Source of the DNA: Thermoplasmatales archaeon
GTDB lineage: Archaea > Thermoplasmatota > E2 > DHVEG-1
Direction of reading: 5' to 3'
Assembly: GCA_030672305.1 (NCBI GenBank)
Contig: DAOVGR010000024.1
Span: forward strand, 1 to 61,197
DNA: 61,197 nucleotides
Below are positions 1 to 61,197 of this stretch, one piece after another; position 1 is the stretch's first letter; every line of letters starts with the position of its first letter. Made by a program: the position numbers and the translations under genes. The notes under the pieces were generated by a model. The model was given only the letters and a program-made list of their open reading frames with translations. It searched no databases and was not told the DNA's origin.

Positions 1-2475
1 AGTAAGTTCATTTGTAGATTCATGAGTCAACATTGCTTGCACCTTAATCTTATAATTTCCGTTCTTATTCCATGAGTGAGTTGCTTCAGGTGTGTTAAGC
101 CAGCCAGTTTCTGTTCCATCACCCCATGAAAATCTGTAGTATACATTATTCCAGTAACCACTTTGTGTGTTTACACGTGTTGTGTATGTATATTCAATAC
201 CTGGCTGAATTTCTGTTACACCATCGGGTTTTTCAGGAAGAGTTGCTCCAAATTCCACACCAACAACCGTATTATAAGTGTCAACCTCTCCATTTACGTC
301 AGTAACTTTTAAGGAAATCCAATAAACTTCAGGTTGGTTCCAACTCCATGATGCAACTTCTCCAACACCGTCATCATAGTTTCCATCGAAATCAAAGTCC
401 CATTCGTATGTATAAGGAGCATTCCCATTGAAGGTTTCAGCCTTAAAGATTATATCTTCAAAAGGAGCAGCTACAACACCAGCAGCTGCATCAACTATTT
501 CTGTTCTCAATGTGTTACCAGCAGGGTACCCACCAATTTTAAGGCTTGGATCTCCAAACATTGCTTGCTGTTGTAATGTTTTTGCATCAGATTGATAGGC
601 CATTCCAGGGTGTGTATCACAATATTTTGTAATTGCACCAGCCCAGACTTCCCCAAGTATGTCAGAATCTTCATCATATGTTTTATAGAAACTTATAAAG
701 AAGTAACCACCAAACTTTTCAAGAATATCTGGTTCAAGTATTCCATCACCATCAAGATCACCATGTTCTCCAGTTGCACCTAATCCAAGTCCTGTATTTC
801 CCTGTGCACACATAGAACCTCCGCCCACTTTTCTTGTAAACCACCAACTCCAGCATTCAGGAACAGGTAACCCATAACACCAGGAATGTTTAGAGTTATT
901 TTTATCATTCATACAAAATAGGACTGTTACATTGAACTGGTTGTTGTGGCAACCTTCTACAGCCATTATCGGAAGTTTTTTTCCATTATTCATGAAAGGA
1001 AAACTGAATATGTCGATTCTACCTTTTGGAATCCACGAATCAAATTCAAGAGGAAAATGCGTAATCCATGAAAATGGACTTGCATGTCCATCAAAGAAAA
1101 TATGCCCTGCTCCTTTGTTTATCTCTCTTCTAAAATTCTTTTCATTGGGTATGAAATCAGGATTACTTGTTTTATAGGAGGCATACAGTCTTACTGGATT
1201 AAATTCAGTCATGTAATCAATTATTATCTGCTCACATACTACTTCGCCTTCGATATAATTTGTTCCTGCATCAGGAAATGAATCTCCACCTAATACAATG
1301 AATTTGTCATACCAATCAGCTCCATATGCACTATCTTCATAATTGATGATTTTATTTACCATGATTTTAACTTCGAGTTTATTTCGACATGGAAGTCTTG
1401 AAACTACAACATCTGGATAGAAATCTAATACATCTCTTCCAGGAGTTGTATCCCATTTTGCATATATTCTATCAAGGTCAGAATCCCATCTACAAAATTC
1501 ACCATTTGACTTGTAGATATCTGCATAGTATAAATCGCTTAGAGTTCCAGGATCAAATGTACTACCTGAATCTATAAGATTTGTATATCTAGCTGGAACA
1601 TGCCAATCTTTTGTACCTTCGTTTATGTTATCTCTTGATTCACCAAAAATCAAAGATTTCAATCCACCAACGATAAGAACATATTTGATATCCTCAGTTT
1701 CTAGGGCATCTTTGATGAAATATTTTATCTGCTCAGGCTTGTCATATCCAGTATATTGATTGTATATATCCTGAGTTGTTTTTATATAGGTTGGAACTCC
1801 AATATTATTCTTATGTGTTACTAAGGGTTCTAATGCTCTTTCAAATTTCTTTGTAGTAATTATAACCATATCATAGGTAGATGTTGTTGGGAATGGACTT
1901 GTTTCTGATTCTTGATATGTAATTGTCATTTGAATGTCTTCAATAAAGTTTAAAGTATCTGTGCCAGGGCTATATTTTACAGGGAAGACCTGTATAATTA
2001 AGAATGTCTTATGCTCAAGATCTGCATCAAGTCCTCCACCGGTATGGTAATCAAACCAAGTATTTGGATAAAATTCCTCTGATTCATAGATAGATGCATC
2101 CATTATATACTCGCCACCTGATTCTTCTATACCAACCATTACAGGTGTTGGTGCAGGAACAATCTTGTTCGTCAATTCCATAGAATTAATTTGTCCCGTT
2201 TGACATTCTATATTTTTAATTTCAGTTCCAAATGGAAAAGTCATCTTTGTTGAATACATGGGCAGGATTGGAGAACCACTAATGTATAAACAGCTTTCTG
2301 CTCCTTCAATATTCAACATATTATAAGGGCCTACATTACTGTCTTTAACTTGTAGATTTGAAAAAGTTAGGCTTATTATTTCTTGATTTTGGTCACCAGC
2401 CTCTTCACTTACCCCTATTGCAGCAAAACCACTAATTACAAACAGCCCTACTACAACAAATGCAACATTTTTCAT
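1..2475 (-). CDS. Secreted C25 (gingipain-like) cysteine peptidase with PKD domain, 3' end outside window
   Basis: The frame is open from an ATG at 2475, behind an AAGGGGAG ribosome-binding site, to the window edge (825 codons, C-terminus missing). Residues 1-22 form a signal peptide. A propeptide-like region follows, then the C25 fold entry YDMVIITTKKF near residue 205. The catalytic dyad is visible: His464 in FFDGHAS and Cys509 in VEGCHN. A PKD-like beta domain starts near residue 650 and a second (FSWGDGTETGW) runs to the edge. Gingipain-type enzymes cleave after Arg or Lys in bacteria; specificity here is unknown. It probably acts outside the cell on protein substrates. It is divergently transcribed from the C10 peptidase at 2699. 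Whether it carries the shared C-terminal tail cannot be seen. Confidence 0.88.
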   Translation of the reverse strand, partial: MKNVAFVVVGLFVISGFAAIGVSEEAGDQNQEIISLTFSNLQVKDSNVGPYNMLNIEGAESCLYISGSPILPMYSTKMTFPFGTEIKNIECQTGQINSMELTNKIVPAPTPVMVGIEESGGEYIMDASIYESEEFYPNTWFDYHTGGGLDADLEHKTFLIIQVFPVKYSPGTDTLNFIEDIQMTITYQESETSPFPTTSTYDMVIITTKKFERALEPLVTHKNNIGVPTYIKTTQDIYNQYTGYDKPEQIKYFIKDALETEDIKYVLIVGGLKSLIFGESRDNINEGTKDWHVPARYTNLIDSGSTFDPGTLSDLYYADIYKSNGEFCRWDSDLDRIYAKWDTTPGRDVLDFYPDVVVSRLPCRNKLEVKIMVNKIINYEDSAYGADWYDKFIVLGGDSFPDAGTNYIEGEVVCEQIIIDYMTEFNPVRLYASYKTSNPDFIPNEKNFRREINKGAGHIFFDGHASPFSWITHFPLEFDSWIPKGRIDIFSFPFMNNGKKLPIMAVEGCHNNQFNVTVLFCMNDKNNSKHSWCYGLPVPECWSWWFTRKVGGGSMCAQGNTGLGLGATGEHGDLDGDGILEPDILEKFGGYFFISFYKTYDEDSDILGEVWAGAITKYCDTHPGMAYQSDAKTLQQQAMFGDPSLKIGGYPAGNTLRTEIVDAAAGVVAAPFEDIIFKAETFNGNAPYTYEWDFDFDGNYDDGVGEVASWSWNQPEVYWISLKVTDVNGEVDTYNTVVGVEFGATLPEKPDGVTEIQPGIEYTYTTRVNTQSGYWNNVYYRFSWGDGTETGWLNTPEATHSWNKNGNYKIKVQAMLTHESTNELT

Positions 2476-2698
2476 ATTTTATCTCCCCTTAATTAAAAGG
2501 TTTTAATATTGTTTATTTATTTATGTTTAATAGAAGTAATAAGATAAATGTTTATAAATTTATAGTTTTAAAAATATCTTTTTTTTATAAAAAAACGATG
2601 TTTTTATTCAATTTGGAATAATAATACGAGTATAAGAGTATAATTTTAAGAAAATTTTATAATATTAATCAATATATTATTGTTGGGGATTTGATAAT

Positions 2699-4339
2699 AT
2701 GATGAAACTTGACAAACGGATAATTTTTATTATTGCTATAGCAATTGTTTTCTGTGCCAGTTTTCAGCCAATAATTGCGGGAAGAAGTATCGAAAACAAC
2801 AATCAGGACCTAAAAGCTATCAATGAAAATTCTGCTTTACTTGTAGCATTATCTCAACTTAAACATTTGAAAAAAACTACCTATCAAATAACTGCCTCAA
2901 ATGGAATTTTGGATGACAAAGGATCTATTCTCTGTTATGTTTTTGATTTACATCCTCAGGGTTATATAGTTGTTCCAGGGTATAATACTCTTCCGCCTGT
3001 TCTTGCCTATTCTTTTACAAGTTCGTTTTCTGAAGCAGGAACACTTCTTTGTGATTTGGTGAAGGCAGATATAATTCTAAGGTTGACTCATTCTTCAGAA
3101 ATTCATGAAAAAATAATAGAAGAAAACAAAGACCTATGGAATTCCTATCTTAATTTTAATCCTTTAGTTTTGGATGATTTCTTTTCTCAGTGGCCTAAAG
3201 AAGGAGCAACCTCTTCAGAGGGATGGCTTGAGACAGAATGGCATCAAAATTCTCCATATAATGATTTTTGTCCAATGGATCTAGTAAATAGCCAACGTAG
3301 TGTTGCGGGATGTCCTTCTGTTGCTATTGCTCAAATCTTAAACTATCATCAAACAACTAACAATGTTCAGTTTAATGACAGCGATGATTACTATCATTCC
3401 TGGGGCAATTATTATTGGATTGATGATAATTTTGAAACCTATGATTTTCCTCCATTTCCACAGCTTAATTCATATCTTGACACTCTTGTCCTGCACTACC
3501 AGAATGAAGAAACTTTAACTGATGAAGACAAGGCAGCACTCACGTTTGCCTGTGGTGTTGCAGCTCAACAAGTTTATAGTTCAAGTGTATCAGGCACCTT
3601 TGGTGTAGACCAAGCATATGATGCATACCAGCGTTTTTTCTTTGATGATTGTGTATTACTAACCGATGATAATCCTGATGCTTATGAACGAGTTCAGGAA
3701 AATATTATGAATGGTCTTCCTGTACATCTTGCTGTTATAACTGAAGATGGGAAATCTGGTCATAATCTTGTAATTGATGGTTATAATGATGAGGGATATT
3801 ATCATCTTAATTTTGGTTGGGGTGGATCATATGACGGGTGGTATAAAATTCCAGAAGAACTTCCCTATGAACTAACTGTTCTAGAAGGTGTAATTGTTGA
3901 TATCATAAATGAGAATTCAGTTTCTAATCTTAATGCAGAAGGAGCTTTATATTGGCCTGATATCAATCCTGGAGCAACTGTTGAAGGAAGTTTTACATTA
4001 GAAAATGTTGGTGCACCAGGGTCAAGTATTGACTGGGAAGTAATTATTTGGCCTGAGTGGGGTGAATGGACCTTTGATCCATCTTCTGGAGAAGGTCTTA
4101 CTCCTGAAGAAGGTCCCTTAACAATCGATGTATCTGTGAATGTTCCTGATAAGAAAGATAAACATTTCAATGGATATGTTAAAGTTGTTGATGTTGACAA
4201 TAGTATTAATTCCTGCCTTGTTCATGTTTCACTTACAACACCGCGTAATAGATGGGTTAATCATCCATTGCTCTTTAATATATTTGAACATTTTCCAAAT
4301 GCTTTTCCATTGTTCAGATATATACTAGGATTTCAATAG
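2699..4339 (+). CDS. Secreted C10 (streptopain-like) cysteine peptidase with C-terminal tail
   Basis: 546 aa. A signal peptide (about 1-27) is followed by a streptopain-type propeptide (about 30-160) and a C10 papain-like domain with Cys205 in AGCPSVAIAQILNYHQ and His355 in SGHNLVIDGY, then the family's FGWGGSYDGW block. A beta domain (about 400-510; WPEWGEWTFDP) resembles those in the proteins ending at 8087, 21921 and 38735. The protein ends with TPRNR and a terminal block closely matching LFERFPNxFPLLRYLLGLQ. Two adjacent ATGs (2699, 2702) lie behind GGGGAT, so the exact start is uncertain by one codon. It is likely an extracellular protease with an autocleaved prodomain, as in SpeB. Confidence 0.92.
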   Translation: MMKLDKRIIFIIAIAIVFCASFQPIIAGRSIENNNQDLKAINENSALLVALSQLKHLKKTTYQITASNGILDDKGSILCYVFDLHPQGYIVVPGYNTLPPVLAYSFTSSFSEAGTLLCDLVKADIILRLTHSSEIHEKIIEENKDLWNSYLNFNPLVLDDFFSQWPKEGATSSEGWLETEWHQNSPYNDFCPMDLVNSQRSVAGCPSVAIAQILNYHQTTNNVQFNDSDDYYHSWGNYYWIDDNFETYDFPPFPQLNSYLDTLVLHYQNEETLTDEDKAALTFACGVAAQQVYSSSVSGTFGVDQAYDAYQRFFFDDCVLLTDDNPDAYERVQENIMNGLPVHLAVITEDGKSGHNLVIDGYNDEGYYHLNFGWGGSYDGWYKIPEELPYELTVLEGVIVDIINENSVSNLNAEGALYWPDINPGATVEGSFTLENVGAPGSSIDWEVIIWPEWGEWTFDPSSGEGLTPEEGPLTIDVSVNVPDKKDKHFNGYVKVVDVDNSINSCLVHVSLTTPRNRWVNHPLLFNIFEHFPNAFPLFRYILGFQ

Positions 4340-4380
4340 TTCAAATCTTCATCTTTTATTTTGATAATTACATTAAGTAT

Positions 4381-4404
4381 CTTAAACTTAAGAAATATTT
4401 AAAT
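4381..4404 (+). promoter_or_regulatory. Promoter of the 4458 gene: dyad plus TATA box
   Basis: A CTTAA-AC-TTAAG dyad (4381-4392) overlaps the archaeal TATA box AAGAAATATTTAAAT (4390-4404). This is a variant of the TATA box shared by the secreted genes. The leader ends in GGGAGG before the ATG at 4458. Confidence 0.7.
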
Positions 4405-4457
4405 CAAAATATTATATTATAATATTTGGAATTAAGTATATTTAAGGGAGGTAGAAT

Positions 4458-5486
4458 ATGAATAAAATTATACCAATACTTGCTATAGGAATCTTAATTC
4501 TAAGCGGAATGAGTGCTATTGCTACAATAAAAAACAAAACAGATTCTGCACCGATTATTGATGAATTAGATCAATCTCAAACTGTTATGGCAGAAAATAT
4601 TCTTATGCCTGTTGGTCAAATTCCTTATAATGAAAATCTGACAAATATTCAGGTTGCTCAATCATTTATTCCATCAAAGGAGATTCTTACAAGAGTTGAG
4701 CTTTTTATAGGAAAGAATGTTACAGCGATATATCCAATATATGTATCCATCAGGAAAGAATTAATTGAGGAAGACCTCACAATTGAAAGTGTTGAGCCTT
4801 GTGATGTTCCAACAGACGAATTAGGCTGGGTGGAAATTGATTTACCTGATATTTTGGTTACAACTGGACATACTTATTATGTTGTTGCAATAACTGAGAA
4901 TGCTACTGATAATTGGTATGGCTGGGGTGGTAACAATAACTCAGAATCTTACCCATCTGGATGTGCATGGTTTTCTTATGATGATGGTGACTCATGGACC
5001 AATGAATCTAGTTTATCAGGTTCACATAATGTTGAATCATCATTTAGTAAATACAGGTCAACAAAAATGGACGAACAAATAACTTGGGATATGTGTTTTA
5101 AAACATATGGAAGAGATAGTATTCCACCTGATGCACCAGTAATCAATGGTCCAAAATCAGCAAGGTATAATGAATCACAATCATACATTTTTATTACAAA
5201 TGATCCTGATGGAGATGATGTATTTTATCAAATCCTATGGGGAGATGGTACAAGTGAAGATTGGATCGGTCCATATAATTCAGATGAATTAATAACGGTG
5301 GATCACTCCTGGGTGGAACAGGGAATATACATAATTGTAGCAAGGGCTAAGGATGTCTATGGATATGTAAGTGAGTGGACAGAGTTTGAGGTTGAAATTC
5401 CGAGAAACAGACAATTCTATTTAAATGCATTAAGTTGGCTATTTTTAAGAGTCCCTCTGTTCAGATACATTCTAGGACTGCAGTAG
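4458..5486 (+). CDS. Secreted PKD-domain protein with C-terminal tail
   Basis: 342 aa, start fixed by GGGAGGTAGAAT directly upstream. After a signal peptide (1-23), residues about 45-215 form a beta-rich domain (VAQSFIP...RVELFIG...WVEIDLP...YYVVAITEN) of the kind found as extracellular carbohydrate-binding or jelly-roll modules. I cannot name the family. A PKD domain follows (about 225-310; GDGTSEDWIGPY, then DHSWVEQGIYIIVARAKDVYG). The end is IPRNRQ plus a shortened tail, LFLRVPLFRYILGLQ, in which the FPNAF segment of the consensus is missing. There is no catalytic signature; binding or structural role at the cell surface is inferred. Confidence 0.85.
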   Translation: MNKIIPILAIGILILSGMSAIATIKNKTDSAPIIDELDQSQTVMAENILMPVGQIPYNENLTNIQVAQSFIPSKEILTRVELFIGKNVTAIYPIYVSIRKELIEEDLTIESVEPCDVPTDELGWVEIDLPDILVTTGHTYYVVAITENATDNWYGWGGNNNSESYPSGCAWFSYDDGDSWTNESSLSGSHNVESSFSKYRSTKMDEQITWDMCFKTYGRDSIPPDAPVINGPKSARYNESQSYIFITNDPDGDDVFYQILWGDGTSEDWIGPYNSDELITVDHSWVEQGIYIIVARAKDVYGYVSEWTEFEVEIPRNRQFYLNALSWLFLRVPLFRYILGLQ

Positions 5487-5566
5487 ACTAAATCAATCTC
5501 TTTTTCCTTTTTTTCATTTACAAAGTATTTATTTAAATAATATAGTACCATTATAAACCAGGTCCA

Positions 5567-5917
5567 ATGGTTAGAGGTTTAGCAACAGATGGCAAGAAAT
5601 ACAAGCATATTAATCGAAATGACGAAAAGTGGCTTAGCAAGGATTTAAATGATATTAAAAAAACCGTTGAAAAGTACATAGATGATATAAGACCAGATAA
5701 TGAAAAAGCAATAGATAGTTTACAAAAGAAGAGTAAGAAAAAGAAGATGACAATAGATAGGATATTTGCCATTTTAATCCTTGGAATTTTTGGGGCTACT
5801 ACTCGTATTATCGGAATATTTTTAATAATAAAAGGCACATATTTTTTAGGTGGATCCTTAAGTATATTTGGCGCTGTATTTGTATTAACTTTTATTATGT
5901 ATGAGAAATATAAATGA
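5567..5917 (+). CDS. Small two-helix membrane protein of unknown function
   Basis: 116 aa and unrecognised. The first 60 residues are charged and helical, with a run of lysines (KKKSKKKKM). Two hydrophobic segments follow (about 64-85 and 90-110) and a short charged end, EKYK. A TATA-like stretch (TATTTATTTAAAT, near 5526) lies about 30 bases before the ATG with no ribosome-binding site, so translation is probably leaderless, unlike the secreted genes around it. It has neither signal peptide nor shared tail. Confidence 0.7.
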   Translation: MVRGLATDGKKYKHINRNDEKWLSKDLNDIKKTVEKYIDDIRPDNEKAIDSLQKKSKKKKMTIDRIFAILILGIFGATTRIIGIFLIIKGTYFLGGSLSIFGAVFVLTFIMYEKYK

Positions 5918-6199
5918 CAATATTGTGTTATCCAAGATATCCTAATCTTTTCATATTTCCTTTTAAATATTAAATTTTATTTTTTTAGAATAAATCCTCC
6001 AATGATAAAATCTTTATCATATATTATTCGACCAGTTAAAATTCATAAATGGAATGATATGCCCTGTCAGCATACATAATCTATTTTATTAGATATTTAT
6101 TCTAATAAAATATAATAATATGGTAACTTTTTTGGTTATAAAAAACCTCTATACTTTCTATTTTTCTTCATTCAAATTCCATAAAATATAAATACTCAG

Positions 6200-6213
6200 T
6201 TAACATATGTTAA
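6200..6213. promoter_or_regulatory. TTAAC-N4-GTTAA dyad ahead of hairpin element copy 1
   Basis: Perfect dyad TTAACATATGTTAA, the same spacing as the operators upstream of the secreted genes, but here it lies 5 bases before a hairpin element and not before a TATA box. Confidence 0.55.
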
Positions 6214-6218
6214 TATAT

Positions 6219-6297
6219 GGGTCTAGTTTGGAAGTAAGAATGACTTTTTAGGATAATCCTACTTTTTCATACTTTTCTTCCTCCCTCAGCTAGACCC
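6219..6297 (+). repeat. Hairpin element, copy 1 (candidate structured RNA)
   Basis: The ends form an 8-bp stem, GGGTCTAG (6219-6226) with CTAGACCC (6290-6297). Inside, GGAAG pairs with CTTCC and a small AGGAT/ATCCT hairpin sits at the centre. Near-identical copies are at 16543 and 22390. Compared with those copies it differs at two inner positions (GTAAGAATGAC), which improve pairing with the CTTTTC arm. Confidence 0.75.
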
Positions 6298-6446
6298 TTC
6301 CGTTTTATCTTTTTTTAAATAATAAAATAATACTAGTAATTGTTTTTATTTACAGACATTAAAATTAAAATTACTAGATTTATTTAGAAAACTTTTAATT
6401 TATAAATGATATGCATAATTTCATATTTATTGGAGGAAGGAAAGAT

Positions 6447-8087
6447 ATGAATGAAAAAATTATAGGTATTTTAGTATGTATGTTGTTGATAGCATCTCCT
6501 GTAATATCTGCATCATGGACTGAAATAAATAAGACAAATAATGTAGAAATAATAAACGGAAAATCTGATTGGATAGAACTGGATAAAATTATTTCATCTG
6601 ATGGAGTGGCAAATGATGAATTTGGAAATTCAGTTTCAATTGATGGTGATTATGCAATAGTTGGTGCTTATTGTGATGATGGATGTACCGGATCAGCATA
6701 TATCTATAAAAAAGATGGTTCAACTTGGATTGAGGAAGCAAAGCTTATTCCATCAGATGTAGAATCTGGAGATTATGCTGGACTGTCTGTATCAATAAGT
6801 GGTGATTATGCAATAATAGGTGCTCCTGTTGGCGAAGCAGCCTATGTTTTCGTACGATCAGGTTCAAGTTGGACACAACAAGCAAAACTCACATCAAATG
6901 GGGGTGGAGTTCTTGACTTCTTTGGTTGGAGTGTTGCAATATCTGGTGAATATGCAATTGTTGGTGGCACGAACTATGAATATGCAAGAGGGCTTGCTTT
7001 TGTTTTTAAAAGAACAAGTACAACTTGGAATCAAGAAGCAAAATTACTTGCAACAGATGGAACAGCTGATGATAAATTTGGCTATGTTGATATAAATGAA
7101 GATATTGCTATTGTTGGAGCATATAGTGATGATAACGATAATGGAGTAAACGCAGGTGCTGCATATATTTTTAAACGTGAAACTTCAGGATATTGGTATC
7201 AGTACAGTAAACTAATTGCAAGCGTTGGGGCAACAGATGATTATTTTGGTGTTGATGTAGCAATTATTGATGATTATGCAATAATTGGGGCACTTGGAGA
7301 CGACAGTAAAAAGGGAGCAGCATATATTTTCAAATATATAGTAGGTGTTGGTTGGCAGCAGGAAGCAAAGTTGACTGCTTCAGATGGAGCAGCCGACGAT
7401 CGATTTGGTAACTCTGTTTCAATTTTCCAAAACTATGTAGCAGTAGGAGCATTTTTTGATGATTCCAGTACTGGTTCTGCATATATCTTCAAAGACAATG
7501 GTGCTAACTGGGTACAGGAAACAAAACTTACTGCTTCAGACAGTGCAACTGATGATGTTTTTGGTATTTCTGTTTCAATTGATGAAAATAATGTAATAAT
7601 TGGTGCACGTACAGATGATAACGAAAATGGAGCTGATGCAGGTGCTGCTTATTTCTTTATTAAATCAGGTGCAAAGATTTGTTGTGATGGAAACCTTGCC
7701 TGGTCTAGTGTAAAACCAAATTCGGTAGTTACTGATGATTTTCAAATAAGTAACTGTGGTGAGGAAGGTTCTTTACTTAATTGGCAGTTTGATTCTGCAC
7801 CAGACTGGGGAGTATGGGAGGTTATTCCAGATAGTGGTACAGATTTAGCTTATGGAGGAAGCGTTACAATTCAGGTAACAGTTACTGCACCACCTGATGA
7901 AAATTCAGAATTTATTGGAAATGTAAAGATGATCAATACTGATGACCCTAGTGATTATTGTGAAGTAGATGTTGTGTTAAATACACCAAAAGTTAATCCC
8001 CGATATACCAATTTCAACCTATTTAGTTGGTTTATAGAACGATTTCCTAATGCATTCCCAATTCTAAAATATCTGTTGAGACTTTAA
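6447..8087 (+). CDS. Secreted FG-GAP repeat protein with C-terminal tail
   Basis: The start is set at the ATG at 6447 because GGAGGAAGG ends seven bases upstream; the longer in-frame ATG at 6411 would place that site inside the gene. 546 aa: a signal peptide (NEKIIGILVCMLLIAS type), then about seven FG-GAP-like repeats (about 30-400) with the pattern SDG-x-x-DDxFGxSVSI-x-x-DYAIVGAY ... GAAYIFK, predicted to form a beta propeller. A beta domain (about 415-510; SAPDWGVWEVIPDSG) matches that of the C10 peptidase at 2699. The terminal block is WFIERFPNAFPILKYLLRL. FG-GAP propellers usually bind ligands or partner proteins, so an adhesin or surface role is likely. Confidence 0.88.
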   Translation: MNEKIIGILVCMLLIASPVISASWTEINKTNNVEIINGKSDWIELDKIISSDGVANDEFGNSVSIDGDYAIVGAYCDDGCTGSAYIYKKDGSTWIEEAKLIPSDVESGDYAGLSVSISGDYAIIGAPVGEAAYVFVRSGSSWTQQAKLTSNGGGVLDFFGWSVAISGEYAIVGGTNYEYARGLAFVFKRTSTTWNQEAKLLATDGTADDKFGYVDINEDIAIVGAYSDDNDNGVNAGAAYIFKRETSGYWYQYSKLIASVGATDDYFGVDVAIIDDYAIIGALGDDSKKGAAYIFKYIVGVGWQQEAKLTASDGAADDRFGNSVSIFQNYVAVGAFFDDSSTGSAYIFKDNGANWVQETKLTASDSATDDVFGISVSIDENNVIIGARTDDNENGADAGAAYFFIKSGAKICCDGNLAWSSVKPNSVVTDDFQISNCGEEGSLLNWQFDSAPDWGVWEVIPDSGTDLAYGGSVTIQVTVTAPPDENSEFIGNVKMINTDDPSDYCEVDVVLNTPKVNPRYTNFNLFSWFIERFPNAFPILKYLLRL

Positions 8088-8100
8088 GATAGTGCTAAAA

Positions 8101-8121
8101 AGCAATCCCTAACAGATTGCT
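8101..8121. terminator. Stem-loop between convergent genes
   Basis: AGCAATC and GATTGCT form a 7-bp stem around CCTAACA. It sits between the ends of the FG-GAP gene and the minus-strand split-barrel gene, so it may terminate both transcripts. The loop carries the CCTAACA core found in the dispersed 3' repeat. Confidence 0.55.
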
Positions 8122-8135
8122 TAAATACTAAATTA

Positions 8136-8573
8136 TTAATATTCTACAGTATCTCTATATGAAAATCCCTTTGAATAATCCATAAAATAGCAGGATTTTG
8201 GACTAATCTTAATAATAATACTATCTTCATTTTTTATCAAGTATGACATATTTGGAAACTTTAGGTTAAGCATCTTATTTATTTCATTAATTTCCTTTTT
8301 ATCAGTTACTGGTGTTGCTTTTCCTTCCATTTGAACAGATATTACTTCCTCCAAATGATCTGTTGGATCGTATACTGAATAAGCAACATTCGGATTATTT
8401 TGTATGTTTTTAAATTTACGGGTCTGTGTTCCAGTAGAAAAATAGATTGTATCTTCTTTATTTACATATGCAATCGGATGGGTTAGAGGGTCACCTTTTT
8501 GTGTAGAAGTAGCAAGTGTTAAAAACCTTCTCCTTGATAGATAATTAACAATTTGTTCTTTTATATCATCCAT
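8136..8573 (-). CDS. Pyridoxamine 5'-phosphate oxidase-like (FMN/F420 split-barrel) protein
   Basis: 145 aa, full length for small split-barrel flavoproteins. Typical features are RRFLTLATSTQKGDPLTHPI, then IYFSTGTQTRKFKNIQNNPNVAYSVYD and the VISVQMEGKATPV strand. The cofactor (FMN or F420) and substrate cannot be told from sequence. Cytoplasmic, with no signal peptide. GAGGAAGGAA precedes the ATG on the minus strand. It is not part of the secreted set. Confidence 0.85.
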   Translation of the reverse strand: MDDIKEQIVNYLSRRRFLTLATSTQKGDPLTHPIAYVNKEDTIYFSTGTQTRKFKNIQNNPNVAYSVYDPTDHLEEVISVQMEGKATPVTDKKEINEINKMLNLKFPNMSYLIKNEDSIIIKISPKSCYFMDYSKGFSYRDTVEY

Positions 8574-8706
8574 TTGACCGTTCCTTCCTCAAATATTACA
8601 TTTTTTGTATTTTTTTATCCTATTTAAGATTTTGGTGGAATATTTAATTGTTTCTTTTTTTTATTTGTTTCAAAAAATCAATTAAGATGTTTTTAATTTC
8701 CACTTT

Positions 8707-9576
8707 GTGAAAAACAAAACCATTGGAATTATTGCGATTCTCCTTGCAAGTATCATGTGGGCAATAGAACCTATATTTGTTAAGTTATCTTTTGAAAACT
8801 CAGATTTTATTCAAACAAATACAATACGAGCAATTGTTGCTCTATTAATTGCTTTCGTATATATTTTAATAAAAAGAAAGCCAAAGGATATGAAAATATC
8901 AAAAAAAGATGTTGCACCGATTATATATATTGCAATTGTTGCAACACTTTTTGCTGATTTTATGTATGTTTTTTCACTTTCGCAGGTACCTGTCGTTAAT
9001 GCAGTAATTATCGGTCACATGCAACCTATTTTTATTGTTATTTTTGGAATTTTCATTCTTAAATCTGATAAACTTACATATTTTGATTATATAGGGATTA
9101 TTCTTCTAATTATATCAGGAATTTTGGTAACAACAAGAAATCTTGAAAATCTGATGAACTTTAGACTTGGCACAATTGGAGACTTGTTTGTACTTTCTGC
9201 TACAATTGCCTGGGCAACGACTGCAATTGTTACAAGAAAATATGTAAGACATCTAAATACTGGTGTTCTTGCATTTTATAGATTCTCAATTGCTGCTGTT
9301 GTTCTCTCTATTTTTCTGATATTAAATAATAGATTTTTTATTGCAAATCATTATCAAGTGGCTGTTGGAGTTATAATTGGTATTGGTACGATTCTATATT
9401 ATGAATCTCTTAAAAGAATAAAAGCTGCCCAGACTTCAGCTCTTGAACTTTCAACACCTTTGTTTGCTACAGTTCTTGCATATTTTATGCTTTCGGAAGT
9501 ACCAACAAATATGCAATTTGTTGGTGTTGGACTTTTGTTACTTGGTCTTTTTTTTATATCAAGAAGAGAAGAATAA
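8707..9576 (+). CDS. EamA/DMT-family transporter
   Basis: 289 aa with about ten hydrophobic helices in two EamA repeats (about 5-140 and 150-287), the usual size for drug/metabolite transporter family permeases. ASIMWAIEPIFVKLSF in helix 1 and the matching IAWATTAIVTRKYVR of the second repeat are characteristic. The start is GTG at 8707; I see no ribosome-binding site, so translation may be leaderless. Substrate unknown (metabolites or amino acids are typical). Confidence 0.88.
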   Translation: MKNKTIGIIAILLASIMWAIEPIFVKLSFENSDFIQTNTIRAIVALLIAFVYILIKRKPKDMKISKKDVAPIIYIAIVATLFADFMYVFSLSQVPVVNAVIIGHMQPIFIVIFGIFILKSDKLTYFDYIGIILLIISGILVTTRNLENLMNFRLGTIGDLFVLSATIAWATTAIVTRKYVRHLNTGVLAFYRFSIAAVVLSIFLILNNRFFIANHYQVAVGVIIGIGTILYYESLKRIKAAQTSALELSTPLFATVLAYFMLSEVPTNMQFVGVGLLLLGLFFISRREE

Positions 9577-9968
9577 TGGAAGCAATTCTCAGAAGGTTTC
9601 AAATCATTAAGCTATGATTATAATTATTGATATTAATCTGCACTCTTAAATTTGTTTTCTTTACAATTGTCTTAATTAACTATCGTTAAGGAAATATTTA
9701 AATTGTAATATTATATTACAACTACATATTCCAAATATTTCTTTGGGGGAGGAAGCGAAAGGAAAAAGAAATTGCATATTTTAAAGGGAAGTAGCAGAAT
9801 AATTGCTTTGTTTTTTTGGAGCAGATTCTATAGTAAACTAAGCCGGATATATCGGAGGAAATAATGTATAGGAATCGAGGCGGATATAACGAGCGAGGCG
9901 AAAAAAAAATCCCACCTCGTAGGGTTAAAATTTTGAAAAAAATTATTTGAAAAAATGGAGATATAAAT
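9577..9968 (+). other. Long leader with operator/TATA and a probable decayed gene start
   Basis: The operator-TATA module (9676-9703) is followed at about 9744-9775 by GGGGGAGGAAG and GGAAAAAGAAATTG, which resemble the ribosome-binding site and MKKK start of the secreted genes (compare 28402-28435) but lack an ATG and continue into non-coding sequence. A more GC-rich stretch (9840-9935) precedes the real gene at 9969. I read this as an older gene start disrupted by an insertion or rearrangement. Confidence 0.45.
9676..9703 (+). promoter_or_regulatory. Operator dyad plus TATA box (9969 locus)
   Basis: TTAAC-TATC-GTTAA (9676-9689) is directly joined to GGAAATATTTAAAT (9690-9703). The match to the shared promoter is exact, yet the next ORF is about 265 bases away instead of the usual 50-65. 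Confidence 0.75.
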
Positions 9969-10535
9969 ATGAAAAAGAAATTATTAGGTATTTTTGTATG
10001 TATACTGTTGATAGCGGCTACTGGTATAACAGTAGCAGGGACATTGAAACTTAAAACAGACTCTTCAGAAGGAAAAGGAGTAACTACTGCCAGTTGGGGT
10101 TGGTATGATCCTACGGGGTCGTGGCTTAGGAATGATAATGAAGTTTTTATCGATATAATGCCTGCAGGTCCAGAGGGATGGCGCAGGTATGCCCTCGAGT
10201 CAGAAATTGCTACAATCAACCCCATATGGTATGGGTATTTCCCGACAGCCGTGGCGTTAACCGACATGCATGGAAATATGGTTGCAACAGGAAAGAACAC
10301 GTATGACTTTTCTGTAATGCAATATGCGACTGATGAAGACCGTGTCATTGTATACTTTCTTGTATGGAGCGGAACCTTTGTGGTGACGTCCGAAGATACC
10401 GGTAATGGTGCTTTTAGTGCATCATTTTACCTCCCGGACCAGGACCCGTTTGGTAATGAGGAACCATACTTATGCTACCCAGCATACGAGTATTCTTATT
10501 ATCGCATTCCAGTGATTCCACCCTGCACACCGTAG
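9969..10535 (+). CDS. Small secreted protein of unknown function
   Basis: 188 aa. The first 23 residues (MKKKLLGIFVCILLIAATGI) are nearly identical, also at DNA level, to the signal peptide of the C39-like protein at 28419. The mature part is rich in aromatic residues (GWYDPTGSWLRNDNEVFIDI, then YSYYRIPVIPPCTP) and probably beta-structured. I recognise no family. It lacks the shared tail and ends in a Pro/Cys-rich segment. Codon choice looks more GC-rich than its neighbours (CCGACATGCATGG, GACGTCCGAAG), which suggests that the body was acquired behind a local signal sequence. ATGGAGAT upstream serves as ribosome-binding site. Confidence 0.75.
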   Translation: MKKKLLGIFVCILLIAATGITVAGTLKLKTDSSEGKGVTTASWGWYDPTGSWLRNDNEVFIDIMPAGPEGWRRYALESEIATINPIWYGYFPTAVALTDMHGNMVATGKNTYDFSVMQYATDEDRVIVYFLVWSGTFVVTSEDTGNGAFSASFYLPDQDPFGNEEPYLCYPAYEYSYYRIPVIPPCTP

Positions 10536-10778
10536 GTGCCAGAAAACAATCAGTAATTATTAGTTGATGAACTGGAGTAGGTTGAGTGTAATTCCATAAT
10601 TGATAAATGATAACAATGAATATTGTTGCCAATTAATTATTCATCGAAACACTTGAGGGTGAGGAACATTGTTATTGAGCAAATGGATTTCTATTAGGTA
10701 ACCTCCCTAATTACAAAAAATAACATCTTCCTACTCCTCTTTTTTTCTTTATTATTCATAAAAATATGATCAGAGTTT

Positions 10779-11171
10779 TTAAGGAAAATCCCAGTTGTAT
10801 TTTTCTGAGATTTTATCAAAAAAGTTATACCAAAATGCAAATCTATAAACCAAAGTAAGTAAAATCAAAAAGAAAAAATAACTATTTACATCATATTGTC
10901 CCCAGTATTCACCAGTTGGCGTAATGGCAAAAGGTGTTACAATAACTATTCTGGCATTTAGAGATAGTATAATTAAATTATAAAATAATGTAAACCATTG
11001 CGGAGGTGTATCAGTAGGCAGTTCATTTAAATCTTTAGAAACATCTGTATTTATTGGTGATATTGTTTCGTTTGAATTATCTGCAGATATTAATTGAATT
11101 GCAGAAATTGAGGGCACTATAAGAAGTAATATTGAAACGAAAAAAATTCCAAATACAATCTTTGTTTTCAT
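10779..11171 (-). CDS. Membrane protein of unknown function with signal peptide
   Basis: 130 aa on the minus strand. Residues 1-24 form a signal peptide or first membrane helix (KIVFGIFFVSILLLIVPSIS), followed by an acidic linker, then hydrophobic segments about 60-83 and 96-112 (SYFFFLILLTLVYRFAFWY). No family recognised. Convergent with the 9969 gene and divergent from 11411. No shared tail. Confidence 0.65.
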   Translation of the reverse strand: MKTKIVFGIFFVSILLLIVPSISAIQLISADNSNETISPINTDVSKDLNELPTDTPPQWFTLFYNLIILSLNARIVIVTPFAITPTGEYWGQYDVNSYFFFLILLTLVYRFAFWYNFFDKISEKYNWDFP

Positions 11172-11410
11172 ATACCTTTACTCCCATTTTATGTGTTAAT
11201 AATTATCACGCATAATGCATGTGCTATATCATATATAAAAATTCTCTCTCAAACACAATATTTACTTTTTTAGGAATTTTACTAATACTACTTTCTTTCT
11301 TAATTAAATCTTTTTGAGTTATAATTATAAGCTTTATATGTAACATTTAAATATTCTATATCAGATGTTATTATTGAGGGAGGTAATTAAGTCTGTACAA
11401 ACGGAGTGGC

Positions 11411-11809
11411 ATGTTAAGTAAAACTCTGGTAATTGGAGTAATTAGTTTATTTGTTATTATTTCTTTAACTCCGGGTATTACAGCAGATGATATAGAAAAA
11501 GATAATAGATCTAGGGATGAATATAAGGAGATTATTACTTATATTTTCGGTTTGTGGGTATCTATAAACTGGATAAACAAAAGGGGTAATTATCGTGGTG
11601 AAGTTAATTTGACACAAATTACTGATGATTCGGGTATATTCAAATTATCTGGTTATGGATGGTCTAATGGAAAAATTGTATATTTTCAAGAATATGCAAC
11701 TTTTATTCATGCTTATCGTTTCATAGGTCGTTCTGTTACGGATGCCTGGGGTTGGCATTATGTACAAGGTATTACTATCGGTAACATTGAATGGTATAAT
11801 GAACAATAA
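11411..11809 (+). CDS. Small secreted protein of unknown function
   Basis: 132 aa with a signal peptide (1-25, ending SLTPGITA) and a compact, aromatic-rich beta domain (GLWVSINWIN, GYGWSNGKIVYFQEY, AWGWHYVQGITIGNIEWY). No family recognised and no shared tail; similar small proteins often occur with NosD and PKD proteins, but that is impression only. A GGGAGGT at 11376-11382 lies 28 bases before the ATG, further than usual; GGAG at 11403 is closer. The start is therefore less certain than for its neighbours. A poly-A spacer separates it from 11843. Confidence 0.65.
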   Translation: MLSKTLVIGVISLFVIISLTPGITADDIEKDNRSRDEYKEIITYIFGLWVSINWINKRGNYRGEVNLTQITDDSGIFKLSGYGWSNGKIVYFQEYATFIHAYRFIGRSVTDAWGWHYVQGITIGNIEWYNEQ

Positions 11810-11842
11810 AAAAAAAATAAAAAAAAAAAGGGTGATAAGAAT

Positions 11843-13624
11843 ATGAATAAATATTATCTAATGGCAGTTGGAATAGCACTACTTCTTATATGTACAAGTT
11901 TTGTGTCATCATCTAGAAATATTTTAGAAAATGAACCTGTTAATATTAAAAATGGTATGTTATATTGTGACCACACAGGTTATGTACTGGGTTCAGGATC
12001 TAATTGTTGGCTTTATGAATTTATTTTAAATAATCCTAGTAATTTGACCTGTATTTGTGAGGGAAGTGGTGGTTTTACTTCTAGTGGAGCTTGGTCAAAT
12101 GATGGTTTTATTTATATATGCGAATATGGAACTGGTATTTTATTGAAATTAAATCCAGAAACTTGTGAATGGGAATCAATTGGTGGTGGCGGTACAAGTT
12201 TGTATGGACTTGCATTTAATCCATTTTCTGAAAAATTATATGGTAGTTCAGATAACAATTATCTCTTCAGGATTGATCCAAATACCGGTGAACAAGAACT
12301 GATAGGTGCTTTCGGAAGTGATGTCCAGTTAATGATTGGTATGGCATTTGACTCAGAAGGGACACTATATGGTTGGGACCTTGGAAATGATAAACTCTGG
12401 ACAATTGACACAATTACAGGTGACGCAGCAGAAGTCGGTGCTCTAGGTATTAATCTAAACTATGTTTGTGATGGAGACTTTTGTAAAGATGACGATATTT
12501 TGTACATTTCTGCCCCTGGTTCACCTCCAGATTATATTTACCAATTATATGAATGTGATAAAGAAACTGGAGATTGTGGTCATGTTGGTCAATTTCCTGA
12601 AGATGTTGATGTGTCAGCATTACTAATTCCATTTGATTATAATCCCGAGAATAATCCCCCATATGTTCCAAGTAATCCTAGACCGCTTAATGGAACAACT
12701 GGTGTTGCTGGTGGCAGATGGTTCACTTGGTCTGGCGGTGATCCTGATGGTGACAATGTAACTTATGATTTATATTTTGGAAATTCAACTCCTCCACCTA
12801 AGGTTATGTCCAATATGTCTAATAATGGCACGGGTTATGATCCTCCTGGCGAATGGCTAGTCAATATTACTTATTACTGGAAGGTTGTTGCATGGGATGA
12901 GCATGGTGCATCAACAGAAGGCCCTATATGGAGATTTAGACTTGCACCAAATTATCCACCATTTCCGGCTCGTGACCCTATTCCACCAGATGGAGCAAAA
13001 AATGTACCTGTCAATGCTAGTCTTTATTGGACTGGAAGTGATCCAAACGGATGGGACGTGCTTAGGTATGATGTGTACTTTGGCCCAAATCTTGATCCAC
13101 CCCTGGTTGAAATTAATCAATCAGAAAATTATTATGATCCCTATGGGGAAGGTGATATGCCTTTATTTCAGGATTTTTACTGGAGAATTGACACCCGTGA
13201 TAAGGAAGGAGAAGTAACTACTGGTCCTAATTGGACTTTTGCGACAGGGGTAAATTGTACACCACCTCCACCAGCAATAGATGGTCCAACACATGGTAGG
13301 ATAAAAATAAAATATAACTACACCTTTTATACAACAGAAGAGGGTGGAGTTATATTTATTGTTGATTGGGGTGATGAATCAACTATTGAGAGAATTTATC
13401 CTACATCACCCGATGGCCAAAGAGCAATAGCAAATCATTCTTGGGATAAAAAGGGGACATATATTATTCGTGCAAGAACCGAAGACGAATATGGTATGGT
13501 TAGCGACTGGGGCGAACTTGAAGTAACAATGCCAAGAATTAAAACAACAACATACTCATTATTACAATGGTTTTTTGAAAGATTTCAATTATTGGAGGTA
13601 TTTTTACGAATAATGAATCTATAA
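11843..13624 (+). CDS. Secreted propeller-FN3-PKD protein with degraded tail
   Basis: 593 aa. After the signal peptide (1-24), residues about 40-270 form a propeller-like domain with repeats such as LYGLAFNPFSEKLYG and LMIGMAFDSEGTLYGWD. Two FN3-like modules start near 272 and 372 (WSGGDPDGDNVTYDLYFG and WTGSDPNGWDVLRYDVYFG). A PKD domain starts near 474 (DWGDEST, NHSWDKKGTYIIRARTEDEYG). The tail begins normally (MPRIK...LLQWFFERF) but then turns into QLLEVFLRIMNL, which is encoded by what looks like the ribosome-binding site and start region of the next gene. Binding or structural role inferred. Confidence 0.87.
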   Translation: MNKYYLMAVGIALLLICTSFVSSSRNILENEPVNIKNGMLYCDHTGYVLGSGSNCWLYEFILNNPSNLTCICEGSGGFTSSGAWSNDGFIYICEYGTGILLKLNPETCEWESIGGGGTSLYGLAFNPFSEKLYGSSDNNYLFRIDPNTGEQELIGAFGSDVQLMIGMAFDSEGTLYGWDLGNDKLWTIDTITGDAAEVGALGINLNYVCDGDFCKDDDILYISAPGSPPDYIYQLYECDKETGDCGHVGQFPEDVDVSALLIPFDYNPENNPPYVPSNPRPLNGTTGVAGGRWFTWSGGDPDGDNVTYDLYFGNSTPPPKVMSNMSNNGTGYDPPGEWLVNITYYWKVVAWDEHGASTEGPIWRFRLAPNYPPFPARDPIPPDGAKNVPVNASLYWTGSDPNGWDVLRYDVYFGPNLDPPLVEINQSENYYDPYGEGDMPLFQDFYWRIDTRDKEGEVTTGPNWTFATGVNCTPPPPAIDGPTHGRIKIKYNYTFYTTEEGGVIFIVDWGDESTIERIYPTSPDGQRAIANHSWDKKGTYIIRARTEDEYGMVSDWGELEVTMPRIKTTTYSLLQWFFERFQLLEVFLRIMNL

Positions 13625-13737
13625 AGATAGTATTAGCTGTTGGAATTACAACCCTATTTTTAGGTGTAGCAACGATACCATTAACTCAGGGCATAGTAAC
13701 TAATGAATCTAATTTTCCAGTATCAAATAAAAAGACC

Positions 13738-14655
13738 TTGTATGTAGGTGGTTCTGGACCAGGGAACTATACAACAATTCAGAGTGCAATTGATGATGCA
13801 AATGATAGTGATACCGTCTATGTCTATGATGATAGTTCGCCTTATCAAGAGAATCTATTTGTGAATAAATCAATTAATTTGATAGGTGAGAATAGAGACA
13901 CTACTGTTGTTTTCACAATAGCAACCTGGAGCGCTGTTTTGATTTCTGCAGATCACGTAAAAATGAGTGGATTTAGTATCTTATCTAGAGGAGGTATGCT
14001 ACTTACTGCAGCAATAGATATTCGTTCAAACTTCACCACAATTAATGATATTTACATTACTGATAACAAATGGGCTGGCATTGGTATATGGGGATTTAAT
14101 AACACAATAAAAAACAATATAATTAATTCAAATTTCTTTTACGGCATTTGTCTATTAGTTTGTAATAGTAATACTATCACAGGAAACAATATCTCAAATA
14201 GTATGTGTGGAATAGGTGTCTTTCTTAGCAATAACAATAAAATTATGGACAATGACATCTCAAATAATGGATATGGAATATTTTTTAATGGATCAGGAAA
14301 TAATATTATCTCAAATAACAACATACTTGAAGATTACAATAATGGTATAGGCTTAATGGATTCTGACAATAACGACATCTCATATAACACAATTGAGAAA
14401 TGTGAGTGCGGAATAGACTTCAGATATTCAAAAAGCAATACTATAACTAAAAACAACTTTCTAAAAAACAACCGTCATGCCTATTTTGAAAATTGTAGAA
14501 ATAAATGGAAGAACAATTATTGGAACAGACCAAGATTACTTCCAAAACTTATACGTGGAACAATAAGTATCCATCCGTCTTGGCCTTTTCAGGATATCAT
14601 TATACGATGGGTGAATTTCGACTTACGTCCAGCATTAAAACCATATGACACCTGA
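13738..14655 (+). CDS. NosD-like right-handed beta-helix protein, start disrupted
   Basis: The listed start is the TTG at 13738, the first conventional in-frame start. The same frame stays open back to 13579 and encodes a clear signal peptide (KIVLAVGITTLFLGVATIP, 13624-13680) with no usable start codon. An ATG at 13613 with GGAGG 14 bases upstream is one frame off, so a single-base indel has probably broken the gene. The body opens YVGGSGPGNYTTIQSAIDDA, typical of NosD/periplasmic copper-binding beta helices, followed by many PbH1 repeats (NTIKNN, NTITGN, NKIMDN). It ends NNYWNRPRLLPKL...KPYDT, without the shared tail. Confidence 0.75.
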   Translation: MYVGGSGPGNYTTIQSAIDDANDSDTVYVYDDSSPYQENLFVNKSINLIGENRDTTVVFTIATWSAVLISADHVKMSGFSILSRGGMLLTAAIDIRSNFTTINDIYITDNKWAGIGIWGFNNTIKNNIINSNFFYGICLLVCNSNTITGNNISNSMCGIGVFLSNNNKIMDNDISNNGYGIFFNGSGNNIISNNNILEDYNNGIGLMDSDNNDISYNTIEKCECGIDFRYSKSNTITKNNFLKNNRHAYFENCRNKWKNNYWNRPRLLPKLIRGTISIHPSWPFQDIIIRWVNFDLRPALKPYDT

Positions 14656-14779
14656 GTGCAAAATTAATATTAAAAGTAATGAAGCAATAATAGATAGTAA
14701 ATAATCTGTCTATATACATAAGATTATTATTTTTAAAATTGAAATTAGTACTCAATAATAATATTTAAGTAGTGTTTAA

Positions 14780-14817
14780 TTAACATCTGTTAATTTAATA
14801 TGGAAATGTTTATAAAT
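14780..14817 (+). promoter_or_regulatory. Orphan operator dyad and TATA box
   Basis: TTAAC-ATCT-GTTAA (14780-14793) is followed by the TATA variant GGAAATGTTTATAAAT (14802-14817). An AAGGGAGG ribosome-binding-like site follows at 14838 but no ORF; a hairpin comes next. Confidence 0.55.
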
Positions 14818-14898
14818 GTGATATTGATTAAAAATATAAGGGAGGCAAAGGAAAGAAAACTAAATTAACAAACCGATATCAATAGGTATGCTTTTTTT

Positions 14899-14925
14899 GG
14901 ATACGAATTGTCTCCCCTCGTATCC
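14899..14925 (+). ncRNA. Stem-loop downstream of orphan promoter
   Basis: GGATACGA (14899-14906) pairs perfectly with TCGTATCC (14918-14925) around an 11-base loop. It may be the remnant or core of a small RNA made from the promoter at 14780, or a terminator for a lost gene. Confidence 0.4.
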
Positions 14926-14996
14926 CTATATTTTCAATAATAAAAGAGATTATTTTCCTTTTTATTTTTAAAAAAAAATAATTTATCCTTTATCAA

Positions 14997-15010
14997 GGAA
15001 ATATTTAAAT
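14997..15010 (+). promoter_or_regulatory. TATA box of the 15060 gene
   Basis: Exact GGAAATATTTAAAT. The upstream TTAAC-N4-GTTAA dyad is missing here (TTTATCAA instead), so regulation may differ. Confidence 0.65.
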
Positions 15011-15059
15011 TTAAATATATTATTATAATACTTGCAGTTTTATAGTTACAAGGGAGAAA

Positions 15060-16505
15060 ATGATAATTAAAAACGAATTAGTTAGGAAAGGTCTTGTTCT
15101 TGTAATAATTTTACTATTTACTGGTACATTTGCCATACCATCATTGGGTGGAGCTGGCGTAGAGAAGAACTCTAATCCTCCAATGTCTGGTGGTAACACA
15201 TTATTTGTCGGCGGCTCAGGACCTGGAAACTACACCAAGATACAAGATGCAATTGATAATGCATCTGAAGGAGATACTATATTTGTGTATACAGGGACTT
15301 ATTTTGAGAATATATTATTGTGGAAATCAGTTAATTTAATTGGCGAAAATAGAAAAAATACAATTATTTTTCCAAGAAATGTTGAATTAAATGAAAATTC
15401 TACAATTTATATTTCTGTCGATAATTGTAGTATTAATGGATTTACAATAAACAATAACAATTTTGAAACTGACGTTATTGGAATTTTCATACATTCATCG
15501 GGCAATATGATTTTTGATAATTCTATTCTTAGGTTTAAATATGGTGTGTATTTAAAAGATGAAAATTTTGAACATGTTTTCACTGGAAACAATATTTCAA
15601 GAAATGAAATTTCAAATTGTACATCTGGAATTTATCTACGTGCTAATGCTGAGTATAATACAATTAATAGGAATTATATAATTGATAATTTGGAGGGAAT
15701 TATAATTTATTATTGTGAAAATAACACTATTCAAAATAATTTTGTTCACTCAAACACAGTTTATGGGATTTATATAAATATAAATTCAGATGGTAACATC
15801 GTTTCAAGAAATATATGCTCAGAAAACAGATATGGAATTCGCTTTAAGGCAGTCAGTTATAATGAGATATTTCTAAATCGACTTGAAAAAAATGAATTGG
15901 GTCTCTACTCTTGTTGTGGTTCACATCATAATATTTTATATTTTAACTCATTAATTGATAATGAAAAGAACGCAAGTGACGGTTTTTATAATTTTTGGGA
16001 CAATGGTATAGTTGGAAACTATTGGGAAGATTACAATGGGACAGATAATGATGGAGATGGAATTGGTGATACACCTTATCCTATTCCTGATGGTAATAAT
16101 GTGGATAGGTATCCATTAATGGAGCCAATTGACAATAATCCGCCAGATGGACCTGTTATAGATGGCCCACCAAGTGGAAAAGCAGGTGATGAGTATTGTT
16201 TGACAGTCCATTCTACAGATCTTGATGGTGATGATGTTTTTTATTTGATAGATTGGGGTGATGGAACAACAAGTGGCTGGCTTGGACCTTTTCCTCAATG
16301 TGAACCTGTAAGTGTATGTCATAAATTTAAGAGGGGGACTTATAATATTCGTGCAAAAGTAAAAGACATATATGGTTTTGAAAGTGATTGGTCAGAACCT
16401 TTATTTATTGAAATACCAAGAACTAGAGTAGTATATCATCCATTTCTTCTAAGGTTGTTTGAACTCTTTCCAATACTTGAAAGACTGCTTAACTTGCTAA
16501 GATAA
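15060..16505 (+). CDS. Secreted NosD-like beta-helix protein with PKD domain and tail
   Basis: 481 aa. The signal peptide is of the RKGLVLVIILLFTGTFAIPS type. Residues about 50-355 are a right-handed beta helix: FVGGSGPGNYTKIQDAIDNA opens it, PbH1 repeats follow, and it closes with NYWEDYNGTDNDGDGIGDTPYPI, a NosD hallmark. A PKD domain starts near 359 (DWGDGTTSGWLGPF, CHKFKRGTYNIRAKVKDIYG). The tail is IPRTRVVYHPFLLRLFELFPILERLLNLLR, shown here in two parts: the hinge IPRTR and the end LFELFPILERLLNLLR, lacking the PN-FP centre. Such helices often bind or cleave polysaccharides; no catalytic residues were assigned. AAGGGAG precedes the ATG. Confidence 0.88.
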   Translation: MIIKNELVRKGLVLVIILLFTGTFAIPSLGGAGVEKNSNPPMSGGNTLFVGGSGPGNYTKIQDAIDNASEGDTIFVYTGTYFENILLWKSVNLIGENRKNTIIFPRNVELNENSTIYISVDNCSINGFTINNNNFETDVIGIFIHSSGNMIFDNSILRFKYGVYLKDENFEHVFTGNNISRNEISNCTSGIYLRANAEYNTINRNYIIDNLEGIIIYYCENNTIQNNFVHSNTVYGIYININSDGNIVSRNICSENRYGIRFKAVSYNEIFLNRLEKNELGLYSCCGSHHNILYFNSLIDNEKNASDGFYNFWDNGIVGNYWEDYNGTDNDGDGIGDTPYPIPDGNNVDRYPLMEPIDNNPPDGPVIDGPPSGKAGDEYCLTVHSTDLDGDDVFYLIDWGDGTTSGWLGPFPQCEPVSVCHKFKRGTYNIRAKVKDIYGFESDWSEPLFIEIPRTRVVYHPFLLRLFELFPILERLLNLLR

Positions 16506-16542
16506 GATTTATCTACCAAAAGATGTTACCCCTGCAATTAAG

Positions 16543-16621
16543 GGATCTAGTTTGGAAGTAAAAATGATTTTTTAGGATAATCCTACTTTTTCATACTTTT
16601 CTTCCTCCCTCAGCTAGATCC
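16543..16621 (+). repeat. Hairpin element, copy 2 (candidate structured RNA)
   Basis: Closing stem GGATCTAG (16543-16550) with CTAGATCC (16614-16621). Relative to copies 1 and 3 one G-C pair has become A-T on both arms, keeping the pairing. The inner part is identical to copy 3. Homology with copy 3 extends upstream to 16500 and includes AGATAA-GAT-TTATCT. Confidence 0.78.
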
Positions 16622-16676
16622 TTTTTCAATTCATCTTTTAATATTTTTAACATATATTCAGATTAAATACTACTTA

Positions 16677-16690
16677 GGAAATATTTAAAT
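16677..16690 (+). promoter_or_regulatory. TATA box of the 16745 gene
   Basis: Exact GGAAATATTTAAAT preceded by a degenerate dyad (ATTAAATACTACTTA). GGGAGG precedes the ATG. Confidence 0.65.
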
Positions 16691-16744
16691 TAAAATATTT
16701 TATTATAAAATTGGTAATTTATAATTTTAAGGGAGGTAAACAAT

Positions 16745-17683
16745 ATGAGAATAAAATTAGTAGGAATATTTGTTATGATGCTGTTGGTTGCTATTACATT
16801 ACCTGTTGTCGGAACAATGAATACACTAGATGACAATATTGATTACCAAAAAATTGGTGATAGGGGTGGGGTGTTTAGACAGCTTCCTTCTCTACCAGGT
16901 AATCCTATGCCATATGGTTTGGTAAGCGATTCACAGATGGAATGGAAGGTTTACGAAGATTTCTGGGAAGTATCTAAACCAATATGTCATATTCATTGGT
17001 GGGGTCAGGCTGTTAAATGGATGAATGATACATGGCATCCTGGTGATCCTGAGGGTATGATTTTCGATGTTACTTTCTTTGCTGATGATAATGGAGAACC
17101 TGGTGTGGAGGTTTATTCGTTTGAAAATGTTACACCATTAATCGTTGGGACAGGTATTATGTATGATTATCCTGATGAGTGGCCCGATGGTCCCTTTGAA
17201 TTATATCATTTTGAGGTAGATCTCGGTCTGTGCTTTGATCTGTCTAACGGTTGGGTATCAATAATTAAAAAATATAGTCCCAACGACTCTGTGTTCGGGT
17301 GGCAAGAATCTCAAGATGGTAATGATAAGCTGTATCAAAATGAAATAGAGCGAGCCATGGATGTTGCTTTTATATTAGCTGAAAGTGGAGACCCTGAACT
17401 TGAAATAGAAATAAATAGCGGACTTGGTGTTACTGTTAAGGTTACCAATATTGGAAACGAAACATTAACAAACATTCCTATTGATATTATGGTATACGGT
17501 GGAATGCTTGGTAACATAAATAAACAGGTTAGAGAGACAATTCATCTTGATCCTGGTGATACTGCATCTGTAGGTTCAGGACTATTTCTTGGACTTGGAA
17601 AAATAATAATTGGTATATTTGCAGATGATGTAGTGGAATATAAAAGTGGATTTCAATTGATAATCTTTACAAAAGTAAAATAA
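16745..17683 (+). CDS. Secreted beta-domain protein with the second type of C-terminal domain
   Basis: 312 aa: signal peptide (RIKLVGIFVMMLLVAI), then a domain (about 45-215) with WWGQAVKW, FDVTFFADDNGEPGVEVYSFENV and FELYHFEVDLGLCFDLSNGWVSI, the same general pattern as the N-terminal domains of the proteins at 20791 and 37644. The C-terminal 95 residues (GLGVTVKVTNIGNETLTNI ... FLGLGKIIIGIFAD ... FTKVK) match the C-terminal domain of the C25 peptidase just downstream. The LFERFPN-type tail is absent. Function unknown; extracellular binding is plausible. GGGAGGTAAACAAT fixes the start. Confidence 0.83.
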   Translation: MRIKLVGIFVMMLLVAITLPVVGTMNTLDDNIDYQKIGDRGGVFRQLPSLPGNPMPYGLVSDSQMEWKVYEDFWEVSKPICHIHWWGQAVKWMNDTWHPGDPEGMIFDVTFFADDNGEPGVEVYSFENVTPLIVGTGIMYDYPDEWPDGPFELYHFEVDLGLCFDLSNGWVSIIKKYSPNDSVFGWQESQDGNDKLYQNEIERAMDVAFILAESGDPELEIEINSGLGVTVKVTNIGNETLTNIPIDIMVYGGMLGNINKQVRETIHLDPGDTASVGSGLFLGLGKIIIGIFADDVVEYKSGFQLIIFTKVK

Positions 17684-17762
17684 ACTTTAATCCCTTTTTT
17701 TCTTTATATTTGTTGAAATGAATTCAGTTCTCTAAATTTTGTTATTTTTACAATTGTCGCGA

Positions 17763-17790
17763 TTAACTATTGTTAAGGAAATATTTAAAT
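17763..17790 (+). promoter_or_regulatory. Operator dyad plus TATA box of the 17843 C25 gene
   Basis: TTAAC-TATT-GTTAA (17763-17776) is fused to GGAAATATTTAAAT (17777-17790). GGGAGG lies just before the ATG. Confidence 0.8.
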
Positions 17791-17842
17791 TCAAATATTT
17801 TATTATAAACTTGTAAATCTATAATTTTGAGGGAGGATTACA

Positions 17843-20251
17843 ATGAAAAATAAAATAATAAGTATATTTGTTTTTATGCTATTGACCACTAGTTTTATAG
17901 GAATAACAATAAGTGCAGAAGAGGAATCATTAACTAGTGAAATAATTGAATCAATTGTTTTTTCAGAGCCAGATATATTAGAAGAAAATGATTACATAAC
18001 TCTCAATTTTGAAGAGGCAACCTCTCAATTAATGCAACCGGGAAAACCTGTTTTACCAATTTACTCTAAAATATATAAATTTCCGTTGGGAACAAAGATT
18101 GGAGAAGTAGTTTGCACACCTTTACAGATTACTCAAAAAACTATATCTGGGATAATTCAACCCTCACCGGAACCAGTTTTAATTGGTAATGTTAGATCTA
18201 TAGAGGAAAAGAAGATTGTTGAGGATTTTACATTCAAAGATGTTGCAGTTTATAATAGCGTGGAATTCTTTCCAAATAGATGGTATGATTATAGGGTTGG
18301 TTGTGGTCTTGATGATACTATTCATGTAGTTTATTTAAGGATTCAATTCTATCCTGCTTTATATTCTCCAGGTAGAAATATGATAAAATATACAAATTCT
18401 GTTGAAATAAAAGTAGAATATAACGAGCCGGCACAACCAGTTGCCTTTCCAGATGAATATGACATGGTAATTATTGCTCCAACAGATTTTTCTGAAAAAT
18501 TACAACCACTTGTTGATTACAGAAACGATTGTGGTATAGATACAATATTTGTATCTCTTGATGAAATATATGATGGTGAATATTTTCCTGAAAATGGAAG
18601 AGACAACCAAGAGAAGATTAAGTATTTCATTAAAGATGGAATTGAAAATTGGAATATCACATATGTGCTTCTTGCTGGTGGTATAAATAAAGTTCCTGCA
18701 AGACGTTCCTATGTTCAAGATGGTAAGGAAATAAGTTTTATCAGTGATCTATATTACGCTGATATCTACAAATCAAACGGGGATTTTTGCAGTTGGGACT
18801 CAAACGAAAATGACATATTTGGAGAATATAACTATGAGGGTAGAACCGATATAGTAGACCTATACCCGGACGTGTGTCTTGGAAGACTTAATTTTAGAAA
18901 TATTGATGAAATTGATAGTGTAGTAGGTAAAATTATAACTTATGAGTCAAAAGGTGCAGTTATGCAGGAATGGTTCTCAGATTTCGTTGTAATCGGTGGT
19001 GATACTTTTCCTGATGGTGATAACGTCCTTGAAGGTGAACTCCTGAATACTAATGCAATTGGGTATATGGATGATTTCAATCCTGAAACCGTCTGGGCAT
19101 CAACTGGTAAATTGAAATATCCAGTGAATATAGATTCCGCAATTGAGAACGGGACAGGTTTTCTTTATATGACCGGACATGGGACACATGATGGTTGGGT
19201 GACCCATCCTCATATGGATTTTGATACATGGTGGCCTATCACTGGATACTTTTATTTCAGAGTAGAGCTTCTAAAAAATGAGGACTTACTTCCTGTTGTT
19301 GTAATCGGTGGATGCTCTAATTGCCAGTTTACTGGAAATGCCTGCTTTGGATGGTCATTTGTAAAGAATCCCGATGGCGGAGGAATAGCTTCCTATGGAT
19401 ATACGGCTTTGGGTTGGGGATATCCAGGTTATGGCTGCACTTCTGGTCTAACAGGAGGCATGGAGATGAGTGCGTTCAAGGCATATGGTACTTTTGAAGC
19501 AAAATCCACAGGTGATTTGTGGGTAAAGGCACTTAACAATTATCTAAACGAGTTTGGAGTTGGTTCTGCTCATGGTTATAAATGCGTGGAGGAATGGCAA
19601 CCTTTCAATGATCCTTCCTTGCGTATCAGAAAGGTATCAGATTTCCCAAGTATACCTGATAAGCCAGACGGTCCTACATTAGGTGGAGTAGGACTTGAAT
19701 ACTCATATTCTACTATGTCAACTGATCCTAACGGTGGATACATTAAGTATTGCTTTGACTGGGGTGATGGTTCAATCGGTTGGACTGATTGGTATTCTTC
19801 AGGGCAAACTGCTTCACTTGGTCATAACTGGGAAATACCTGGTGATTATGAAATCAAGGTGAAAGCGAGAGATCAATACGGCCTTGACAGTGATTGGTCA
19901 GAATCTCTATTAGTAGAAATTGTTTCTGAAGCACCTTTCTTTGATATTGTAAAAATAAAGGGTGGCTTAGGTTCTGTAAGTGCAACAATCAAAAACATTG
20001 GCATGCTTGAAGCATATGACGTGAACTGTAACATTTCTGTTACAGGTGGTTTATTTGGATTCATTGATAAGTTTTCCGAAGAAACATATGATACTCTCTT
20101 AGTTGATGAGGAGATAACAATTACTGCAGGTGACATATTTGGGCTTGGAAAGATTGATATAATTATTTCTGCAAGTTCTCCATCTGCAAATACAACCACA
20201 GAATCAGTACAAGGATTTGCTTTGGGGCCTATTGTTATTGTAAAACAATAA
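17843..20251 (+). CDS. Secreted C25 (gingipain-like) peptidase with PKD domain and second-type C-terminus
   Basis: 802 aa. Signal peptide (1-25), propeptide (about 30-195) containing PVLPIYSKIYKFPLGT, then the C25 domain beginning YDMVIIAPTDF. The catalytic dyad is His446 in YMTGHGTHDGW and Cys491 in VIGGCSNCQF. PKD domain about 610-690 (DWGDGSIGWTDWY, GHNWEIPGDYEIKVKARDQYG). The last 105 residues are the second C-terminal domain: GGLGSVSATIKNIG ... FGLGKIDIIISAS ... GFALGPIVIVKQ. It shares that domain with its upstream neighbour but not the LFERFPN tail used by the C25 enzyme at 41302, so close paralogues appear to carry different C-terminal modules. Confidence 0.92.
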   Translation: MKNKIISIFVFMLLTTSFIGITISAEEESLTSEIIESIVFSEPDILEENDYITLNFEEATSQLMQPGKPVLPIYSKIYKFPLGTKIGEVVCTPLQITQKTISGIIQPSPEPVLIGNVRSIEEKKIVEDFTFKDVAVYNSVEFFPNRWYDYRVGCGLDDTIHVVYLRIQFYPALYSPGRNMIKYTNSVEIKVEYNEPAQPVAFPDEYDMVIIAPTDFSEKLQPLVDYRNDCGIDTIFVSLDEIYDGEYFPENGRDNQEKIKYFIKDGIENWNITYVLLAGGINKVPARRSYVQDGKEISFISDLYYADIYKSNGDFCSWDSNENDIFGEYNYEGRTDIVDLYPDVCLGRLNFRNIDEIDSVVGKIITYESKGAVMQEWFSDFVVIGGDTFPDGDNVLEGELLNTNAIGYMDDFNPETVWASTGKLKYPVNIDSAIENGTGFLYMTGHGTHDGWVTHPHMDFDTWWPITGYFYFRVELLKNEDLLPVVVIGGCSNCQFTGNACFGWSFVKNPDGGGIASYGYTALGWGYPGYGCTSGLTGGMEMSAFKAYGTFEAKSTGDLWVKALNNYLNEFGVGSAHGYKCVEEWQPFNDPSLRIRKVSDFPSIPDKPDGPTLGGVGLEYSYSTMSTDPNGGYIKYCFDWGDGSIGWTDWYSSGQTASLGHNWEIPGDYEIKVKARDQYGLDSDWSESLLVEIVSEAPFFDIVKIKGGLGSVSATIKNIGMLEAYDVNCNISVTGGLFGFIDKFSEETYDTLLVDEEITITAGDIFGLGKIDIIISASSPSANTTTESVQGFALGPIVIVKQ

Positions 20252-20373
20252 ACCATTTCTCTTTTTTCTTTTTATTTTTAAAAACTATGTTTAAGGTTTA
20301 GATTATTCCTAGCAGGTTTTTTTTACCTTAATTAGTAATATTAAAATAAAAAAATCCATTTACCGAAAATGAA

Positions 20374-20619
20374 ATGAACAAAGAAAAAAATGAACCTGAG
20401 TTCCGAAATATAGGGAGATGTTACATGGGTTTTATAAAGGAAAATGAAAAAGAGCGTAAAAGTTTTATTCATAAATGGGCAGAATACGTTCGCACCCATA
20501 GTGATAAGGATTGGTCTAAACAGCAGAATGTGATTATTAATTCTGCTTTAAAAACTGCAAATATTACACGTGAGCAATTTTTTAAGATGAAAGGAGAAAC
20601 AAATTACGTGAAATATTAA
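20374..20619 (+). CDS. Small hypothetical protein
   Basis: 81 aa from the ATG at 20374, or 64 aa from the in-frame ATG at 20425, which has GGGAGATG about 12 bases upstream and may be the true start. The sequence is basic and helical (KSFIHKWAEYVRTHSDKDWSKQQNVIINSALKTANITREQFFKMK). I do not recognise it. It is cytoplasmic and stands alone between secreted genes. Confidence 0.6.
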   Translation: MNKEKNEPEFRNIGRCYMGFIKENEKERKSFIHKWAEYVRTHSDKDWSKQQNVIINSALKTANITREQFFKMKGETNYVKY

Positions 20620-20721
20620 ATTGGAGCATTATCTGGTAGGTTTCAAATCATAAGATTAGGATTAATATTTTTGAAATGAAATCATTACTTAAAAAATTGT
20701 TATTTATTATTGTTGTTTTAA

Positions 20722-20749
20722 TTAACTATCATTAAGGAAATATTTAAAT
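20722..20749 (+). promoter_or_regulatory. Operator dyad plus TATA box of the 20791 gene
   Basis: TTAAC-TATC-ATTAA (one mismatch in the right arm) joined to GGAAATATTTAAAT (20736-20749). GGGAGG precedes the ATG. Confidence 0.75.
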
Positions 20750-20790
20750 TAGAATATTTTATTACTAGTCATAAATTTAGGGAGGTAAAA

Positions 20791-21921
20791 ATGGATAAAA
20801 CTAAAAATATTTTGAGAGGAGCAGTTGTTTTGTTTATAGTAGCAGTTATGGTTTTTTCATCTGTTGCTGTAGCAAATACCACAACAAAAACAAAATTAAA
20901 ACTTTATGCAACTGGTGAAGGTACTGGTGTTGGTGCTAAAGGAAATGTTGTTTGGGACAATGGTATGCACTACGAGGGCTTTGTCGCGTCGCAATGGGAT
21001 GCTTCAATGCTCTTAGACCCTATAGCAGCGGATGACTTTAATTTTGAGGTAACTACCGAGGTAACAGACGTCCACTGGATAGGCGGATACTGGAATCCTG
21101 TAGAGGATGGCGACTTCGATTGGAATGTATCGTTTTATAGGGATCGTGGTGATGGTATGGCGCCTGGCGCTAAGACCTTCGAACAAGTTTTCCCAAACGC
21201 TGAGGTACACGAAACGTTCATTGAAGAAATAGATGGTGGCTGGTATTTCAGCTACTGGGTTGATCTAGTAGATGCAATCACGTTTACAGGAGGTCAAAAA
21301 TACTGGATTTCTATCCAAGGTGTTGGTGCTTTCCCACCACAATCCCACTGGTCAGGTCACGGAGTTCCGATTGTGCTACACCAAGGTGTCTTCAAATCTG
21401 ACTATTTTGGTCATCCAGACTGGGTAAATATTTCTGTAATATTAGGTGGTCCTGCTGACGGGTGCTTTCAACTGACTGGTGATGGTGAATCAGTAGTCCC
21501 TGACCTTGATTGTGATGGTGACATTAGATGGGATCAAGTACCACCTGGAACGATAGTGAACAGTACATTTACAGTTATAAATAGCGGTAATATAGGTTCT
21601 ATGCTTGAATGGAAGGTTTCCTCTTATCCAGAATGGGGAACAAACTGGACATTGAACTGGACATTCTATGATGATGGTGGATTTGTTGGAACCACTATGC
21701 CTGAAGAAGTATTTGTAGAAGTTGTAGCACCAGATAAAAAGGGTAAAACTTTCGAAGGAGAGATACTGCTTGTAAACAGCGAAAATGCCGCAGATACATG
21801 CAGCATAAACGTGATATGTAATACACCTAGAAGCAGAGCAATGATAAACACACCATTTCTTAGGATTTTTGAGCAGTTTCCAAATCTATTTCCTATCCTT
21901 AGACAACTGTTTGGACTATAA
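20791..21921 (+). CDS. Secreted beta-domain protein with C-terminal tail (paralogue of 37644)
   Basis: 376 aa. Signal peptide (about 1-33), then a beta domain (about 45-240): VVWDNGMHYEG, DDFNF, DVHWIGGYW, DFDWNVSFYRDRGDGMAPG, KYWISIQGVGAFPP. The protein at 37644 has the same order of motifs (IVWDNDMVYEA, GVNWVGGYEG). A second beta domain (about 240-345; YPEWGTNWTLNW) resembles that of the C10 peptidase at 2699. The tail is TPRSR plus FLRIFEQFPNLFPILRQLFGL. No catalytic signature; surface or ligand-binding role inferred. Some codons look more GC-rich than in neighbours. Confidence 0.87.
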   Translation: MDKTKNILRGAVVLFIVAVMVFSSVAVANTTTKTKLKLYATGEGTGVGAKGNVVWDNGMHYEGFVASQWDASMLLDPIAADDFNFEVTTEVTDVHWIGGYWNPVEDGDFDWNVSFYRDRGDGMAPGAKTFEQVFPNAEVHETFIEEIDGGWYFSYWVDLVDAITFTGGQKYWISIQGVGAFPPQSHWSGHGVPIVLHQGVFKSDYFGHPDWVNISVILGGPADGCFQLTGDGESVVPDLDCDGDIRWDQVPPGTIVNSTFTVINSGNIGSMLEWKVSSYPEWGTNWTLNWTFYDDGGFVGTTMPEEVFVEVVAPDKKGKTFEGEILLVNSENAADTCSINVICNTPRSRAMINTPFLRIFEQFPNLFPILRQLFGL

Positions 21922-22065
21922 TACACCAAATCAATCTCTCTTCTATGATAATTCAGTCATGGAAGAAAAACTCTTTTTTTCTTTTCCATAACACATTATC
22001 TCGTGTTGCTCTCAAATTTTTACATTATCTTTATCTATCACCTCTGATTTATACATATATAAGCC

Positions 22066-22344
22066 TCAACAATTTTTAGGAGTATAGGGTTTCTTTGTAG
22101 TCAGCACCTTATAGGTTATATCTATCATACTGGAAGCCACTGCAACCTTTGCGATTCCAGCATTCTTCTTCTGCTTCTTCTTCATCCGATAATACCTGCC
22201 TAGTTTCGTATCGGTTTTTCCAGCTGTGTTAGCAGCTTGTACCAGTGCCCATCGTAGTAGTTTCCTACTGGAAGTTTTAGGTATATGACCTTTGGAGGTT
22301 TTACCTCCTGATTCATGGAATGTTGGAACAACTGCTGTCTTTGT
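22066..22344 (-). pseudogene. IS110-family transposase, C-terminal fragment
   Basis: An open minus-strand frame of 92 residues, ending in TGA at 22066, lacks a start codon and is cut by TAA upstream. It reads TAVVPTFHESGGKTSKGHIP then SSRKLLRWALVQAANTAG, GRYYRMKKKQKKNAGIAKVA and ITYKVLTTKKPYTP. This is the Transposase_20 domain of IS110 elements, which contains the catalytic serine region; the N-terminal DEDD half is missing. The fragment joins directly to a sequence also found after the gene ending at 16505. Confidence 0.85.
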
Positions 22345-22389
22345 TTAGATAAAATTTATCTACCATTAACTGTTACCCTGGCAATTAAG

Positions 22390-22468
22390 GGGTCTAGTTT
22401 GGAAGTAAAAATGATTTTTTAGGATAATCCTACTTTTTCATACTTTTCTTCCTCCCTCAGCTAGACCC
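22390..22468 (+). repeat. Hairpin element, copy 3 (candidate structured RNA)
   Basis: Closing stem GGGTCTAG (22390-22397) with CTAGACCC (22461-22468), extendable by one G-T and two A-T pairs. The interior is identical to copy 2. Homology with copy 2 extends upstream to 22348. Confidence 0.78.
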
Positions 22469-22588
22469 TTTCAATTTATCTTTTTTATTTTTGTTGAATT
22501 GAAATAATTGTAACAGTTTGTTTCAGTTACATTTATATCAAAATATAATATTACAAATTTATAATTTTGAGGGAAGACTGAAATAAAT

Positions 22589-23806
22589 ATGAAGAAAAAA
22601 ATTGTATGCATTTTATTTTGCATAATTCTTATTTTGAATATACTACCCATTGTAGATTCTGAACAAGTCACCAATAATGAAAAGATCTTAGGTAAAAATC
22701 TAGATACTTATCTTCTTAATACAAAATGGGGTCAACATTATGGCTATAAATCAAAGTGTCCCGTAAATAAATCTGATAACAATTCTCACTGTCGTTTAGG
22801 CTGCTGGTCGGTTGCAATTGGCCAAATTGTTAATTATCATCAACTACAATCATATGGTTTTGTTCATTATGAATGCAGTTATTTTAACATATGGCCTAAG
22901 GTTATCGATAATAACTTGGATGATCATTTCTATGTTTGGACAAACATGCCTTTTAATCTTTCAGGTGCTTCCTCAGCTGAAAGAGATAATGTCTCACAAC
23001 TTTTATTTGATGTTGCAACTGTGATTCAAAAGGACTTTGGAACAGGTAGCTATGTAACACTAGGTGATACTTTTGATGTAGAAGCTATGATGGATGAACT
23101 AAGATATCATATTGATTATATATCAATTGACACGGAATGGGATGAAGATTTAATTGAACCTGAAATTGTAAATGAAATCAATAACAATCTCCCAATCATG
23201 TTTTATATTCGTAATATCTCTGTTGCTCTTGGCGAAAAATCTTATCATGCTGTCGCCCTTGATGGCTACCGGAGAAATCCTGTTGGTGGTGCTTTTCAAG
23301 TGCATTTGAATTATGGATGGGATCCACATAATCCAGATCTAATAAATGATTCCTGGTATAATTATAATGATTCTTTTCCAGAGTATAATGATGTCACCTT
23401 CAGAATGGGAATGCTGATAAGATTAGCCCCAAATATACCAACAATTACTGGGCAGACTTCTGGCAGACCTGGTGTAAGTTACGATTTTGAAGCTGTTACC
23501 ACATCACATAATAATTTAGAGCTCTATTATAAATGGGATTGGGGTGATGGCACTGAAACTGATTGGATGGGTCTTTACAGATCTGGTGAAATTTGTGAAG
23601 CATCACATTCTTGGAAGGAAAAGGGAACCTACAAAATTAGAGTTAAGGCAAAGGATGTCAATGATGCTGAGAGCGATTGGGGACAATTAGAAGTTACAAT
23701 GCCTAGAGACAAATCTTTCAATTACGACTTCAAGATGCTTAATTGGCTGTTTGAACAATTCCCAAATGCATTCCCCCTGCTCCGATACTTACTTGGGTTT
23801 CAGTAG
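22589..23806 (+). CDS. Secreted C10-like cysteine peptidase with PKD domain and tail
   Basis: 405 aa. Signal peptide (1-24; KKKIVCILFCIILIL). Unlike the enzyme at 2699 it has almost no propeptide: the catalytic motif LGCWSVAIGQIVNYHQ puts Cys at residue 72, with His220 in SYHAVALDGY and the LNYGWDPHNPDLINDSW block after it. PKD domain about 285-370 (DWGDGTETDWMGLY, SHSWKEKGTYKIRVKAKD). Ends MPRDK plus WLFEQFPNAFPLLRYLLGFQ, one of the best matches to the consensus. A shorter pro-region suggests different activation from SpeB-type enzymes. A GGGAAG ribosome-binding site lies 12 bases upstream. Confidence 0.88.
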   Translation: MKKKIVCILFCIILILNILPIVDSEQVTNNEKILGKNLDTYLLNTKWGQHYGYKSKCPVNKSDNNSHCRLGCWSVAIGQIVNYHQLQSYGFVHYECSYFNIWPKVIDNNLDDHFYVWTNMPFNLSGASSAERDNVSQLLFDVATVIQKDFGTGSYVTLGDTFDVEAMMDELRYHIDYISIDTEWDEDLIEPEIVNEINNNLPIMFYIRNISVALGEKSYHAVALDGYRRNPVGGAFQVHLNYGWDPHNPDLINDSWYNYNDSFPEYNDVTFRMGMLIRLAPNIPTITGQTSGRPGVSYDFEAVTTSHNNLELYYKWDWGDGTETDWMGLYRSGEICEASHSWKEKGTYKIRVKAKDVNDAESDWGQLEVTMPRDKSFNYDFKMLNWLFEQFPNAFPLLRYLLGFQ

Positions 23807-23816
23807 TCCAAATCTT

Positions 23817-23832
23817 CTTTCTTTTTTTTTAT
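23817..23832 (+). terminator. T-tract after 22589 gene
   Basis: CTTCTTTCTTTTTTTTT 10 bases after the stop; T-rich stretches follow nearly every tail gene and are typical archaeal terminators. Confidence 0.55.
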
Positions 23833-23860
23833 TATTAAAATATGATTAGAATTCATATAT

Positions 23861-23946
23861 GTATCGGCTTTTGTTATATTTGACCGATACCGATATATAA
23901 TAGTTGATACATATCGGTATACTATGAAATATGCCGATACCGATAT
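23861..23946. promoter_or_regulatory. Nested inverted repeats around the fic promoter
   Basis: GTATCGGC (23861-23868) is complementary to GCCGATAC (23933-23940), and inside them ATACCGATAT (23887-23896) is complementary to ATATCGGTAT (23911-23920). The inner pair brackets the TATA region and start; the outer right arm lies within the first codons. The layout suggests an operator, perhaps for autoregulation by the Fic protein's C-terminal HTH. Confidence 0.65.
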
Positions 23947-24847
23947 TAATATTGATAAATTATTACTAAAAAGAGTGGAAGAAAAGAAAAAACGATTAGA
24001 CGGTCTCAGGCCACTTCCTAAAGATACGGTAAAGAAATTGCTTGAAGATATTAGAATTAGGCATACATATCACTCAGATGCAATCGAAGGAAACACATTA
24101 ACCTTGCAAGAAACAAAACTTGTACTTGAAGAAGGAGTAACAATTGGTGGCAAGCCTCTAAAAGATCATATTGAAGTAAAAAACGATGCTGAGGCTTTTG
24201 ATTTAATGATTGAATTTGCTAATGCAAAAAAAGAGATATCGCAAGAAATTATTCAACAGATACATGAAAAAGTAACAAAAGGAATACTTGAAAGTTCAGG
24301 TATATATAGAACTGAAAATGTGAGAATTACAGGATCAAAAACCACTCCACCAAGTTTTTCAAAGATTATAAGGTTGATGCAAGATTATATTTCAAATATA
24401 AGAAAATTAAAACTTCATCCTATAAAAAATGCTGCGTTTATTCATTATGAACTTGTTTTTATTCATCCATTTCTTGATGGTAACGGAAGAGTTGCACGAC
24501 TTATTACAAATCTATACCTTATTTCACAAGGATATCCACCTATTGTCTTGAAAAAGGAAGACAGGGGTAAATATTATCGGGGTTTACAGAGAGCTGACAA
24601 TGGTGATTTATCACCATTAGCTAGTTTTATCTCACAAGCAGTTAATGAAGCACTGATTACCTATCTATCAAATTTTATTGAGGATGATTACCTTATCACT
24701 CTAAAAGATATTGCCAAGTTTGCGCCTTATTCTCAAGAGTACCTTAGTCTTCGTGCTAGGCAAGGCAAACTTGATGCAGTAAAACAGGGTAATGTCTGGT
24801 ATTCATCAAAACGTGCTCTTAGTGAGTATATGAAAAGTTTGAGATAA
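23924..24847 (+). CDS. Fic-family protein (AMP-transferase type) with C-terminal HTH
   Basis: 307 aa. The Fic motif IHPFLDGNGRVARL is intact, including the catalytic His and the GNGR loop. An N-terminal SDAIEGN matches the inhibitory (S/T)xxxE(G/N) helix, so this is probably a self-inhibited class II Fic enzyme. The last 55 residues (LKDIAKFAPYSQEYLSLRARQGKLDAVKQGNVWYSSKRAL) look like an excisionase/MerR-type DNA-binding helix-turn-helix. Fic enzymes typically transfer AMP to hydroxyl groups of target proteins; the target here is unknown. Start without ribosome-binding site, TATA about 28 bases upstream, so leaderless. Confidence 0.92.
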   Translation: MKYADTDINIDKLLLKRVEEKKKRLDGLRPLPKDTVKKLLEDIRIRHTYHSDAIEGNTLTLQETKLVLEEGVTIGGKPLKDHIEVKNDAEAFDLMIEFANAKKEISQEIIQQIHEKVTKGILESSGIYRTENVRITGSKTTPPSFSKIIRLMQDYISNIRKLKLHPIKNAAFIHYELVFIHPFLDGNGRVARLITNLYLISQGYPPIVLKKEDRGKYYRGLQRADNGDLSPLASFISQAVNEALITYLSNFIEDDYLITLKDIAKFAPYSQEYLSLRARQGKLDAVKQGNVWYSSKRALSEYMKSLR

Positions 24848-24850
24848 TCA

Positions 24851-24900
24851 AAACCTAACAGATTCTCTGTATTTTTGTTATAAATAAATAAGTTAACTAT
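24851..24900 (+). repeat. Dispersed 3' repeat, divergent copy
   Basis: AACCTAACAGATTCT followed by TTTTTGTTATAAAT and GTTAACTAT; a diverged member of the repeat seen best at 34028 and 56393. Directly after the fic stop codon. Confidence 0.55.
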
Positions 24901-25025
24901 AAGGATTAAGGTAATTATGAATCCTTCTTCCTTTTTTCATTTTGACATTTTAACAAGATAGGTTTTTATAACATTGAAACAAGAATCAAATTGTAATATA
25001 ATGAGAAAAATGAGGTGAGAATGAA

Positions 25026-25154
25026 ATGAACAAAAAATATGAAGAAATGTATAAACATATAGATATGATTACTAAAAATAATAGTAAAAAATATTCGCAT
25101 CAGGATTATAAACGTGCAACTTTTAAATTAAAAAAAATATTAAGCAAAAACTAA
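25026..25154 (+). CDS. Very small basic protein
   Basis: 42 aa, behind a strong GAGGTGAG site. The sequence is basic and helical (MNKKYEEMYKHIDMITKNNS ... KRATFKLKKILSKN). It precedes the 25182 gene by 27 bases and is likely co-transcribed. Unrecognised; small DNA- or RNA-binding protein or antitoxin-like factor are possibilities only. Confidence 0.5.
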   Translation: MNKKYEEMYKHIDMITKNNSKKYSHQDYKRATFKLKKILSKN

Positions 25155-25181
25155 GAAATATTAAATTTAGGGTGAAAATAA

Positions 25182-25412
25182 TTGAATAATAAAATCTCAA
25201 CTGAAGAAAAAAACGATGCAGTCAAAAGGATGAATAAAATACTTCACGAGTTTGAAGATACATTAAAGAGAGCAGAAGATATCTATAAAGAGGCTGTTGA
25301 AAAGGGAGATTTGGATTTACAAAAAAAATTATTGAAAAATATAAACAAAATCAAAAGAGAGGAAGAAAGTATTCAGAATCTTATTTTTGGTATTTGTGAA
25401 ATATCTAAATAA
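25182..25412 (+). CDS. Small coiled-coil protein
   Basis: 76 aa from TTG at 25182, behind AGGGTGAA. Nearly all of it is charged helix with coiled-coil character (ILHEFEDTLKRAEDIYKEAV, KKLLKNINKIKREEESIQ). Unrecognised; probably in an operon with the 42-residue ORF upstream. Confidence 0.55.
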   Translation: MNNKISTEEKNDAVKRMNKILHEFEDTLKRAEDIYKEAVEKGDLDLQKKLLKNINKIKREEESIQNLIFGICEISK

Positions 25413-25477
25413 TAAATACTATTTTCTCTCATTTTTTATTTATTGAAATTAAGACCTGCTAATTATAAAAAAGTAGA

Positions 25478-25575
25478 TCTGGAGTAAGGGATTTTATCGA
25501 TAGACAATTATTCCAAGTGGAATTATTAATTCCGATATAATCCTGTTTTAATTAATGTATTAATTTGGTTCCAGA
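25478..25575 (+). ncRNA. Nested stem-loop structure, candidate RNA
   Basis: Successive complementary arms are TCTGGA/TCCAGA (25478/25570), AGGGATT/AATCCT (25487/25539, one bulge), TATCG/CGATA (25496/25533) and a central ATTCCA-AG-TGGAAT. All are collinear and nested. A single copy was seen, so there is no comparative support. Confidence 0.4.
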
Positions 25576-25673
25576 CCCCCAACATATCATGTATTTGTAG
25601 TATAAGTAACTTGGCATAGCTTTTGAAATGTAATCAGTACTCTAAATTCTATAATTTTTTACTGTTGTTGCGA

Positions 25674-25701
25674 TTAACTATTGTTAAGGAAATATTTAAA
25701 T
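25674..25701 (+). promoter_or_regulatory. Operator dyad plus TATA box of the 25755 gene
   Basis: TTAAC-TATT-GTTAA joined to GGAAATATTTAAAT (25688-25701). GGGAGG precedes the ATG. Confidence 0.8.
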
Positions 25702-25754
25702 TTGAATATTATATTAGAATATTCTAAAATTCTTAGTTTTTAGGGAGGAAAAAA

Positions 25755-27122
25755 ATGAAAGCGAAAATAATATGTATTTTATTAATGGGGCTGTTGATTA
25801 CCGCTTCTGTTTTACCAGCAGCAGGAACATATAACGAGTTTTCAAATGAACTTAGTGGTTCAATAACAAATAACGGAAGTAATTTTCTAGCATCTTCTAG
25901 TAATGGAAAAATCCTTGATCAGGAGTTGAATGAAGATGGCCAGGGATATACAGTGATGCAAGTTTGGGGCTCATACTACGAAATGGGGTATGCACATGCT
26001 GAACTTCTTGGAGATTATATAGTTCAGGGAGTTAATGAAATAAAAGATTTTCTTGGTGGAAATTATAATACCATTAAATTGAGTATTTCTGATTCTATAT
26101 GGATGCCTTTAAACATTGAAGATGAACTGGATGGAATGGTAGATTCATTAGCAATTACACATCCATCAGAAGATATCGATAAAGATGATATTAAGGTGTA
26201 TAACACATTTGGGGATTGGGCCTATGGCTTTGCTTGTCGTAGTCATTCTTGTTGGGGTAGATATGTTGCCGAACCTATCAAGACATTATCCACACGTAGG
26301 CTTGACTTCCAGACCTTTATACCAATAGCAAATCACCATTTATTATGTATATATATACCAAACGATGGCTCAATAAAATGGGTAAATCTTGCTATTCCTG
26401 GATACGTAGTCGTAGCAACTGGTGTTAACGAATATGGTACCATAGCCTCTAGTCATGACTGGATACCTATGAGTAACCCGGATTTATCATCTGGTCGTAT
26501 GTCTAGACTTGTAGCTATTCGTTTTGCTCTGGTTTATCCAGTTAATCCTGATATTTCAACTCATTTAGATACTGTTTATTCAAAATTGCAGGATTATGAA
26601 ATAATGACTAGGACTTTTTTAAACTATTATGTACCTGATGGTCATGGTGGCGTTTTAACATGTGATCCATACCAAGGTGGACCAGATTTTTTTCATCAAC
26701 GATTACCAATGGGGAATTGGCACTATGGGGAAGCAATGATAACTACAAATCAATGGACAGATGGAACATATACACCACCAGATGAAGACTTTGGTGCAGA
26801 TGCATACTATAATGATGAATCACCGAAGACTCTTGAAAGTCACTGGGATTTACTAAATAAAGATGGTGGACATTTGAATTTACATTTACTAAGTGTGGCA
26901 TATCGTGCTAGGGGCGATATGACTATTTGGGCAGAAGGACGAATGGATGGCGTTGGCCGAACACCTAGAGTAGAATATGAATGGGGTGACCTGTTTAAAT
27001 CAACTCAAATGTCAATAACGATACCAAATGAGAAAAATGACAATTACCCAATGCTTCTAAGATTGTTTGAACAGTTTCCAAATATATTCCCAATACTACG
27101 ACAACTACTTGGATTTCAATAA
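25755..27122 (+). CDS. Secreted C45/phospholipase B-like Ntn hydrolase with tail
   Basis: 455 aa. Signal peptide (1-23). The sequence WGSYYEMGYAHAELLGDYI near residue 75 and AYGFACRSHSCWGRYV ... STRRLDFQT match the acyl-transferase/phospholipase B-like C45 group, in which a cysteine after autocleavage is the nucleophile; Cys161 (FACRS) is the likely one. In this superfamily the enzymes hydrolyse amide or ester bonds in acyl compounds. No PKD domain: the catalytic part runs to about 415. The end is IPNEK (Arg of the hinge replaced by Asn) plus LLRLFEQFPNIFPILRQLLGFQ-type residues. Substrate unknown. Confidence 0.85.
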   Translation: MKAKIICILLMGLLITASVLPAAGTYNEFSNELSGSITNNGSNFLASSSNGKILDQELNEDGQGYTVMQVWGSYYEMGYAHAELLGDYIVQGVNEIKDFLGGNYNTIKLSISDSIWMPLNIEDELDGMVDSLAITHPSEDIDKDDIKVYNTFGDWAYGFACRSHSCWGRYVAEPIKTLSTRRLDFQTFIPIANHHLLCIYIPNDGSIKWVNLAIPGYVVVATGVNEYGTIASSHDWIPMSNPDLSSGRMSRLVAIRFALVYPVNPDISTHLDTVYSKLQDYEIMTRTFLNYYVPDGHGGVLTCDPYQGGPDFFHQRLPMGNWHYGEAMITTNQWTDGTYTPPDEDFGADAYYNDESPKTLESHWDLLNKDGGHLNLHLLSVAYRARGDMTIWAEGRMDGVGRTPRVEYEWGDLFKSTQMSITIPNEKNDNYPMLLRLFEQFPNIFPILRQLLGFQ

Positions 27123-27136
27123 TCCATACATATTCC

Positions 27137-27155
27137 TTCTCTTTTTTTTTATTTT
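27137..27155 (+). terminator. T-tract after 25755 gene
   Basis: CTTCTCTTTTTTTTTATTTT, 15 bases after the stop codon. Confidence 0.5.
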
Positions 27156-27183
27156 AAAATATAAAGGTAAGAGGATCCTGTAT

Positions 27184-28137
27184 TTATTCCTCTATTAACT
27201 CTCCTGTAATTGTATAAAATACATCTTCACTTATGACATAAATTTCCATTCTATGAAAGTCCCCATTCCAGAATTGCATTACCTCTTCATGGTCCTCTAC
27301 ATATTCTGCATACTGTCTAATACTCTCATGGCTTTCCTTACTAAAAGATACATATGGAGGGTCTACTCCTCCCAGCGCGGTCAGTTTACCATCTATTGTA
27401 ACAGAACCAACAAGTGTAATACCAGCACCTGATGTAATCGTTAAGGATTTTCCGGTGTTAAGAGTAGTATCTCCTCCAACTGTAACATCTAGATCATTAC
27501 CAACATCTACTCTCATATCATTTCCTACCGATGTCTCCGAGTTTATACCTATTGTTGTAGAAGTAGATCCCTCTGTTTCGATATTCACATTTGGAGGATT
27601 TTTACTGCCTTCTCCAAAATTCCTTAAATAGGCCCCAGTGGTATTGATTGTAACAGTTCCATCTTCATCAACATATACAACATTTTGAGGATCTCCATCT
27701 GGTGCATCAAGTGAATGACCATCGGGTGTACTGAGATATTGCCAAAATCCTCTTCCAGCACCATCTGATGTTAAAACATAACCATTATTTGCCCCCGTTG
27801 GCATGTTAAATCCTGTCATCTTAACAGAACCTATAACATCTAGTTTTTCTGTGGGATTGGTCGTTCCGATTCCAACATTTCCTGTGGAAATAGAATACAT
27901 ATTTGGTGAATTTGACCAATAGTTCCAATCATTGTTAAATATCTTATAAAAAAACCCAGGAAGTGCTAAAGGTTGAAGAAATTTTGTTTGAGCAATATCA
28001 GTTACTTGCTCTTCTTCTACAACCTTTTTTTCCGGTAGTGTTTGTCCTATTGCACTTGTAAATCCTATAGCTATGAATAAAACACAAATACTAATGGTTA
28101 ACATCAGCCTTATTTTCTCATTTAATTTGCTTTTCAT
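27184..28137 (-). CDS. Secreted tail-fibre-like protein
   Basis: 317 aa with a signal peptide or membrane anchor (about 11-32; MLTISICVLFIAIGFTSAIG). The mature part contains NVGIGTTNPTEKLDVIGSVK, a motif common in phage tail fibres and Bacteroidota surface proteins, followed by triple-helix-like repeats (TTIGINSETSVGNDMRVDVG, NDLDVTVGGDTTLNTG, LTITSGAGITLVGSVTIDG). The last 55 residues are acidic and globular. Probably a trimeric surface fibre. It lacks the shared tail and the operator-type promoter, and lies on the opposite strand to its neighbours. A GGGGGAAAAG ribosome-binding site precedes the ATG. Confidence 0.78.
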   Translation of the reverse strand: MKSKLNEKIRLMLTISICVLFIAIGFTSAIGQTLPEKKVVEEEQVTDIAQTKFLQPLALPGFFYKIFNNDWNYWSNSPNMYSISTGNVGIGTTNPTEKLDVIGSVKMTGFNMPTGANNGYVLTSDGAGRGFWQYLSTPDGHSLDAPDGDPQNVVYVDEDGTVTINTTGAYLRNFGEGSKNPPNVNIETEGSTSTTIGINSETSVGNDMRVDVGNDLDVTVGGDTTLNTGKSLTITSGAGITLVGSVTIDGKLTALGGVDPPYVSFSKESHESIRQYAEYVEDHEEVMQFWNGDFHRMEIYVISEDVFYTITGELIEE

Positions 28138-28354
28138 AATTCTTTTCCCCCAATTATAACATAATAATTATGTTGAGATTGATATATAAATACTACTTTT
28201 TAAAAATTAATTATAGATTTTAAGACTTGCAAAGAAACTAGTAGTCAAAATCTCCTTTATTTTTTTACTATAAAACTTTGATTATTTAAATAGAATATAT
28301 TATCTAAATTTTATCATTATTTTACAATTATTTTAATCAACAATTGGAAACAAT

Positions 28355-28364
28355 ACATTTAAAT
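28355..28364 (+). promoter_or_regulatory. Diverged promoter of the 28419 gene
   Basis: ACATTTAAAT in the TATA position, followed by the shared downstream AATATTATATTATAA. The dyad is degenerate (TTAATCAACAATTGG). Confidence 0.5.
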
Positions 28365-28418
28365 TGTAATATTATATTATAACTTTGTAAAAACCATAAT
28401 TTCGGGGGAGTAAAAAAT

Positions 28419-29813
28419 ATGAAAAAGAAATTTTTAGGTATTTTTGTTTGTACGCTGTTGATAGCTACTGTTATACCCATGTCGACAAGTCTTGCCGAAA
28501 AAAGTGAATATACCGGAGTTCCATTAGATAGAGCATGGAGTTGGGTAGAATCGTATCCAAACTATGCACCAAGTGGTATGCCTGATTTTGACCAAAGACA
28601 AGGCCAATGGAAAGGTATAATAGATGGAGGAAATGGAATTGCAGATTCAACTGCAAGTGGTGATGATGTACAGGTTACGCTTGTAGGTAGTCTTGTAGAC
28701 CCTGATGCACCCGCTGTCGTAGCACCTGGTCTAGACTGTGCTCTTGACTCAAATCCTTCAGGTGATGATATTGAAGTATGGATGTTTTCCAGCGCGGTAT
28801 CAACTATGAATTGCTTCTGGTGGTTTGACTCAAGATACGGTGATCCAGATGGCTTTCCGGGCGATGGGGAAGACACATACCCACTTGTAAAGGATTATGG
28901 AGCAGGAGATGATCATGCAGCAGGTAATGCACCTCTCTCTATTGAAAAAATGGCAAATGCGTTAAATATCACAAGTACTCTTTTTTTAGATAATGATGTA
29001 TGGATAGATACAATTGATGAATGGTTTGTGAATGTAAGTCTTCAGGATAAACATGATGTAAATTTTTACACAGTTCCAACCTTTGATTTCATTGCAGGCG
29101 AGATTGAAAATGGCAAAGCTGTTATTTTAGTGATTAATCTTATTGATGATAGTTCTGGAGATTGTGTGATTGCAGGAAGTCATGCTGTCACCTGTGCAGG
29201 TGTAAATTTGGATGAAACAAAGATAGCGATTTGTGACCCCTACTGGGATATAAATAATCCTAGCGATGATGATCATAATGATACACAATACGTTTCAATT
29301 GACAGATACAATGTAGCAATTGGTTCACCATGTTCAAATTACCCTGAGATAGAATGGTGGTTGCCCGCATACTGGCCTGATTATAACTATTCTGTTGTTT
29401 ATTCTGCAATGGTAATCGAATATATTAATAATCCACCAGATACACCAACAATTGATGGTCCCACCAGTGGTAATGCAGGAACTGCATACACATACACATT
29501 TAATTCAGCAGATCTTGATGGTGACGATGTATATTACTACATACTGTGGGACGATGGCTATGTTGAAAATTGGGATGGCCCTCATGCTTCTGGAGCAGAT
29601 TTTGAAATTGATCATACATATGCAAAGGAAGGGACATTTACAATTGAAGCAAAAGCTAGAGACACCTTGGGTGATGAAAGTGGTGTGGAAACCTTAGAGG
29701 TAACAATGCCAAGGAACAAAGCATTCAATTTCAACTTTAACCTGCTAGATTGGCTGTTTGAACAATTCCCAAATGCATTCCCAATACTACAACAACTATT
29801 AGGGGTTCAGTAG
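28419..29813 (+). CDS. Secreted C39-like papain-fold peptidase with PKD domain and tail
   Basis: 464 aa. Signal peptide MKKKFLGIFVCTLLIAT. A C39-like papain fold is suggested by Cys132 in STMNCFWWFDSRYG, His255 in AGSHAVTCAGV and Asp273 in CDPYWD, in the right order and spacing for a cysteine peptidase. I am less sure of the family than for the C10 and C25 enzymes. PKD domain about 346-430 (LWDDGYVENWDGPH, DHTYAKEGTFTIEAKARD). Ends MPRNK plus WLFEQFPNAFPILQQLLGVQ. Its signal peptide DNA is nearly identical to that of 9969. Confidence 0.83.
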   Translation: MKKKFLGIFVCTLLIATVIPMSTSLAEKSEYTGVPLDRAWSWVESYPNYAPSGMPDFDQRQGQWKGIIDGGNGIADSTASGDDVQVTLVGSLVDPDAPAVVAPGLDCALDSNPSGDDIEVWMFSSAVSTMNCFWWFDSRYGDPDGFPGDGEDTYPLVKDYGAGDDHAAGNAPLSIEKMANALNITSTLFLDNDVWIDTIDEWFVNVSLQDKHDVNFYTVPTFDFIAGEIENGKAVILVINLIDDSSGDCVIAGSHAVTCAGVNLDETKIAICDPYWDINNPSDDDHNDTQYVSIDRYNVAIGSPCSNYPEIEWWLPAYWPDYNYSVVYSAMVIEYINNPPDTPTIDGPTSGNAGTAYTYTFNSADLDGDDVYYYILWDDGYVENWDGPHASGADFEIDHTYAKEGTFTIEAKARDTLGDESGVETLEVTMPRNKAFNFNFNLLDWLFEQFPNAFPILQQLLGVQ

Positions 29814-29826
29814 TCAAAATCTAACT

Positions 29827-29846
29827 CTTTTTTTTCTTTTTTTTTA
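29827..29846 (+). terminator. T-tract after 28419 gene
   Basis: Two consecutive poly-T runs, 14 bases after the stop codon. Confidence 0.55.
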
Positions 29847-29925
29847 ATCAAAAGGCTATTAGTAGATTGTATTTTTATATCTGGCACCTAAAATGATATA
29901 CAATAGAATTTTGTTATCTCCTTGA

Positions 29926-31755
29926 ATGGACGCCCTGATTAAAGCTCGTGATTTGTCTAAAACAATCGAAGGAAAACTTCTCTTTGAAAATGCATCATTT
30001 GATGTTTACCCTAACAGCTGTATTGGACTTCTTGGCCCAAATGGCTGTGGGAAAACGACACTATTTAAGATTCTCTTAGGATGGGAGCAAGCAAGCTATG
30101 GTGAAGTCTGGCGAAAAGACAACCTGCAGATGAGATATTTGGATCAAATGCCCATAAGCTCGCTTGATGAAACAGTATATGATTTCTTTATTCGTACAGC
30201 ACAGACAGATGCAATTCAGCAAAAAATCAGAGAATATGAAACGCAATTAGAGGACCCTGAGATTTACAATTCACCACGCTTTACAGATATTCTTGAAAGT
30301 ATTAGGAAACTTAAGGTCTCCGCGAGCCGTACTGCTAGTTCCTTTCGTTGGGAAGCTGCACGCAGTATTTTAAAAGACATTGGACTGCCGGATCTATCAC
30401 CTACTACAAAAACTAGTGATCTTTCTGGTGGTGAGTGGCAGAAAATCGCTCTTTCAAGCGTACTTGCACAACCTAAGGATTGCAATCTTTTACTTCTCGA
30501 TGAACCCACGAATCATCTTGATATTGAAACAATCGAATGGTTAGAGCGGCAAATCGCTAATTTTCCACAGGCAGTCATGATTGTTTCTCATGATAGGTAT
30601 CTTTTGGATGATCTTGTTGATAGGGTATTTGAGCTGGAGGGCCCTCATCTTGAAATGTATAATGCGACATATGAAGAGTATAAGCAGCAAAAACATCTCA
30701 GAACGCATATTAAAATTCGGGCATATGAAAAATCCAAGGCCGAGATGCAACGACAAAAAAAGGTGATTGAAACATTGTCACGACGCAATAGATATGACCT
30801 GCAGATAGCAAGTAAAATGAAACGGCTGGCAAAAGTGAAGCGTGCTGAAAATCCTGTTTTGAAATCCTATTTGCTAAATTTCCATTTTAAATCTGTTTTC
30901 AAATCCGGTAAAAACGTTGCCGAGGGACATAGTCTTGTGAAGCGATTTGGAAGTAAAATAATTCTTGAAAATGCAAGTTTTGAAATTATTGCTGGGCAAA
31001 AGATAGGGCTCATTGGACCGAATGGTTGCGGTAAAACCACGTTTTTGAAGATGCTTACAGGTAAAGAGCATCTTGATGATGGGATGCTTCATGTCAGTTC
31101 TGGGGTGAAATCAGGATATTTTGATCAGGGGCATCTCTCACTAATTCCTGAAAACAACCTAATAGATGAGCTCCGTAGAGACAATAGTAAATTATCGGAA
31201 AATGATGCAAAGGCTTTACTGGGACAGTTCAATTTTAAAGCAAGTGTGGTTTTTAATCAAGTGCAGCAGCTCTCTGGTGGAGAACGCGCACGGTTGGCTA
31301 TTCTTCGACTGATTTTGCAGCCTTATAATTTTTTACTTCTTGATGAACCTACAAATCATATGGATATGGATTCGAAAAAGGCAATTGAAGGTGCTTTAAA
31401 CTCCTATACAGGTACCGTGATTGCGGTTTCGCATGATAGGAGGTTTCTTGATATGGTTGCTGACACAATTTTTTTAATGGACGGCGGCTCTATTAATATG
31501 TATTGCGGGAATTATTCGAGCTTTCGGCTGCAACGGCAAAATGAGTTGACTAATCATTCAGATAAGCATCTTGCTTATCTTTCTAGAACGGGTATGAAAA
31601 AATATATGGTTCACAAGGCGTTTACGGTTTGGACTTCGCGGAAGAAACATATTGTTGGGGAAGAAGTTTTTATCGGTGAGCATAACGAAAAACTCTATGA
31701 ATGGGCAATCAAGAACAAGTTCTTGCGATCGGCAGATTATCCCAAGAAGAAATGA
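29926..31755 (+). CDS. ABC-F type ATPase
   Basis: 609 aa with two ABC domains and no membrane segments: Walker A GPNGCGKT near residues 38 and 365, signature LSGGEWQ (166) and LSGGERARL (449), Walker B LLLLDEPTNHLD and FLLLDEPTNHMD. ABC-F proteins act on the ribosome (translation factors or ribosome protection); which role applies here is not visible. The C-terminal 50 residues (HKAFTVWTSRKKHIVGEEVF...) are an extra basic domain. Codon use appears more GC-rich (CGCGAGCCGT, CGTGATTTG) than in the secreted genes around it, which could mean transfer. No ribosome-binding site, probably leaderless. Confidence 0.9.
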   Translation: MDALIKARDLSKTIEGKLLFENASFDVYPNSCIGLLGPNGCGKTTLFKILLGWEQASYGEVWRKDNLQMRYLDQMPISSLDETVYDFFIRTAQTDAIQQKIREYETQLEDPEIYNSPRFTDILESIRKLKVSASRTASSFRWEAARSILKDIGLPDLSPTTKTSDLSGGEWQKIALSSVLAQPKDCNLLLLDEPTNHLDIETIEWLERQIANFPQAVMIVSHDRYLLDDLVDRVFELEGPHLEMYNATYEEYKQQKHLRTHIKIRAYEKSKAEMQRQKKVIETLSRRNRYDLQIASKMKRLAKVKRAENPVLKSYLLNFHFKSVFKSGKNVAEGHSLVKRFGSKIILENASFEIIAGQKIGLIGPNGCGKTTFLKMLTGKEHLDDGMLHVSSGVKSGYFDQGHLSLIPENNLIDELRRDNSKLSENDAKALLGQFNFKASVVFNQVQQLSGGERARLAILRLILQPYNFLLLDEPTNHMDMDSKKAIEGALNSYTGTVIAVSHDRRFLDMVADTIFLMDGGSINMYCGNYSSFRLQRQNELTNHSDKHLAYLSRTGMKKYMVHKAFTVWTSRKKHIVGEEVFIGEHNEKLYEWAIKNKFLRSADYPKKK

Positions 31756-31898
31756 TTTTTATGGTTGTTTAATTAGAGCGTAAACGTAGGGTTGGATAAG
31801 GAGAGCAATGTCTAGTTTTTCTAATCATAAGGGTAGGGTTAATATTGTTGTAATGAAATCATTACTGTAAATTTTGTTTTTTATCACAATGTTTATAA

Positions 31899-31926
31899 TT
31901 AACTATTGTTAAGGAAATATTTAAAT
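31899..31926 (+). promoter_or_regulatory. Operator dyad plus TATA box of the 31980 gene
   Basis: TTAAC-TATT-GTTAA joined to GGAAATATTTAAAT (31913-31926). Confidence 0.8.
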
Positions 31927-31979
31927 TGTAATATTTTATTATAATATTACAAATTTATAGATTTGTGGGAGGAAAAAGC

Positions 31980-33974
31980 ATGAAAAATAAATTATTTAGA
32001 AAAGGACTTGTTCTTGGGATAATAATCCTTTTTGTTGGAGCTAGTAGTTTGCCTAGTATCGGTGCTGAAAATATATCAAATTATGAATTAATGATTTCTG
32101 ATGAAATCATGGTTCAACCTCTTTTTGAAGGTGAATCGTATTTCATCATGTTGAGTAACTATTCTGATGCAGGAACAGACAATAGTTGGGCTGTTCAGAT
32201 GAAATTTGACAGTGTAGAGCAGATAGTTGAGAGTGAATTTGATGACGAAACCTTACCACTTATTGTGGATCAATGGGTTGAGATAAAGGTTAATATTGAT
32301 CTTGACACTGATTGGATGGAAATCTATTATGACGGTGATCTCCTGCATGAAAAGAATTGGACAGCTGGTCCTAGTAACCAAGATGATGGTATACTCAATA
32401 TTGCTGCTGTTGATCTATTCGCTAACTCTGCATCTACTGTTTTCTACGATGACCTAAGCCTTGAGGAGGCCGGAGTTGGTGTTGTCTGGTCTGAAGACTT
32501 TGATTCTTACGAGGATGGAAGTTCTATGCATGGACAAGGTGGTTGGAAAGGATGGGGAAATGATGAGAATTTTACTGCAAATGTGACATCAGTTAAAAGT
32601 CGTAGTTCTCCACATTCGGTAGATGTTGCGAATGATTCTGATCTGGTGCATGAATACTCAGGTTATACCTCTGGTGAGTTTGTGTATGTCGCATGGATTT
32701 ACATTCCTGAAAACATTGCACCATATGAACCAAGCAGTCCAGATCCAAGTGATGGAGCAACAGATGTTTCTATCTATACCAATCTGAGCTGGACCGGAGG
32801 AGACCCAAATGATGATAATGTGACTTATAATGTGTTCTTTGAAGCGGGTGACTCTACACCTGACGTACTTGTTTCTGAGAATCAAACTGAAACTTCTTAT
32901 GACCCTGGGAATATTGAGTTTGGTACCACCTATTATTGGCAGATTGTAGCATATGATGAACCTGGGCTTTCAACAACAGGACCAATATGGAGCTTTTCAA
33001 CTAGAACAAATGATGCACCCTATACACCAAGTGATCCAAGTCCTGCAGATAGCGAAACTGAAGTAGAAATTATTGCAGAACTAGGTTGGACAGGCGGTGA
33101 CCCGGATGGTGACGAGGTAACTTATGATGTATACTTTGGCACAAGTAGTCCTCCACCACTGGTTGCTGAAGATATAGCTCAGGAATCTTATGATCCAGGA
33201 ATACTTGAATTTGATACCACATTTTATTGGCAGATTGTTGCCTGGGACGTTTTTGATTATTCATCAGCAGGGCCTATATGGAGTTTCACAACTGAAGAAA
33301 ACGCACCTCCATTTACACCAACTGCTCCTGATCCACCAGATGGAGCAACTGATGTATCCATTGAAAAGATACTTACTTGGACCGGTGGAGACCCAAACAC
33401 TGGTGATACAGTATTGTATGATGTATACTTTGGTAAGAGCAGTCCTCCACCACTAGTTGATGAAGATTTAACTCAAACTGCTTATGATCCTGGTACAATG
33501 GAGTTGGGTACAACCTACTTCTGGCAGATAGTCGCTGAAGATAGTCAGAGCGAATCTACTACAGGCCCGATTTGGAGTTTCACAACTGAAGAAGAACCGA
33601 ATGAGCCACCAACAGCACCTGATATTGATGGTCCTAACTCTGGTAAAGCAGGTGTAGAATTATGCTGGGAGTTTCATTCAGATGATCCCAATGATAACCA
33701 GGTCAAGTACATTATCGAGTGGGGAGATGGTGCCTCCGAGGAAACAGATTATTATCCAGCCTGCACACCCGTAGAGGTATGCCATACCTATGAAGAAGAT
33801 GGAACTTATACTATTACTGCCACTGCTAAGGACGAAAAAGGACTAGTAAGTGGTGAGAGCACATTTGAAGTGACAATTCCAAGAGGCAGAACTGTATTTC
33901 ACCCATTACTTCTAAGATTCTTTGAACGATTCCCAAATATATTCCCATTGCTGCGATACTTGCTAGGTCTATAG
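31980..33974 (+). CDS. Secreted LamG-like/FN3/PKD protein with tail
   Basis: 664 aa from the ATG at 31980. A GTG 15 bases upstream is in frame but lies in the GGGAGG ribosome-binding site and is rejected. Signal peptide RKGLVLGIIILFVGASSLPS. Residues about 50-235 resemble a concanavalin/LamG-type domain (WVEIKVNIDLDTDWMEIYYDG, VFYDDLSLEE). Three FN3-like modules start near 246, 345 and 441 (LSWTGGDPNDDNVTYNVFFE and similar), then PKD near 542 (EWGDGASEETDYY, CHTYEEDGTYTITATAKD). Ends IPRGR plus LRFFERFPNIFPLLRYLLGL. Likely carbohydrate-binding surface protein. The FN3 modules are close copies of those in the 11843 protein. Confidence 0.87.
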   Translation: MKNKLFRKGLVLGIIILFVGASSLPSIGAENISNYELMISDEIMVQPLFEGESYFIMLSNYSDAGTDNSWAVQMKFDSVEQIVESEFDDETLPLIVDQWVEIKVNIDLDTDWMEIYYDGDLLHEKNWTAGPSNQDDGILNIAAVDLFANSASTVFYDDLSLEEAGVGVVWSEDFDSYEDGSSMHGQGGWKGWGNDENFTANVTSVKSRSSPHSVDVANDSDLVHEYSGYTSGEFVYVAWIYIPENIAPYEPSSPDPSDGATDVSIYTNLSWTGGDPNDDNVTYNVFFEAGDSTPDVLVSENQTETSYDPGNIEFGTTYYWQIVAYDEPGLSTTGPIWSFSTRTNDAPYTPSDPSPADSETEVEIIAELGWTGGDPDGDEVTYDVYFGTSSPPPLVAEDIAQESYDPGILEFDTTFYWQIVAWDVFDYSSAGPIWSFTTEENAPPFTPTAPDPPDGATDVSIEKILTWTGGDPNTGDTVLYDVYFGKSSPPPLVDEDLTQTAYDPGTMELGTTYFWQIVAEDSQSESTTGPIWSFTTEEEPNEPPTAPDIDGPNSGKAGVELCWEFHSDDPNDNQVKYIIEWGDGASEETDYYPACTPVEVCHTYEEDGTYTITATAKDEKGLVSGESTFEVTIPRGRTVFHPLLLRFFERFPNIFPLLRYLLGL

Positions 33975-33984
33975 TATTCCAAAT

Positions 33985-34004
33985 CTTTTTTCTTTTTTTT
34001 TATT
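33985..34004 (+). terminator. T-tract after 31980 gene
   Basis: CTTTTTTCTTTTTTTTTATT shortly after the stop codon, before repeat copy at 34028. Confidence 0.55.
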
Positions 34005-34027
34005 TGATTATGTCTTGATTTCAAATA

Positions 34028-34101
34028 AAACCTAACAGGTTTTGTTTAATTTTGTTATAAATTAATACGTTATCTATTAATTTGCTGAATCTAATCTATT
34101 T
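34028..34101 (+). repeat. Dispersed 3' repeat, full copy
   Basis: AACCTAACAGGTTTT, then TTTTGTTATAAATTAATACG, TTATCTATTAATTTGCTG and AATCTAATCTATTT. It matches the copy immediately upstream of radC at 56393 over its whole length, but here no radC follows. Confidence 0.75.
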
Positions 34102-34215
34102 GTTAATAGTAAATTAGATTATATGAAGAATCATGCTAACGACAATAAATTGTGGGAATATAATACACAAGCAAAGCTTTTTATATCCTATATAAGATAG
34201 ATTATAAGGGGAAAA

Positions 34216-34416
34216 ATGGGAAATATTAATGCCGAATATGAATGGGTTAACAACCAAAATTTAAAAAAGTTTAGAGGTAAATGGATTGCTGTATACAACA
34301 AAAAAATATTGAGCAGTGGAGAATACGCAGATGACGTTGTTAGGGATGCAAAGAAGAAAATAAAAGAACCTGTCTTTTTGGTAAAGGTCCCATTAGAGGG
34401 ATACATATCTGTTTGA
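34216..34416 (+). CDS. DUF5678-family small protein
   Basis: 66 aa (YEWVNNQNLKKFRGKWIAVYNKKILSSGEYADDVVRDAKKK), a compact beta-alpha protein that matches the DUF5678 pattern (W-x-x-x-N..L..Y-x-G-K-W-I-A..x-x-x-I-x-x-x-G). AGGGGAAAA precedes the ATG. It lies 11 bases upstream of the retropepsin-like gene; this pairing is frequent in archaea and bacteria. Function unknown. Confidence 0.8.
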   Translation: MGNINAEYEWVNNQNLKKFRGKWIAVYNKKILSSGEYADDVVRDAKKKIKEPVFLVKVPLEGYISV

Positions 34417-34427
34417 AGTAGATTAAA

Positions 34428-34874
34428 ATGGCTTATAAGTATAACTTATCCTATAACTATACTCGCTATATTGTTAAAGGAATAGAGATTTTACGTCCGA
34501 TTATACCTGTTGAGTTAAAATACAATAATAATGAACCCATAATCTATACAATGCTTCTTGATTCAGGTGCTGATATTTCTCTACTTTCTAAAGATGTTGG
34601 AGAAAGTTTGGGAATTGATACAGATAGGAAGCCTGATGATGATGTATATGGTGTTACTGGGCATACTCCAGTTATTGAAGAGAAGATAAAAATTAGATTT
34701 GGAATGGGCAATAGGTATGAATTTGAATCTGAGATTCCTATGCAAATAACTAAAAAAAGGGGACGTCCTGCTGTTCCAGCTTTAGGTCGTGAACCAATAT
34801 TTAGGGAATTTGATGTTCATTTTAGAATGGGCCTGGCTGGTGATAAAAAGAAATTTGTGTTGAGCAAATTGTAA
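34428..34874 (+). CDS. Retropepsin-like aspartic protease
   Basis: 148 aa, cytoplasmic. The catalytic motif LLDSGADISLLS (D-S/T-G-A/S) near residue 44 identifies the retropepsin-like clan, which dimerises to form the active site. YGVTGHTPVIEEKIKIRFGMG is consistent with the flap and following strands. Translation is probably coupled with the DUF5678 gene upstream. Substrate unknown. Confidence 0.85.
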   Translation: MAYKYNLSYNYTRYIVKGIEILRPIIPVELKYNNNEPIIYTMLLDSGADISLLSKDVGESLGIDTDRKPDDDVYGVTGHTPVIEEKIKIRFGMGNRYEFESEIPMQITKKRGRPAVPALGREPIFREFDVHFRMGLAGDKKKFVLSKL

Positions 34875-34911
34875 TATTTTAATCATTTATATTAAGCTCT
34901 TTTAATTGAAT

Positions 34912-34980
34912 AATACTAACAGGTACTAATTATTTTTGTTACAAATCATCACGTTATCTATTAATTTTCAAACTCCAATT
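34912..34980 (+). repeat. Dispersed 3' repeat, copy
   Basis: ATACTAACAGGTACTAATTA, then TTTTTGTTACAAATCATCAC, GTTATCTATTAATTTTCAAA. It immediately precedes the radC relic, as at 56393 and 50150. Confidence 0.7.
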
Positions 34981-34987
34981 ATTCCTT

Positions 34988-35047
34988 ATGAGACTAAAGG
35001 ATATCCCTTAGTACAATAGACCAGGTGTATATCTTAGAAGAAGAGAA
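34988..35047 (+). pseudogene. radC 5' relic
   Basis: ATGAGACTAAAGGATATCCC then TTAGTACAATAGACCAGGTG and TATATCTTAGAAG correspond to the start of the intact radC at 56470 (MRIKDIPWYNRPGVRLKK), with substitutions and then loss of similarity. Confidence 0.75.
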
Positions 35048-35149
35048 CAAAGGTACTTTCTTATACTAAGCTGTTGGTTAAATAAGGACTGCATTAAAAA
35101 ATACAAAAATGATATATCCATGTAAAAATGGTTGATTAATTAATGAAAA

Positions 35150-35163
35150 GGAAATATTTAAAT
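35150..35163 (+). promoter_or_regulatory. Orphan TATA box
   Basis: Exact GGAAATATTTAAAT preceded by an AT-rich TTAATTAATGAAAA, but no + strand ORF follows; the GH13 gene on the minus strand ends at 35220. Confidence 0.5.
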
Positions 35164-35219
35164 CAATATATTTCTAATACTAAGAGAGCTACCTTATTTA
35201 TAGACTCTAATTAAAAAAT

Positions 35220-36383
35220 CTATTTTTTCTTTTTACCTTTAATAAGTGATCTATAAAATAGTTGAAGATTAGAATCTGTTTTATCCCAATTCATTGGACG
35301 TCGGGCCTGCAGGTCGCCATGTGCTGAAAAACTCCATATTGAATTTTTCTGTGTCATACCTAGCTCTGTACCATAATAAATGATATGAGGTTGATGGATT
35401 GAAAATTGGATTTCTGCTGCTTGTTTTAGTTTTTTTATATTATTTTTACATTCAAATAAGAAACGGTTCATATCATGGTTGTCTAAAAAGGTTGGTAGAT
35501 AGTAATTTTCTGGATATTTTCCATAATGACGTTTTAATTGATAATAAAAATCTTTTTTTGTCAAGTTATCTTTTGCTATATAACTGTTGATTAATTCTTG
35601 AAATTTGAAATCTAACACCCCATCTAGTTCTCCAACATATTCCATTAGCAGTTTGTCTGAAGAATCGCCAAAAAGCCATTTTAAAAATTTATTTTTAATA
35701 TTGATTGTTTTAAGTTCATTAAATCTAATGCTTTTCATCCAGGCTTCTCCTATTAAAACAACATTTGGGAAAATCTTTTTTATTTCTGTTGTGAATTCTT
35801 GCCAAAAATTATGTGATGGGCCAATACAATGATCAAGTCTGTAACCATCAAACCCTAAGGAGAGCCAATGCTTGGCTGCATTTATTATATAGGCCCTTGC
35901 ATTCGGATAATCAAGATTGATCTTAGGAAGTTGTTTGATACTTAGAAAACAGCGATACTTTTCTGGCCATTTATCAAAATAAAACCAGCTTCTATATTCG
36001 CTGCTTTTATTCTTTTGCGCATCCTGAAAATAGGGATGCATGTTTGAACAGTGATTGGGAATAAAATCTGTGATAATATACATATTTTTTTTGTGAACTG
36101 CTTCAATTAAATCTTTTATATCTTTGGTAGTTCCGAAATGTGGCTCGACTTGAAAAAAATCTGTGATATGATAACCATGATACTCACTTGTTTTGTAGAA
36201 TGGTGAAATCCAAATTGTATTTACTCCTAGTTTTTCTAAATACGGAAGTTTCTCAATTATTCCTTTAATATTTCCACCTAAAAATTCTGGTTTCTCCCAA
36301 TTTTCTGAGGAATTGAACCCTGCAAAACGATCGATTAAAATTTGATATATAACAGTATTATTGAACCAATCAGCATTTTTCAT
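35220..36383 (-). CDS. GH13-family alpha-amylase-like enzyme
   Basis: 387 aa, no signal peptide. Conserved GH13 regions are present: DFIPNH (region I), GFDGYRLDH with the nucleophile Asp (region II), GEAW with the acid/base Glu (region III) and FLDNHD (region IV). The protein is shorter than most alpha-amylases and lacks a C-terminal beta-sandwich domain, so a cyclomaltodextrinase or oligo-glucosidase type, acting on alpha-glucans or their fragments in the cytoplasm, is likely. Its Lys-rich end (KGKKKK) is unusual. Leaderless start. It is the only carbohydrate-active enzyme recognised here. Confidence 0.88.
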   Translation of the reverse strand: MKNADWFNNTVIYQILIDRFAGFNSSENWEKPEFLGGNIKGIIEKLPYLEKLGVNTIWISPFYKTSEYHGYHITDFFQVEPHFGTTKDIKDLIEAVHKKNMYIITDFIPNHCSNMHPYFQDAQKNKSSEYRSWFYFDKWPEKYRCFLSIKQLPKINLDYPNARAYIINAAKHWLSLGFDGYRLDHCIGPSHNFWQEFTTEIKKIFPNVVLIGEAWMKSIRFNELKTINIKNKFLKWLFGDSSDKLLMEYVGELDGVLDFKFQELINSYIAKDNLTKKDFYYQLKRHYGKYPENYYLPTFLDNHDMNRFLFECKNNIKKLKQAAEIQFSIHQPHIIYYGTELGMTQKNSIWSFSAHGDLQARRPMNWDKTDSNLQLFYRSLIKGKKKK

Positions 36384-36514
36384 ATTTTAGGATATAAATG
36401 ATTAGGTTTTATACTGAATGGTATAGTTATGAAATTTAAATATAGGAGTAATGTAGATTTTGACATTTCGAATCAAAAAGCTTATTAGCTTATTAGCTAA
36501 TAACATAAAATGTT

Positions 36515-37195
36515 ATGAAATTATTTAACAAATATGAAAAACAAATAATCGAGCTACTTCTACAAAAAGATATAACATTATCTGAAATAGCTGCAGAAAT
36601 CAAAATAAGCAAACCAACAACCTCAATGTATTTAAAAAGACTAGAAGAAAACGGAATAATAAAAGGTAACTATGAAAAGAACCATATTGGAAGAAGAATT
36701 AGATATAGTTTACAACCATTTCAAATAATTTTCTCAATTAATCCAGAAGCAAAAACTACAATTAATTTTTCTGCGGATTCATTTCTAGATAAAGATTTTG
36801 TACTTCTTGGCAATATATCACAAAAAGAGTTCAGATCAGATGTAAAAGAATATCTCAGAAAAATAATTGATTTTTCCTTAGAAGATTATTTAATTATTTT
36901 ATATGGATCAGTTGCTAAAGGGTCAGCTCATCGTAAATCAGATATTGACCTATTAATTTTGAAAGATAAGTGGTCAAAAGAAGAACAAAACAAAATCCTT
37001 GATTTAATTGCTTTTGCTTCAAGTAAATGTGATCATCAAGCAAAACCAATATTAAAAAGTATCAAAGAATTTGAAAAAATGGATAAATCGTTACAGAAAG
37101 AAATTATAGAACATGGAATTATCCTTTATGAAAAAGGCACACAATGGGGAAGGATAAAACATCTGCTAAAAAGATACAAGATTATTACGATTTAA
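36515..37195 (+). CDS. HTH-nucleotidyltransferase (MNT-type) protein
   Basis: 226 aa. Residues 1-75 form a winged helix (LLLQKDITLSEIAAEIKISKPTTSMYLKRLEENGII). A minimal nucleotidyltransferase domain follows with YGSVAKGSAHRKSDIDLLIL near 130, giving the G-S and D-x-D motifs. With the overlapping HEPN gene it forms an MNT-HEPN toxin-antitoxin-like pair, in which MNT proteins can AMPylate and so neutralise the HEPN partner. The N-terminal HTH is an addition to the usual minimal MNT and could allow autoregulation. Confidence 0.88.
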   Translation: MKLFNKYEKQIIELLLQKDITLSEIAAEIKISKPTTSMYLKRLEENGIIKGNYEKNHIGRRIRYSLQPFQIIFSINPEAKTTINFSADSFLDKDFVLLGNISQKEFRSDVKEYLRKIIDFSLEDYLIILYGSVAKGSAHRKSDIDLLILKDKWSKEEQNKILDLIAFASSKCDHQAKPILKSIKEFEKMDKSLQKEIIEHGIILYEKGTQWGRIKHLLKRYKIITI

Positions 37196-37533
37196 GTTTG
37201 AATTATTTAGAATCAGCAAAAATCAGTCTTAAAAAGCAACTTTTTGAACCCGCAATGTTTAGTGCAATCCATGCTTTGGAGTTAAGTCTTAAGGCAGCTT
37301 TATTGACAAAGACAGATGAAGCATGGAAGACACATAATATTGGTGGGCAGTTTGGTAAATATTTCATGGATGATATTGGAGATAAAACCTGTCGTAGAAT
37401 TAATGTAATAATTTCTAGATATAACCTTCCACGTTATCCCAGTCAAAAGGAATTAGACTCTGAAGAGGTTGAAGGCGATATTTGTTTTATTGAGGATTTT
37501 ATTAAGAATCAAATTGTTGCTTTGGTAAAATAG
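37144..37533 (+). CDS. HEPN-domain protein
   Basis: 129 aa, overlapping the MNT gene by 52 bases, so translation is probably coupled. Helical HEPN fold: AKKIQDYYDLSLNYLESAKI, EPAMFSAIHALELSLKAALL, THNIGGQFGKYF and RRINVIISRYNLPRYPS. The R-x4-6-H RNase motif of toxic HEPN ribonucleases is not obvious, and the C-terminal YNLPRYPS resembles the group of HEPN proteins that pair with MNT enzymes. Confidence 0.85.
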   Translation: MGKDKTSAKKIQDYYDLSLNYLESAKISLKKQLFEPAMFSAIHALELSLKAALLTKTDEAWKTHNIGGQFGKYFMDDIGDKTCRRINVIISRYNLPRYPSQKELDSEEVEGDICFIEDFIKNQIVALVK

Positions 37534-37564
37534 TATATTTTATTATTATTTACAAATTGTGTAA

Positions 37565-37592
37565 TTAAATACTATTAAGGAAATATTTAAAT
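37565..37592 (+). promoter_or_regulatory. TATA box with diverged dyad, 37644 gene
   Basis: TTAAATACTATTAA (37565-37578) in the operator position, joined to GGAAATATTTAAAT (37579-37592). GGGAGG precedes the start. Confidence 0.7.
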
Positions 37593-37643
37593 TAGAATAT
37601 TATATTACAATTCTATATTTTTTAAGGGAGGAATAAAAAAAGT

Positions 37644-38735
37644 ATGACGAAAAATATTATTTTAAAAGAAGCATTTATCTTAATCTTTGTATCACTTATT
37701 ACAATATCATCAATTGCTGTTACAGGAAATATAAATGATTTACAAGAAAAATATGAGAAGAATTTCACTTATAGTAATGTTGGTAGCAGAGGTGACATCG
37801 TTTGGGATAATGATATGGTATATGAAGCTCCAGTGTCTGCAATGTGGGATGAAGTACATAATTACGATTTCACTGTAGCAGATGATTTCATATTTACTGA
37901 AAATACAGTATTAAATGGTGTAAACTGGGTTGGTGGTTATGAAGGACAAGATTATCAACAAGGAAATTTTGACTGGGCAATAGTCATTTATGATGATGAT
38001 GGTAGTGGAAATGCACCTGGTATAATTACAAACGTTTTAGCCTTTACACCTTCACAATACAACAAAGTCTTTCTTGAAGACGATGGATCTAGTATTTTTT
38101 ATAAATATTCTGTAGAATTACCAGAGCCTATCCACTTTCAGGCTAATACAAAATACTGGATTGCAATCTTTGGAGTTGGCACATGGAATCCAATGTCTAC
38201 AGTAGGGGTACATTTATCAATATTATTACATAGTTGTGTTTATGGTAGTAATTATATGGGTCGTCCATATTGGACAGATTCCAATTTTGATGTGTGTTTC
38301 CAGTTGATTGAAGCCAAAGCAGATTTAGATTGTGAAGGAAGTTTGATCTGGGCAAAGATAAAACCTGGTACTGTTGAAAAAGGTGAGTTTTATTTGGAGA
38401 ATATTGGCGAAGCTGAATCATTATTAGACTGGGAAGTCTCAGAGGTACCAGAGTGGGGAACATGGATATTTGAACCTGAGGATGGAGAGGATTTGACTCC
38501 TGAAGATGGGATTATAACAGTTAATGTAACAGTTATTGCACCGGATGAAAAAAATATGGATTATAGTGGACATATCACAATAATTAACACTAATGATAAT
38601 AGTGATTTAGAAATAATTGACGTATTATTATCAACACCTAGAAAAAGGACTAGTAATAACATGCTGTTCGAACATTTGATAGAACGCTTCCCAAATACAT
38701 TTCTACTGCTGCGATATTTATTTGCACTTCAGTAA
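37644..38735 (+). CDS. Secreted beta-domain protein with tail (paralogue of 20791)
   Basis: 363 aa. Signal peptide (about 1-27). The N-terminal domain (about 45-230) matches that of 20791: IVWDNDMVYEA, VADDFIF, GVNWVGGYEG, FDWAIVIYDDDGSGNAPG, KYWIAIFGVGTWNP. A beta domain follows (about 235-335; VPEWGTWIFEPEDGEDLTPE), close to the one in the C10 peptidase at 2699. Ends TPRKR plus HLIERFPNTFLLLRYLFALQ. Function unknown. Confidence 0.87.
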   Translation: MTKNIILKEAFILIFVSLITISSIAVTGNINDLQEKYEKNFTYSNVGSRGDIVWDNDMVYEAPVSAMWDEVHNYDFTVADDFIFTENTVLNGVNWVGGYEGQDYQQGNFDWAIVIYDDDGSGNAPGIITNVLAFTPSQYNKVFLEDDGSSIFYKYSVELPEPIHFQANTKYWIAIFGVGTWNPMSTVGVHLSILLHSCVYGSNYMGRPYWTDSNFDVCFQLIEAKADLDCEGSLIWAKIKPGTVEKGEFYLENIGEAESLLDWEVSEVPEWGTWIFEPEDGEDLTPEDGIITVNVTVIAPDEKNMDYSGHITIINTNDNSDLEIIDVLLSTPRKRTSNNMLFEHLIERFPNTFLLLRYLFALQ

Positions 38736-38746
38736 TCTAAATCTCC

Positions 38747-38760
38747 TTTCTTTTTTTTAT
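38747..38760 (+). terminator. T-tract after 37644 gene
   Basis: CCTTTCTTTTTTTTA 11 bases after the stop codon. Confidence 0.5.
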
Positions 38761-38804
38761 TATTTAATAACCATTAGAATTATAGAGCAATACCAAATGT
38801 TTCT

Positions 38805-39566
38805 TCAAATACTTTTTTTTAAAAATTCGATGACATAATTAAAGACTTTTGTTGCTGATGGTAATTCTGGTAATTGATGTCTTAATGATGCTTTCCAAGC
38901 ATTTTCATAATTTTGTTTTCTAGAAATTAACTCTTTAATATTTGGTTCTACTTTTTTGTAATTGCATTTCTTTTGAAATAATAGTATATCAAATGTGATT
39001 TTTTTATTTAGATACCAAACATCATAAAGGTCTCGTGGTCTTGTTCGTTCAAAAAGTGATCTTGTTTTTTCAGTAAAAATTTCTTCTAATGTATAAACAT
39101 TTATTTGCTCATTAATTTTGTCTGAGTATTTGTGAAGAATATCTCTCTTTTGAACTGGATCAAATATGATTTCGTTTTCTTTCTTTGTAATGTCCATTTT
39201 GATCTTATGTGGGTCTCCTGATGACCTTAAAATACGAAAATAGATAATAAATACATAGCCATTTTTTACTTCTTCAGATTTTAAATCGTCTAAAAACGAT
39301 ATCCCACTTGAATTTCTTGTTTTCTTTATTGTTTTTTGTATTTTGCTTTTTAAATCGCTTAAATTACAATTTTCAAGGAGTGTAAAATCTAGATCATCAG
39401 AAAAACGATAGTTATCAATGTATGCTTTTCTTATACAACTTCCACCTTTAAAGGCCATTTTTGGTAGATGCGATAGTAACCAGCTTTGAGCGTAATCTCT
39501 TTCAATTGAACTTATTGGTACTTTAAATGTTCGCGCTTTTTGTTTAAGTTCAAAATCAGGTATCAT
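38805..39566 (-). CDS. abiEii: AbiEii-type nucleotidyltransferase toxin
   Basis: 253 aa. MAFKGGSCIRKAYIDNYRFSDDLDFTLL carries the GGS and D-x-D active site of AbiEii/MenT nucleotidyltransferases, and EKTRSLFERTRPRDLYDVWYL is the typical C-terminal block. AbiEii-family toxins inhibit growth by nucleotidyl transfer, in characterised relatives to tRNA. The gene overlaps its antitoxin by 4 bases (ATGA), indicating coupled translation. It may act in phage defence or element maintenance. Confidence 0.92.
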   Translation of the reverse strand: MIPDFELKQKARTFKVPISSIERDYAQSWLLSHLPKMAFKGGSCIRKAYIDNYRFSDDLDFTLLENCNLSDLKSKIQKTIKKTRNSSGISFLDDLKSEEVKNGYVFIIYFRILRSSGDPHKIKMDITKKENEIIFDPVQKRDILHKYSDKINEQINVYTLEEIFTEKTRSLFERTRPRDLYDVWYLNKKITFDILLFQKKCNYKKVEPNIKELISRKQNYENAWKASLRHQLPELPSATKVFNYVIEFLKKSI

Positions 39567-40315
39567 TCAAGATCACCTATTTCTTCATTGATAATAAGGT
39601 GCCATTTAGAATCAAGTTTTTTTGTTTTGGGAAGTACTGGATCAAGTTTCAAATAATTCCTTGTCTTTATTTCTGGAAGATTAATTGGAATCTGTAGAGA
39701 TTCACAGATATATCCAAGTCTTCGTATAACACCTGAATTTTGAATTTTTTTTGCATACTCTATTAGTATGTCTTTGTCATAATCCTCAGTTTTTAATCCT
39801 TTTGCTACCTCGATTATGCCCCCTGCATATTGTGGTTTATCCAGACAATCAATTATTGTTTTCTCTTTATTTGTTAGACTAATTTGTATTTCTTCGAACC
39901 ATACTTTTTCTATGCCAAAAATCTTTTCCTCTTTTATTCTAATAATCTTATATGGTACACCAAAAATTGTAACTTCTTGGTTTTTCTTTCGAGATGTTGT
40001 CTGAATAAAAACTGTACGTGGTATTTGTTCAGTAAATCCATAATAATTCAACGTTGACCAATATGAAATAATGCAGGGATCAACAAGATACGCCCCCAGA
40101 ATAAATTCATGTAAGGTATATTTTCCCTTTTCTGCTCCAAGTGGTATTACTATATATTTCCCTTTTTCTATTCTTTCGATCCATCCATTTTTTTCCAATC
40201 GTGATAGAATAACTTTTAAAACTCCTTTACCAGTATGACTAAGTTGTTCTGCATCTTTGATAGTAAATGCTTTCTTTTTAGACAATTCATCCAACAAATT
40301 AATTCTCATTAACAT
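39563..40315 (-). CDS. abiEi: AbiEi-type antitoxin
   Basis: 250 aa. N-terminal winged helix (FTIKDAEQLSHTGKGVLKVILSRLEKNGWI) and the AbiEi core (KGKYIVIPLGAEKGKYTLHEFILGAYLVDPCIISYWSTLNYYGFTEQIP). AbiEi antitoxins bind a promoter palindrome and autoregulate; a 32-base palindrome (40317-40348) lies directly before this start. ATGs at codons 1 and 3 are both possible. Confidence 0.92.
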   Translation of the reverse strand: MLMRINLLDELSKKKAFTIKDAEQLSHTGKGVLKVILSRLEKNGWIERIEKGKYIVIPLGAEKGKYTLHEFILGAYLVDPCIISYWSTLNYYGFTEQIPRTVFIQTTSRKKNQEVTIFGVPYKIIRIKEEKIFGIEKVWFEEIQISLTNKEKTIIDCLDKPQYAGGIIEVAKGLKTEDYDKDILIEYAKKIQNSGVIRRLGYICESLQIPINLPEIKTRNYLKLDPVLPKTKKLDSKWHLIINEEIGDLE

Positions 40316-40316
40316 G

Positions 40317-40348
40317 CACCATAGTTAACAATATTGTTTACTTTGGTG
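40317..40348. promoter_or_regulatory. AbiE operator palindrome
   Basis: CACCATAGTTAACAAT is followed directly by ATTGTTTACTTTGGTG; 14 of 16 positions are complementary. It ends 1 base from the abiEi start codon, fitting negative autoregulation. Confidence 0.8.
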
Positions 40349-40514
40349 TATATAATTGAGAATATTTAAGTCTTATGTAATTTTCTAGAAAAGAATTATC
40401 AATTGATAAAATCATACTAAAGTAATCAATGGAATTGGTAGGTTAAGGGGATTTTACAAAAGAGACAATGTATTTAATACGTCTATTTTATTTGTCCATA
40501 GCTATCAACTGTAG

Positions 40515-40572
40515 AAAACCTAACAGGTTTTCTGTGATTTTGTTATAAATCATTACATTATCTATTAATTCT
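40515..40572 (+). repeat. Dispersed 3' repeat, copy
   Basis: AAAACCTAACAGGTTTTCTG (inverted repeat AAAACCT/AGGTTTT), then TTTTGTTATAAATCATTACA and TTATCTATTAATT. Confidence 0.7.
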
Positions 40573-40666
40573 TATCTTTATCTTATATTTCTATTACATA
40601 TTTTTACATAATGTATTTTTACATAATTATTTAGATATTTTTGAAAATAATCAAAATAAAAATTCT

Positions 40667-40894
40667 TTAGCACGTTTTTGTTCCTGAAATAGTAAAAGAA
40701 TGCTGTTTTAGTTTGATCCACTTTTCTTCATCAATACCTATCAAGTTTCCACATTTACATAAAATTTTTTTACCATCATGAATACTAAAATCTTCAATTA
40801 TTCTATCCTTCCAACAATGCCATAGTTTTCCTTTACCAATTTTAACATATCTAAAGATTTTTTGTTTACACCTTGCACATTTAATCGTGAGCAT
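40667..40894 (-). CDS. Small zinc-ribbon protein
   Basis: 75 aa. CARCKQKIFRY near the start and WHCWKDRII ... LCKCGNLIG supply the metal-binding cysteines, CxxC and CxC, with an intervening His-Cys. The same layout occurs in small archaeal zinc-ribbon proteins of unknown role. Cytoplasmic, apparently monocistronic. Confidence 0.7.
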   Translation of the reverse strand: MLTIKCARCKQKIFRYVKIGKGKLWHCWKDRIIEDFSIHDGKKILCKCGNLIGIDEEKWIKLKQHSFTISGTKTC

Positions 40895-41301
40895 TTAAAA
40901 TCAATACATATCAATAATCTTTTTATTTAATCTTTTTAATGCAGATACTGAGTTATAGTTTGGGAATTATATCTGAAAATGCAGTTTAATTTTCAACTAG
41001 GATTTTAAAATCGTTTAATTTTGACAGGCTTGCAAATCTTTTACCTATATTACGGCAATTGTTTGGTCTTTTATAGACAAAATCAATCTCTCTCTTTTTT
41101 TTCTTGAAATTGAAGAACATAATATTAAATATTTATCATGTAATTAGAACTTAAATGTTAATTTGAAGTATTTTCTCATTAAGTTTATTTTGAGAAATAA
41201 AGAGTTACGTAACGAACAATATCTAATATCGCATTATTTAGTTTATCATAAATATTATAAAATGTTTCAGGAATTACAATTATATAAAAAGGAAGATATA
41301 G
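40895..41301 (+). other. Intergenic region with radC-tail chimeric relic
   Basis: No intact gene. It contains the relic at 40996-41076, a T-tract after it (41092-41104) and an AT-rich promoter region. The 41302 gene lacks the operator-TATA module of its relatives. Confidence 0.6.
40996..41076 (+). pseudogene. radC fragment fused in frame to a C-terminal tail remnant
   Basis: TRILKSFNFDRLANL corresponds to RadC residues NRILKSFNFDKLTNL (intact gene 56611-56655) and runs without frame change into LPILRQLFGLL-stop, the end of a secreted-protein tail. The following ACAAAATCAATCTCTCTCT also matches the 3' flank of tail genes (compare after 5486 and 21921). Confidence 0.78.
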
Positions 41302-43491
41302 ATGAAAAATAATAAAATCGATATGAATTATAATGTGATATTTATAGCTCTTATTCTAATACTGACATCATTTCCAATTTTTACAGTTGCACAGAACGTA
41401 AATGACTATGAACAAATCTCATTGACTTACTCATTTGAACAACCCATCATTGAACAAATAATGATAGGAAGTAATGTTTATACGCGTATAACTATACAAG
41501 ATCTTTCAGCATCTGGTAATTGTGGTGAACCTCGTTTACCTTCAGACGGAGCATATATACTTTTACCTCAAGGCACAATGGTAGATGATATTACCGTCAA
41601 AAGTGAAGGTAAATTATTGGGTTCAGGTTTCAATGTTGAACCTGTTGGGAAAATGATTCCAATATCAAAATCCAGCTCAATAATAATTCCGGTTCAGGAT
41701 AAAGATTTATACAGCTCAACTGAAATGTTTCCTGGAAACCTGTTTGAAGAGATCGGAATATATAGTTTTAGAGGGTATAAGATACTTGTATTGAAATTAA
41801 ATCCTGTTCAATACATTCCAGCCGATGGTGAACTTTATTTTTATAAAGAGATCAAGATTTCTGTTAATCTTACTTACGATGGAAACATAAATCATATGTT
41901 CCGTAATCTAGAAAAAGATAAAATTAAAATTATTGACAAGGTTGATAATCCTGAAATTGCTGATACCTATAATCATCCAGTAAACCCTCCTCTTGATTCA
42001 TACGATCTTCTGATTATCACTACTGACCCATTGAAAAGTGGTTTTGAAACTTTAAAAGAGTTTCATAATGAAAATGGTCTTAGTACGGTTATTAGAACAA
42101 CCACCGATATTGGAAGTAGCAACCCTGATGATGTTCGAGATTATATTTTAGATGCCTACAACAATTTACTGATAGATTTTGTAATAATTGGTGCTGATGA
42201 TGATGTTATCGCCGCAAAAGATCTCTTTGTTAGAACGGTATGGTGGTGGCCATGGTCAGAAACCGAAGAACATATGCCTTCTGATACCTATTATGCTTGC
42301 TTAGATGGGCCTTATGATAACAATGGTAATGGACTATATGGTGAACCTAATGATGGTCCTGGAGGTGGTGATGTAGATCTTGTTGCTGATGTATATGTAG
42401 GAAGAGCATCTGTTGGTAATAATGAGGAGGTCTCTAATTTTGTTGTTAAAACCATCCAATATTTATATTCTGATGATCCTTATTTGGAAGATGCCCTTAT
42501 GGCAGGAGAAATGCTAAATTCCGCTCCATTGACCTGGGGCGGTACTTATATGGATGAACTAATAGATGGTTCTAGTGCTAATGGCTATACTACCATAGGA
42601 ATACCTTCAAGTAAATATAATATCGATAAATTGTATGAAAGAGATGGATACTGGTATGTATCAGATATCATTAGCAAAATAAACAATGGCATTCACTTCA
42701 TAAATCATCTAGGGCATGCTAATTATTATTCTGATATGAAGCTAAGTACCGCACATATCAGCTCTCTTACAAATGAAAAACTTTGTTTTGTATATTCTCA
42801 GGGTTGTATGTCTGGCGGATTTGATAACGGAGATTGTATTGCAGAATATTTTACCGTAAAAACAGATAATGCTGCATTTGCAGTAATTATGAATGCTAGA
42901 TATGGATGGTATAATCCAGGTGGAACAGATAGTTCTTCACAACATTTTCATCGAGAGTTTTGGGATGCTGTTTTTGGAGAAGGGAAAACAATAATTGGTG
43001 AAGCAAATCACGATTCCAAAGAGGATAATTTATACAGGATTAATGATGAATGTATGAGATGGAGCTATTATGCATTGAATTTGTTCGGCGATCCATCAGT
43101 TGATTTTCTAAATCATTACAGCAATACGGCACCAAACACGCCAACTATGTCTGGTCCAAATAGTGGAAAACCTGGAAAGGAATATGATTATGTCCTTACC
43201 ACATTTGACGCTGAAGCAAATGATGTGTATTATTTCATCGACTGGGGTGATGGAACAGTTGAGGATTGGGATGGTCCATATTCTTCAGAAATTGAAGTTA
43301 CTTTTTCCCATACCTGGGATGAGGAAGGAACTTATTTGATTAAAGCAAAGGCAAAAGACGTCTATAATGCTGAGAGTGATTGGTATGAGTTTGAGGTAAA
43401 TATTCCTAGGTCAAAACTAATTTATCACAGTATATTATACTGGATGTTTGAACGATTACCAATACTGCGACAACTATTTAGATTTCAATAA
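41302..43491 (+). CDS. Secreted C25 (gingipain-like) peptidase with PKD domain and tail
   Basis: 729 aa. Signal peptide (about 10-31). Propeptide (about 35-215; CGEPRLPSDGAYILLPQGTMV), C25 domain from YDLLIITTDPLKSGFETL. Catalytic dyad His472 in INHLGHANYY and Cys502 in VYSQGCMSGGFDN. PKD domain about 615-695 (DWGDGTVEDWDGPY, SHTWDEEGTYLIKAKAKDVYN). Ends IPRSK plus WMFERLPILRQLFRFQ, lacking the PN-FP centre. It has GGAAG as ribosome-binding site but not the shared promoter, so it may be expressed independently of the operator-bearing genes. Confidence 0.92.
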   Translation: MKNNKIDMNYNVIFIALILILTSFPIFTVAQNVNDYEQISLTYSFEQPIIEQIMIGSNVYTRITIQDLSASGNCGEPRLPSDGAYILLPQGTMVDDITVKSEGKLLGSGFNVEPVGKMIPISKSSSIIIPVQDKDLYSSTEMFPGNLFEEIGIYSFRGYKILVLKLNPVQYIPADGELYFYKEIKISVNLTYDGNINHMFRNLEKDKIKIIDKVDNPEIADTYNHPVNPPLDSYDLLIITTDPLKSGFETLKEFHNENGLSTVIRTTTDIGSSNPDDVRDYILDAYNNLLIDFVIIGADDDVIAAKDLFVRTVWWWPWSETEEHMPSDTYYACLDGPYDNNGNGLYGEPNDGPGGGDVDLVADVYVGRASVGNNEEVSNFVVKTIQYLYSDDPYLEDALMAGEMLNSAPLTWGGTYMDELIDGSSANGYTTIGIPSSKYNIDKLYERDGYWYVSDIISKINNGIHFINHLGHANYYSDMKLSTAHISSLTNEKLCFVYSQGCMSGGFDNGDCIAEYFTVKTDNAAFAVIMNARYGWYNPGGTDSSSQHFHREFWDAVFGEGKTIIGEANHDSKEDNLYRINDECMRWSYYALNLFGDPSVDFLNHYSNTAPNTPTMSGPNSGKPGKEYDYVLTTFDAEANDVYYFIDWGDGTVEDWDGPYSSEIEVTFSHTWDEEGTYLIKAKAKDVYNAESDWYEFEVNIPRSKLIYHSILYWMFERLPILRQLFRFQ

Positions 43492-43645
43492 TTAAAAACT
43501 ATTTTCTCTGTCTTTTTTTATTTATATTTCAGTTGATTACAACTTAGAAAATGTTTATATCACTATTTTATTATACATAATATGATAATTATATTGGATT
43601 TCTTCAAATATCATCCTTAGGAATCTAAGAATAAGGGGAAGAATT

Positions 43646-44566
43646 ATGAGACATAATATGGTTAAGAAAAGTCTTGCCCTTGGAATAATAATTTTATTTA
43701 GTTTTGCAAGTGTTGTTCCTAGTATTAGTGGAAGACTAGGTGATGTTATCAAACGAAATGAAATTGAGAATTTCAAATCAAATAATCAGATTATCGATCC
43801 AATTTCAAGCAGTAACGAAACAGAATATTGGGGCGTGTGTATAGTAGCTTTTGATGATCCGTCTAGTGAATCTATTGAGCCTTATATCTATAATTCTTTG
43901 ATAGAATCTGATAATTGGGATGAATCACATATTAAATTATTGTTCAAAGAAAATGCAACCAAAGCAGCTATACTTGATGCTCTTGATTGGTTAATTGAAA
44001 ATGCTGATTCAAATGATATCGTTCTTTTCTCAGATAATAGCCATGGAACCATGGGTAAAATAGGTGAATTTGGAATTGTTCCAATTGATGGTCAGGAAGA
44101 GGGGATAATAACAGTTGCTGATCTTGATGAAAAATTTGATGCTATGCAGGCAAAACAAATATGCATTATTCTAGACTGTTGTCTCTCGGGCAATTTTGCA
44201 TATAAATTTTCCTTAGGAATATTCAGAAAGGGCCTTGAAGATGAAAATCGAGTTATTTTGATGTCAACGATGAAATATGGACTAGGTTTCGGTATGACTA
44301 TTAATGAATCAGGTAACGAAACTCATTTTTCTTTTCATAGATTTATAGGAGAAGCATTCAGTGAGAAAATTGATTATAATAATGACGATTTTTGTTCAGC
44401 AGAGGAAGCATTCCGCTATGCTAAAAAGAAATGGCTACCATACGCAATTTTAACTTTTTTAATGATTAAATGGCAAATATCCATTTTTTTTAGTACAGGA
44501 TTTTTCTTAATTCCATTCCCAACAATATATGATGGAGTTAAAGGAGATCTTCAGATATGTGCATAA
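43646..44566 (+). CDS. Secreted caspase-like (C14-type) cysteine peptidase
   Basis: 306 aa. Signal peptide VKKSLALGIIILFSFASVVP. A caspase-hemoglobinase fold is indicated by YWGVCIVAFDDP, DIVLFSDNSHGTMG with His133, and ICIILDCCLSGNF with Cys179 (D-x-C-x-S-G). ENRVILMSTMKYGLG is the next strand. Residues about 265-306 are hydrophobic (PYAILTFLMIKWQISIFFSTGFFLIPFP) and may anchor the protein. No PKD or LFERFPN tail. The protein at 51026 has the same fold but a lost active site. The next gene begins 40 bases downstream. Confidence 0.87.
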   Translation: MRHNMVKKSLALGIIILFSFASVVPSISGRLGDVIKRNEIENFKSNNQIIDPISSSNETEYWGVCIVAFDDPSSESIEPYIYNSLIESDNWDESHIKLLFKENATKAAILDALDWLIENADSNDIVLFSDNSHGTMGKIGEFGIVPIDGQEEGIITVADLDEKFDAMQAKQICIILDCCLSGNFAYKFSLGIFRKGLEDENRVILMSTMKYGLGFGMTINESGNETHFSFHRFIGEAFSEKIDYNNDDFCSAEEAFRYAKKKWLPYAILTFLMIKWQISIFFSTGFFLIPFPTIYDGVKGDLQICA

Positions 44567-44605
44567 TTCTATGTAAATCTAAGATTAAGGGGGAATATTA
44601 AAAGT

Positions 44606-46264
44606 ATGAAAAAGAAAATATTAGGCGTTTTTATTTGTATGCTATTGATATACACTTCTGTTTTACCTGCGACAGGAAAATTAAATAATGAAGATTTTGT
44701 AGAAAACATAAGTACCATTCTTAATAAATATCCTCTTCCACCACCTTTATCTGTTGATATGATTCTTGAGGAATCTATCTGTCGGAGGATGTCCTGGAGA
44801 TCATTTACCAGTGAATCTGTAGCTGATGAGGAATTGTCCACAATTCTATGGGCGGCTTATGGGGTAACTGAAAATGGAAACCGTTCGATATTCAATCCAA
44901 AGGGGACTTATTCACCAATAATTTATGTTATAAGAAGTGATGCTACCTACAAATATAATGCTGAGAATCATTCTCTCTCTTTATTTAAGACTGGTAACTA
45001 TTTACATCTAGGTCAATACGAGCCTCCAATAAAATTTGGTCTTGTGTGGGATATGAATATTGAGCCTGATGAACTAATTGGAATGGGCGACATTGGAAAA
45101 CTTGCTCAAAACGTCTATTTTGATGCTAATGCTCTTGATTTAGGGGCAATTACAACTGCAATAAACGTTAATGATCTTTATGAACTTGGTCTTCCTTCAA
45201 ATGAAAAACCAGAAATCATAATGTCACTAGGTCATCCCTCCCAACCTTATGATTTTACCTATGATCCTCTTCCTGAAGATAACCTTCCACAGGTTGTAAA
45301 TAACACCTTATCTCTTGAGGAGGCAATAAATAACCGTTTAATTGAAAATAGCTGGGATAATTCTCCTTTACCACTACTCGAGCAATCTCAAGTGATGTGG
45401 TGCTCGTATGGATATTCTTACTTGTGGGATAATATTAACAATAAAAGACATAGGACTCTTCCTAGTGCCGTTGCAGTCTATCCATTCAAGATTTATGCTG
45501 CAAATCAAAATGGTGTATATCTGTATTCACACAGTACTCACTCTATTTCTGAAATCGTTTCTGGTGACAGAAGAGAGGAAATTAATAACTCCCTAGCACA
45601 GCATAAAATCGACATTCCTTCCGCATCTCTAATAATTGTTCCATGTTATAATACAAACCTTGGAGGTGCTTATAATATAAATCTTTGGTATTATGAGAAC
45701 GGCGCAATAATAAACAACATTCTACTAGAAACTGCAGCATTAACTCTAAGTTCAAATGTAATTTATGATATTTCTGATGAAGCAGATCTTCGTTCTGCAT
45801 TAGGAATTTCTTCACAAACAAATCTAAAACCATTATCTGTTGTTCCAGTCGGAAATCCCTACACAAGTCCAAATACTCCTCCAGAAGTTCCTGAAATAGA
45901 GGGGCCAAGTAGTGGAGTAGCAGGTATTTCCTATAATTTCACATTTAATTCAGTTGATCCTGATGGTGATGATGTTTATTACTATATAATCTGGGGAGAT
46001 GGTTATATTGAGAAGTGGATCGGGCCATATGTATCTGGAGAAGATTTTGAGATAGCGCACACCTATTCAAAAAAGAAAACCTACACAATTGAGGCTAAAG
46101 CAAGGGACACATTTGGTGATGAAAGCTTTATTGCAAATCATGAGATAACAATTCCAAGATTTAGAACAAGCATAGATTTTAATCAATTGATTCAACATTT
46201 ATATGAAAGATTTCCAAATATATTACCGCTAAAACGATACTTGCTTGATCTTGTCCAGTCTTAA
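44606..46264 (+). CDS. Secreted double nitroreductase (SagB-like) with PKD domain and tail
   Basis: 552 aa. Signal peptide MKKKILGVFICMLLIY. Two nitroreductase-fold halves: about 50-235 (RRMSWRSFTSESVADEELST, ILWAAYGVTENGNRS) and about 238-410 (QVMWCSYGYSYLWDN, HRTLPSAVAVYPFKIYAANQ, GVYLYSHSTHSI), the second close to SagB-type oxidoreductases. These families bind FMN and oxidise or reduce small molecules or peptide azolines, and are normally cytoplasmic. PKD domain from about 423. Ends IPRFR plus HLYERFPNILPLKRYLLDL followed by VQS. How FMN would be loaded outside the cell is unclear. Confidence 0.85.
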   Translation: MKKKILGVFICMLLIYTSVLPATGKLNNEDFVENISTILNKYPLPPPLSVDMILEESICRRMSWRSFTSESVADEELSTILWAAYGVTENGNRSIFNPKGTYSPIIYVIRSDATYKYNAENHSLSLFKTGNYLHLGQYEPPIKFGLVWDMNIEPDELIGMGDIGKLAQNVYFDANALDLGAITTAINVNDLYELGLPSNEKPEIIMSLGHPSQPYDFTYDPLPEDNLPQVVNNTLSLEEAINNRLIENSWDNSPLPLLEQSQVMWCSYGYSYLWDNINNKRHRTLPSAVAVYPFKIYAANQNGVYLYSHSTHSISEIVSGDRREEINNSLAQHKIDIPSASLIIVPCYNTNLGGAYNINLWYYENGAIINNILLETAALTLSSNVIYDISDEADLRSALGISSQTNLKPLSVVPVGNPYTSPNTPPEVPEIEGPSSGVAGISYNFTFNSVDPDGDDVYYYIIWGDGYIEKWIGPYVSGEDFEIAHTYSKKKTYTIEAKARDTFGDESFIANHEITIPRFRTSIDFNQLIQHLYERFPNILPLKRYLLDLVQS

Positions 46265-46335
46265 TAACCTAACAAGTTCTCTTTATTTTTGTTACAAATC
46301 ATCACTTTATCTATTAATTTTCAAACTCTGAATTT
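46265..46335 (+). repeat. Dispersed 3' repeat, copy
   Basis: AACCTAACAAGTTCTCTTTA then TTTTTGTTACAAATCATCAC, TTTATCTATTAATTTTCAAA; starts at the stop codon of the nitroreductase gene. Confidence 0.72.
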
Positions 46336-46354
46336 TTTATACCTATTGTTATAA

Positions 46355-46382
46355 TTAACTTTCGTTAAGGAAATATTTAAAT
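46355..46382 (+). promoter_or_regulatory. Operator dyad plus TATA box of the 46441 gene
   Basis: TTAAC-TTTC-GTTAA joined to GGAAATATTTAAAT (46369-46382). Confidence 0.8.
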
Positions 46383-46440
46383 TATAATATTATATTATAA
46401 TAGTTATATTGTCTAGCTTTTGTTTTAAGCGGGGGAAAAA

Positions 46441-48390
46441 ATGAAGAAAAAAAAATTGAGTTTTATAATTATAGGTATTTTATTGATTACAATTGTCCCA
46501 ATTGAAAACGAACAGGCAATATCCACCACAAAAACTCTAACGGGAGATATATACATAGATTCCATTGAACCTATACAGGTCATAGACGACGCAGATACAC
46601 TTGTAACAAACAAAGCAACAGTTGTACGAGTGATAGTACAAAGCACATTCACAGAGGAAGTAATTTCGCCAATTAAGATAACATACGATTTTGGAACAAA
46701 AACATTTATTGAGGATGGTGTAATAGGGAATCCCTTAGTAATTGCACCTGGTACCAATACAATCTATGTTCCAGGAGGACCAGCGATTCCTGGAATACCG
46801 ACCAAATGGAATCCTAATGGTTTTTTAAAATGGACAAACACAGGATATGATGGTTTACTAGAAGCTGAGCTAGACCCAGATAATAATTTAGAGGAAACTG
46901 ATGAAACAAATAATGAGAAATTACACAGCCCTATTAGAGTAGCTAATTCACCAATGGTTAAAGTTCTCTACGTACCAGTAGCATTTCCAGGTGATGAGGA
47001 CTGGACGGTTTCTAGTACAACGATATATAAGCAAAAAAAGTTCATGCTTGAGACCTATCCACTTGCAGAAACAGATCTCAACTTTCATCAAGGACCTCTT
47101 TGGAGATTCAGCGTAAGTCCGTCAGGGTTAGGAGATGTGTTTACAAACTCGTTATTTGAGTTAGTTGCATATCCAATAGCATGCTCGTCACGCATCATGG
47201 GTTACAATCGGGTATTAATCTTTACTGATTTATTATTAGGCGGTGGTGTGGCAATTGGAATTCTTAGAACCCCAGAAATTCGAGAACCAGTTGTAATATC
47301 AAGATATTCAATTGATGATGATCTTGTCGCTCATGAATTAGGGCATACCTACTATCTATGGCATCCACATGACCTTGGACCCGCTGTATTTACTGCTGAA
47401 AGTTACAATGTAGAAGAGCAAGAATATGGAGAAACCATGAATACTTTCATGAGCTATAGAAACGCTCCTACATGGATAGACAAAGGAAGATATGATAATA
47501 ATCCAAAAATGCAACTTCTGCCAGGAACATATCACTATCCCGGTGACCCGGAGATAGGATATGATCCAAAAGATGTATATTTTTCAGCATCAACCTGGTC
47601 ATGGAATCTTATGGACCAGTTAACTGAGGATCCACCAACTTATTCTTGCATAATGGTAAACGGATTATTACGAGATGATGGAACTGTAACATTAAATCAC
47701 AGCTGGTACAAAATAGAAGCTGTACCTGATGTACCACAACAAATAATTGGAGGGACACAAAACGAAGAACAATATTTTATACTGTTTCTAAATGATAACC
47801 AACAAATAATCAGTACATTCCCATTCAAAGCATCATTCAACTATGTTACACATAATGACAAAACAGATGAACTGGAAGATGCAGTGACTGATACTGTCCC
47901 ATTTATTTTCAATATACAAGAAATAGAAGGAACCCGTAATATACAAATACAAAATGCAGACGGGCTGGTTCTAGCAGAGCGGGAAGTAACACATAACTCA
48001 CCAACAGTGCAGGTAACACATCCGAATGGTGGAGAAGAATTCAAAGTTGGTGATATAATCAATATTGAATGGGATGGTCATGATCAAGACCAAGACACAC
48101 TAAGATACACTTTAGCCTTTAGTAATGATAGTGGTGAAAATTGGATTCCAATGGCATTTGATATAAAAGAAACGTCATTTGTATGGAACACCTTTGATCA
48201 AAGTGAAGGTGAATATCTAATCAAGGTTATCGCGAGTGATGGAGTCAATGTTGGTGAAGATATCTCAGATGGGTCATTCACCTTACCAAGAACCAAAGTC
48301 TCATTCAGTTCCTTCTGGTTTAGGTTTTTAGAGCGATTACCAAATATACTTCCGCGAATACGATATTTATTGGGACTTGTTTATTCTTAA
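46441..48390 (+). CDS. Secreted zincin metallopeptidase-like protein with tail
   Basis: 649 aa. Signal peptide (about 1-25). A CARDB-like beta domain (about 40-165; LEAELDPDNNLEETDETNNEK) precedes a zincin domain with HELGHTYYLWHPHD: His298, Glu299, His302 and His308 (HExxHxxxxxH) and a likely Met-turn at MNTFMSYR. A beta domain starting near residue 519 (VQVTHPNGGEEFKVGDIINI) resembles the KRE9/KNH-like modules of secreted proteases. Ends LPRTK plus FLERLPNILPRIRYLLGL and VYS. An extracellular metalloprotease is likely. Of the tail-bearing enzymes it is the only metal-dependent one. Confidence 0.87.
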   Translation: MKKKKLSFIIIGILLITIVPIENEQAISTTKTLTGDIYIDSIEPIQVIDDADTLVTNKATVVRVIVQSTFTEEVISPIKITYDFGTKTFIEDGVIGNPLVIAPGTNTIYVPGGPAIPGIPTKWNPNGFLKWTNTGYDGLLEAELDPDNNLEETDETNNEKLHSPIRVANSPMVKVLYVPVAFPGDEDWTVSSTTIYKQKKFMLETYPLAETDLNFHQGPLWRFSVSPSGLGDVFTNSLFELVAYPIACSSRIMGYNRVLIFTDLLLGGGVAIGILRTPEIREPVVISRYSIDDDLVAHELGHTYYLWHPHDLGPAVFTAESYNVEEQEYGETMNTFMSYRNAPTWIDKGRYDNNPKMQLLPGTYHYPGDPEIGYDPKDVYFSASTWSWNLMDQLTEDPPTYSCIMVNGLLRDDGTVTLNHSWYKIEAVPDVPQQIIGGTQNEEQYFILFLNDNQQIISTFPFKASFNYVTHNDKTDELEDAVTDTVPFIFNIQEIEGTRNIQIQNADGLVLAEREVTHNSPTVQVTHPNGGEEFKVGDIINIEWDGHDQDQDTLRYTLAFSNDSGENWIPMAFDIKETSFVWNTFDQSEGEYLIKVIASDGVNVGEDISDGSFTLPRTKVSFSSFWFRFLERLPNILPRIRYLLGLVYS

Positions 48391-48460
48391 AATCCTAACA
48401 GGTTCTAATTAAATTTGTTACAAATCATTACGTTATCTATTAATTTCCTATATCTGATAT
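48391..48460 (+). repeat. Dispersed 3' repeat, copy
   Basis: AATCCTAACAGGTTCTAATT, then TTTGTTACAAATCATTACGT and TATCTATTAATTTCC, starting at the stop codon of the zincin gene. Confidence 0.72.
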
Positions 48461-48469
48461 ATCTAAGGA

Positions 48470-48513
48470 TGGATTTGTTGGTAAGAAAGGGAAAGATGGA
48501 TTATATGTAATTT
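48470..48513 (+). pseudogene. radC 3' relic
   Basis: GGATGGATTTGTTGGTAAGA then GGGAAAGATGGATTATA matches the end of intact radC (GDGFVGLKEIDGL, 57103-57141) with small changes, reading KDGFVGKKGKDGL. Directly after a repeat copy, with the rest of radC lost. Confidence 0.6.
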
Positions 48514-48622
48514 ATAAAAAGAATTTACTTTAAGTTAATAAAAGCAAAAAATAGCAGATTTTCCCTTATATTACTATTATACTCCGGTTATAATATGTAT
48601 GATATTACTAACATAATAGTAA

Positions 48623-48634
48623 AGTATTAATACT
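48623..48634. promoter_or_regulatory. Palindrome upstream of the DUF4143 ATPase
   Basis: AGTATTAATACT is a perfect 12-base palindrome 22 bases before the start codon; TACTATTATAGTAGTA follows next to the ATG. Possible operator. Confidence 0.45.
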
Positions 48635-48655
48635 ATATTTACTATTATAGTAGTA

Positions 48656-50140
48656 ATGGTAGACCATAATATTGAGATTAATTTGATGCGCGCGCTTAAC
48701 GAGCAAAATTCGTGGTGGCGTGAGGGCGTTCCTTCGGAAAAGTTTGCTAAGGCATTTAGGAGAAGGGATTTTTATCCATTAATCAGGGAATATAATAAGA
48801 AGGAAGTTATGGCATTTGTCGGTCAACGTCAGGTTGGTAAAACAACTGTCCTTTATCAGATAATTGAAGAATTGATTAAAAATTATAATGTTAATCCTAA
48901 GAGGATTATCTATTTTTCATTTGATAATCCTTTTATTGGTCTTACTCATAGTAAAGAAAGAAATTTAATAAATGATATTTTAGATGTTTATTCAGTAAAT
49001 ATTCTAAAAGAATCGTTTTCTTCTTTAAAGGAACCTGTATATGTTTTTTTTGATGAGATTTGTAAGTATCCACATTGGAGTGAGATTCTCAAAGGTTGGT
49101 ATGATCTAAAACATCCTATAAAGTTCTACATCTCAGATTCCTCATGTTCTGATATTTTAAAAGGAAGTTCTGAGTCACTTGCAGGTCGAATAAAAATTCA
49201 AATAATGCTATCATTCAAATTCATAGATTTTGTTAAATATAAATTTGGAATGCCAGAAGCAAAAATATTAGATTTTATAAATTTAGATCTACGAGCTAAA
49301 TTGTTAGAATTTATTAAGGGGAAAGATGCAGTTGAATTATTTGATTTTATTAAATTTATTTATCTAACATTAAATCCAGTTGAAAATCAGATAAAGACAC
49401 TTATGAATGAATATCTATTAAAAGATGGTTTTCCCGAATTATTTGACATTGATTCAATGGATGAAAGTAGACTTAAATTGCAGAATTATTTAAGTTTGAC
49501 TATTCAAAAGGATTTGATGCGGATCTTTGAGATTCGTAATCCAAAAGCATTGGAGGAATTAATCTCGCTGATTGCAGCTGAATCTTCCCAGTTATTTGTA
49601 TATTCAAATATGGCAGAACTATTATCGATTACTGATGATACGTTAAAAGAATATCTTGGGTATCTTGAATCAATTTTTTTGATCTCTAGGTCAGAATTTT
49701 ATTCTAAAAGTCGTGCTTCTCGAATTCGTAAATCTGATAAAATCTATCTTAATAATATAGGACTTAGAAACGTTTTATTAAATAAACTTAATGAGGATTT
49801 CTTTAAGGATAGTGCGGATTTAGGTAAGGTTGCCGAATCCCTAGTTCAAGATCACGTTAAGAGATTAAAGTTTTGTTTTGAATTGTCATCAAATCCTGAG
49901 CTTTCTTATTGGAAGTCAAAGAATAATCATGAGGTTGATATAGTTGTTGAGATTCATAAGAAACCGATTCCTATTGAAGTGAAATACAGAAATAAGGTTT
50001 CTGATAGTGAATTAAAAGGCATTAAGAATTTTATTTCAGAAGGTATAGGTTCGTATGGTTTTGTGATAACAAAGGATGAGCTTGATATCCGTAATAACCT
50101 TGTGTTTATTCCATTGTGGTTGTTTCTTTTAATTTGTTAA
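48656..50140 (+). CDS. AAA_14/DUF4143-family ATPase
   Basis: 494 aa. N-terminal P-loop ATPase with Walker A VGQRQVGKTT (about 56-65) and Walker B YVFFDEI, followed by SDSSCSDILKGSSESLAGRI, where the family's sensor motif lies. The DUF4143 half (about 230-430) includes DDTLKEYLGYLESIFLISRS, and the end has HEVDIVVE and PIPIEVKYRNK, a restriction-endonuclease-like strand pair. Members are abundant in archaea and genomes rich in mobile elements, but their cellular role is not established. Leaderless start after the palindrome. Confidence 0.9.
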   Translation: MVDHNIEINLMRALNEQNSWWREGVPSEKFAKAFRRRDFYPLIREYNKKEVMAFVGQRQVGKTTVLYQIIEELIKNYNVNPKRIIYFSFDNPFIGLTHSKERNLINDILDVYSVNILKESFSSLKEPVYVFFDEICKYPHWSEILKGWYDLKHPIKFYISDSSCSDILKGSSESLAGRIKIQIMLSFKFIDFVKYKFGMPEAKILDFINLDLRAKLLEFIKGKDAVELFDFIKFIYLTLNPVENQIKTLMNEYLLKDGFPELFDIDSMDESRLKLQNYLSLTIQKDLMRIFEIRNPKALEELISLIAAESSQLFVYSNMAELLSITDDTLKEYLGYLESIFLISRSEFYSKSRASRIRKSDKIYLNNIGLRNVLLNKLNEDFFKDSADLGKVAESLVQDHVKRLKFCFELSSNPELSYWKSKNNHEVDIVVEIHKKPIPIEVKYRNKVSDSELKGIKNFISEGIGSYGFVITKDELDIRNNLVFIPLWLFLLIC

Positions 50141-50149
50141 TTTAAGGCA

Positions 50150-50222
50150 AAATCTAACATGAACTTTTCATTTTTATTACAAATCATTACGTTATCTATT
50201 AATTTAATGAGTCTAATCTATT
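50150..50222 (+). repeat. Dispersed 3' repeat, copy upstream of radC pseudogene
   Basis: AAATCTAACATGAACTTTTC, TTTTTATTACAAATCATTAC, GTTATCTATTAATTTAATGA, GTCTAATCTATTTC. It leads straight into the truncated radC at 50227, as the copy at 56393 leads into the intact radC. Confidence 0.75.
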
Positions 50223-50226
50223 TCTT

Positions 50227-50412
50227 ATGAGAATTAAAGATATACCTTGGTACAATAGACCGGGCATTCGTCTTAAAAAGAAAGGCCCAAGCGTTCTTTC
50301 TGATGCAGAGCTTCTTGCTATTTTAATTGGTCGGGGAAGTAGATCTGAAAATACAGCTTTCCTTTCAAATAGGATTTTAATAACAAAATTTATTAACTAT
50401 AACAAACTATAA
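50227..50412 (+). pseudogene. radC: radC, truncated 5' part
   Basis: The first 51 codons (MRIKDIPWYNRPGIRLKKKG ... ENTAFLSNRIL) match intact RadC, then ITKFINYNKL-stop is unrelated. The break occurs at TTTCAAATAGGATTTTAA (50363-50380), which reappears at 50898-50915 on the other side of a toxin-antitoxin pair. Confidence 0.85.
50363..50380 (+). repeat. Direct repeat flanking the toxin-antitoxin insert, left
   Basis: TTTCAAATAGGATTTTAA, radC sequence. The right copy (50898-50915) agrees in 17 of 18 positions and continues with further radC bases. Confidence 0.7.
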
Positions 50413-50418
50413 TATACT

Positions 50419-50637
50419 ATGGACACCACAATTCAAATCAGCAAAAAACTTCAAAAAGAGTTATTGAAAAGAAAATTGTATGACAAAGAAACATATGAAG
50501 AAATTATTTGGGACATGATGGAAGATAGCATGGAATTAAATGATCAGACAAAAAAAGAAATAACTGAAGCTCGTGCTGAGATAAAAGCAGGTAAAGTCCA
50601 CAGCCTCAAGAAAGTTAAGAAAGAGCAGGGGTTATGA
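50419..50637 (+). CDS. Antitoxin of a RelE-type pair
   Basis: 72 aa: MDTTIQISKKLQKELLKRKLYDKETYEEIIWDMMEDS, a ribbon-helix-helix-like N-terminus for DNA and autoregulation, then an acidic-basic helix (EITEARAEIKAGKVHSLKKVKKE) that in such antitoxins wraps the toxin. It overlaps the toxin by 4 bases (ATGA). Leaderless start after AT-rich DNA. Confidence 0.85.
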   Translation: MDTTIQISKKLQKELLKRKLYDKETYEEIIWDMMEDSMELNDQTKKEITEARAEIKAGKVHSLKKVKKEQGL

Positions 50638-50891
50638 GCTACGAAATTGTTTTTTCTGATAAAGCTTTCAAGCAATTAAAAAAATTAGAACTAGAAACCC
50701 AAGAAAGAATAATCAAGGTACTTGAACGCATTAGAATAAGACCAGAAAGTTTTGTAACAAAGCTTGTAGGAGACTCAGGATTCAGATTGCGAGTCGGTGA
50801 ATACAGAGTAATTGTTGATATTGACAAAGATAAGCTATTAATACTTGAAATTAAGATTGGTCATAGAAGCAGGATTTACAAGAAAATGTAG
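50634..50891 (+). CDS. RelE/ParE-superfamily toxin
   Basis: 85 aa: YEIVFSDKAFKQLKKLELETQERIIKVLERI then RLRVGEYRVIVDIDKDKLLILEIKIGHRSRIYKKM, the classic RelE layout with the RxGxYRV strand and a C-terminal GHRxxIY. In RelE toxins this basic end is the mRNA-cleaving site. The pair lies inside a broken radC. Confidence 0.92.
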   Translation: MSYEIVFSDKAFKQLKKLELETQERIIKVLERIRIRPESFVTKLVGDSGFRLRVGEYRVIVDIDKDKLLILEIKIGHRSRIYKKM

Positions 50892-50897
50892 TTGATT

Positions 50898-50930
50898 ATT
50901 CAAATAGGATTTTAAAATCGTTTAATTTTG
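50898..50930 (+). repeat. Direct repeat flanking the toxin-antitoxin insert, right (radC fragment)
   Basis: TTCAAATAGGATTTTAAAAT then CGTTTAATTTTGA, identical to radC 56608-56639. The radC reading stops here and the promoter of the next secreted gene begins 14 bases on. Confidence 0.75.
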
Positions 50931-50943
50931 ACTATTATTATAA

Positions 50944-50971
50944 TTAACTATCGTTAAGGAAATATTTAAAT
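50944..50971 (+). promoter_or_regulatory. Operator dyad plus TATA box of the 51026 gene
   Basis: TTAAC-TATC-GTTAA joined to GGAAATATTTAAAT (50958-50971). GGGAGG precedes the ATG. Confidence 0.8.
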
Positions 50972-51025
50972 CAGATTATATTATTATAATAATTGTAAAT
51001 TTAAGTTCTTAGGGAGGGAACAGGT

Positions 51026-54000
51026 ATGAAAAATAATTTGAAGGTGTTATTCGTTTTTTTAATTTTAATCATATCTACCTTTTCGGTTCTTCCAATTAAG
51101 GGAGTAAAAAATAACACCTTTTCAGATGAAAATGATATATCCCAATCAATAAAAACTCTTGGTGATGGTGTTACCAACTATTGGGCTCTTATTGTTGGAG
51201 TCAATGAATATGCAGAAGCTTATAACAATGAAAGGACCATTGAAACTGTAAATGAATTAAAAGGTGCCTTAGTAAAATCTCCTACATGGTCTGAAGATAA
51301 TATAAAGATAATAACAGGAAAAAATGCAACTGTCAGAAATATAATTAAGGGGATGAGATGGTTAGACAGTAATGAAGACGCAGATGATATCTGCTTTCTT
51401 TATATTGATGCAGTTGGATACAGAGCCAATTTTGATTTTCCACCAAGAGATGAGGCAGACGGAAGAGATGAAGTTCTTATAACATATTGGGGAATGTCCC
51501 TGCTTTATGCAAATATTTTAGATGATACACTAAATTTCTTCTTAAATCGTTTAGAATCAAAAGGGACAGCCATTATAATTGATAGCAACCATGCAGCAGG
51601 ATTTAATGATAATCTTTGGAATAATAATCTTAGAAATTCACCATTTTTAAATCCTAATATAAAAAATAGTTTGGAAAATTTTGGAAAAGAGCTAAGAAAA
51701 AATGGTCGAGTTATGATAATGAGCTGTGAAGAGGATGATTACGGATATCACTATCGTTTTACTACATATTTAATTGATGCTTTTAGAGGTTTTGGAGATA
51801 TAAATCAAGACAAAATAATCACTGCAGAGGAGGTTTATACTTATATTAAATTACGAATGAATAAATGGGTTCAAATCCCTATTTTATATGATGATTTTGA
51901 AGGAGAGCTTCCATTACTTGAACTCCTGGAGGAACCAATTGAAACTTTAGAACTGCCAGTAAAAGAAAATATCATTGAAAAACCTATTATTGAGAACCAA
52001 GAAAAAAGTTTTGAAGAATTTAACATGCTTATAGATAAAAACCTCTTGGTAGATCCATTATCACCAGAAAATTCTATGGTATGTGGTTATATAAAAGACA
52101 ATAAAACAAAAGAACCGCTTGAGAACGTAAACATAACTCTTTATAGGAAAGTGGGTGAATATTACACAATAAATTATACTAAAAGTAACAAACAAGGATT
52201 TTACAGTTTTAATGTTGCATCAGGAGAAATTGCGTTAGTATTTCGTTTAAAAAGTTATTTTGATGAAGTAATTTATTGGCTTGATATAGAAGAAAATGAG
52301 ATTTTATGGGTAAATATGTCGATGACCAAACCAGATGAAAGTTCAAGATTATGTGGTTATATAAGAGATAAAATTACAAATGAGCCTATACAAAATGCAA
52401 ATATCAGTCTTTTTTGGACAAAAATAAATGATGGTTATTATCGTAATTATACCCTGAGTGATTCTCTTGGATTCTATAGTATAAATGTTGCCAAAGGCCT
52501 AGTTAGTCTGGATACACATGCAGATGGATATCTGGATGAAGATTGGCCAGAAGATTATTTATATAATATAAGTGAAAATGAGACAAAATGGGTTAATTTT
52601 TCCCTATACCCAAAACCTCCTGAAAATTCAGTTGTAAAAGGATATATCAAAGATAATGATACAGGAGAGGCAATACAAGATGCAAATGTTATGCTTTATT
52701 GGAGAGACAATCAAGGACATTATCAAAGAAATGATACAAAATCAGACTCACTAGGATTTTATAACATAAATGTTGCAAAAGGATATATTCGTCTATATGT
52801 AAGTAATGAGGATTATTTTTCAGCTCGTTGGCCATATTATGATGATTACTATATCACGGAAAAAGAGACTAAATGGGTAAATTTTTCGCTTGTCCCAAAA
52901 CCTCCTGAAAATTCAGTTGTAAAAGGATATATAACAGATAATGACACAGGAGAGCCGTTACAAGATGCATATATATATTTAGAGTGGGAGAATGCTCAAG
53001 GGCAGTCTCTAGACAATTATACATGGACAGACTCGTTTGGATTCTATAGCATGAATGTAGCTGAAGGTTTTATTAAATTGTATATTGATGAAATCAGCTA
53101 CTTTTATGGTTATTGGCCTGAGTATGGATACTATAACATTGCAGAAAATGAGACAAAATGGGCAAATATTTCCCTTGATCCTAAACCTCCAGAAAATTCA
53201 ATTGTAAAAGGTTTCATAACTAATTCTTTAACAGGCGACCCCATTCAAAAAGTATATGTATATTTAAATTGGAAGGATGAACAAGGACATAGTCAATATA
53301 ACAATACTAAATCTAACTCACTTGGATTCTATAGCATAAATGTTGCTAAAGGATTAATTAGACTAAATATCTATGCAGAGAATTATAGTTATAATCATAC
53401 TGATTGGTTTGATATTGATGATTATGAGAGTGTTTGGTTTAATTTTACCTTGAATCCTTATTACTATGATTATACTGTATATGGATACATAAAAAACATT
53501 TATGATAACTCAACTGTACAAGATGCATACATTGGTTTCGATTGTAAAAATACTTATGGTGAATATTATCATGAATCAACTTATAGTAATGAATCAGGTT
53601 TTTACAGCGTTAAGTTACAAGCTGGATTTATTGATAGAATATATGTTAAAGCTGATGGATTCTTTAAATTTTCTTCAGAAGATGAATATAAACTGGATGA
53701 AAATTATGTTCTCTGGATTAATATTTCCATTACACCACATCCTCCAGAAACATCCAAAGTTTATGGATATATCACAGATTCTGAGACAAATGAACCAATT
53801 GAGAATGCAGAAATCGAATTAGACTGGCAGGAAGATTATTTTGGCGATTTTTATTATTCTAATTATACATATAGTGATAACTTAGGATTCTATTTTTTTG
53901 ATGTTGCAGCAGGAATTATTAATCTATATGTAAGAGCAGATGGATATTTTTCTAACAATACTTACGTATCTTATGAGATTGGTGATTACGAAACAATATG

Positions 54001-54910
54001 GATTAATATTTCACTTGATCCCTTTCCACCACAAAATGCTATTGTATGTGGATACATAAAAGATGTAAATACAGAAGAACCACTGTATGGTGCAATTTTT
54101 CTTGAATGGTTTGATTTTGATAGTTATAGAACTTATCGTAATTCAACATGGACTGATTATAATGGTTTTTATCTTATGAATATAATGGAAGGAAAAATAT
54201 ATCTTGAAGCATATGTGGGGGGATATCTTGATGAATACTCAAGTCTTTTTAACATTTACGATAACCAGGTTCTATGGATTAATCTATCAATGTATCCAAA
54301 ACCACCAAAAAATTCAGTTGTATGTGGATATATAAAAGATGCTGAAACAGGTGAACCAATAGAAAATGCCTCTGCTGATATTGATTGGATTGGATGTGAA
54401 TGGCATCATGATAATATTGGGATGGATAGTGAAACTGGTGTAGATGGATATTATTGGATTAATGTTCCTGCTGGAGAACTATATTTAGAAACATATTGTG
54501 ATAATTACCATTATAAAGAATTTTACAGACAAGATATTTCTGAAAATGATACCCTTTGGTTTAATATTTCTTTAGAAAAAGAGAAAGTTGATGTTGAAAT
54601 CTTAAAACCAGCATCAGGATTTTACATATTAAATAGGGTAATACTCCCCTTTGTTAAACCCTTGATATTTGGCAATATAGAGATAACAATCGATGTTGAT
54701 GATTGTGATGATTTAGAAAAACTTGAGCTATTTATAGATGATGAACTAAAATTTAATATTACCAATGAACCAAATAATTATTATTATTCATATCTTTGGA
54801 CAAAAGAAGGTACAAAACCTTTCAAACATGAATATGTTATAAAAGTAATTGCAGTGGATACTGACGGAAATAGTGATAGTGATGAAATCAAGGTAACTAG
54901 ATACTTCTAA
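51026..54910 (+). CDS. Giant secreted pseudocaspase with nine carboxypeptidase-regulatory-like repeats
   Basis: 1294 aa. Signal peptide (about 1-24). Residues about 45-300 are caspase-fold: YWALIVGVNEYAEAY, ICFLYIDAVGYR and AIIIDSNHAAGF. The catalytic His of the usual S/Y-G-H-G is replaced (YIDAVGY) and the catalytic Cys of D-S-C-H-S-G-G is Asn (DSNHAAG), so it is probably inactive. Nine repeats of about 85-95 residues (about 345-1190) follow, each starting like SVVKGYIKDNDTGEAIQDAN and ending W(V/I/F)N(M/I/F)S, matching CarboxypepD_reg/transthyretin-like beta sandwiches. A last domain starts at VDVEILKPASGFYIL. No LFERFPN tail. Probably a long surface stalk or scaffold. Confidence 0.87.
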   Translation: MKNNLKVLFVFLILIISTFSVLPIKGVKNNTFSDENDISQSIKTLGDGVTNYWALIVGVNEYAEAYNNERTIETVNELKGALVKSPTWSEDNIKIITGKNATVRNIIKGMRWLDSNEDADDICFLYIDAVGYRANFDFPPRDEADGRDEVLITYWGMSLLYANILDDTLNFFLNRLESKGTAIIIDSNHAAGFNDNLWNNNLRNSPFLNPNIKNSLENFGKELRKNGRVMIMSCEEDDYGYHYRFTTYLIDAFRGFGDINQDKIITAEEVYTYIKLRMNKWVQIPILYDDFEGELPLLELLEEPIETLELPVKENIIEKPIIENQEKSFEEFNMLIDKNLLVDPLSPENSMVCGYIKDNKTKEPLENVNITLYRKVGEYYTINYTKSNKQGFYSFNVASGEIALVFRLKSYFDEVIYWLDIEENEILWVNMSMTKPDESSRLCGYIRDKITNEPIQNANISLFWTKINDGYYRNYTLSDSLGFYSINVAKGLVSLDTHADGYLDEDWPEDYLYNISENETKWVNFSLYPKPPENSVVKGYIKDNDTGEAIQDANVMLYWRDNQGHYQRNDTKSDSLGFYNINVAKGYIRLYVSNEDYFSARWPYYDDYYITEKETKWVNFSLVPKPPENSVVKGYITDNDTGEPLQDAYIYLEWENAQGQSLDNYTWTDSFGFYSMNVAEGFIKLYIDEISYFYGYWPEYGYYNIAENETKWANISLDPKPPENSIVKGFITNSLTGDPIQKVYVYLNWKDEQGHSQYNNTKSNSLGFYSINVAKGLIRLNIYAENYSYNHTDWFDIDDYESVWFNFTLNPYYYDYTVYGYIKNIYDNSTVQDAYIGFDCKNTYGEYYHESTYSNESGFYSVKLQAGFIDRIYVKADGFFKFSSEDEYKLDENYVLWINISITPHPPETSKVYGYITDSETNEPIENAEIELDWQEDYFGDFYYSNYTYSDNLGFYFFDVAAGIINLYVRADGYFSNNTYVSYEIGDYETIWINISLDPFPPQNAIVCGYIKDVNTEEPLYGAIFLEWFDFDSYRTYRNSTWTDYNGFYLMNIMEGKIYLEAYVGGYLDEYSSLFNIYDNQVLWINLSMYPKPPKNSVVCGYIKDAETGEPIENASADIDWIGCEWHHDNIGMDSETGVDGYYWINVPAGELYLETYCDNYHYKEFYRQDISENDTLWFNISLEKEKVDVEILKPASGFYILNRVILPFVKPLIFGNIEITIDVDDCDDLEKLELFIDDELKFNITNEPNNYYYSYLWTKEGTKPFKHEYVIKVIAVDTDGNSDSDEIKVTRYF

Positions 54911-54923
54911 AAAAAATATTATA

Positions 54924-54936
54924 AGAAATATTTAAA
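54924..54936 (+). promoter_or_regulatory. TATA box of the 54976 gene
   Basis: AGAAATATTTAAA, 15 bases after the pseudocaspase stop; no TTAAC dyad. Confidence 0.6.
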
Positions 54937-54975
54937 GAATATATTGTATTACTATATTACTTGGGAGGAAAAAAT

Positions 54976-56394
54976 ATGAAGAAGTTAGTATTTGTAATCA
55001 TAGTTTGTATTTTGTTAACAATGACTTCTTTTTCTGTTGTTGTAACTAGTAAGGAAAGTAAGATTGAAAAACAATATGAAAATATCCCGGCGTTAGATGA
55101 TTATATAAAACTTTCAAAGCCAGTTTATGTAATTGTTAAGTTTTTTGATAATGTTACAAATAACTGTACAATTTCTTTTGATGTAACACAATACGTTTCA
55201 AAACCTCCTGATTCTGATAAGCGTCCTAATCAATTTGTTTCCATGATTTCATTTACCCACTATTATACAATATTAACAGATACCTGGGATCAGGAGGTTG
55301 CTAGATGGCAAAAAACACTTCCAGATGAAGGGGATAAAAGCTCTGTTGGGTTTTTATTCAAGGGTTATTTGTATGATGTAAATTATAGTATAAATCCTGC
55401 TAATGTTACTGATGATTTTCCTCCAGATTTAGATCCCAGATATCTACAGGACGCAGCAATGTATGACATATACAGCAATGAAATCCAAAATGCTGCACAG
55501 GCTGCTGTCGAAAATGAAACAAACCTATACTGGAAGGCTCGTAATATTAGTGAATATGTACAAGATGTGCTTTACCATTACAATGATGGTACCTGGGATA
55601 ATGCAACAATTACCCTTTCAAATGGCCATGGTTCTTGCTCTGAGTATTCATGGCTTTTTATTGCACTTTGTAGAGCATCAGGTGTTCCTGCAAGGTATGT
55701 TGGCAGCACTTGGTATAAAGAATATGAACCTCTTCCATATCTTGATCAAAACTTTCACAGATGGCCTCAGGTATATCTTCCCCCTTATGGTTGGGTTCCA
55801 GTTGACCCGAACCTTTCTGATAAGAATGGTACACATGATTACCATAAATATTTTGGAAAAATAGAAAGTAATTTTTTGGTAACACAAATTTGTGGTGGAC
55901 CATCAAGATACCTAGAATGGAATTATAATAGTAATAGGGTTATTAATCCAGAACCTAATGAGGGTGAGGTCCTAAGAAATAGATGGGGAAGATGGCTTAT
56001 GTATAAAATAATGTTTCCAATAACACCATGGACGCCAATAGGACCAATAGAGGGAAAGGCAAATAAAAATTATGAATATAAAACATCAACCTATGATAAT
56101 TCTGATAGCAACATATGGTACTGGTGGGATTGGGGTGATGGGACAAACAGTGGATGGATTGGCCCCTATGAATCAAATGAGACCTGTGAGGCGTTACATG
56201 CATGGAAAACTGATGGTGATTATAAAATAAAGGTAAAGGCAAAAAATAGGAATGGTTGGGAAAGTGATTGGTCTGAACCATTACATGTATCAATTCCTAG
56301 GAATAGGTTATTAGCCAATTCATTGTTCTTGCGGTTGTTTGAACGTTTTCTTAATATGTTTCCAATAGTTAAGTATCTTTTGGGAACTCCTTAA
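54976..56394 (+). CDS. Secreted transglutaminase-like cysteine enzyme with PKD domain and tail
   Basis: 472 aa from ATG 54976; a TTG at 54961 lies in the GGGAGG site and is rejected. Signal peptide (about 1-24). Transglutaminase core about 195-285 with the triad Cys221 (GHGSCSEYSWLF), His261 (NFHRWPQVYLP) and Asp277 (VPVDPN). Bacterial and archaeal members are mostly proteases or amidases. PKD domain from about 350 (DWGDGTNSGWIGPY, LHAWKTDGDYKIKVKAKN). Ends IPRNR plus LRLFERFLNMFPIVKYLLGT and P. The stop is followed directly by a dispersed repeat copy. Confidence 0.9.
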   Translation: MKKLVFVIIVCILLTMTSFSVVVTSKESKIEKQYENIPALDDYIKLSKPVYVIVKFFDNVTNNCTISFDVTQYVSKPPDSDKRPNQFVSMISFTHYYTILTDTWDQEVARWQKTLPDEGDKSSVGFLFKGYLYDVNYSINPANVTDDFPPDLDPRYLQDAAMYDIYSNEIQNAAQAAVENETNLYWKARNISEYVQDVLYHYNDGTWDNATITLSNGHGSCSEYSWLFIALCRASGVPARYVGSTWYKEYEPLPYLDQNFHRWPQVYLPPYGWVPVDPNLSDKNGTHDYHKYFGKIESNFLVTQICGGPSRYLEWNYNSNRVINPEPNEGEVLRNRWGRWLMYKIMFPITPWTPIGPIEGKANKNYEYKTSTYDNSDSNIWYWWDWGDGTNSGWIGPYESNETCEALHAWKTDGDYKIKVKAKNRNGWESDWSEPLHVSIPRNRLLANSLFLRLFERFLNMFPIVKYLLGTP

Positions 56395-56466
56395 TCCTAA
56401 CAAGTTCTACTTTATTTTGTTACAAATCATCACGTTATCTATTAATTTGCTGAGTCTAATCTATTT
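56393..56466 (+). repeat. Dispersed 3' repeat, full copy before intact radC
   Basis: AATCCTAACAAGTTCTACTT, TTTTGTTACAAATCATCACG, TTATCTATTAATTTGCTGAG, TCTAATCTATTTTT, ending 3 bases before the radC ATG. Its end probably serves as radC promoter. Confidence 0.8.
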
Positions 56467-56469
56467 TTT

Positions 56470-57141
56470 ATGAGAATTAAGGATATCCCTTGGTATAATA
56501 GGCCAGGTGTGCGTCTTAAAAAGAAAGGAGCAAATGTTCTTTCTGATGCAGAACTTCTTGCAATTGTTATTGGTCGGGGAAGTAAATCTGAAAATGCAGT
56601 TGATCTTTCAAATAGGATTTTAAAATCGTTTAATTTTGATAAACTAACAAATCTTTCTTTTCATGAACTTAAGGAAGAATTCAAAGACCAGGTTCCTGCT
56701 ATGAAGGTTGTTTCTATGTTTGAGATCTTTAGAAGAACTAGCAGGCTTATGAAAAAAGGTTTTAAGGTTAAAATCAAAAATGCTGAGGATGTTTATAATT
56801 ATTTCAAGGACGAGCTTGCTACTAAAAATAAAGAGCATTTTATTGCTTTGTTTCTTGATACAAAGAACAGGATTATTGGTGAGGAAGTGGTATCTGTTGG
56901 TACTCTTAATGCATCTATTATTCATCCTCGTGAGGTTTTTTGTTCTGCGATAAAAGCAAGTGCAAGTTCAGTTGTTATTGTTCATAATCATCCTAGTGGG
57001 GACTCTTTGCCTAGTGATGAAGACAAAAAAATTACTAAGATGCTTTGTAATGCGGGGGAAATCCTTGGAATTAAGGTTTTGGATCATGTGATTATTGGTG
57101 GGGATGGGTTTGTTGGGTTGAAAGAGATAGATGGACTGTAG
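56470..57141 (+). CDS. radC: RadC/JAB-domain protein (DNA repair-associated metalloprotein family)
   Basis: 223 aa, full length for RadC. The N-terminal helix-hairpin-helix region (LSDAELLAIVIGRGSKSENA) and the JAB/MPN metal site are intact: Glu in IIGEEVVSVG, then VHNHPSGDSLPSDED (HxH-x-S-G-D ... D). The biochemical role of RadC is unresolved; members are often linked to mobile elements. Leaderless start right after the repeat. At least five partial copies of this gene occur elsewhere in the window. Confidence 0.95.
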   Translation: MRIKDIPWYNRPGVRLKKKGANVLSDAELLAIVIGRGSKSENAVDLSNRILKSFNFDKLTNLSFHELKEEFKDQVPAMKVVSMFEIFRRTSRLMKKGFKVKIKNAEDVYNYFKDELATKNKEHFIALFLDTKNRIIGEEVVSVGTLNASIIHPREVFCSAIKASASSVVIVHNHPSGDSLPSDEDKKITKMLCNAGEILGIKVLDHVIIGGDGFVGLKEIDGL

Positions 57142-57206
57142 ATTAATTTTTTAATAATTTTTTTTTAAGATAATGTTTGCAAACCTAGCAGGTTTAAAAT
57201 ATAAAA

Positions 57207-57344
57207 TTAGAGTTTTAATTTTTTCTTTGCTTCTTCTTCAGTATAATAAATTCCTTTCTTCATTCTTTTTCTAGCTTCTTCAATTTGTGTTATTGCTTCT
57301 TCACTTAAATCTAATTCATCTTCAGATATGTATTTTTTATTCAT
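57207..57344 (-). CDS. Small antitoxin-like protein
   Basis: 45 aa from the ATG at 57344 (AGGTG seven bases upstream), 7 bases after the RelE-like gene. Acidic helix then basic tail: EDELDLSEEAITQIEEARKR, MKKGIYYTEEEAKKKLKL. This resembles short RelE antitoxins lacking a DNA-binding domain. The gene order toxin then antitoxin is reversed relative to most such pairs. Confidence 0.65.
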   Translation of the reverse strand: MNKKYISEDELDLSEEAITQIEEARKRMKKGIYYTEEEAKKKLKL

Positions 57345-57351
57345 ATTACAC

Positions 57352-57705
57352 CTATCTCTTTGTATATCCAAATTTTTTATTATATTCTGAGTGGTCAACA
57401 ATATCTAATATAAAAGCAATAATTTCAATTTCAGTTTCTCCATCTCTTAATGTATACAGCATTCTCCAATAATTTGGTAATTCGATTCTAAACAGATTTG
57501 TTATTTCATATTTTTTAATATATTGTTTTGGAATTAGAGATTTTGCAATCGGATCGCCATAATGTGGGTCTGATTTTATCAATTCTACCTTTTTGGTTAT
57601 TGCTAATAATATCGATCTTTCTTTTTTTGAAGTGTTAGCTTTTCTTATTAAATCGTTGTAAATCTCGGTTGCATCATGGGATAACTTTACTTGTATATTC
57701 TTCAT
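57352..57705 (-). CDS. RelE/ParE-like toxin
   Basis: 117 aa: VKLSHDATEIYNDLIRKA, KKVELIKSDPHYGDPIAKSLIPKQYIKKYEITNLFRIELPNYWRMLYTL, IIAFILDIVDHSEYNKKFGY. The strands with R(I/L)...WR(M/V)LY and the final HSEYNKKFGY are typical of RelE/mRNA-interferase-like toxins. It overlaps the upstream HTH gene by 4 bases. Confidence 0.85.
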   Translation of the reverse strand: MKNIQVKLSHDATEIYNDLIRKANTSKKERSILLAITKKVELIKSDPHYGDPIAKSLIPKQYIKKYEITNLFRIELPNYWRMLYTLRDGETEIEIIAFILDIVDHSEYNKKFGYTKR

Positions 57706-57977
57706 AGTTCAAGCCCTTCGGAAATTTCTTTCCGTAAACGTGGACTTGTGTTATGGATCCATGTTATCCCCTTTACTGAAACATAGATCTTATTGGATTT
57801 TTCTAGATAAGCAAGTATTATCATTAGTGTTCTATGGTTTACTTGTTTAGGTAATTTTTTCTTAAGGTCAGCTACTGTAAAAACACTTTCGTCCATGTCC
57901 ATCATTGTTTTTTCTACCATTAATACTGTATTAAGTGTTGGAGAGTGTTTAAGTCGGTATTCTTGCTTATTTACCAT
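57702..57977 (-). CDS. Winged-helix protein in toxin-antitoxin operon
   Basis: 91 aa: FTVADLKKKLPKQVNHRTLMIILAYLEKSNKIYVSVKGITWI is a winged helix-turn-helix. As first gene of a three-gene operon with toxin and small antitoxin it is probably the operon's repressor, replacing a DNA-binding domain in the antitoxin. Inference only. Confidence 0.75.
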   Translation of the reverse strand: MVNKQEYRLKHSPTLNTVLMVEKTMMDMDESVFTVADLKKKLPKQVNHRTLMIILAYLEKSNKIYVSVKGITWIHNTSPRLRKEISEGLEL

Positions 57978-58168
57978 TTTATCACAAATTGTTATTATTT
58001 AATAACTATATGTTACTAACTAATATTTATATTTTTCCACATTTACGTTGAAAAAAGATGGTTTTTAACCATTATTAACTATTGCAATAGGTCATTGAAA
58101 GTATTAATTTGAATAAATTTATATAATTTGTAATATGTCGGAGCAATACCTAACAGCATTCTATAATA

Positions 58169-58221
58169 TTTACCCCTACACTTTTACAATAATTATAAAA
58201 ATTTGTTATTTGTAGGGGTAA
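58169..58221. repeat. Inverted-repeat unit downstream of the second fic gene
   Basis: TTACCCCTACA (58170-58180) and TGTAGGGGTAA (58211-58221) are perfect complements, 30 bases apart. The identical unit is upstream of the gene at 59120-59171. Confidence 0.75.
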
Positions 58222-58222
58222 T

Positions 58223-59110
58223 TTATTTTAGATATTCCTTGTTTTCTTTAAGATATCGCCTAAAGAACCACAGTGTAAAAATACTTTCGTCTCCTTTTAC
58301 ATTACTGGTTTCTAGTGCATTATAATAACTTCTTCTATCCATATAATCAATTATTAGCATAGGATAACCGTTTTTATGTAAAACATAGTTCATAAACAAT
58401 CGAGTTATTCTGCCATTTCCATCTCCAAATGGATGTATTGATACAAATCTGAAATGAACTAGTGCTGCAAGATGTACCGGATGCATTTTATTCTTGTTTT
58501 GATTATACCAATTAATAAATTCTTTAATAAGTAGATCAAGTTCAAACGGTGCTGGTGGTATATGCCTACTACCACCAATTCTTATGGGATAGGTTCTAAT
58601 TAGTCCTGCTTTATCCTTTTTAGTAAATTGAAACAATTTCTTATGCCAATGAATCAAAGTCGAAATATCAATTTTTTTATCATACCTAACCATATCATAA
58701 AAAACTTCTTTATGCTGTTCTGCTTCTTTGATATCTTCTATCGGTCTATTTGCAGGTGATATTCCTTTCTCTAAAAGTAAGGCTGTTTCTAAGTGAGTAA
58801 GAGTTGATCCTTCAATTTTGTTTGATGTATAAGTAAACTCTATTGCAAATGTTTCAAGCTCTTTTTCTTGAATAGATTCCGGCATCTTTTTTAGGTTTTT
58901 ATGGTAATTATTTTTTATAATGTTAAAATTTTTAAACCATAATTCTTCATAAACTTCCATTAAAAGCTCATCTTTTAGTTTGCCTATGTTCTTTGGAATT
59001 TTGGCTCCCAAGTATTTTTCTTTTTTTAAGACTTTTCCGTTTTTTCTGTAACTATGTTCAATGTAATAGTATGTTTTTTTATTGATTGTTTTTTTCTTTA
59101 ATGAAACCAT
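58223..59110 (-). CDS. Fic-family protein
   Basis: 295 aa. The Fic motif SIHPFGDGNGRITRLF is complete. The N-terminal part has YTSNKIEGSTLT, matching the inhibitory (S/T)xxxE(G/N) helix, and a basic beta-rich start (KKKTINKKTYYYIEHSYRKNGKV). Different from the Fic at 23924 and without its C-terminal HTH. AMPylation of unknown targets is likely. The gene lies between two identical inverted-repeat units; its start codon is 10 bases from the upstream unit. Confidence 0.92.
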   Translation of the reverse strand: MVSLKKKTINKKTYYYIEHSYRKNGKVLKKEKYLGAKIPKNIGKLKDELLMEVYEELWFKNFNIIKNNYHKNLKKMPESIQEKELETFAIEFTYTSNKIEGSTLTHLETALLLEKGISPANRPIEDIKEAEQHKEVFYDMVRYDKKIDISTLIHWHKKLFQFTKKDKAGLIRTYPIRIGGSRHIPPAPFELDLLIKEFINWYNQNKNKMHPVHLAALVHFRFVSIHPFGDGNGRITRLFMNYVLHKNGYPMLIIDYMDRRSYYNALETSNVKGDESIFTLWFFRRYLKENKEYLK

Positions 59111-59119
59111 ATATAATAA

Positions 59120-59171
59120 TTACCCCTACACATTAATAAATTTTTCGTTTTTTTCTAAAATGTAGGGGTAA
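59120..59171. promoter_or_regulatory. Inverted-repeat unit upstream of the second fic gene
   Basis: TTACCCCTACA (59120-59130) and TGTAGGGGTAA (59161-59171), 30 bases apart, same arms and spacing as the downstream unit. Position at the promoter suggests an operator. Confidence 0.7.
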
Positions 59172-59246
59172 AACTTGTTAAGTCAATTTCGCATATATTT
59201 ATAAACAAAGACATGTTTTTTAATTTTGTATTTGAGGGAGTATAAG

Positions 59247-59681
59247 ATGAAGAAACAACTAGTAATTGTTATAATCGTTGTTCTTCTGATAGTTGTTGGA
59301 CTTAGTGGATGTACTAATTCATTTGAAAATATTATAATAGATGATAATTATTACCAAAATGCTCCAAGGGATCCTTTTATTTTTGATGGTGTAAAACTTA
59401 AAGGGGATTTTTTTATTTTCAAAGTTTCTTATAGCGGGGGATGTGAGGAACATGAATTTTTTTTAATCTCAACATCTTTTATGGAATCAAATCCGGTTCA
59501 GGTAAATATTGTGCTATCTCATGAAGATAATGATGATCCCTGTGAAGCCTGGATTACAGAAGAAATGGTGTTTAATCTTTTACCCTTAAAAAAAGCTTGG
59601 CAAGAACAATATAATAAAATATATGGAACAATTATTATAAATCTTGAGGGTTGGGAAAAACAAATAACTTATGATTTCTAA
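59247..59681 (+). CDS. Lipoprotein of unknown function
   Basis: 144 aa from the ATG at 59247 (GAGGGAG seven bases upstream); an in-frame start at 59226 would place that site inside the gene. The signal peptide ends in a lipobox, VGLSGC, so the protein should be lipid-anchored outside the membrane. The mature domain (FFIFKVSYSGGCEEHEFFLI, LSHEDNDDPCEAWITEE, IIINLEGWEKQITYDF) is a beta domain resembling small secreted proteins with the GGCEEH motif. Family not named. Confidence 0.78.
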   Translation: MKKQLVIVIIVVLLIVVGLSGCTNSFENIIIDDNYYQNAPRDPFIFDGVKLKGDFFIFKVSYSGGCEEHEFFLISTSFMESNPVQVNIVLSHEDNDDPCEAWITEEMVFNLLPLKKAWQEQYNKIYGTIIINLEGWEKQITYDF

Positions 59682-59760
59682 TCTTCTTTTATCAGGCAAT
59701 TTTTTATCATTAAAAACTTGCTAAGTCAATATAGCATACTTTGCAGGTTTTTCAAGAATA

Positions 59761-59955
59761 TTAGAGAAGGTTTTGTTGGTTTGAATCATTACTTTTTTCT
59801 TCTGAATCGTGTTCAGATACAATTTTTTCTATACGTTGCATTTTATAAACATGATCCCAAAGGGACCTTCTTACTATTTCCGACCATCTAATTTCTTTGT
59901 GTTCTCTCATAAATTTATACAATTTTTCCGGTACCGAAAGTGTAACATTTGGCAT
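59761..59955 (-). CDS. Ribbon-helix-helix (VapB/CopG-like) protein
   Basis: 64 aa: NVTLSVPEKLYKFMREHKEIRWSEIVRRSLWDHV is a ribbon-helix-helix DNA-binding domain; the rest is acidic. Such proteins are often antitoxins, but no toxin is next to it, so it is either an orphan antitoxin or a small regulator. Confidence 0.75.
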   Translation of the reverse strand: MPNVTLSVPEKLYKFMREHKEIRWSEIVRRSLWDHVYKMQRIEKIVSEHDSEEKSNDSNQQNLL

Positions 59956-60167
59956 AATTATTCACAATAAGTAATTGTGAAATTCTTGAATATAACCATT
60001 TCGGCATAATAATGCCTTTTTGCTGGAGCAATACCTAGCAGGTTTTAATTCATTTTTACTACAATGAGATATATTTTTTTATCAGTAACATTTTTACATT
60101 TTATTTGAAATAAAATTTTATACAAGTACTCTATTTCATATTGGGAGGAATATTACTGGAAAAAGTT

Positions 60168-60542
60168 ATGTATGATGATAAAAAAACCACTATTTGTGAA
60201 CTTAAAAAATTTGTTAAATCGTTTTGTGAAGAACGCGAATGGGACCAATATCATAACCCAAAAGATCTTGCAATAGGCATTATTACAGAATCATCTGAAC
60301 TTCTTGAACTCTTTCGTTTTAAATCTAAAAAAGAAGTTAATAACATGTTTGTAGATCAAAATAAAAAGCAGGAAATAATGAATGAACTTTCAGATATATT
60401 ATATTTTATTCTAAGATTGGCTGAGAAATATCATATAAATTTAAGTTCAGAATTACACAAAAAAATGAATGTGAACAATAAGAAATATCCTATTAATAAA
60501 TGTAAAGGTTCATCAAAAAAATATGATGAATTGATTGTATAA
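60168..60542 (+). CDS. MazG-like nucleotide pyrophosphohydrolase
   Basis: 124 aa from ATG 60168. GGGAGG at 60143 is 20 bases away, so a CTG at 60156 (8 bases spacing) could be the true start; the TTG at 60141 overlaps the ribosome-binding site and is unlikely. The MazG fold is shown by IGIITESSELLELFRF (ExxE type) and IMNELSDILYFILRLAEKY (ExxD). Such enzymes hydrolyse non-canonical or excess NTPs to NMP and PPi; small ones are frequent in phage and defence contexts. The stop lies just before the next gene. Confidence 0.85.
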   Translation: MYDDKKTTICELKKFVKSFCEEREWDQYHNPKDLAIGIITESSELLELFRFKSKKEVNNMFVDQNKKQEIMNELSDILYFILRLAEKYHINLSSELHKKMNVNNKKYPINKCKGSSKKYDELIV

Positions 60543-60558
60543 AAAGGATGGTAATGAA

Positions 60559-61062
60559 ATGCTTCCAGAAAAATCTCATGATGAGATTTTAAAAGCAATT
60601 GATCAATTTGATAAAGATTTTCGAAATAGAAAAGATTGGTTAAATTGGGAAAAAAATGAGAATCAGTTTTATGCTATTGAATATAATAATCGCAGATATC
60701 CAGTTAAAAAGATTATTTCGCTTGCAACAGGTGTACCTGTGAGTGAATTTATTGGAGGAAAACCATCAAATAATTATATACGTAAAAGAGGTTTTGAAGT
60801 GGTAGATATAAGAGAAGATACTAAAGAAAAAAATATTAGAGTTTTTTTAGCACCGGCTAGTAATGAAACATCTCAAACTCATATGAAGAATAGCCTCACT
60901 CCAGGTAAGCAATATAAAGAATTGGCTCCTTATTTAAGCGATGAAGGAAAATCTGAACTATCCCTTTTAGATACAATACCAACTTGGGGATGTGTCTCAT
61001 CCTTAAAAGGTAGATGGGATCAAATGCAACCAGGTGATTGGGTGCTTTTCTACGTTCAGTAG
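60559..61062 (+). CDS. ScoMcrA-like N-terminal fragment (Type IV restriction-related)
   Basis: 167 aa from the ATG at 60559 (AAAGGATGG upstream); an earlier TTG at 60535 overlaps the mazG end. Residues 1-80 (WLNWEKNENQFYAIEYNNRRYPVKKIISLA ... GGKPSNNYIRKRGFEVV) match the N-terminal head domain of ScoMcrA-like modification-dependent restriction enzymes. The second part (VFLAPASNETSQTHMKNSL ... WDQMQPGDWVLFYVQ) looks like the start of a larger domain that is cut by TAG in the middle of a typical motif. Probably a truncated or frameshifted gene. Whether the nuclease part follows further out cannot be seen. Confidence 0.7.
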   Translation: MLPEKSHDEILKAIDQFDKDFRNRKDWLNWEKNENQFYAIEYNNRRYPVKKIISLATGVPVSEFIGGKPSNNYIRKRGFEVVDIREDTKEKNIRVFLAPASNETSQTHMKNSLTPGKQYKELAPYLSDEGKSELSLLDTIPTWGCVSSLKGRWDQMQPGDWVLFYVQ

Positions 61063-61197
61063 TTCGGAATGTAGATAATTTTTTTCCAAATTTATTACAC
61101 TAAATCCAATAAATGTATGAAAAACAATCAATAATTTATCACTTTGAATGGATGGAGGAACTAATTTTAACCGTAATTATTCCTTTAAAAATTGGAG

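Follow-up and report, generated by a model that had tools for sequence, protein, structure and literature searches.

A C-terminal tail shared by predicted-exported proteins of a Thermoplasmatales archaeon is a candidate undescribed sorting signal

Why should fifteen proteins with different bodies, encoded close together in one archaeal genome, end in nearly the same short block? In the window, by which we mean the whole stretch of 61,197 nucleotides that was analysed, each of these proteins finishes with a hinge [ITML]-P-[RKN] followed by a block resembling LFERFPNxFPLLRYLLGLQ, giving a tail of 29-37 residues in total (~33 is typical). The stop positions and the C-terminal placement given for the tail in the initial annotation are correct for 15/15 proteins. 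The hosts, their tails and one host-less copy are as follows.

2699..4339, +, host of 546 aa: signal peptide, Inhibitor_I69, Peptidase_C10, PapD-like last domain, tail
4238..4339, +, tail of 33 aa and stop, long class, structure modelled
4458..5486, +, host of 342 aa: signal peptide, PKD-like last domain by eye (without Pfam match), tail
5397..5486, +, tail of 29 aa and stop, short class
6411..8087, +, host of 558 aa: signal peptide, FG-GAP_2 repeats, PapD-like last domain, tail
7983..8087, +, tail of 34 aa and stop, long class
11843..13624, +, host of 593 aa: DUF4394, PKD, tail
13529..13624, +, tail of 31 aa and stop, short class
15060..16505, +, host of 481 aa: NosD/beta-helix, PKD (just below cut-off), tail
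16413..16505, +, tail of 30 aa and stop, short class
20791..21921, +, host of 376 aa: without Pfam match, PapD-like last domain, tail
21823..21921, +, tail of 32 aa and stop, long class
22589..23806, +, host of 405 aa: Peptidase_C10, PKD, tail; last 138 aa modelled
23699..23806, +, tail of 35 aa and stop, long class; predicted helices 114-123 and 127-134 of the 138-aa piece (model)
25755..27122, +, host of 455 aa: C45-like (below cut-off), tail
27021..27122, +, tail of 33 aa and stop, long class, hinge IPN
28419..29813, +, host of 464 aa: PKD, tail
29706..29813, +, tail of 35 aa and stop, long class
31965..33974, +, host of 669 aa: PKD_4, tail
33876..33974, +, tail of 32 aa and stop, long class
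37644..38735, +, host of 363 aa: DUF7901 (just over cut-off), PapD-like last domain, tail
38634..38735, +, tail of 33 aa and stop, long class
41008..41076, +, probable relic of a tail (KSFNFDRLANLLPILRQLFGLL-stop), 28-aa ORF without host gene; profile E 0.009
41302..43491, +, host of 729 aa: Propeptide_C25, Peptidase_C25, PKD, tail
43402..43491, +, tail of 29 aa and stop, short class
44606..46264, +, host of 552 aa: nitroreductase (SagB-like below cut-off), PKD (just below cut-off), tail
46151..46264, +, tail of 37 aa and stop, long class
46441..48390, +, host of 649 aa: without Pfam match, tail
48283..48390, +, tail of 35 aa and stop, long class
54961..56394, +, host of 477 aa: Transglut_core, PKD, tail
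56293..56394, +, tail of 33 aa and stop, long class

Four of the 15 tails depart from the block as initially described: those with ends at 5486, 13624, 16505 and 43491 lack the four residues N-x-F-P and form a short class that is frequent elsewhere in the same genome (e.g. ...WFLERFPMLERLLNLLR); counts of the long and short classes by regular expression were mutually inconsistent and were set aside. The Gly-Leu-Gln terminus also proved not to be general, with tails ending in GL, GF, LLR and LIK as well. In all 125 de-duplicated ORF matches from the fetched stretches of the own genome, the tail ends no more than 16 residues from the stop. The P, E and F-P positions are invariant or >90% conserved in two selected alignments (40 and 32 rows), but conservation appears looser across the genome, since only 76/118 own-genome tails match E[RQKH][FYL]P exactly. 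A basic residue occupies P+1 in 99 of the 108 hinges recognised among these 118 tails, and the own-genome hinge P-[RK]-x-[RK] resembles a basic cleavage site. Some other genera do not keep the basic hinge (MPCSY, MPLSF, MPYSS; many tails of g12 and g3). An acidic residue lies within the last 24 residues of 214/233 tails, and two or more K/R among the last 8 residues, the basic cluster of PGF-CTERM and archaeosortase signals, occur in only 43/233.

The bodies that carry the tail are varied. Pfam supports the earlier naming of C10 (two), C25, nitroreductase, transglutaminase, FG-GAP and NosD beta-helix bodies, whereas C45 remains below its NCBIfam cut-off and the SagB-like match of the nitroreductase is likewise below cut-off. 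For the other bodies named (C39-like, zincin and FN3) there is no supporting match at the thresholds used: within a C10 protein C39_2 scores, but short of its cut-off, and Pfam gives nothing for the protein ending at 48390. Among 92 tailed hosts, 88 matched Pfam, covering 41 families (some of them overlapping models) of which the tail itself matches none, which bears out the view of the tail as a module attached to different bodies. The domain that precedes it is of at least two different kinds, PKD and PapD-like, with other ends in addition, and on that account the idea that the tail is a piece of the PKD domain was rejected.

Tails are far more numerous in the genome than the window's 15 copies. 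A profile built from these copies and run against the 2.81 Mb own genome found 138 places at E<=1 and 118 at E<=1e-3, with 109 of the 118 on ORFs that reach 100 aa or more; at E<=1e-3, none of 14,639 shuffled and none of 14,639 reversed control ORFs carried a tail. Tailed genes would make up ~4-5% of the total if the genome has some 2,700 genes, which is an assumed number. The tail occurs in 40/45 genomes (18/23 genera) of one Thermoplasmatota family, Thermoprofundales/MBG-D kin, with counts that are lower bounds ("at least") in some genomes; it is rare outside the family and was found in 0/7 genomes from other families of the same order. The 5 of 45 family genomes without a tail by the profiles used still encode C25 enzymes, and the C25 proteins looked at in these tail-less kin often stop at the catalytic domain (...GDPSLKIGGY) or at another beta domain. 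Protein database searches with the tail region returned only 4 and 1 proteins, counting those of the window itself; they depend on exact words and give no measure of tail spread.

Comparison with curated families did not place the tail. NCBIfam sorting-signal models matched 0/40 tails at E<=1 (HMMER filters drop most matches above 0.1), Pfam and NCBIfam gave only weak matches to unrelated families, each in 1-2 of 40 tails, and PDB sequences gave one match, at E 0.65. A known sorting signal was therefore rejected as the identity of the tail, and the literature searched yielded no description of it, in keeping with its annotation as a candidate undescribed signal. The accompanying claim that it is not a PGF-CTERM/PEF-CTERM signal also holds, as a membrane helix is missing from the tail and neither NCBIfam nor Pfam matches it.

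Proteins with the tail look exported. A crude signal-peptide rule was passed by 85/92 tailed proteins vs 95/205 ORFs without a tail, taken from the window and from loci of relatives (Fisher p 1.5e-15). A further membrane-like 19-mer was found in 0/92 tailed proteins vs 42/205 untailed ORFs, and a lipobox-like motif in 1/92 tailed proteins. Within the tail itself, none of the 92 reaches membrane-spanning hydropathy at >=1.6 (best 19-residue value: maximum 1.37, mean 0.82). An 11-mer above Eisenberg's surface line is present in 207/233 tails, 40% of shuffled tails and 6/233 pieces of neighbouring domains; hydrophobic moments over a fixed 18 residues are moderately above shuffled (mean z 0.72), and the 11-residue window was preferred because it suits two short helices better. 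In an AlphaFold2 model of the 138-aa piece of the 405-aa host, the two predicted helices are separated by a break near the conserved Phe-Pro, with mean pLDDT of 74, 85 and 83 for the tail blocks and ~97 for the preceding PKD domain. A second model, of the 546-aa host with the PapD-like last domain, again gave two helices, with low confidence (53-59) in the tail. The tail is thus predicted to be an amphipathic, non-transmembrane pair of short helices, and the break at Phe-Pro and the surface-seeking 11-mers agree with the kinked amphipathic helix initially suggested.

Tails track genus more than their adjoining domains do. In an analysis of 132/233 tails over ten genomes, four of them sampled through a sequence pattern, the same- vs different-genus effect was 0.96 for tails and 0.07 for adjoining domains, and 0.93 vs 0.35 for homologous-domain pairs. 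The nearest neighbour belonged to the same genus at 0.81 for tails, 0.55 for adjoining domains and 0.23 after permutation. Tails of the same genus on unrelated domains scored 0.567, against 0.388 for 28 pairs from different genera whose domains are closely related. With the profile-fetched subset only, the effect was 0.78 vs 0.29 and the nearest-neighbour value 0.72 vs 0.57 for tails vs domains. The domains also cluster by genus somewhat (nearest neighbour 0.55-0.57 vs ~0.22 permuted).

How might such a tail act? We tentatively favour, with a probability of roughly 0.43, non-covalent docking of the predicted-exported proteins on one shared putative envelope partner, because the exported-looking hosts have no other membrane segment and share an amphipathic C-terminal tail that varies genus by genus. 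The body would be exported by Sec and fold outside, the hinge would allow the helix pair to reach back, and the conserved Glu and Phe-Pro would be read by a putative lineage-specific receptor, perhaps an S-layer or membrane-proximal protein, keeping the enzyme at the cell surface rather than letting it diffuse off. The amphipathicity fits a lipid surface too, which counts against docking. An in-plane anchor, with the helix pair lying in the outer leaflet of the cytoplasmic membrane without a protein partner, seems to us unlikely, although it would accommodate the surface-seeking tails, the positive own-genome hinge and the dearth of any other anchor in the hosts. It also has a precedent in Escherichia coli PBP5, a secreted soluble enzyme that is retained by a short amphipathic helix, its C-terminal 18 residues (PMC2909392). 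However, lipid needs amphipathicity and not a conserved P, E and F-P or a genus-specific consensus, and both the acidic residue near the end of most tails and the loss of the basic hinge in some other genera argue against such an anchor. Against a receptor, the genus clustering itself might have arisen as tail DNA was copied from one gene to another, a reading to which the codon bias of the ERFP proline given below would point.

Docking has also to be set against routes in which the tail is cut, pairs with its own kind or does little. Recognition and cutting by a dedicated enzyme that links the body to the envelope, in the manner of a sortase or archaeosortase, would explain the many-to-one pattern, the C-terminal place and the signal peptides on the same proteins; the cleavage-site-like hinge and the presence of C25 peptidases, to whose family the T9SS sortase PorU belongs (a match below cut-off only), point the same way. 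We nevertheless judge it improbable, as the tail has no tripartite structure and no membrane helix, and no known class of C-terminal-tag enzyme follows tail number; the dedicated processing enzyme initially suggested, like membrane or S-layer docking, is hypothetical. Sortase PF04203 is found in 0/45 family genomes. Archaeosortase is found in 39/45, including 4/5 tail-less genomes (Spearman -0.04) and missing from tail-rich G002 (64% complete); rhomboid in 39/45, one copy each, including 5/5 tail-less (0.17); and CPBP in 40/45, with 1-7 copies, including 4/5 tail-less (-0.20). All p values were above 0.15, with rhomboid and CPBP taken without subtypes, and absences are weak evidence because the genomes are incomplete. 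None of the four tracks the tail as its dedicated enzyme, and cleavage at a basic hinge is weakened as a universal mechanism because the basic hinge is missing in some genera. Pairing of tails as helix bundles, gathering enzymes into extracellular complexes, would draw on the predicted amphipathic helix pair and on the sharing of one tail by many proteins within a genome, and a shared interface would preserve a genus consensus; we rate it as less probable still. Passive spread of the tail by DNA copying (duplication or gene conversion) at 3' ends, with little function, is the least probable of these readings. Relic-like tails without a host (41008-41076 in the window; also L185, L216 and L225) and the codon bias of the ERFP proline (CCA in 71/76 tails vs 128/262 prolines in 8 window genes) would suit it. 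Against it, the tail is spread over most genera of the family, different codons encode the same residue in 13-71% of own-genome pairs by column, and nearest DNA identity over the last 108 nt has a median of 0.66 and a maximum of 0.82, which places the conservation at the protein level. The same codon and identity values speak against a DNA repeat in place of a protein module and leave the proline codon bias unexplained.

Dockerins are longer, calcium-binding modules that bind cohesin scaffolds. The tail would resemble them as a common docking module on many secreted enzymes and differs in having no Pfam match and no scaffold known here. It is like LPXTG, PGF-CTERM, GlyGly-CTERM and MYXO-CTERM in being a single tag on many proteins per genome, but those tags have three parts, among them a hydrophobic/transmembrane region and basic residues (PMC11980579), and the tail has no such region. 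Like PGF-CTERM, the substrate tag of ArtA, it is a short C-terminal tag on exported archaeal proteins, and its own genome has an ArtA-like gene (L228:3545-4474, TIGR04125 113 bits against a cut-off of 75) as well as a single PGF-CTERM match that passes its cut-off; unlike PGF-CTERM, it has no membrane helix or NCBIfam match, and archaeosortase number does not follow it. Type IX secretion CTDs are also C-terminal modules, carried by C25-type peptidases and by numerous further cargo proteins, but these are immunoglobulin-like beta-sandwich domains (PMC11285876), whereas both models predict a ~33-residue helix pair. The PBP5 anchor shares with the tail, by prediction only, an amphipathic C-terminal helix on a Sec-exported soluble protein; the tail differs in occurring on >100 proteins, in its conserved sequence and in its two predicted helices with a Phe-Pro break.

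MBG-D archaea are widespread in sediments and have been studied for extracellular protein degradation (PMC6461988). A broader proposal, which we put forward with more reserve than docking itself, is that the tail represents an undescribed class of sorting tag, helix-Pro-helix, on >100 proteins of an MBG-D-type archaeon, with a putative lineage-specific envelope receptor that would co-evolve with all of these tails together and hold an entire set of extracellular digestive enzymes on the surface. If true, this would be a genome-wide C-terminal surface tag without a transmembrane segment or folded domain; it would allow the cell-surface proteins of an uncultured lineage to be listed from sequence and would direct attention to a new receptor or anchoring route.

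The host-less copy at 41008..41076 is probably the relic of a 16th tail. A promoter and terminator scan near it found promoter-like sites at chance level and one terminator-like site.

The initial annotation's 15 stop positions are exact, and the tail is present at the end of every protein. In each tail the hinge [ITML]-P-[RKN] is followed by a block that is hydrophobic and amphipathic, and the whole spans 29–37 residues. The terminal block proposed for all of them, LFERFPNxFPLLRYLLGLQ, fits 11/15 (the long class), with the remaining four lacking the four-residue N-x-F-P piece. Elsewhere in the window's genome, which measures 2.81 Mb and is 88% complete, both classes recur; the short class reads ...WFLERFPMLERLLNLLR. 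Copies per genome were counted as initially suggested, with a profile of the 15 window tails (A1), which detected at least 138 places in this genome at E ≤ 1 and at least 118 at E ≤ 1e-3; a broader profile detected at least 130 at E ≤ 1e-3. The stretches fetched from the genome contain 125 distinct ORF ends with the tail (118 at E ≤ 1e-3, including 109 whose ORF reaches 100 aa or more), and in all 125 the match ends at most 16 residues before the stop codon. At E ≤ 1e-3, A1 matched 0/14,639 shuffled and 0/14,639 reversed ORFs. Tail fragments without a host body, on ORFs of ~28–68 residues, occur in the window and at loci L185, L193, L209 (close to a contig end), L216, and L225, and are probably relics or frameshifted genes. 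The window's example is:

41008–41076, + strand, probable tail relic, a tail fragment on a short ORF without a host body

Most of the proteins that carry the tail are predicted from their sequences to be exported. A crude signal-peptide rule was passed by 85 of 92 tailed proteins (at least 200 aa, start uncut), and six of the seven that failed appear signal-peptide-like by eye. At relatives' loci 81/92 tailed proteins pass, compared with 95/205 ORFs that lack the tail, taken from the window and from loci of relatives. A further membrane-like segment is found in 0/92 tailed proteins versus 42/205 untailed ORFs, and one of the 92 has a lipobox-like motif. The bodies differ, as initially described, and the tail is a module: a Pfam scan of 88 of the 92 hosts gave 41 families, with PKD in 36 hosts. 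The 25 families listed also include beta-propellers, NosD/beta-helix, and laminin-G, as well as the enzyme types peptidases C1, C10, C25, and M14, nitroreductase, cyclophilin, and peptidylarginine deiminase-like. Directly before the tail, many hosts have a PapD-like last domain (Gly-SLLDW...PxWGxWTFTP...; alignment A5) that Pfam leaves unnamed in these proteins. Three window proteins with signal-peptide-like starts by eye lack the tail, and therefore not all exported proteins are tagged. A second common C-terminal end, ...GFALGPIVIVKQ / GFVFGMFVIGIK, occurs on untailed C25 proteins and other secreted proteins (also at loci L241, L254, and L255), and is found in tail-less relatives too.

17843–20251, untailed C25 protein, signal-peptide-like start, second common end
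51026–54910, untailed protein, weakly caspase-like, signal-peptide-like start
43646–44566, untailed protein, caspase-like (below cut-off), signal-peptide-like start
16745–17683, protein with the second common end
3923–4237, 7671–7982, 21505–21822, and 38319–38633, PapD-like last domains

Searches of Pfam, NCBIfam, and PDB sequences with the tail gave no family match apart from weak hits to unrelated families. The tags of sortase, archaeosortase, rhombosortase, and myxosortase all carry basic residues after a hydrophobic stretch (PMC11980579). In contrast, 0/92 tails are hydrophobic enough to span the membrane, which, with the lack of an NCBIfam match, agrees with the initial view that the tail is not a PGF-CTERM or PEF-CTERM signal. 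The window's genome has an ArtA-like archaeosortase (L228:3545-4474, contig G000:C81), adjoining respiratory-complex-like genes by eye, and one PGF-CTERM match above cut-off (G000:C19:33663-33740). Therefore, the classic system coexists with the tail. Among the enzyme classes compared as possible partners of the tail, none tracks it. Sortase, absent from all 45 genomes of the window's family, is rejected as the dedicated enzyme. Archaeosortase (39/45), rhomboid (39/45), and CPBP (40/45) occur in most family genomes; their copy numbers show no relation to the number of tails (Spearman −0.04, 0.17, and −0.20, respectively), and most tail-less family genomes have them. No description of the tail's motif strings was found in the literature covered, with most subscription papers and preprints outside its scope, nor was the tail described in literature on archaeal C-terminal sorting signals with PKD, archaeosortase/Thermoplasmatota, or MBG-D/gingipains. 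The parts consulted of an MBG-D genome paper (PMC6461988) and a sediment peptidase paper (PMC6752024), which cover signal peptides and peptidases, C25 among them, do not mention it.

AlphaFold2 predicts the tail to be a pair of helices. In a model of the last 138 residues of the protein ending at 23806 (70 aligned sequences), a PKD sandwich (pLDDT ~97) is followed by helix 114–123, a break at Phe-Pro-Asn, and helix 127–134, with mean pLDDT of 74, 85, and 83 in ten-residue blocks of the tail. A second model, with a different last domain (PapD-like by Foldseek), again has two tail helices, 115–123 and 125–134, at pLDDT 53–59 from just 22 sequences. Among 233 tails from ten genomes, 207 contain an 11-mer above Eisenberg's surface-helix line, compared with 40% of shuffled tails and 6/233 neighboring-domain pieces; a fixed 18-residue window gave a weaker signal (mean z 0.72). 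The kinked amphipathic helix envisaged initially is consistent with these surface-seeking tails and the predicted break.

Tails also have genus flavors by eye: IPRTRAT...WFLERFPMLERLLNLLR alongside the long class in the window's genome, INRPILNFLQQHPNLFPILRQLLLKL in G003, PCSYNIPLQWFWERLFQRFPNAFPLLRHLMGY in G013, and NTFFQWFLQQFPNSFPILRFVLGL in G021. For 132 of the 233 tails, similarity was higher within a genus than between genera: this effect over all pairs was 0.96 for tails and only 0.07 for domains just upstream, and 0.93 versus 0.35 for homologous-domain pairs. A same-genus nearest neighbor was seen for a share of 0.81 among tails and 0.55 among domains (permuted 0.23), and same-genus tails on unrelated domains scored 0.567 versus 0.388 for cross-genus pairs on closely related domains (n = 28). 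Four of the ten genomes were sampled via a sequence pattern; without them (ten subsamples), the effect was 0.78 for tails versus 0.29 for domains, and the nearest-neighbor share 0.72 versus 0.57. Therefore, the tails of many proteins change together, lineage by lineage.

A shared recognition partner would be expected to cause such joint change, and so could tail DNA being copied from gene to gene. In the window's genome, the ERFP proline codon is CCA in 71/76 core-bearing tails versus 128/262 prolines in eight window genes. This bias may hint at such copying, through which the tails would share their descent; alternatively, a constraint at the nucleic-acid level could underlie it. The tail is a terminal, amphipathic module that co-varies by genus, and the tested hosts have no other membrane segment; we propose that, docked to one putative envelope partner, it would hold exported proteins at the cell surface. 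The main rival, plausible on sequence grounds, is a lipid anchor like that of PBP5 (PMC2909392). Conservation of P, E, and F-P, together with the consensus within each genus, favors a protein partner instead. However, just 76/118 own-genome tails have the core E[RQKH][FYL]P in its exact form, which makes the docking model slightly less likely.

In a sample of the phylum comprising 389 genomes, 37/45 members of the window's family have tails at E ≤ 1e-4, versus 1/344 others. Combining A1 with the further tail profiles A3 and A7 (A7 covered 17 of these genomes, with E ≤ 0.01 as its threshold) gave at least one match in 40/45; G011, G020, G022, G024, and G032 had none with these profiles, and G014, G016, G019, and G023 one or two each. 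In 12 genomes outside the family, A7 gave three weak matches in the one outsider, G237, of the same class (two were read, both tail-like), one short match in G043 that is not tail-like, and none in the other ten. Divergent tail-like ends (G237, L290 and L301; FLENYPDLFLILRFLLGM; LLNNYPNLFPLLQRFLQV) hint at an origin of the tag that may predate this single family. A pattern scan of 84,980 bacteria and archaea, one genome per species, confirmed 92 loci, of which 80 were kept: 76 titled Thermoplasmatales, Thermoplasmata, or Thermoplasmatota, three with other archaeal titles, and one labeled Parcubacteria. The last (L128), whose contig of 4.5 kb bears the title Candidatus Parcubacteria, has a tail in the Thermoplasmatota style and is probably a case of misbinning, or else a transfer. 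Because tail-bearing titles include SG8-52-3 and SM1-50, which are listed as Thermoprofundales (MBG-D) genomes in PMC6461988 and whose coordinates agree with G001 (of the window's genus) and G013, the window's organism is most likely an MBG-D archaeon.
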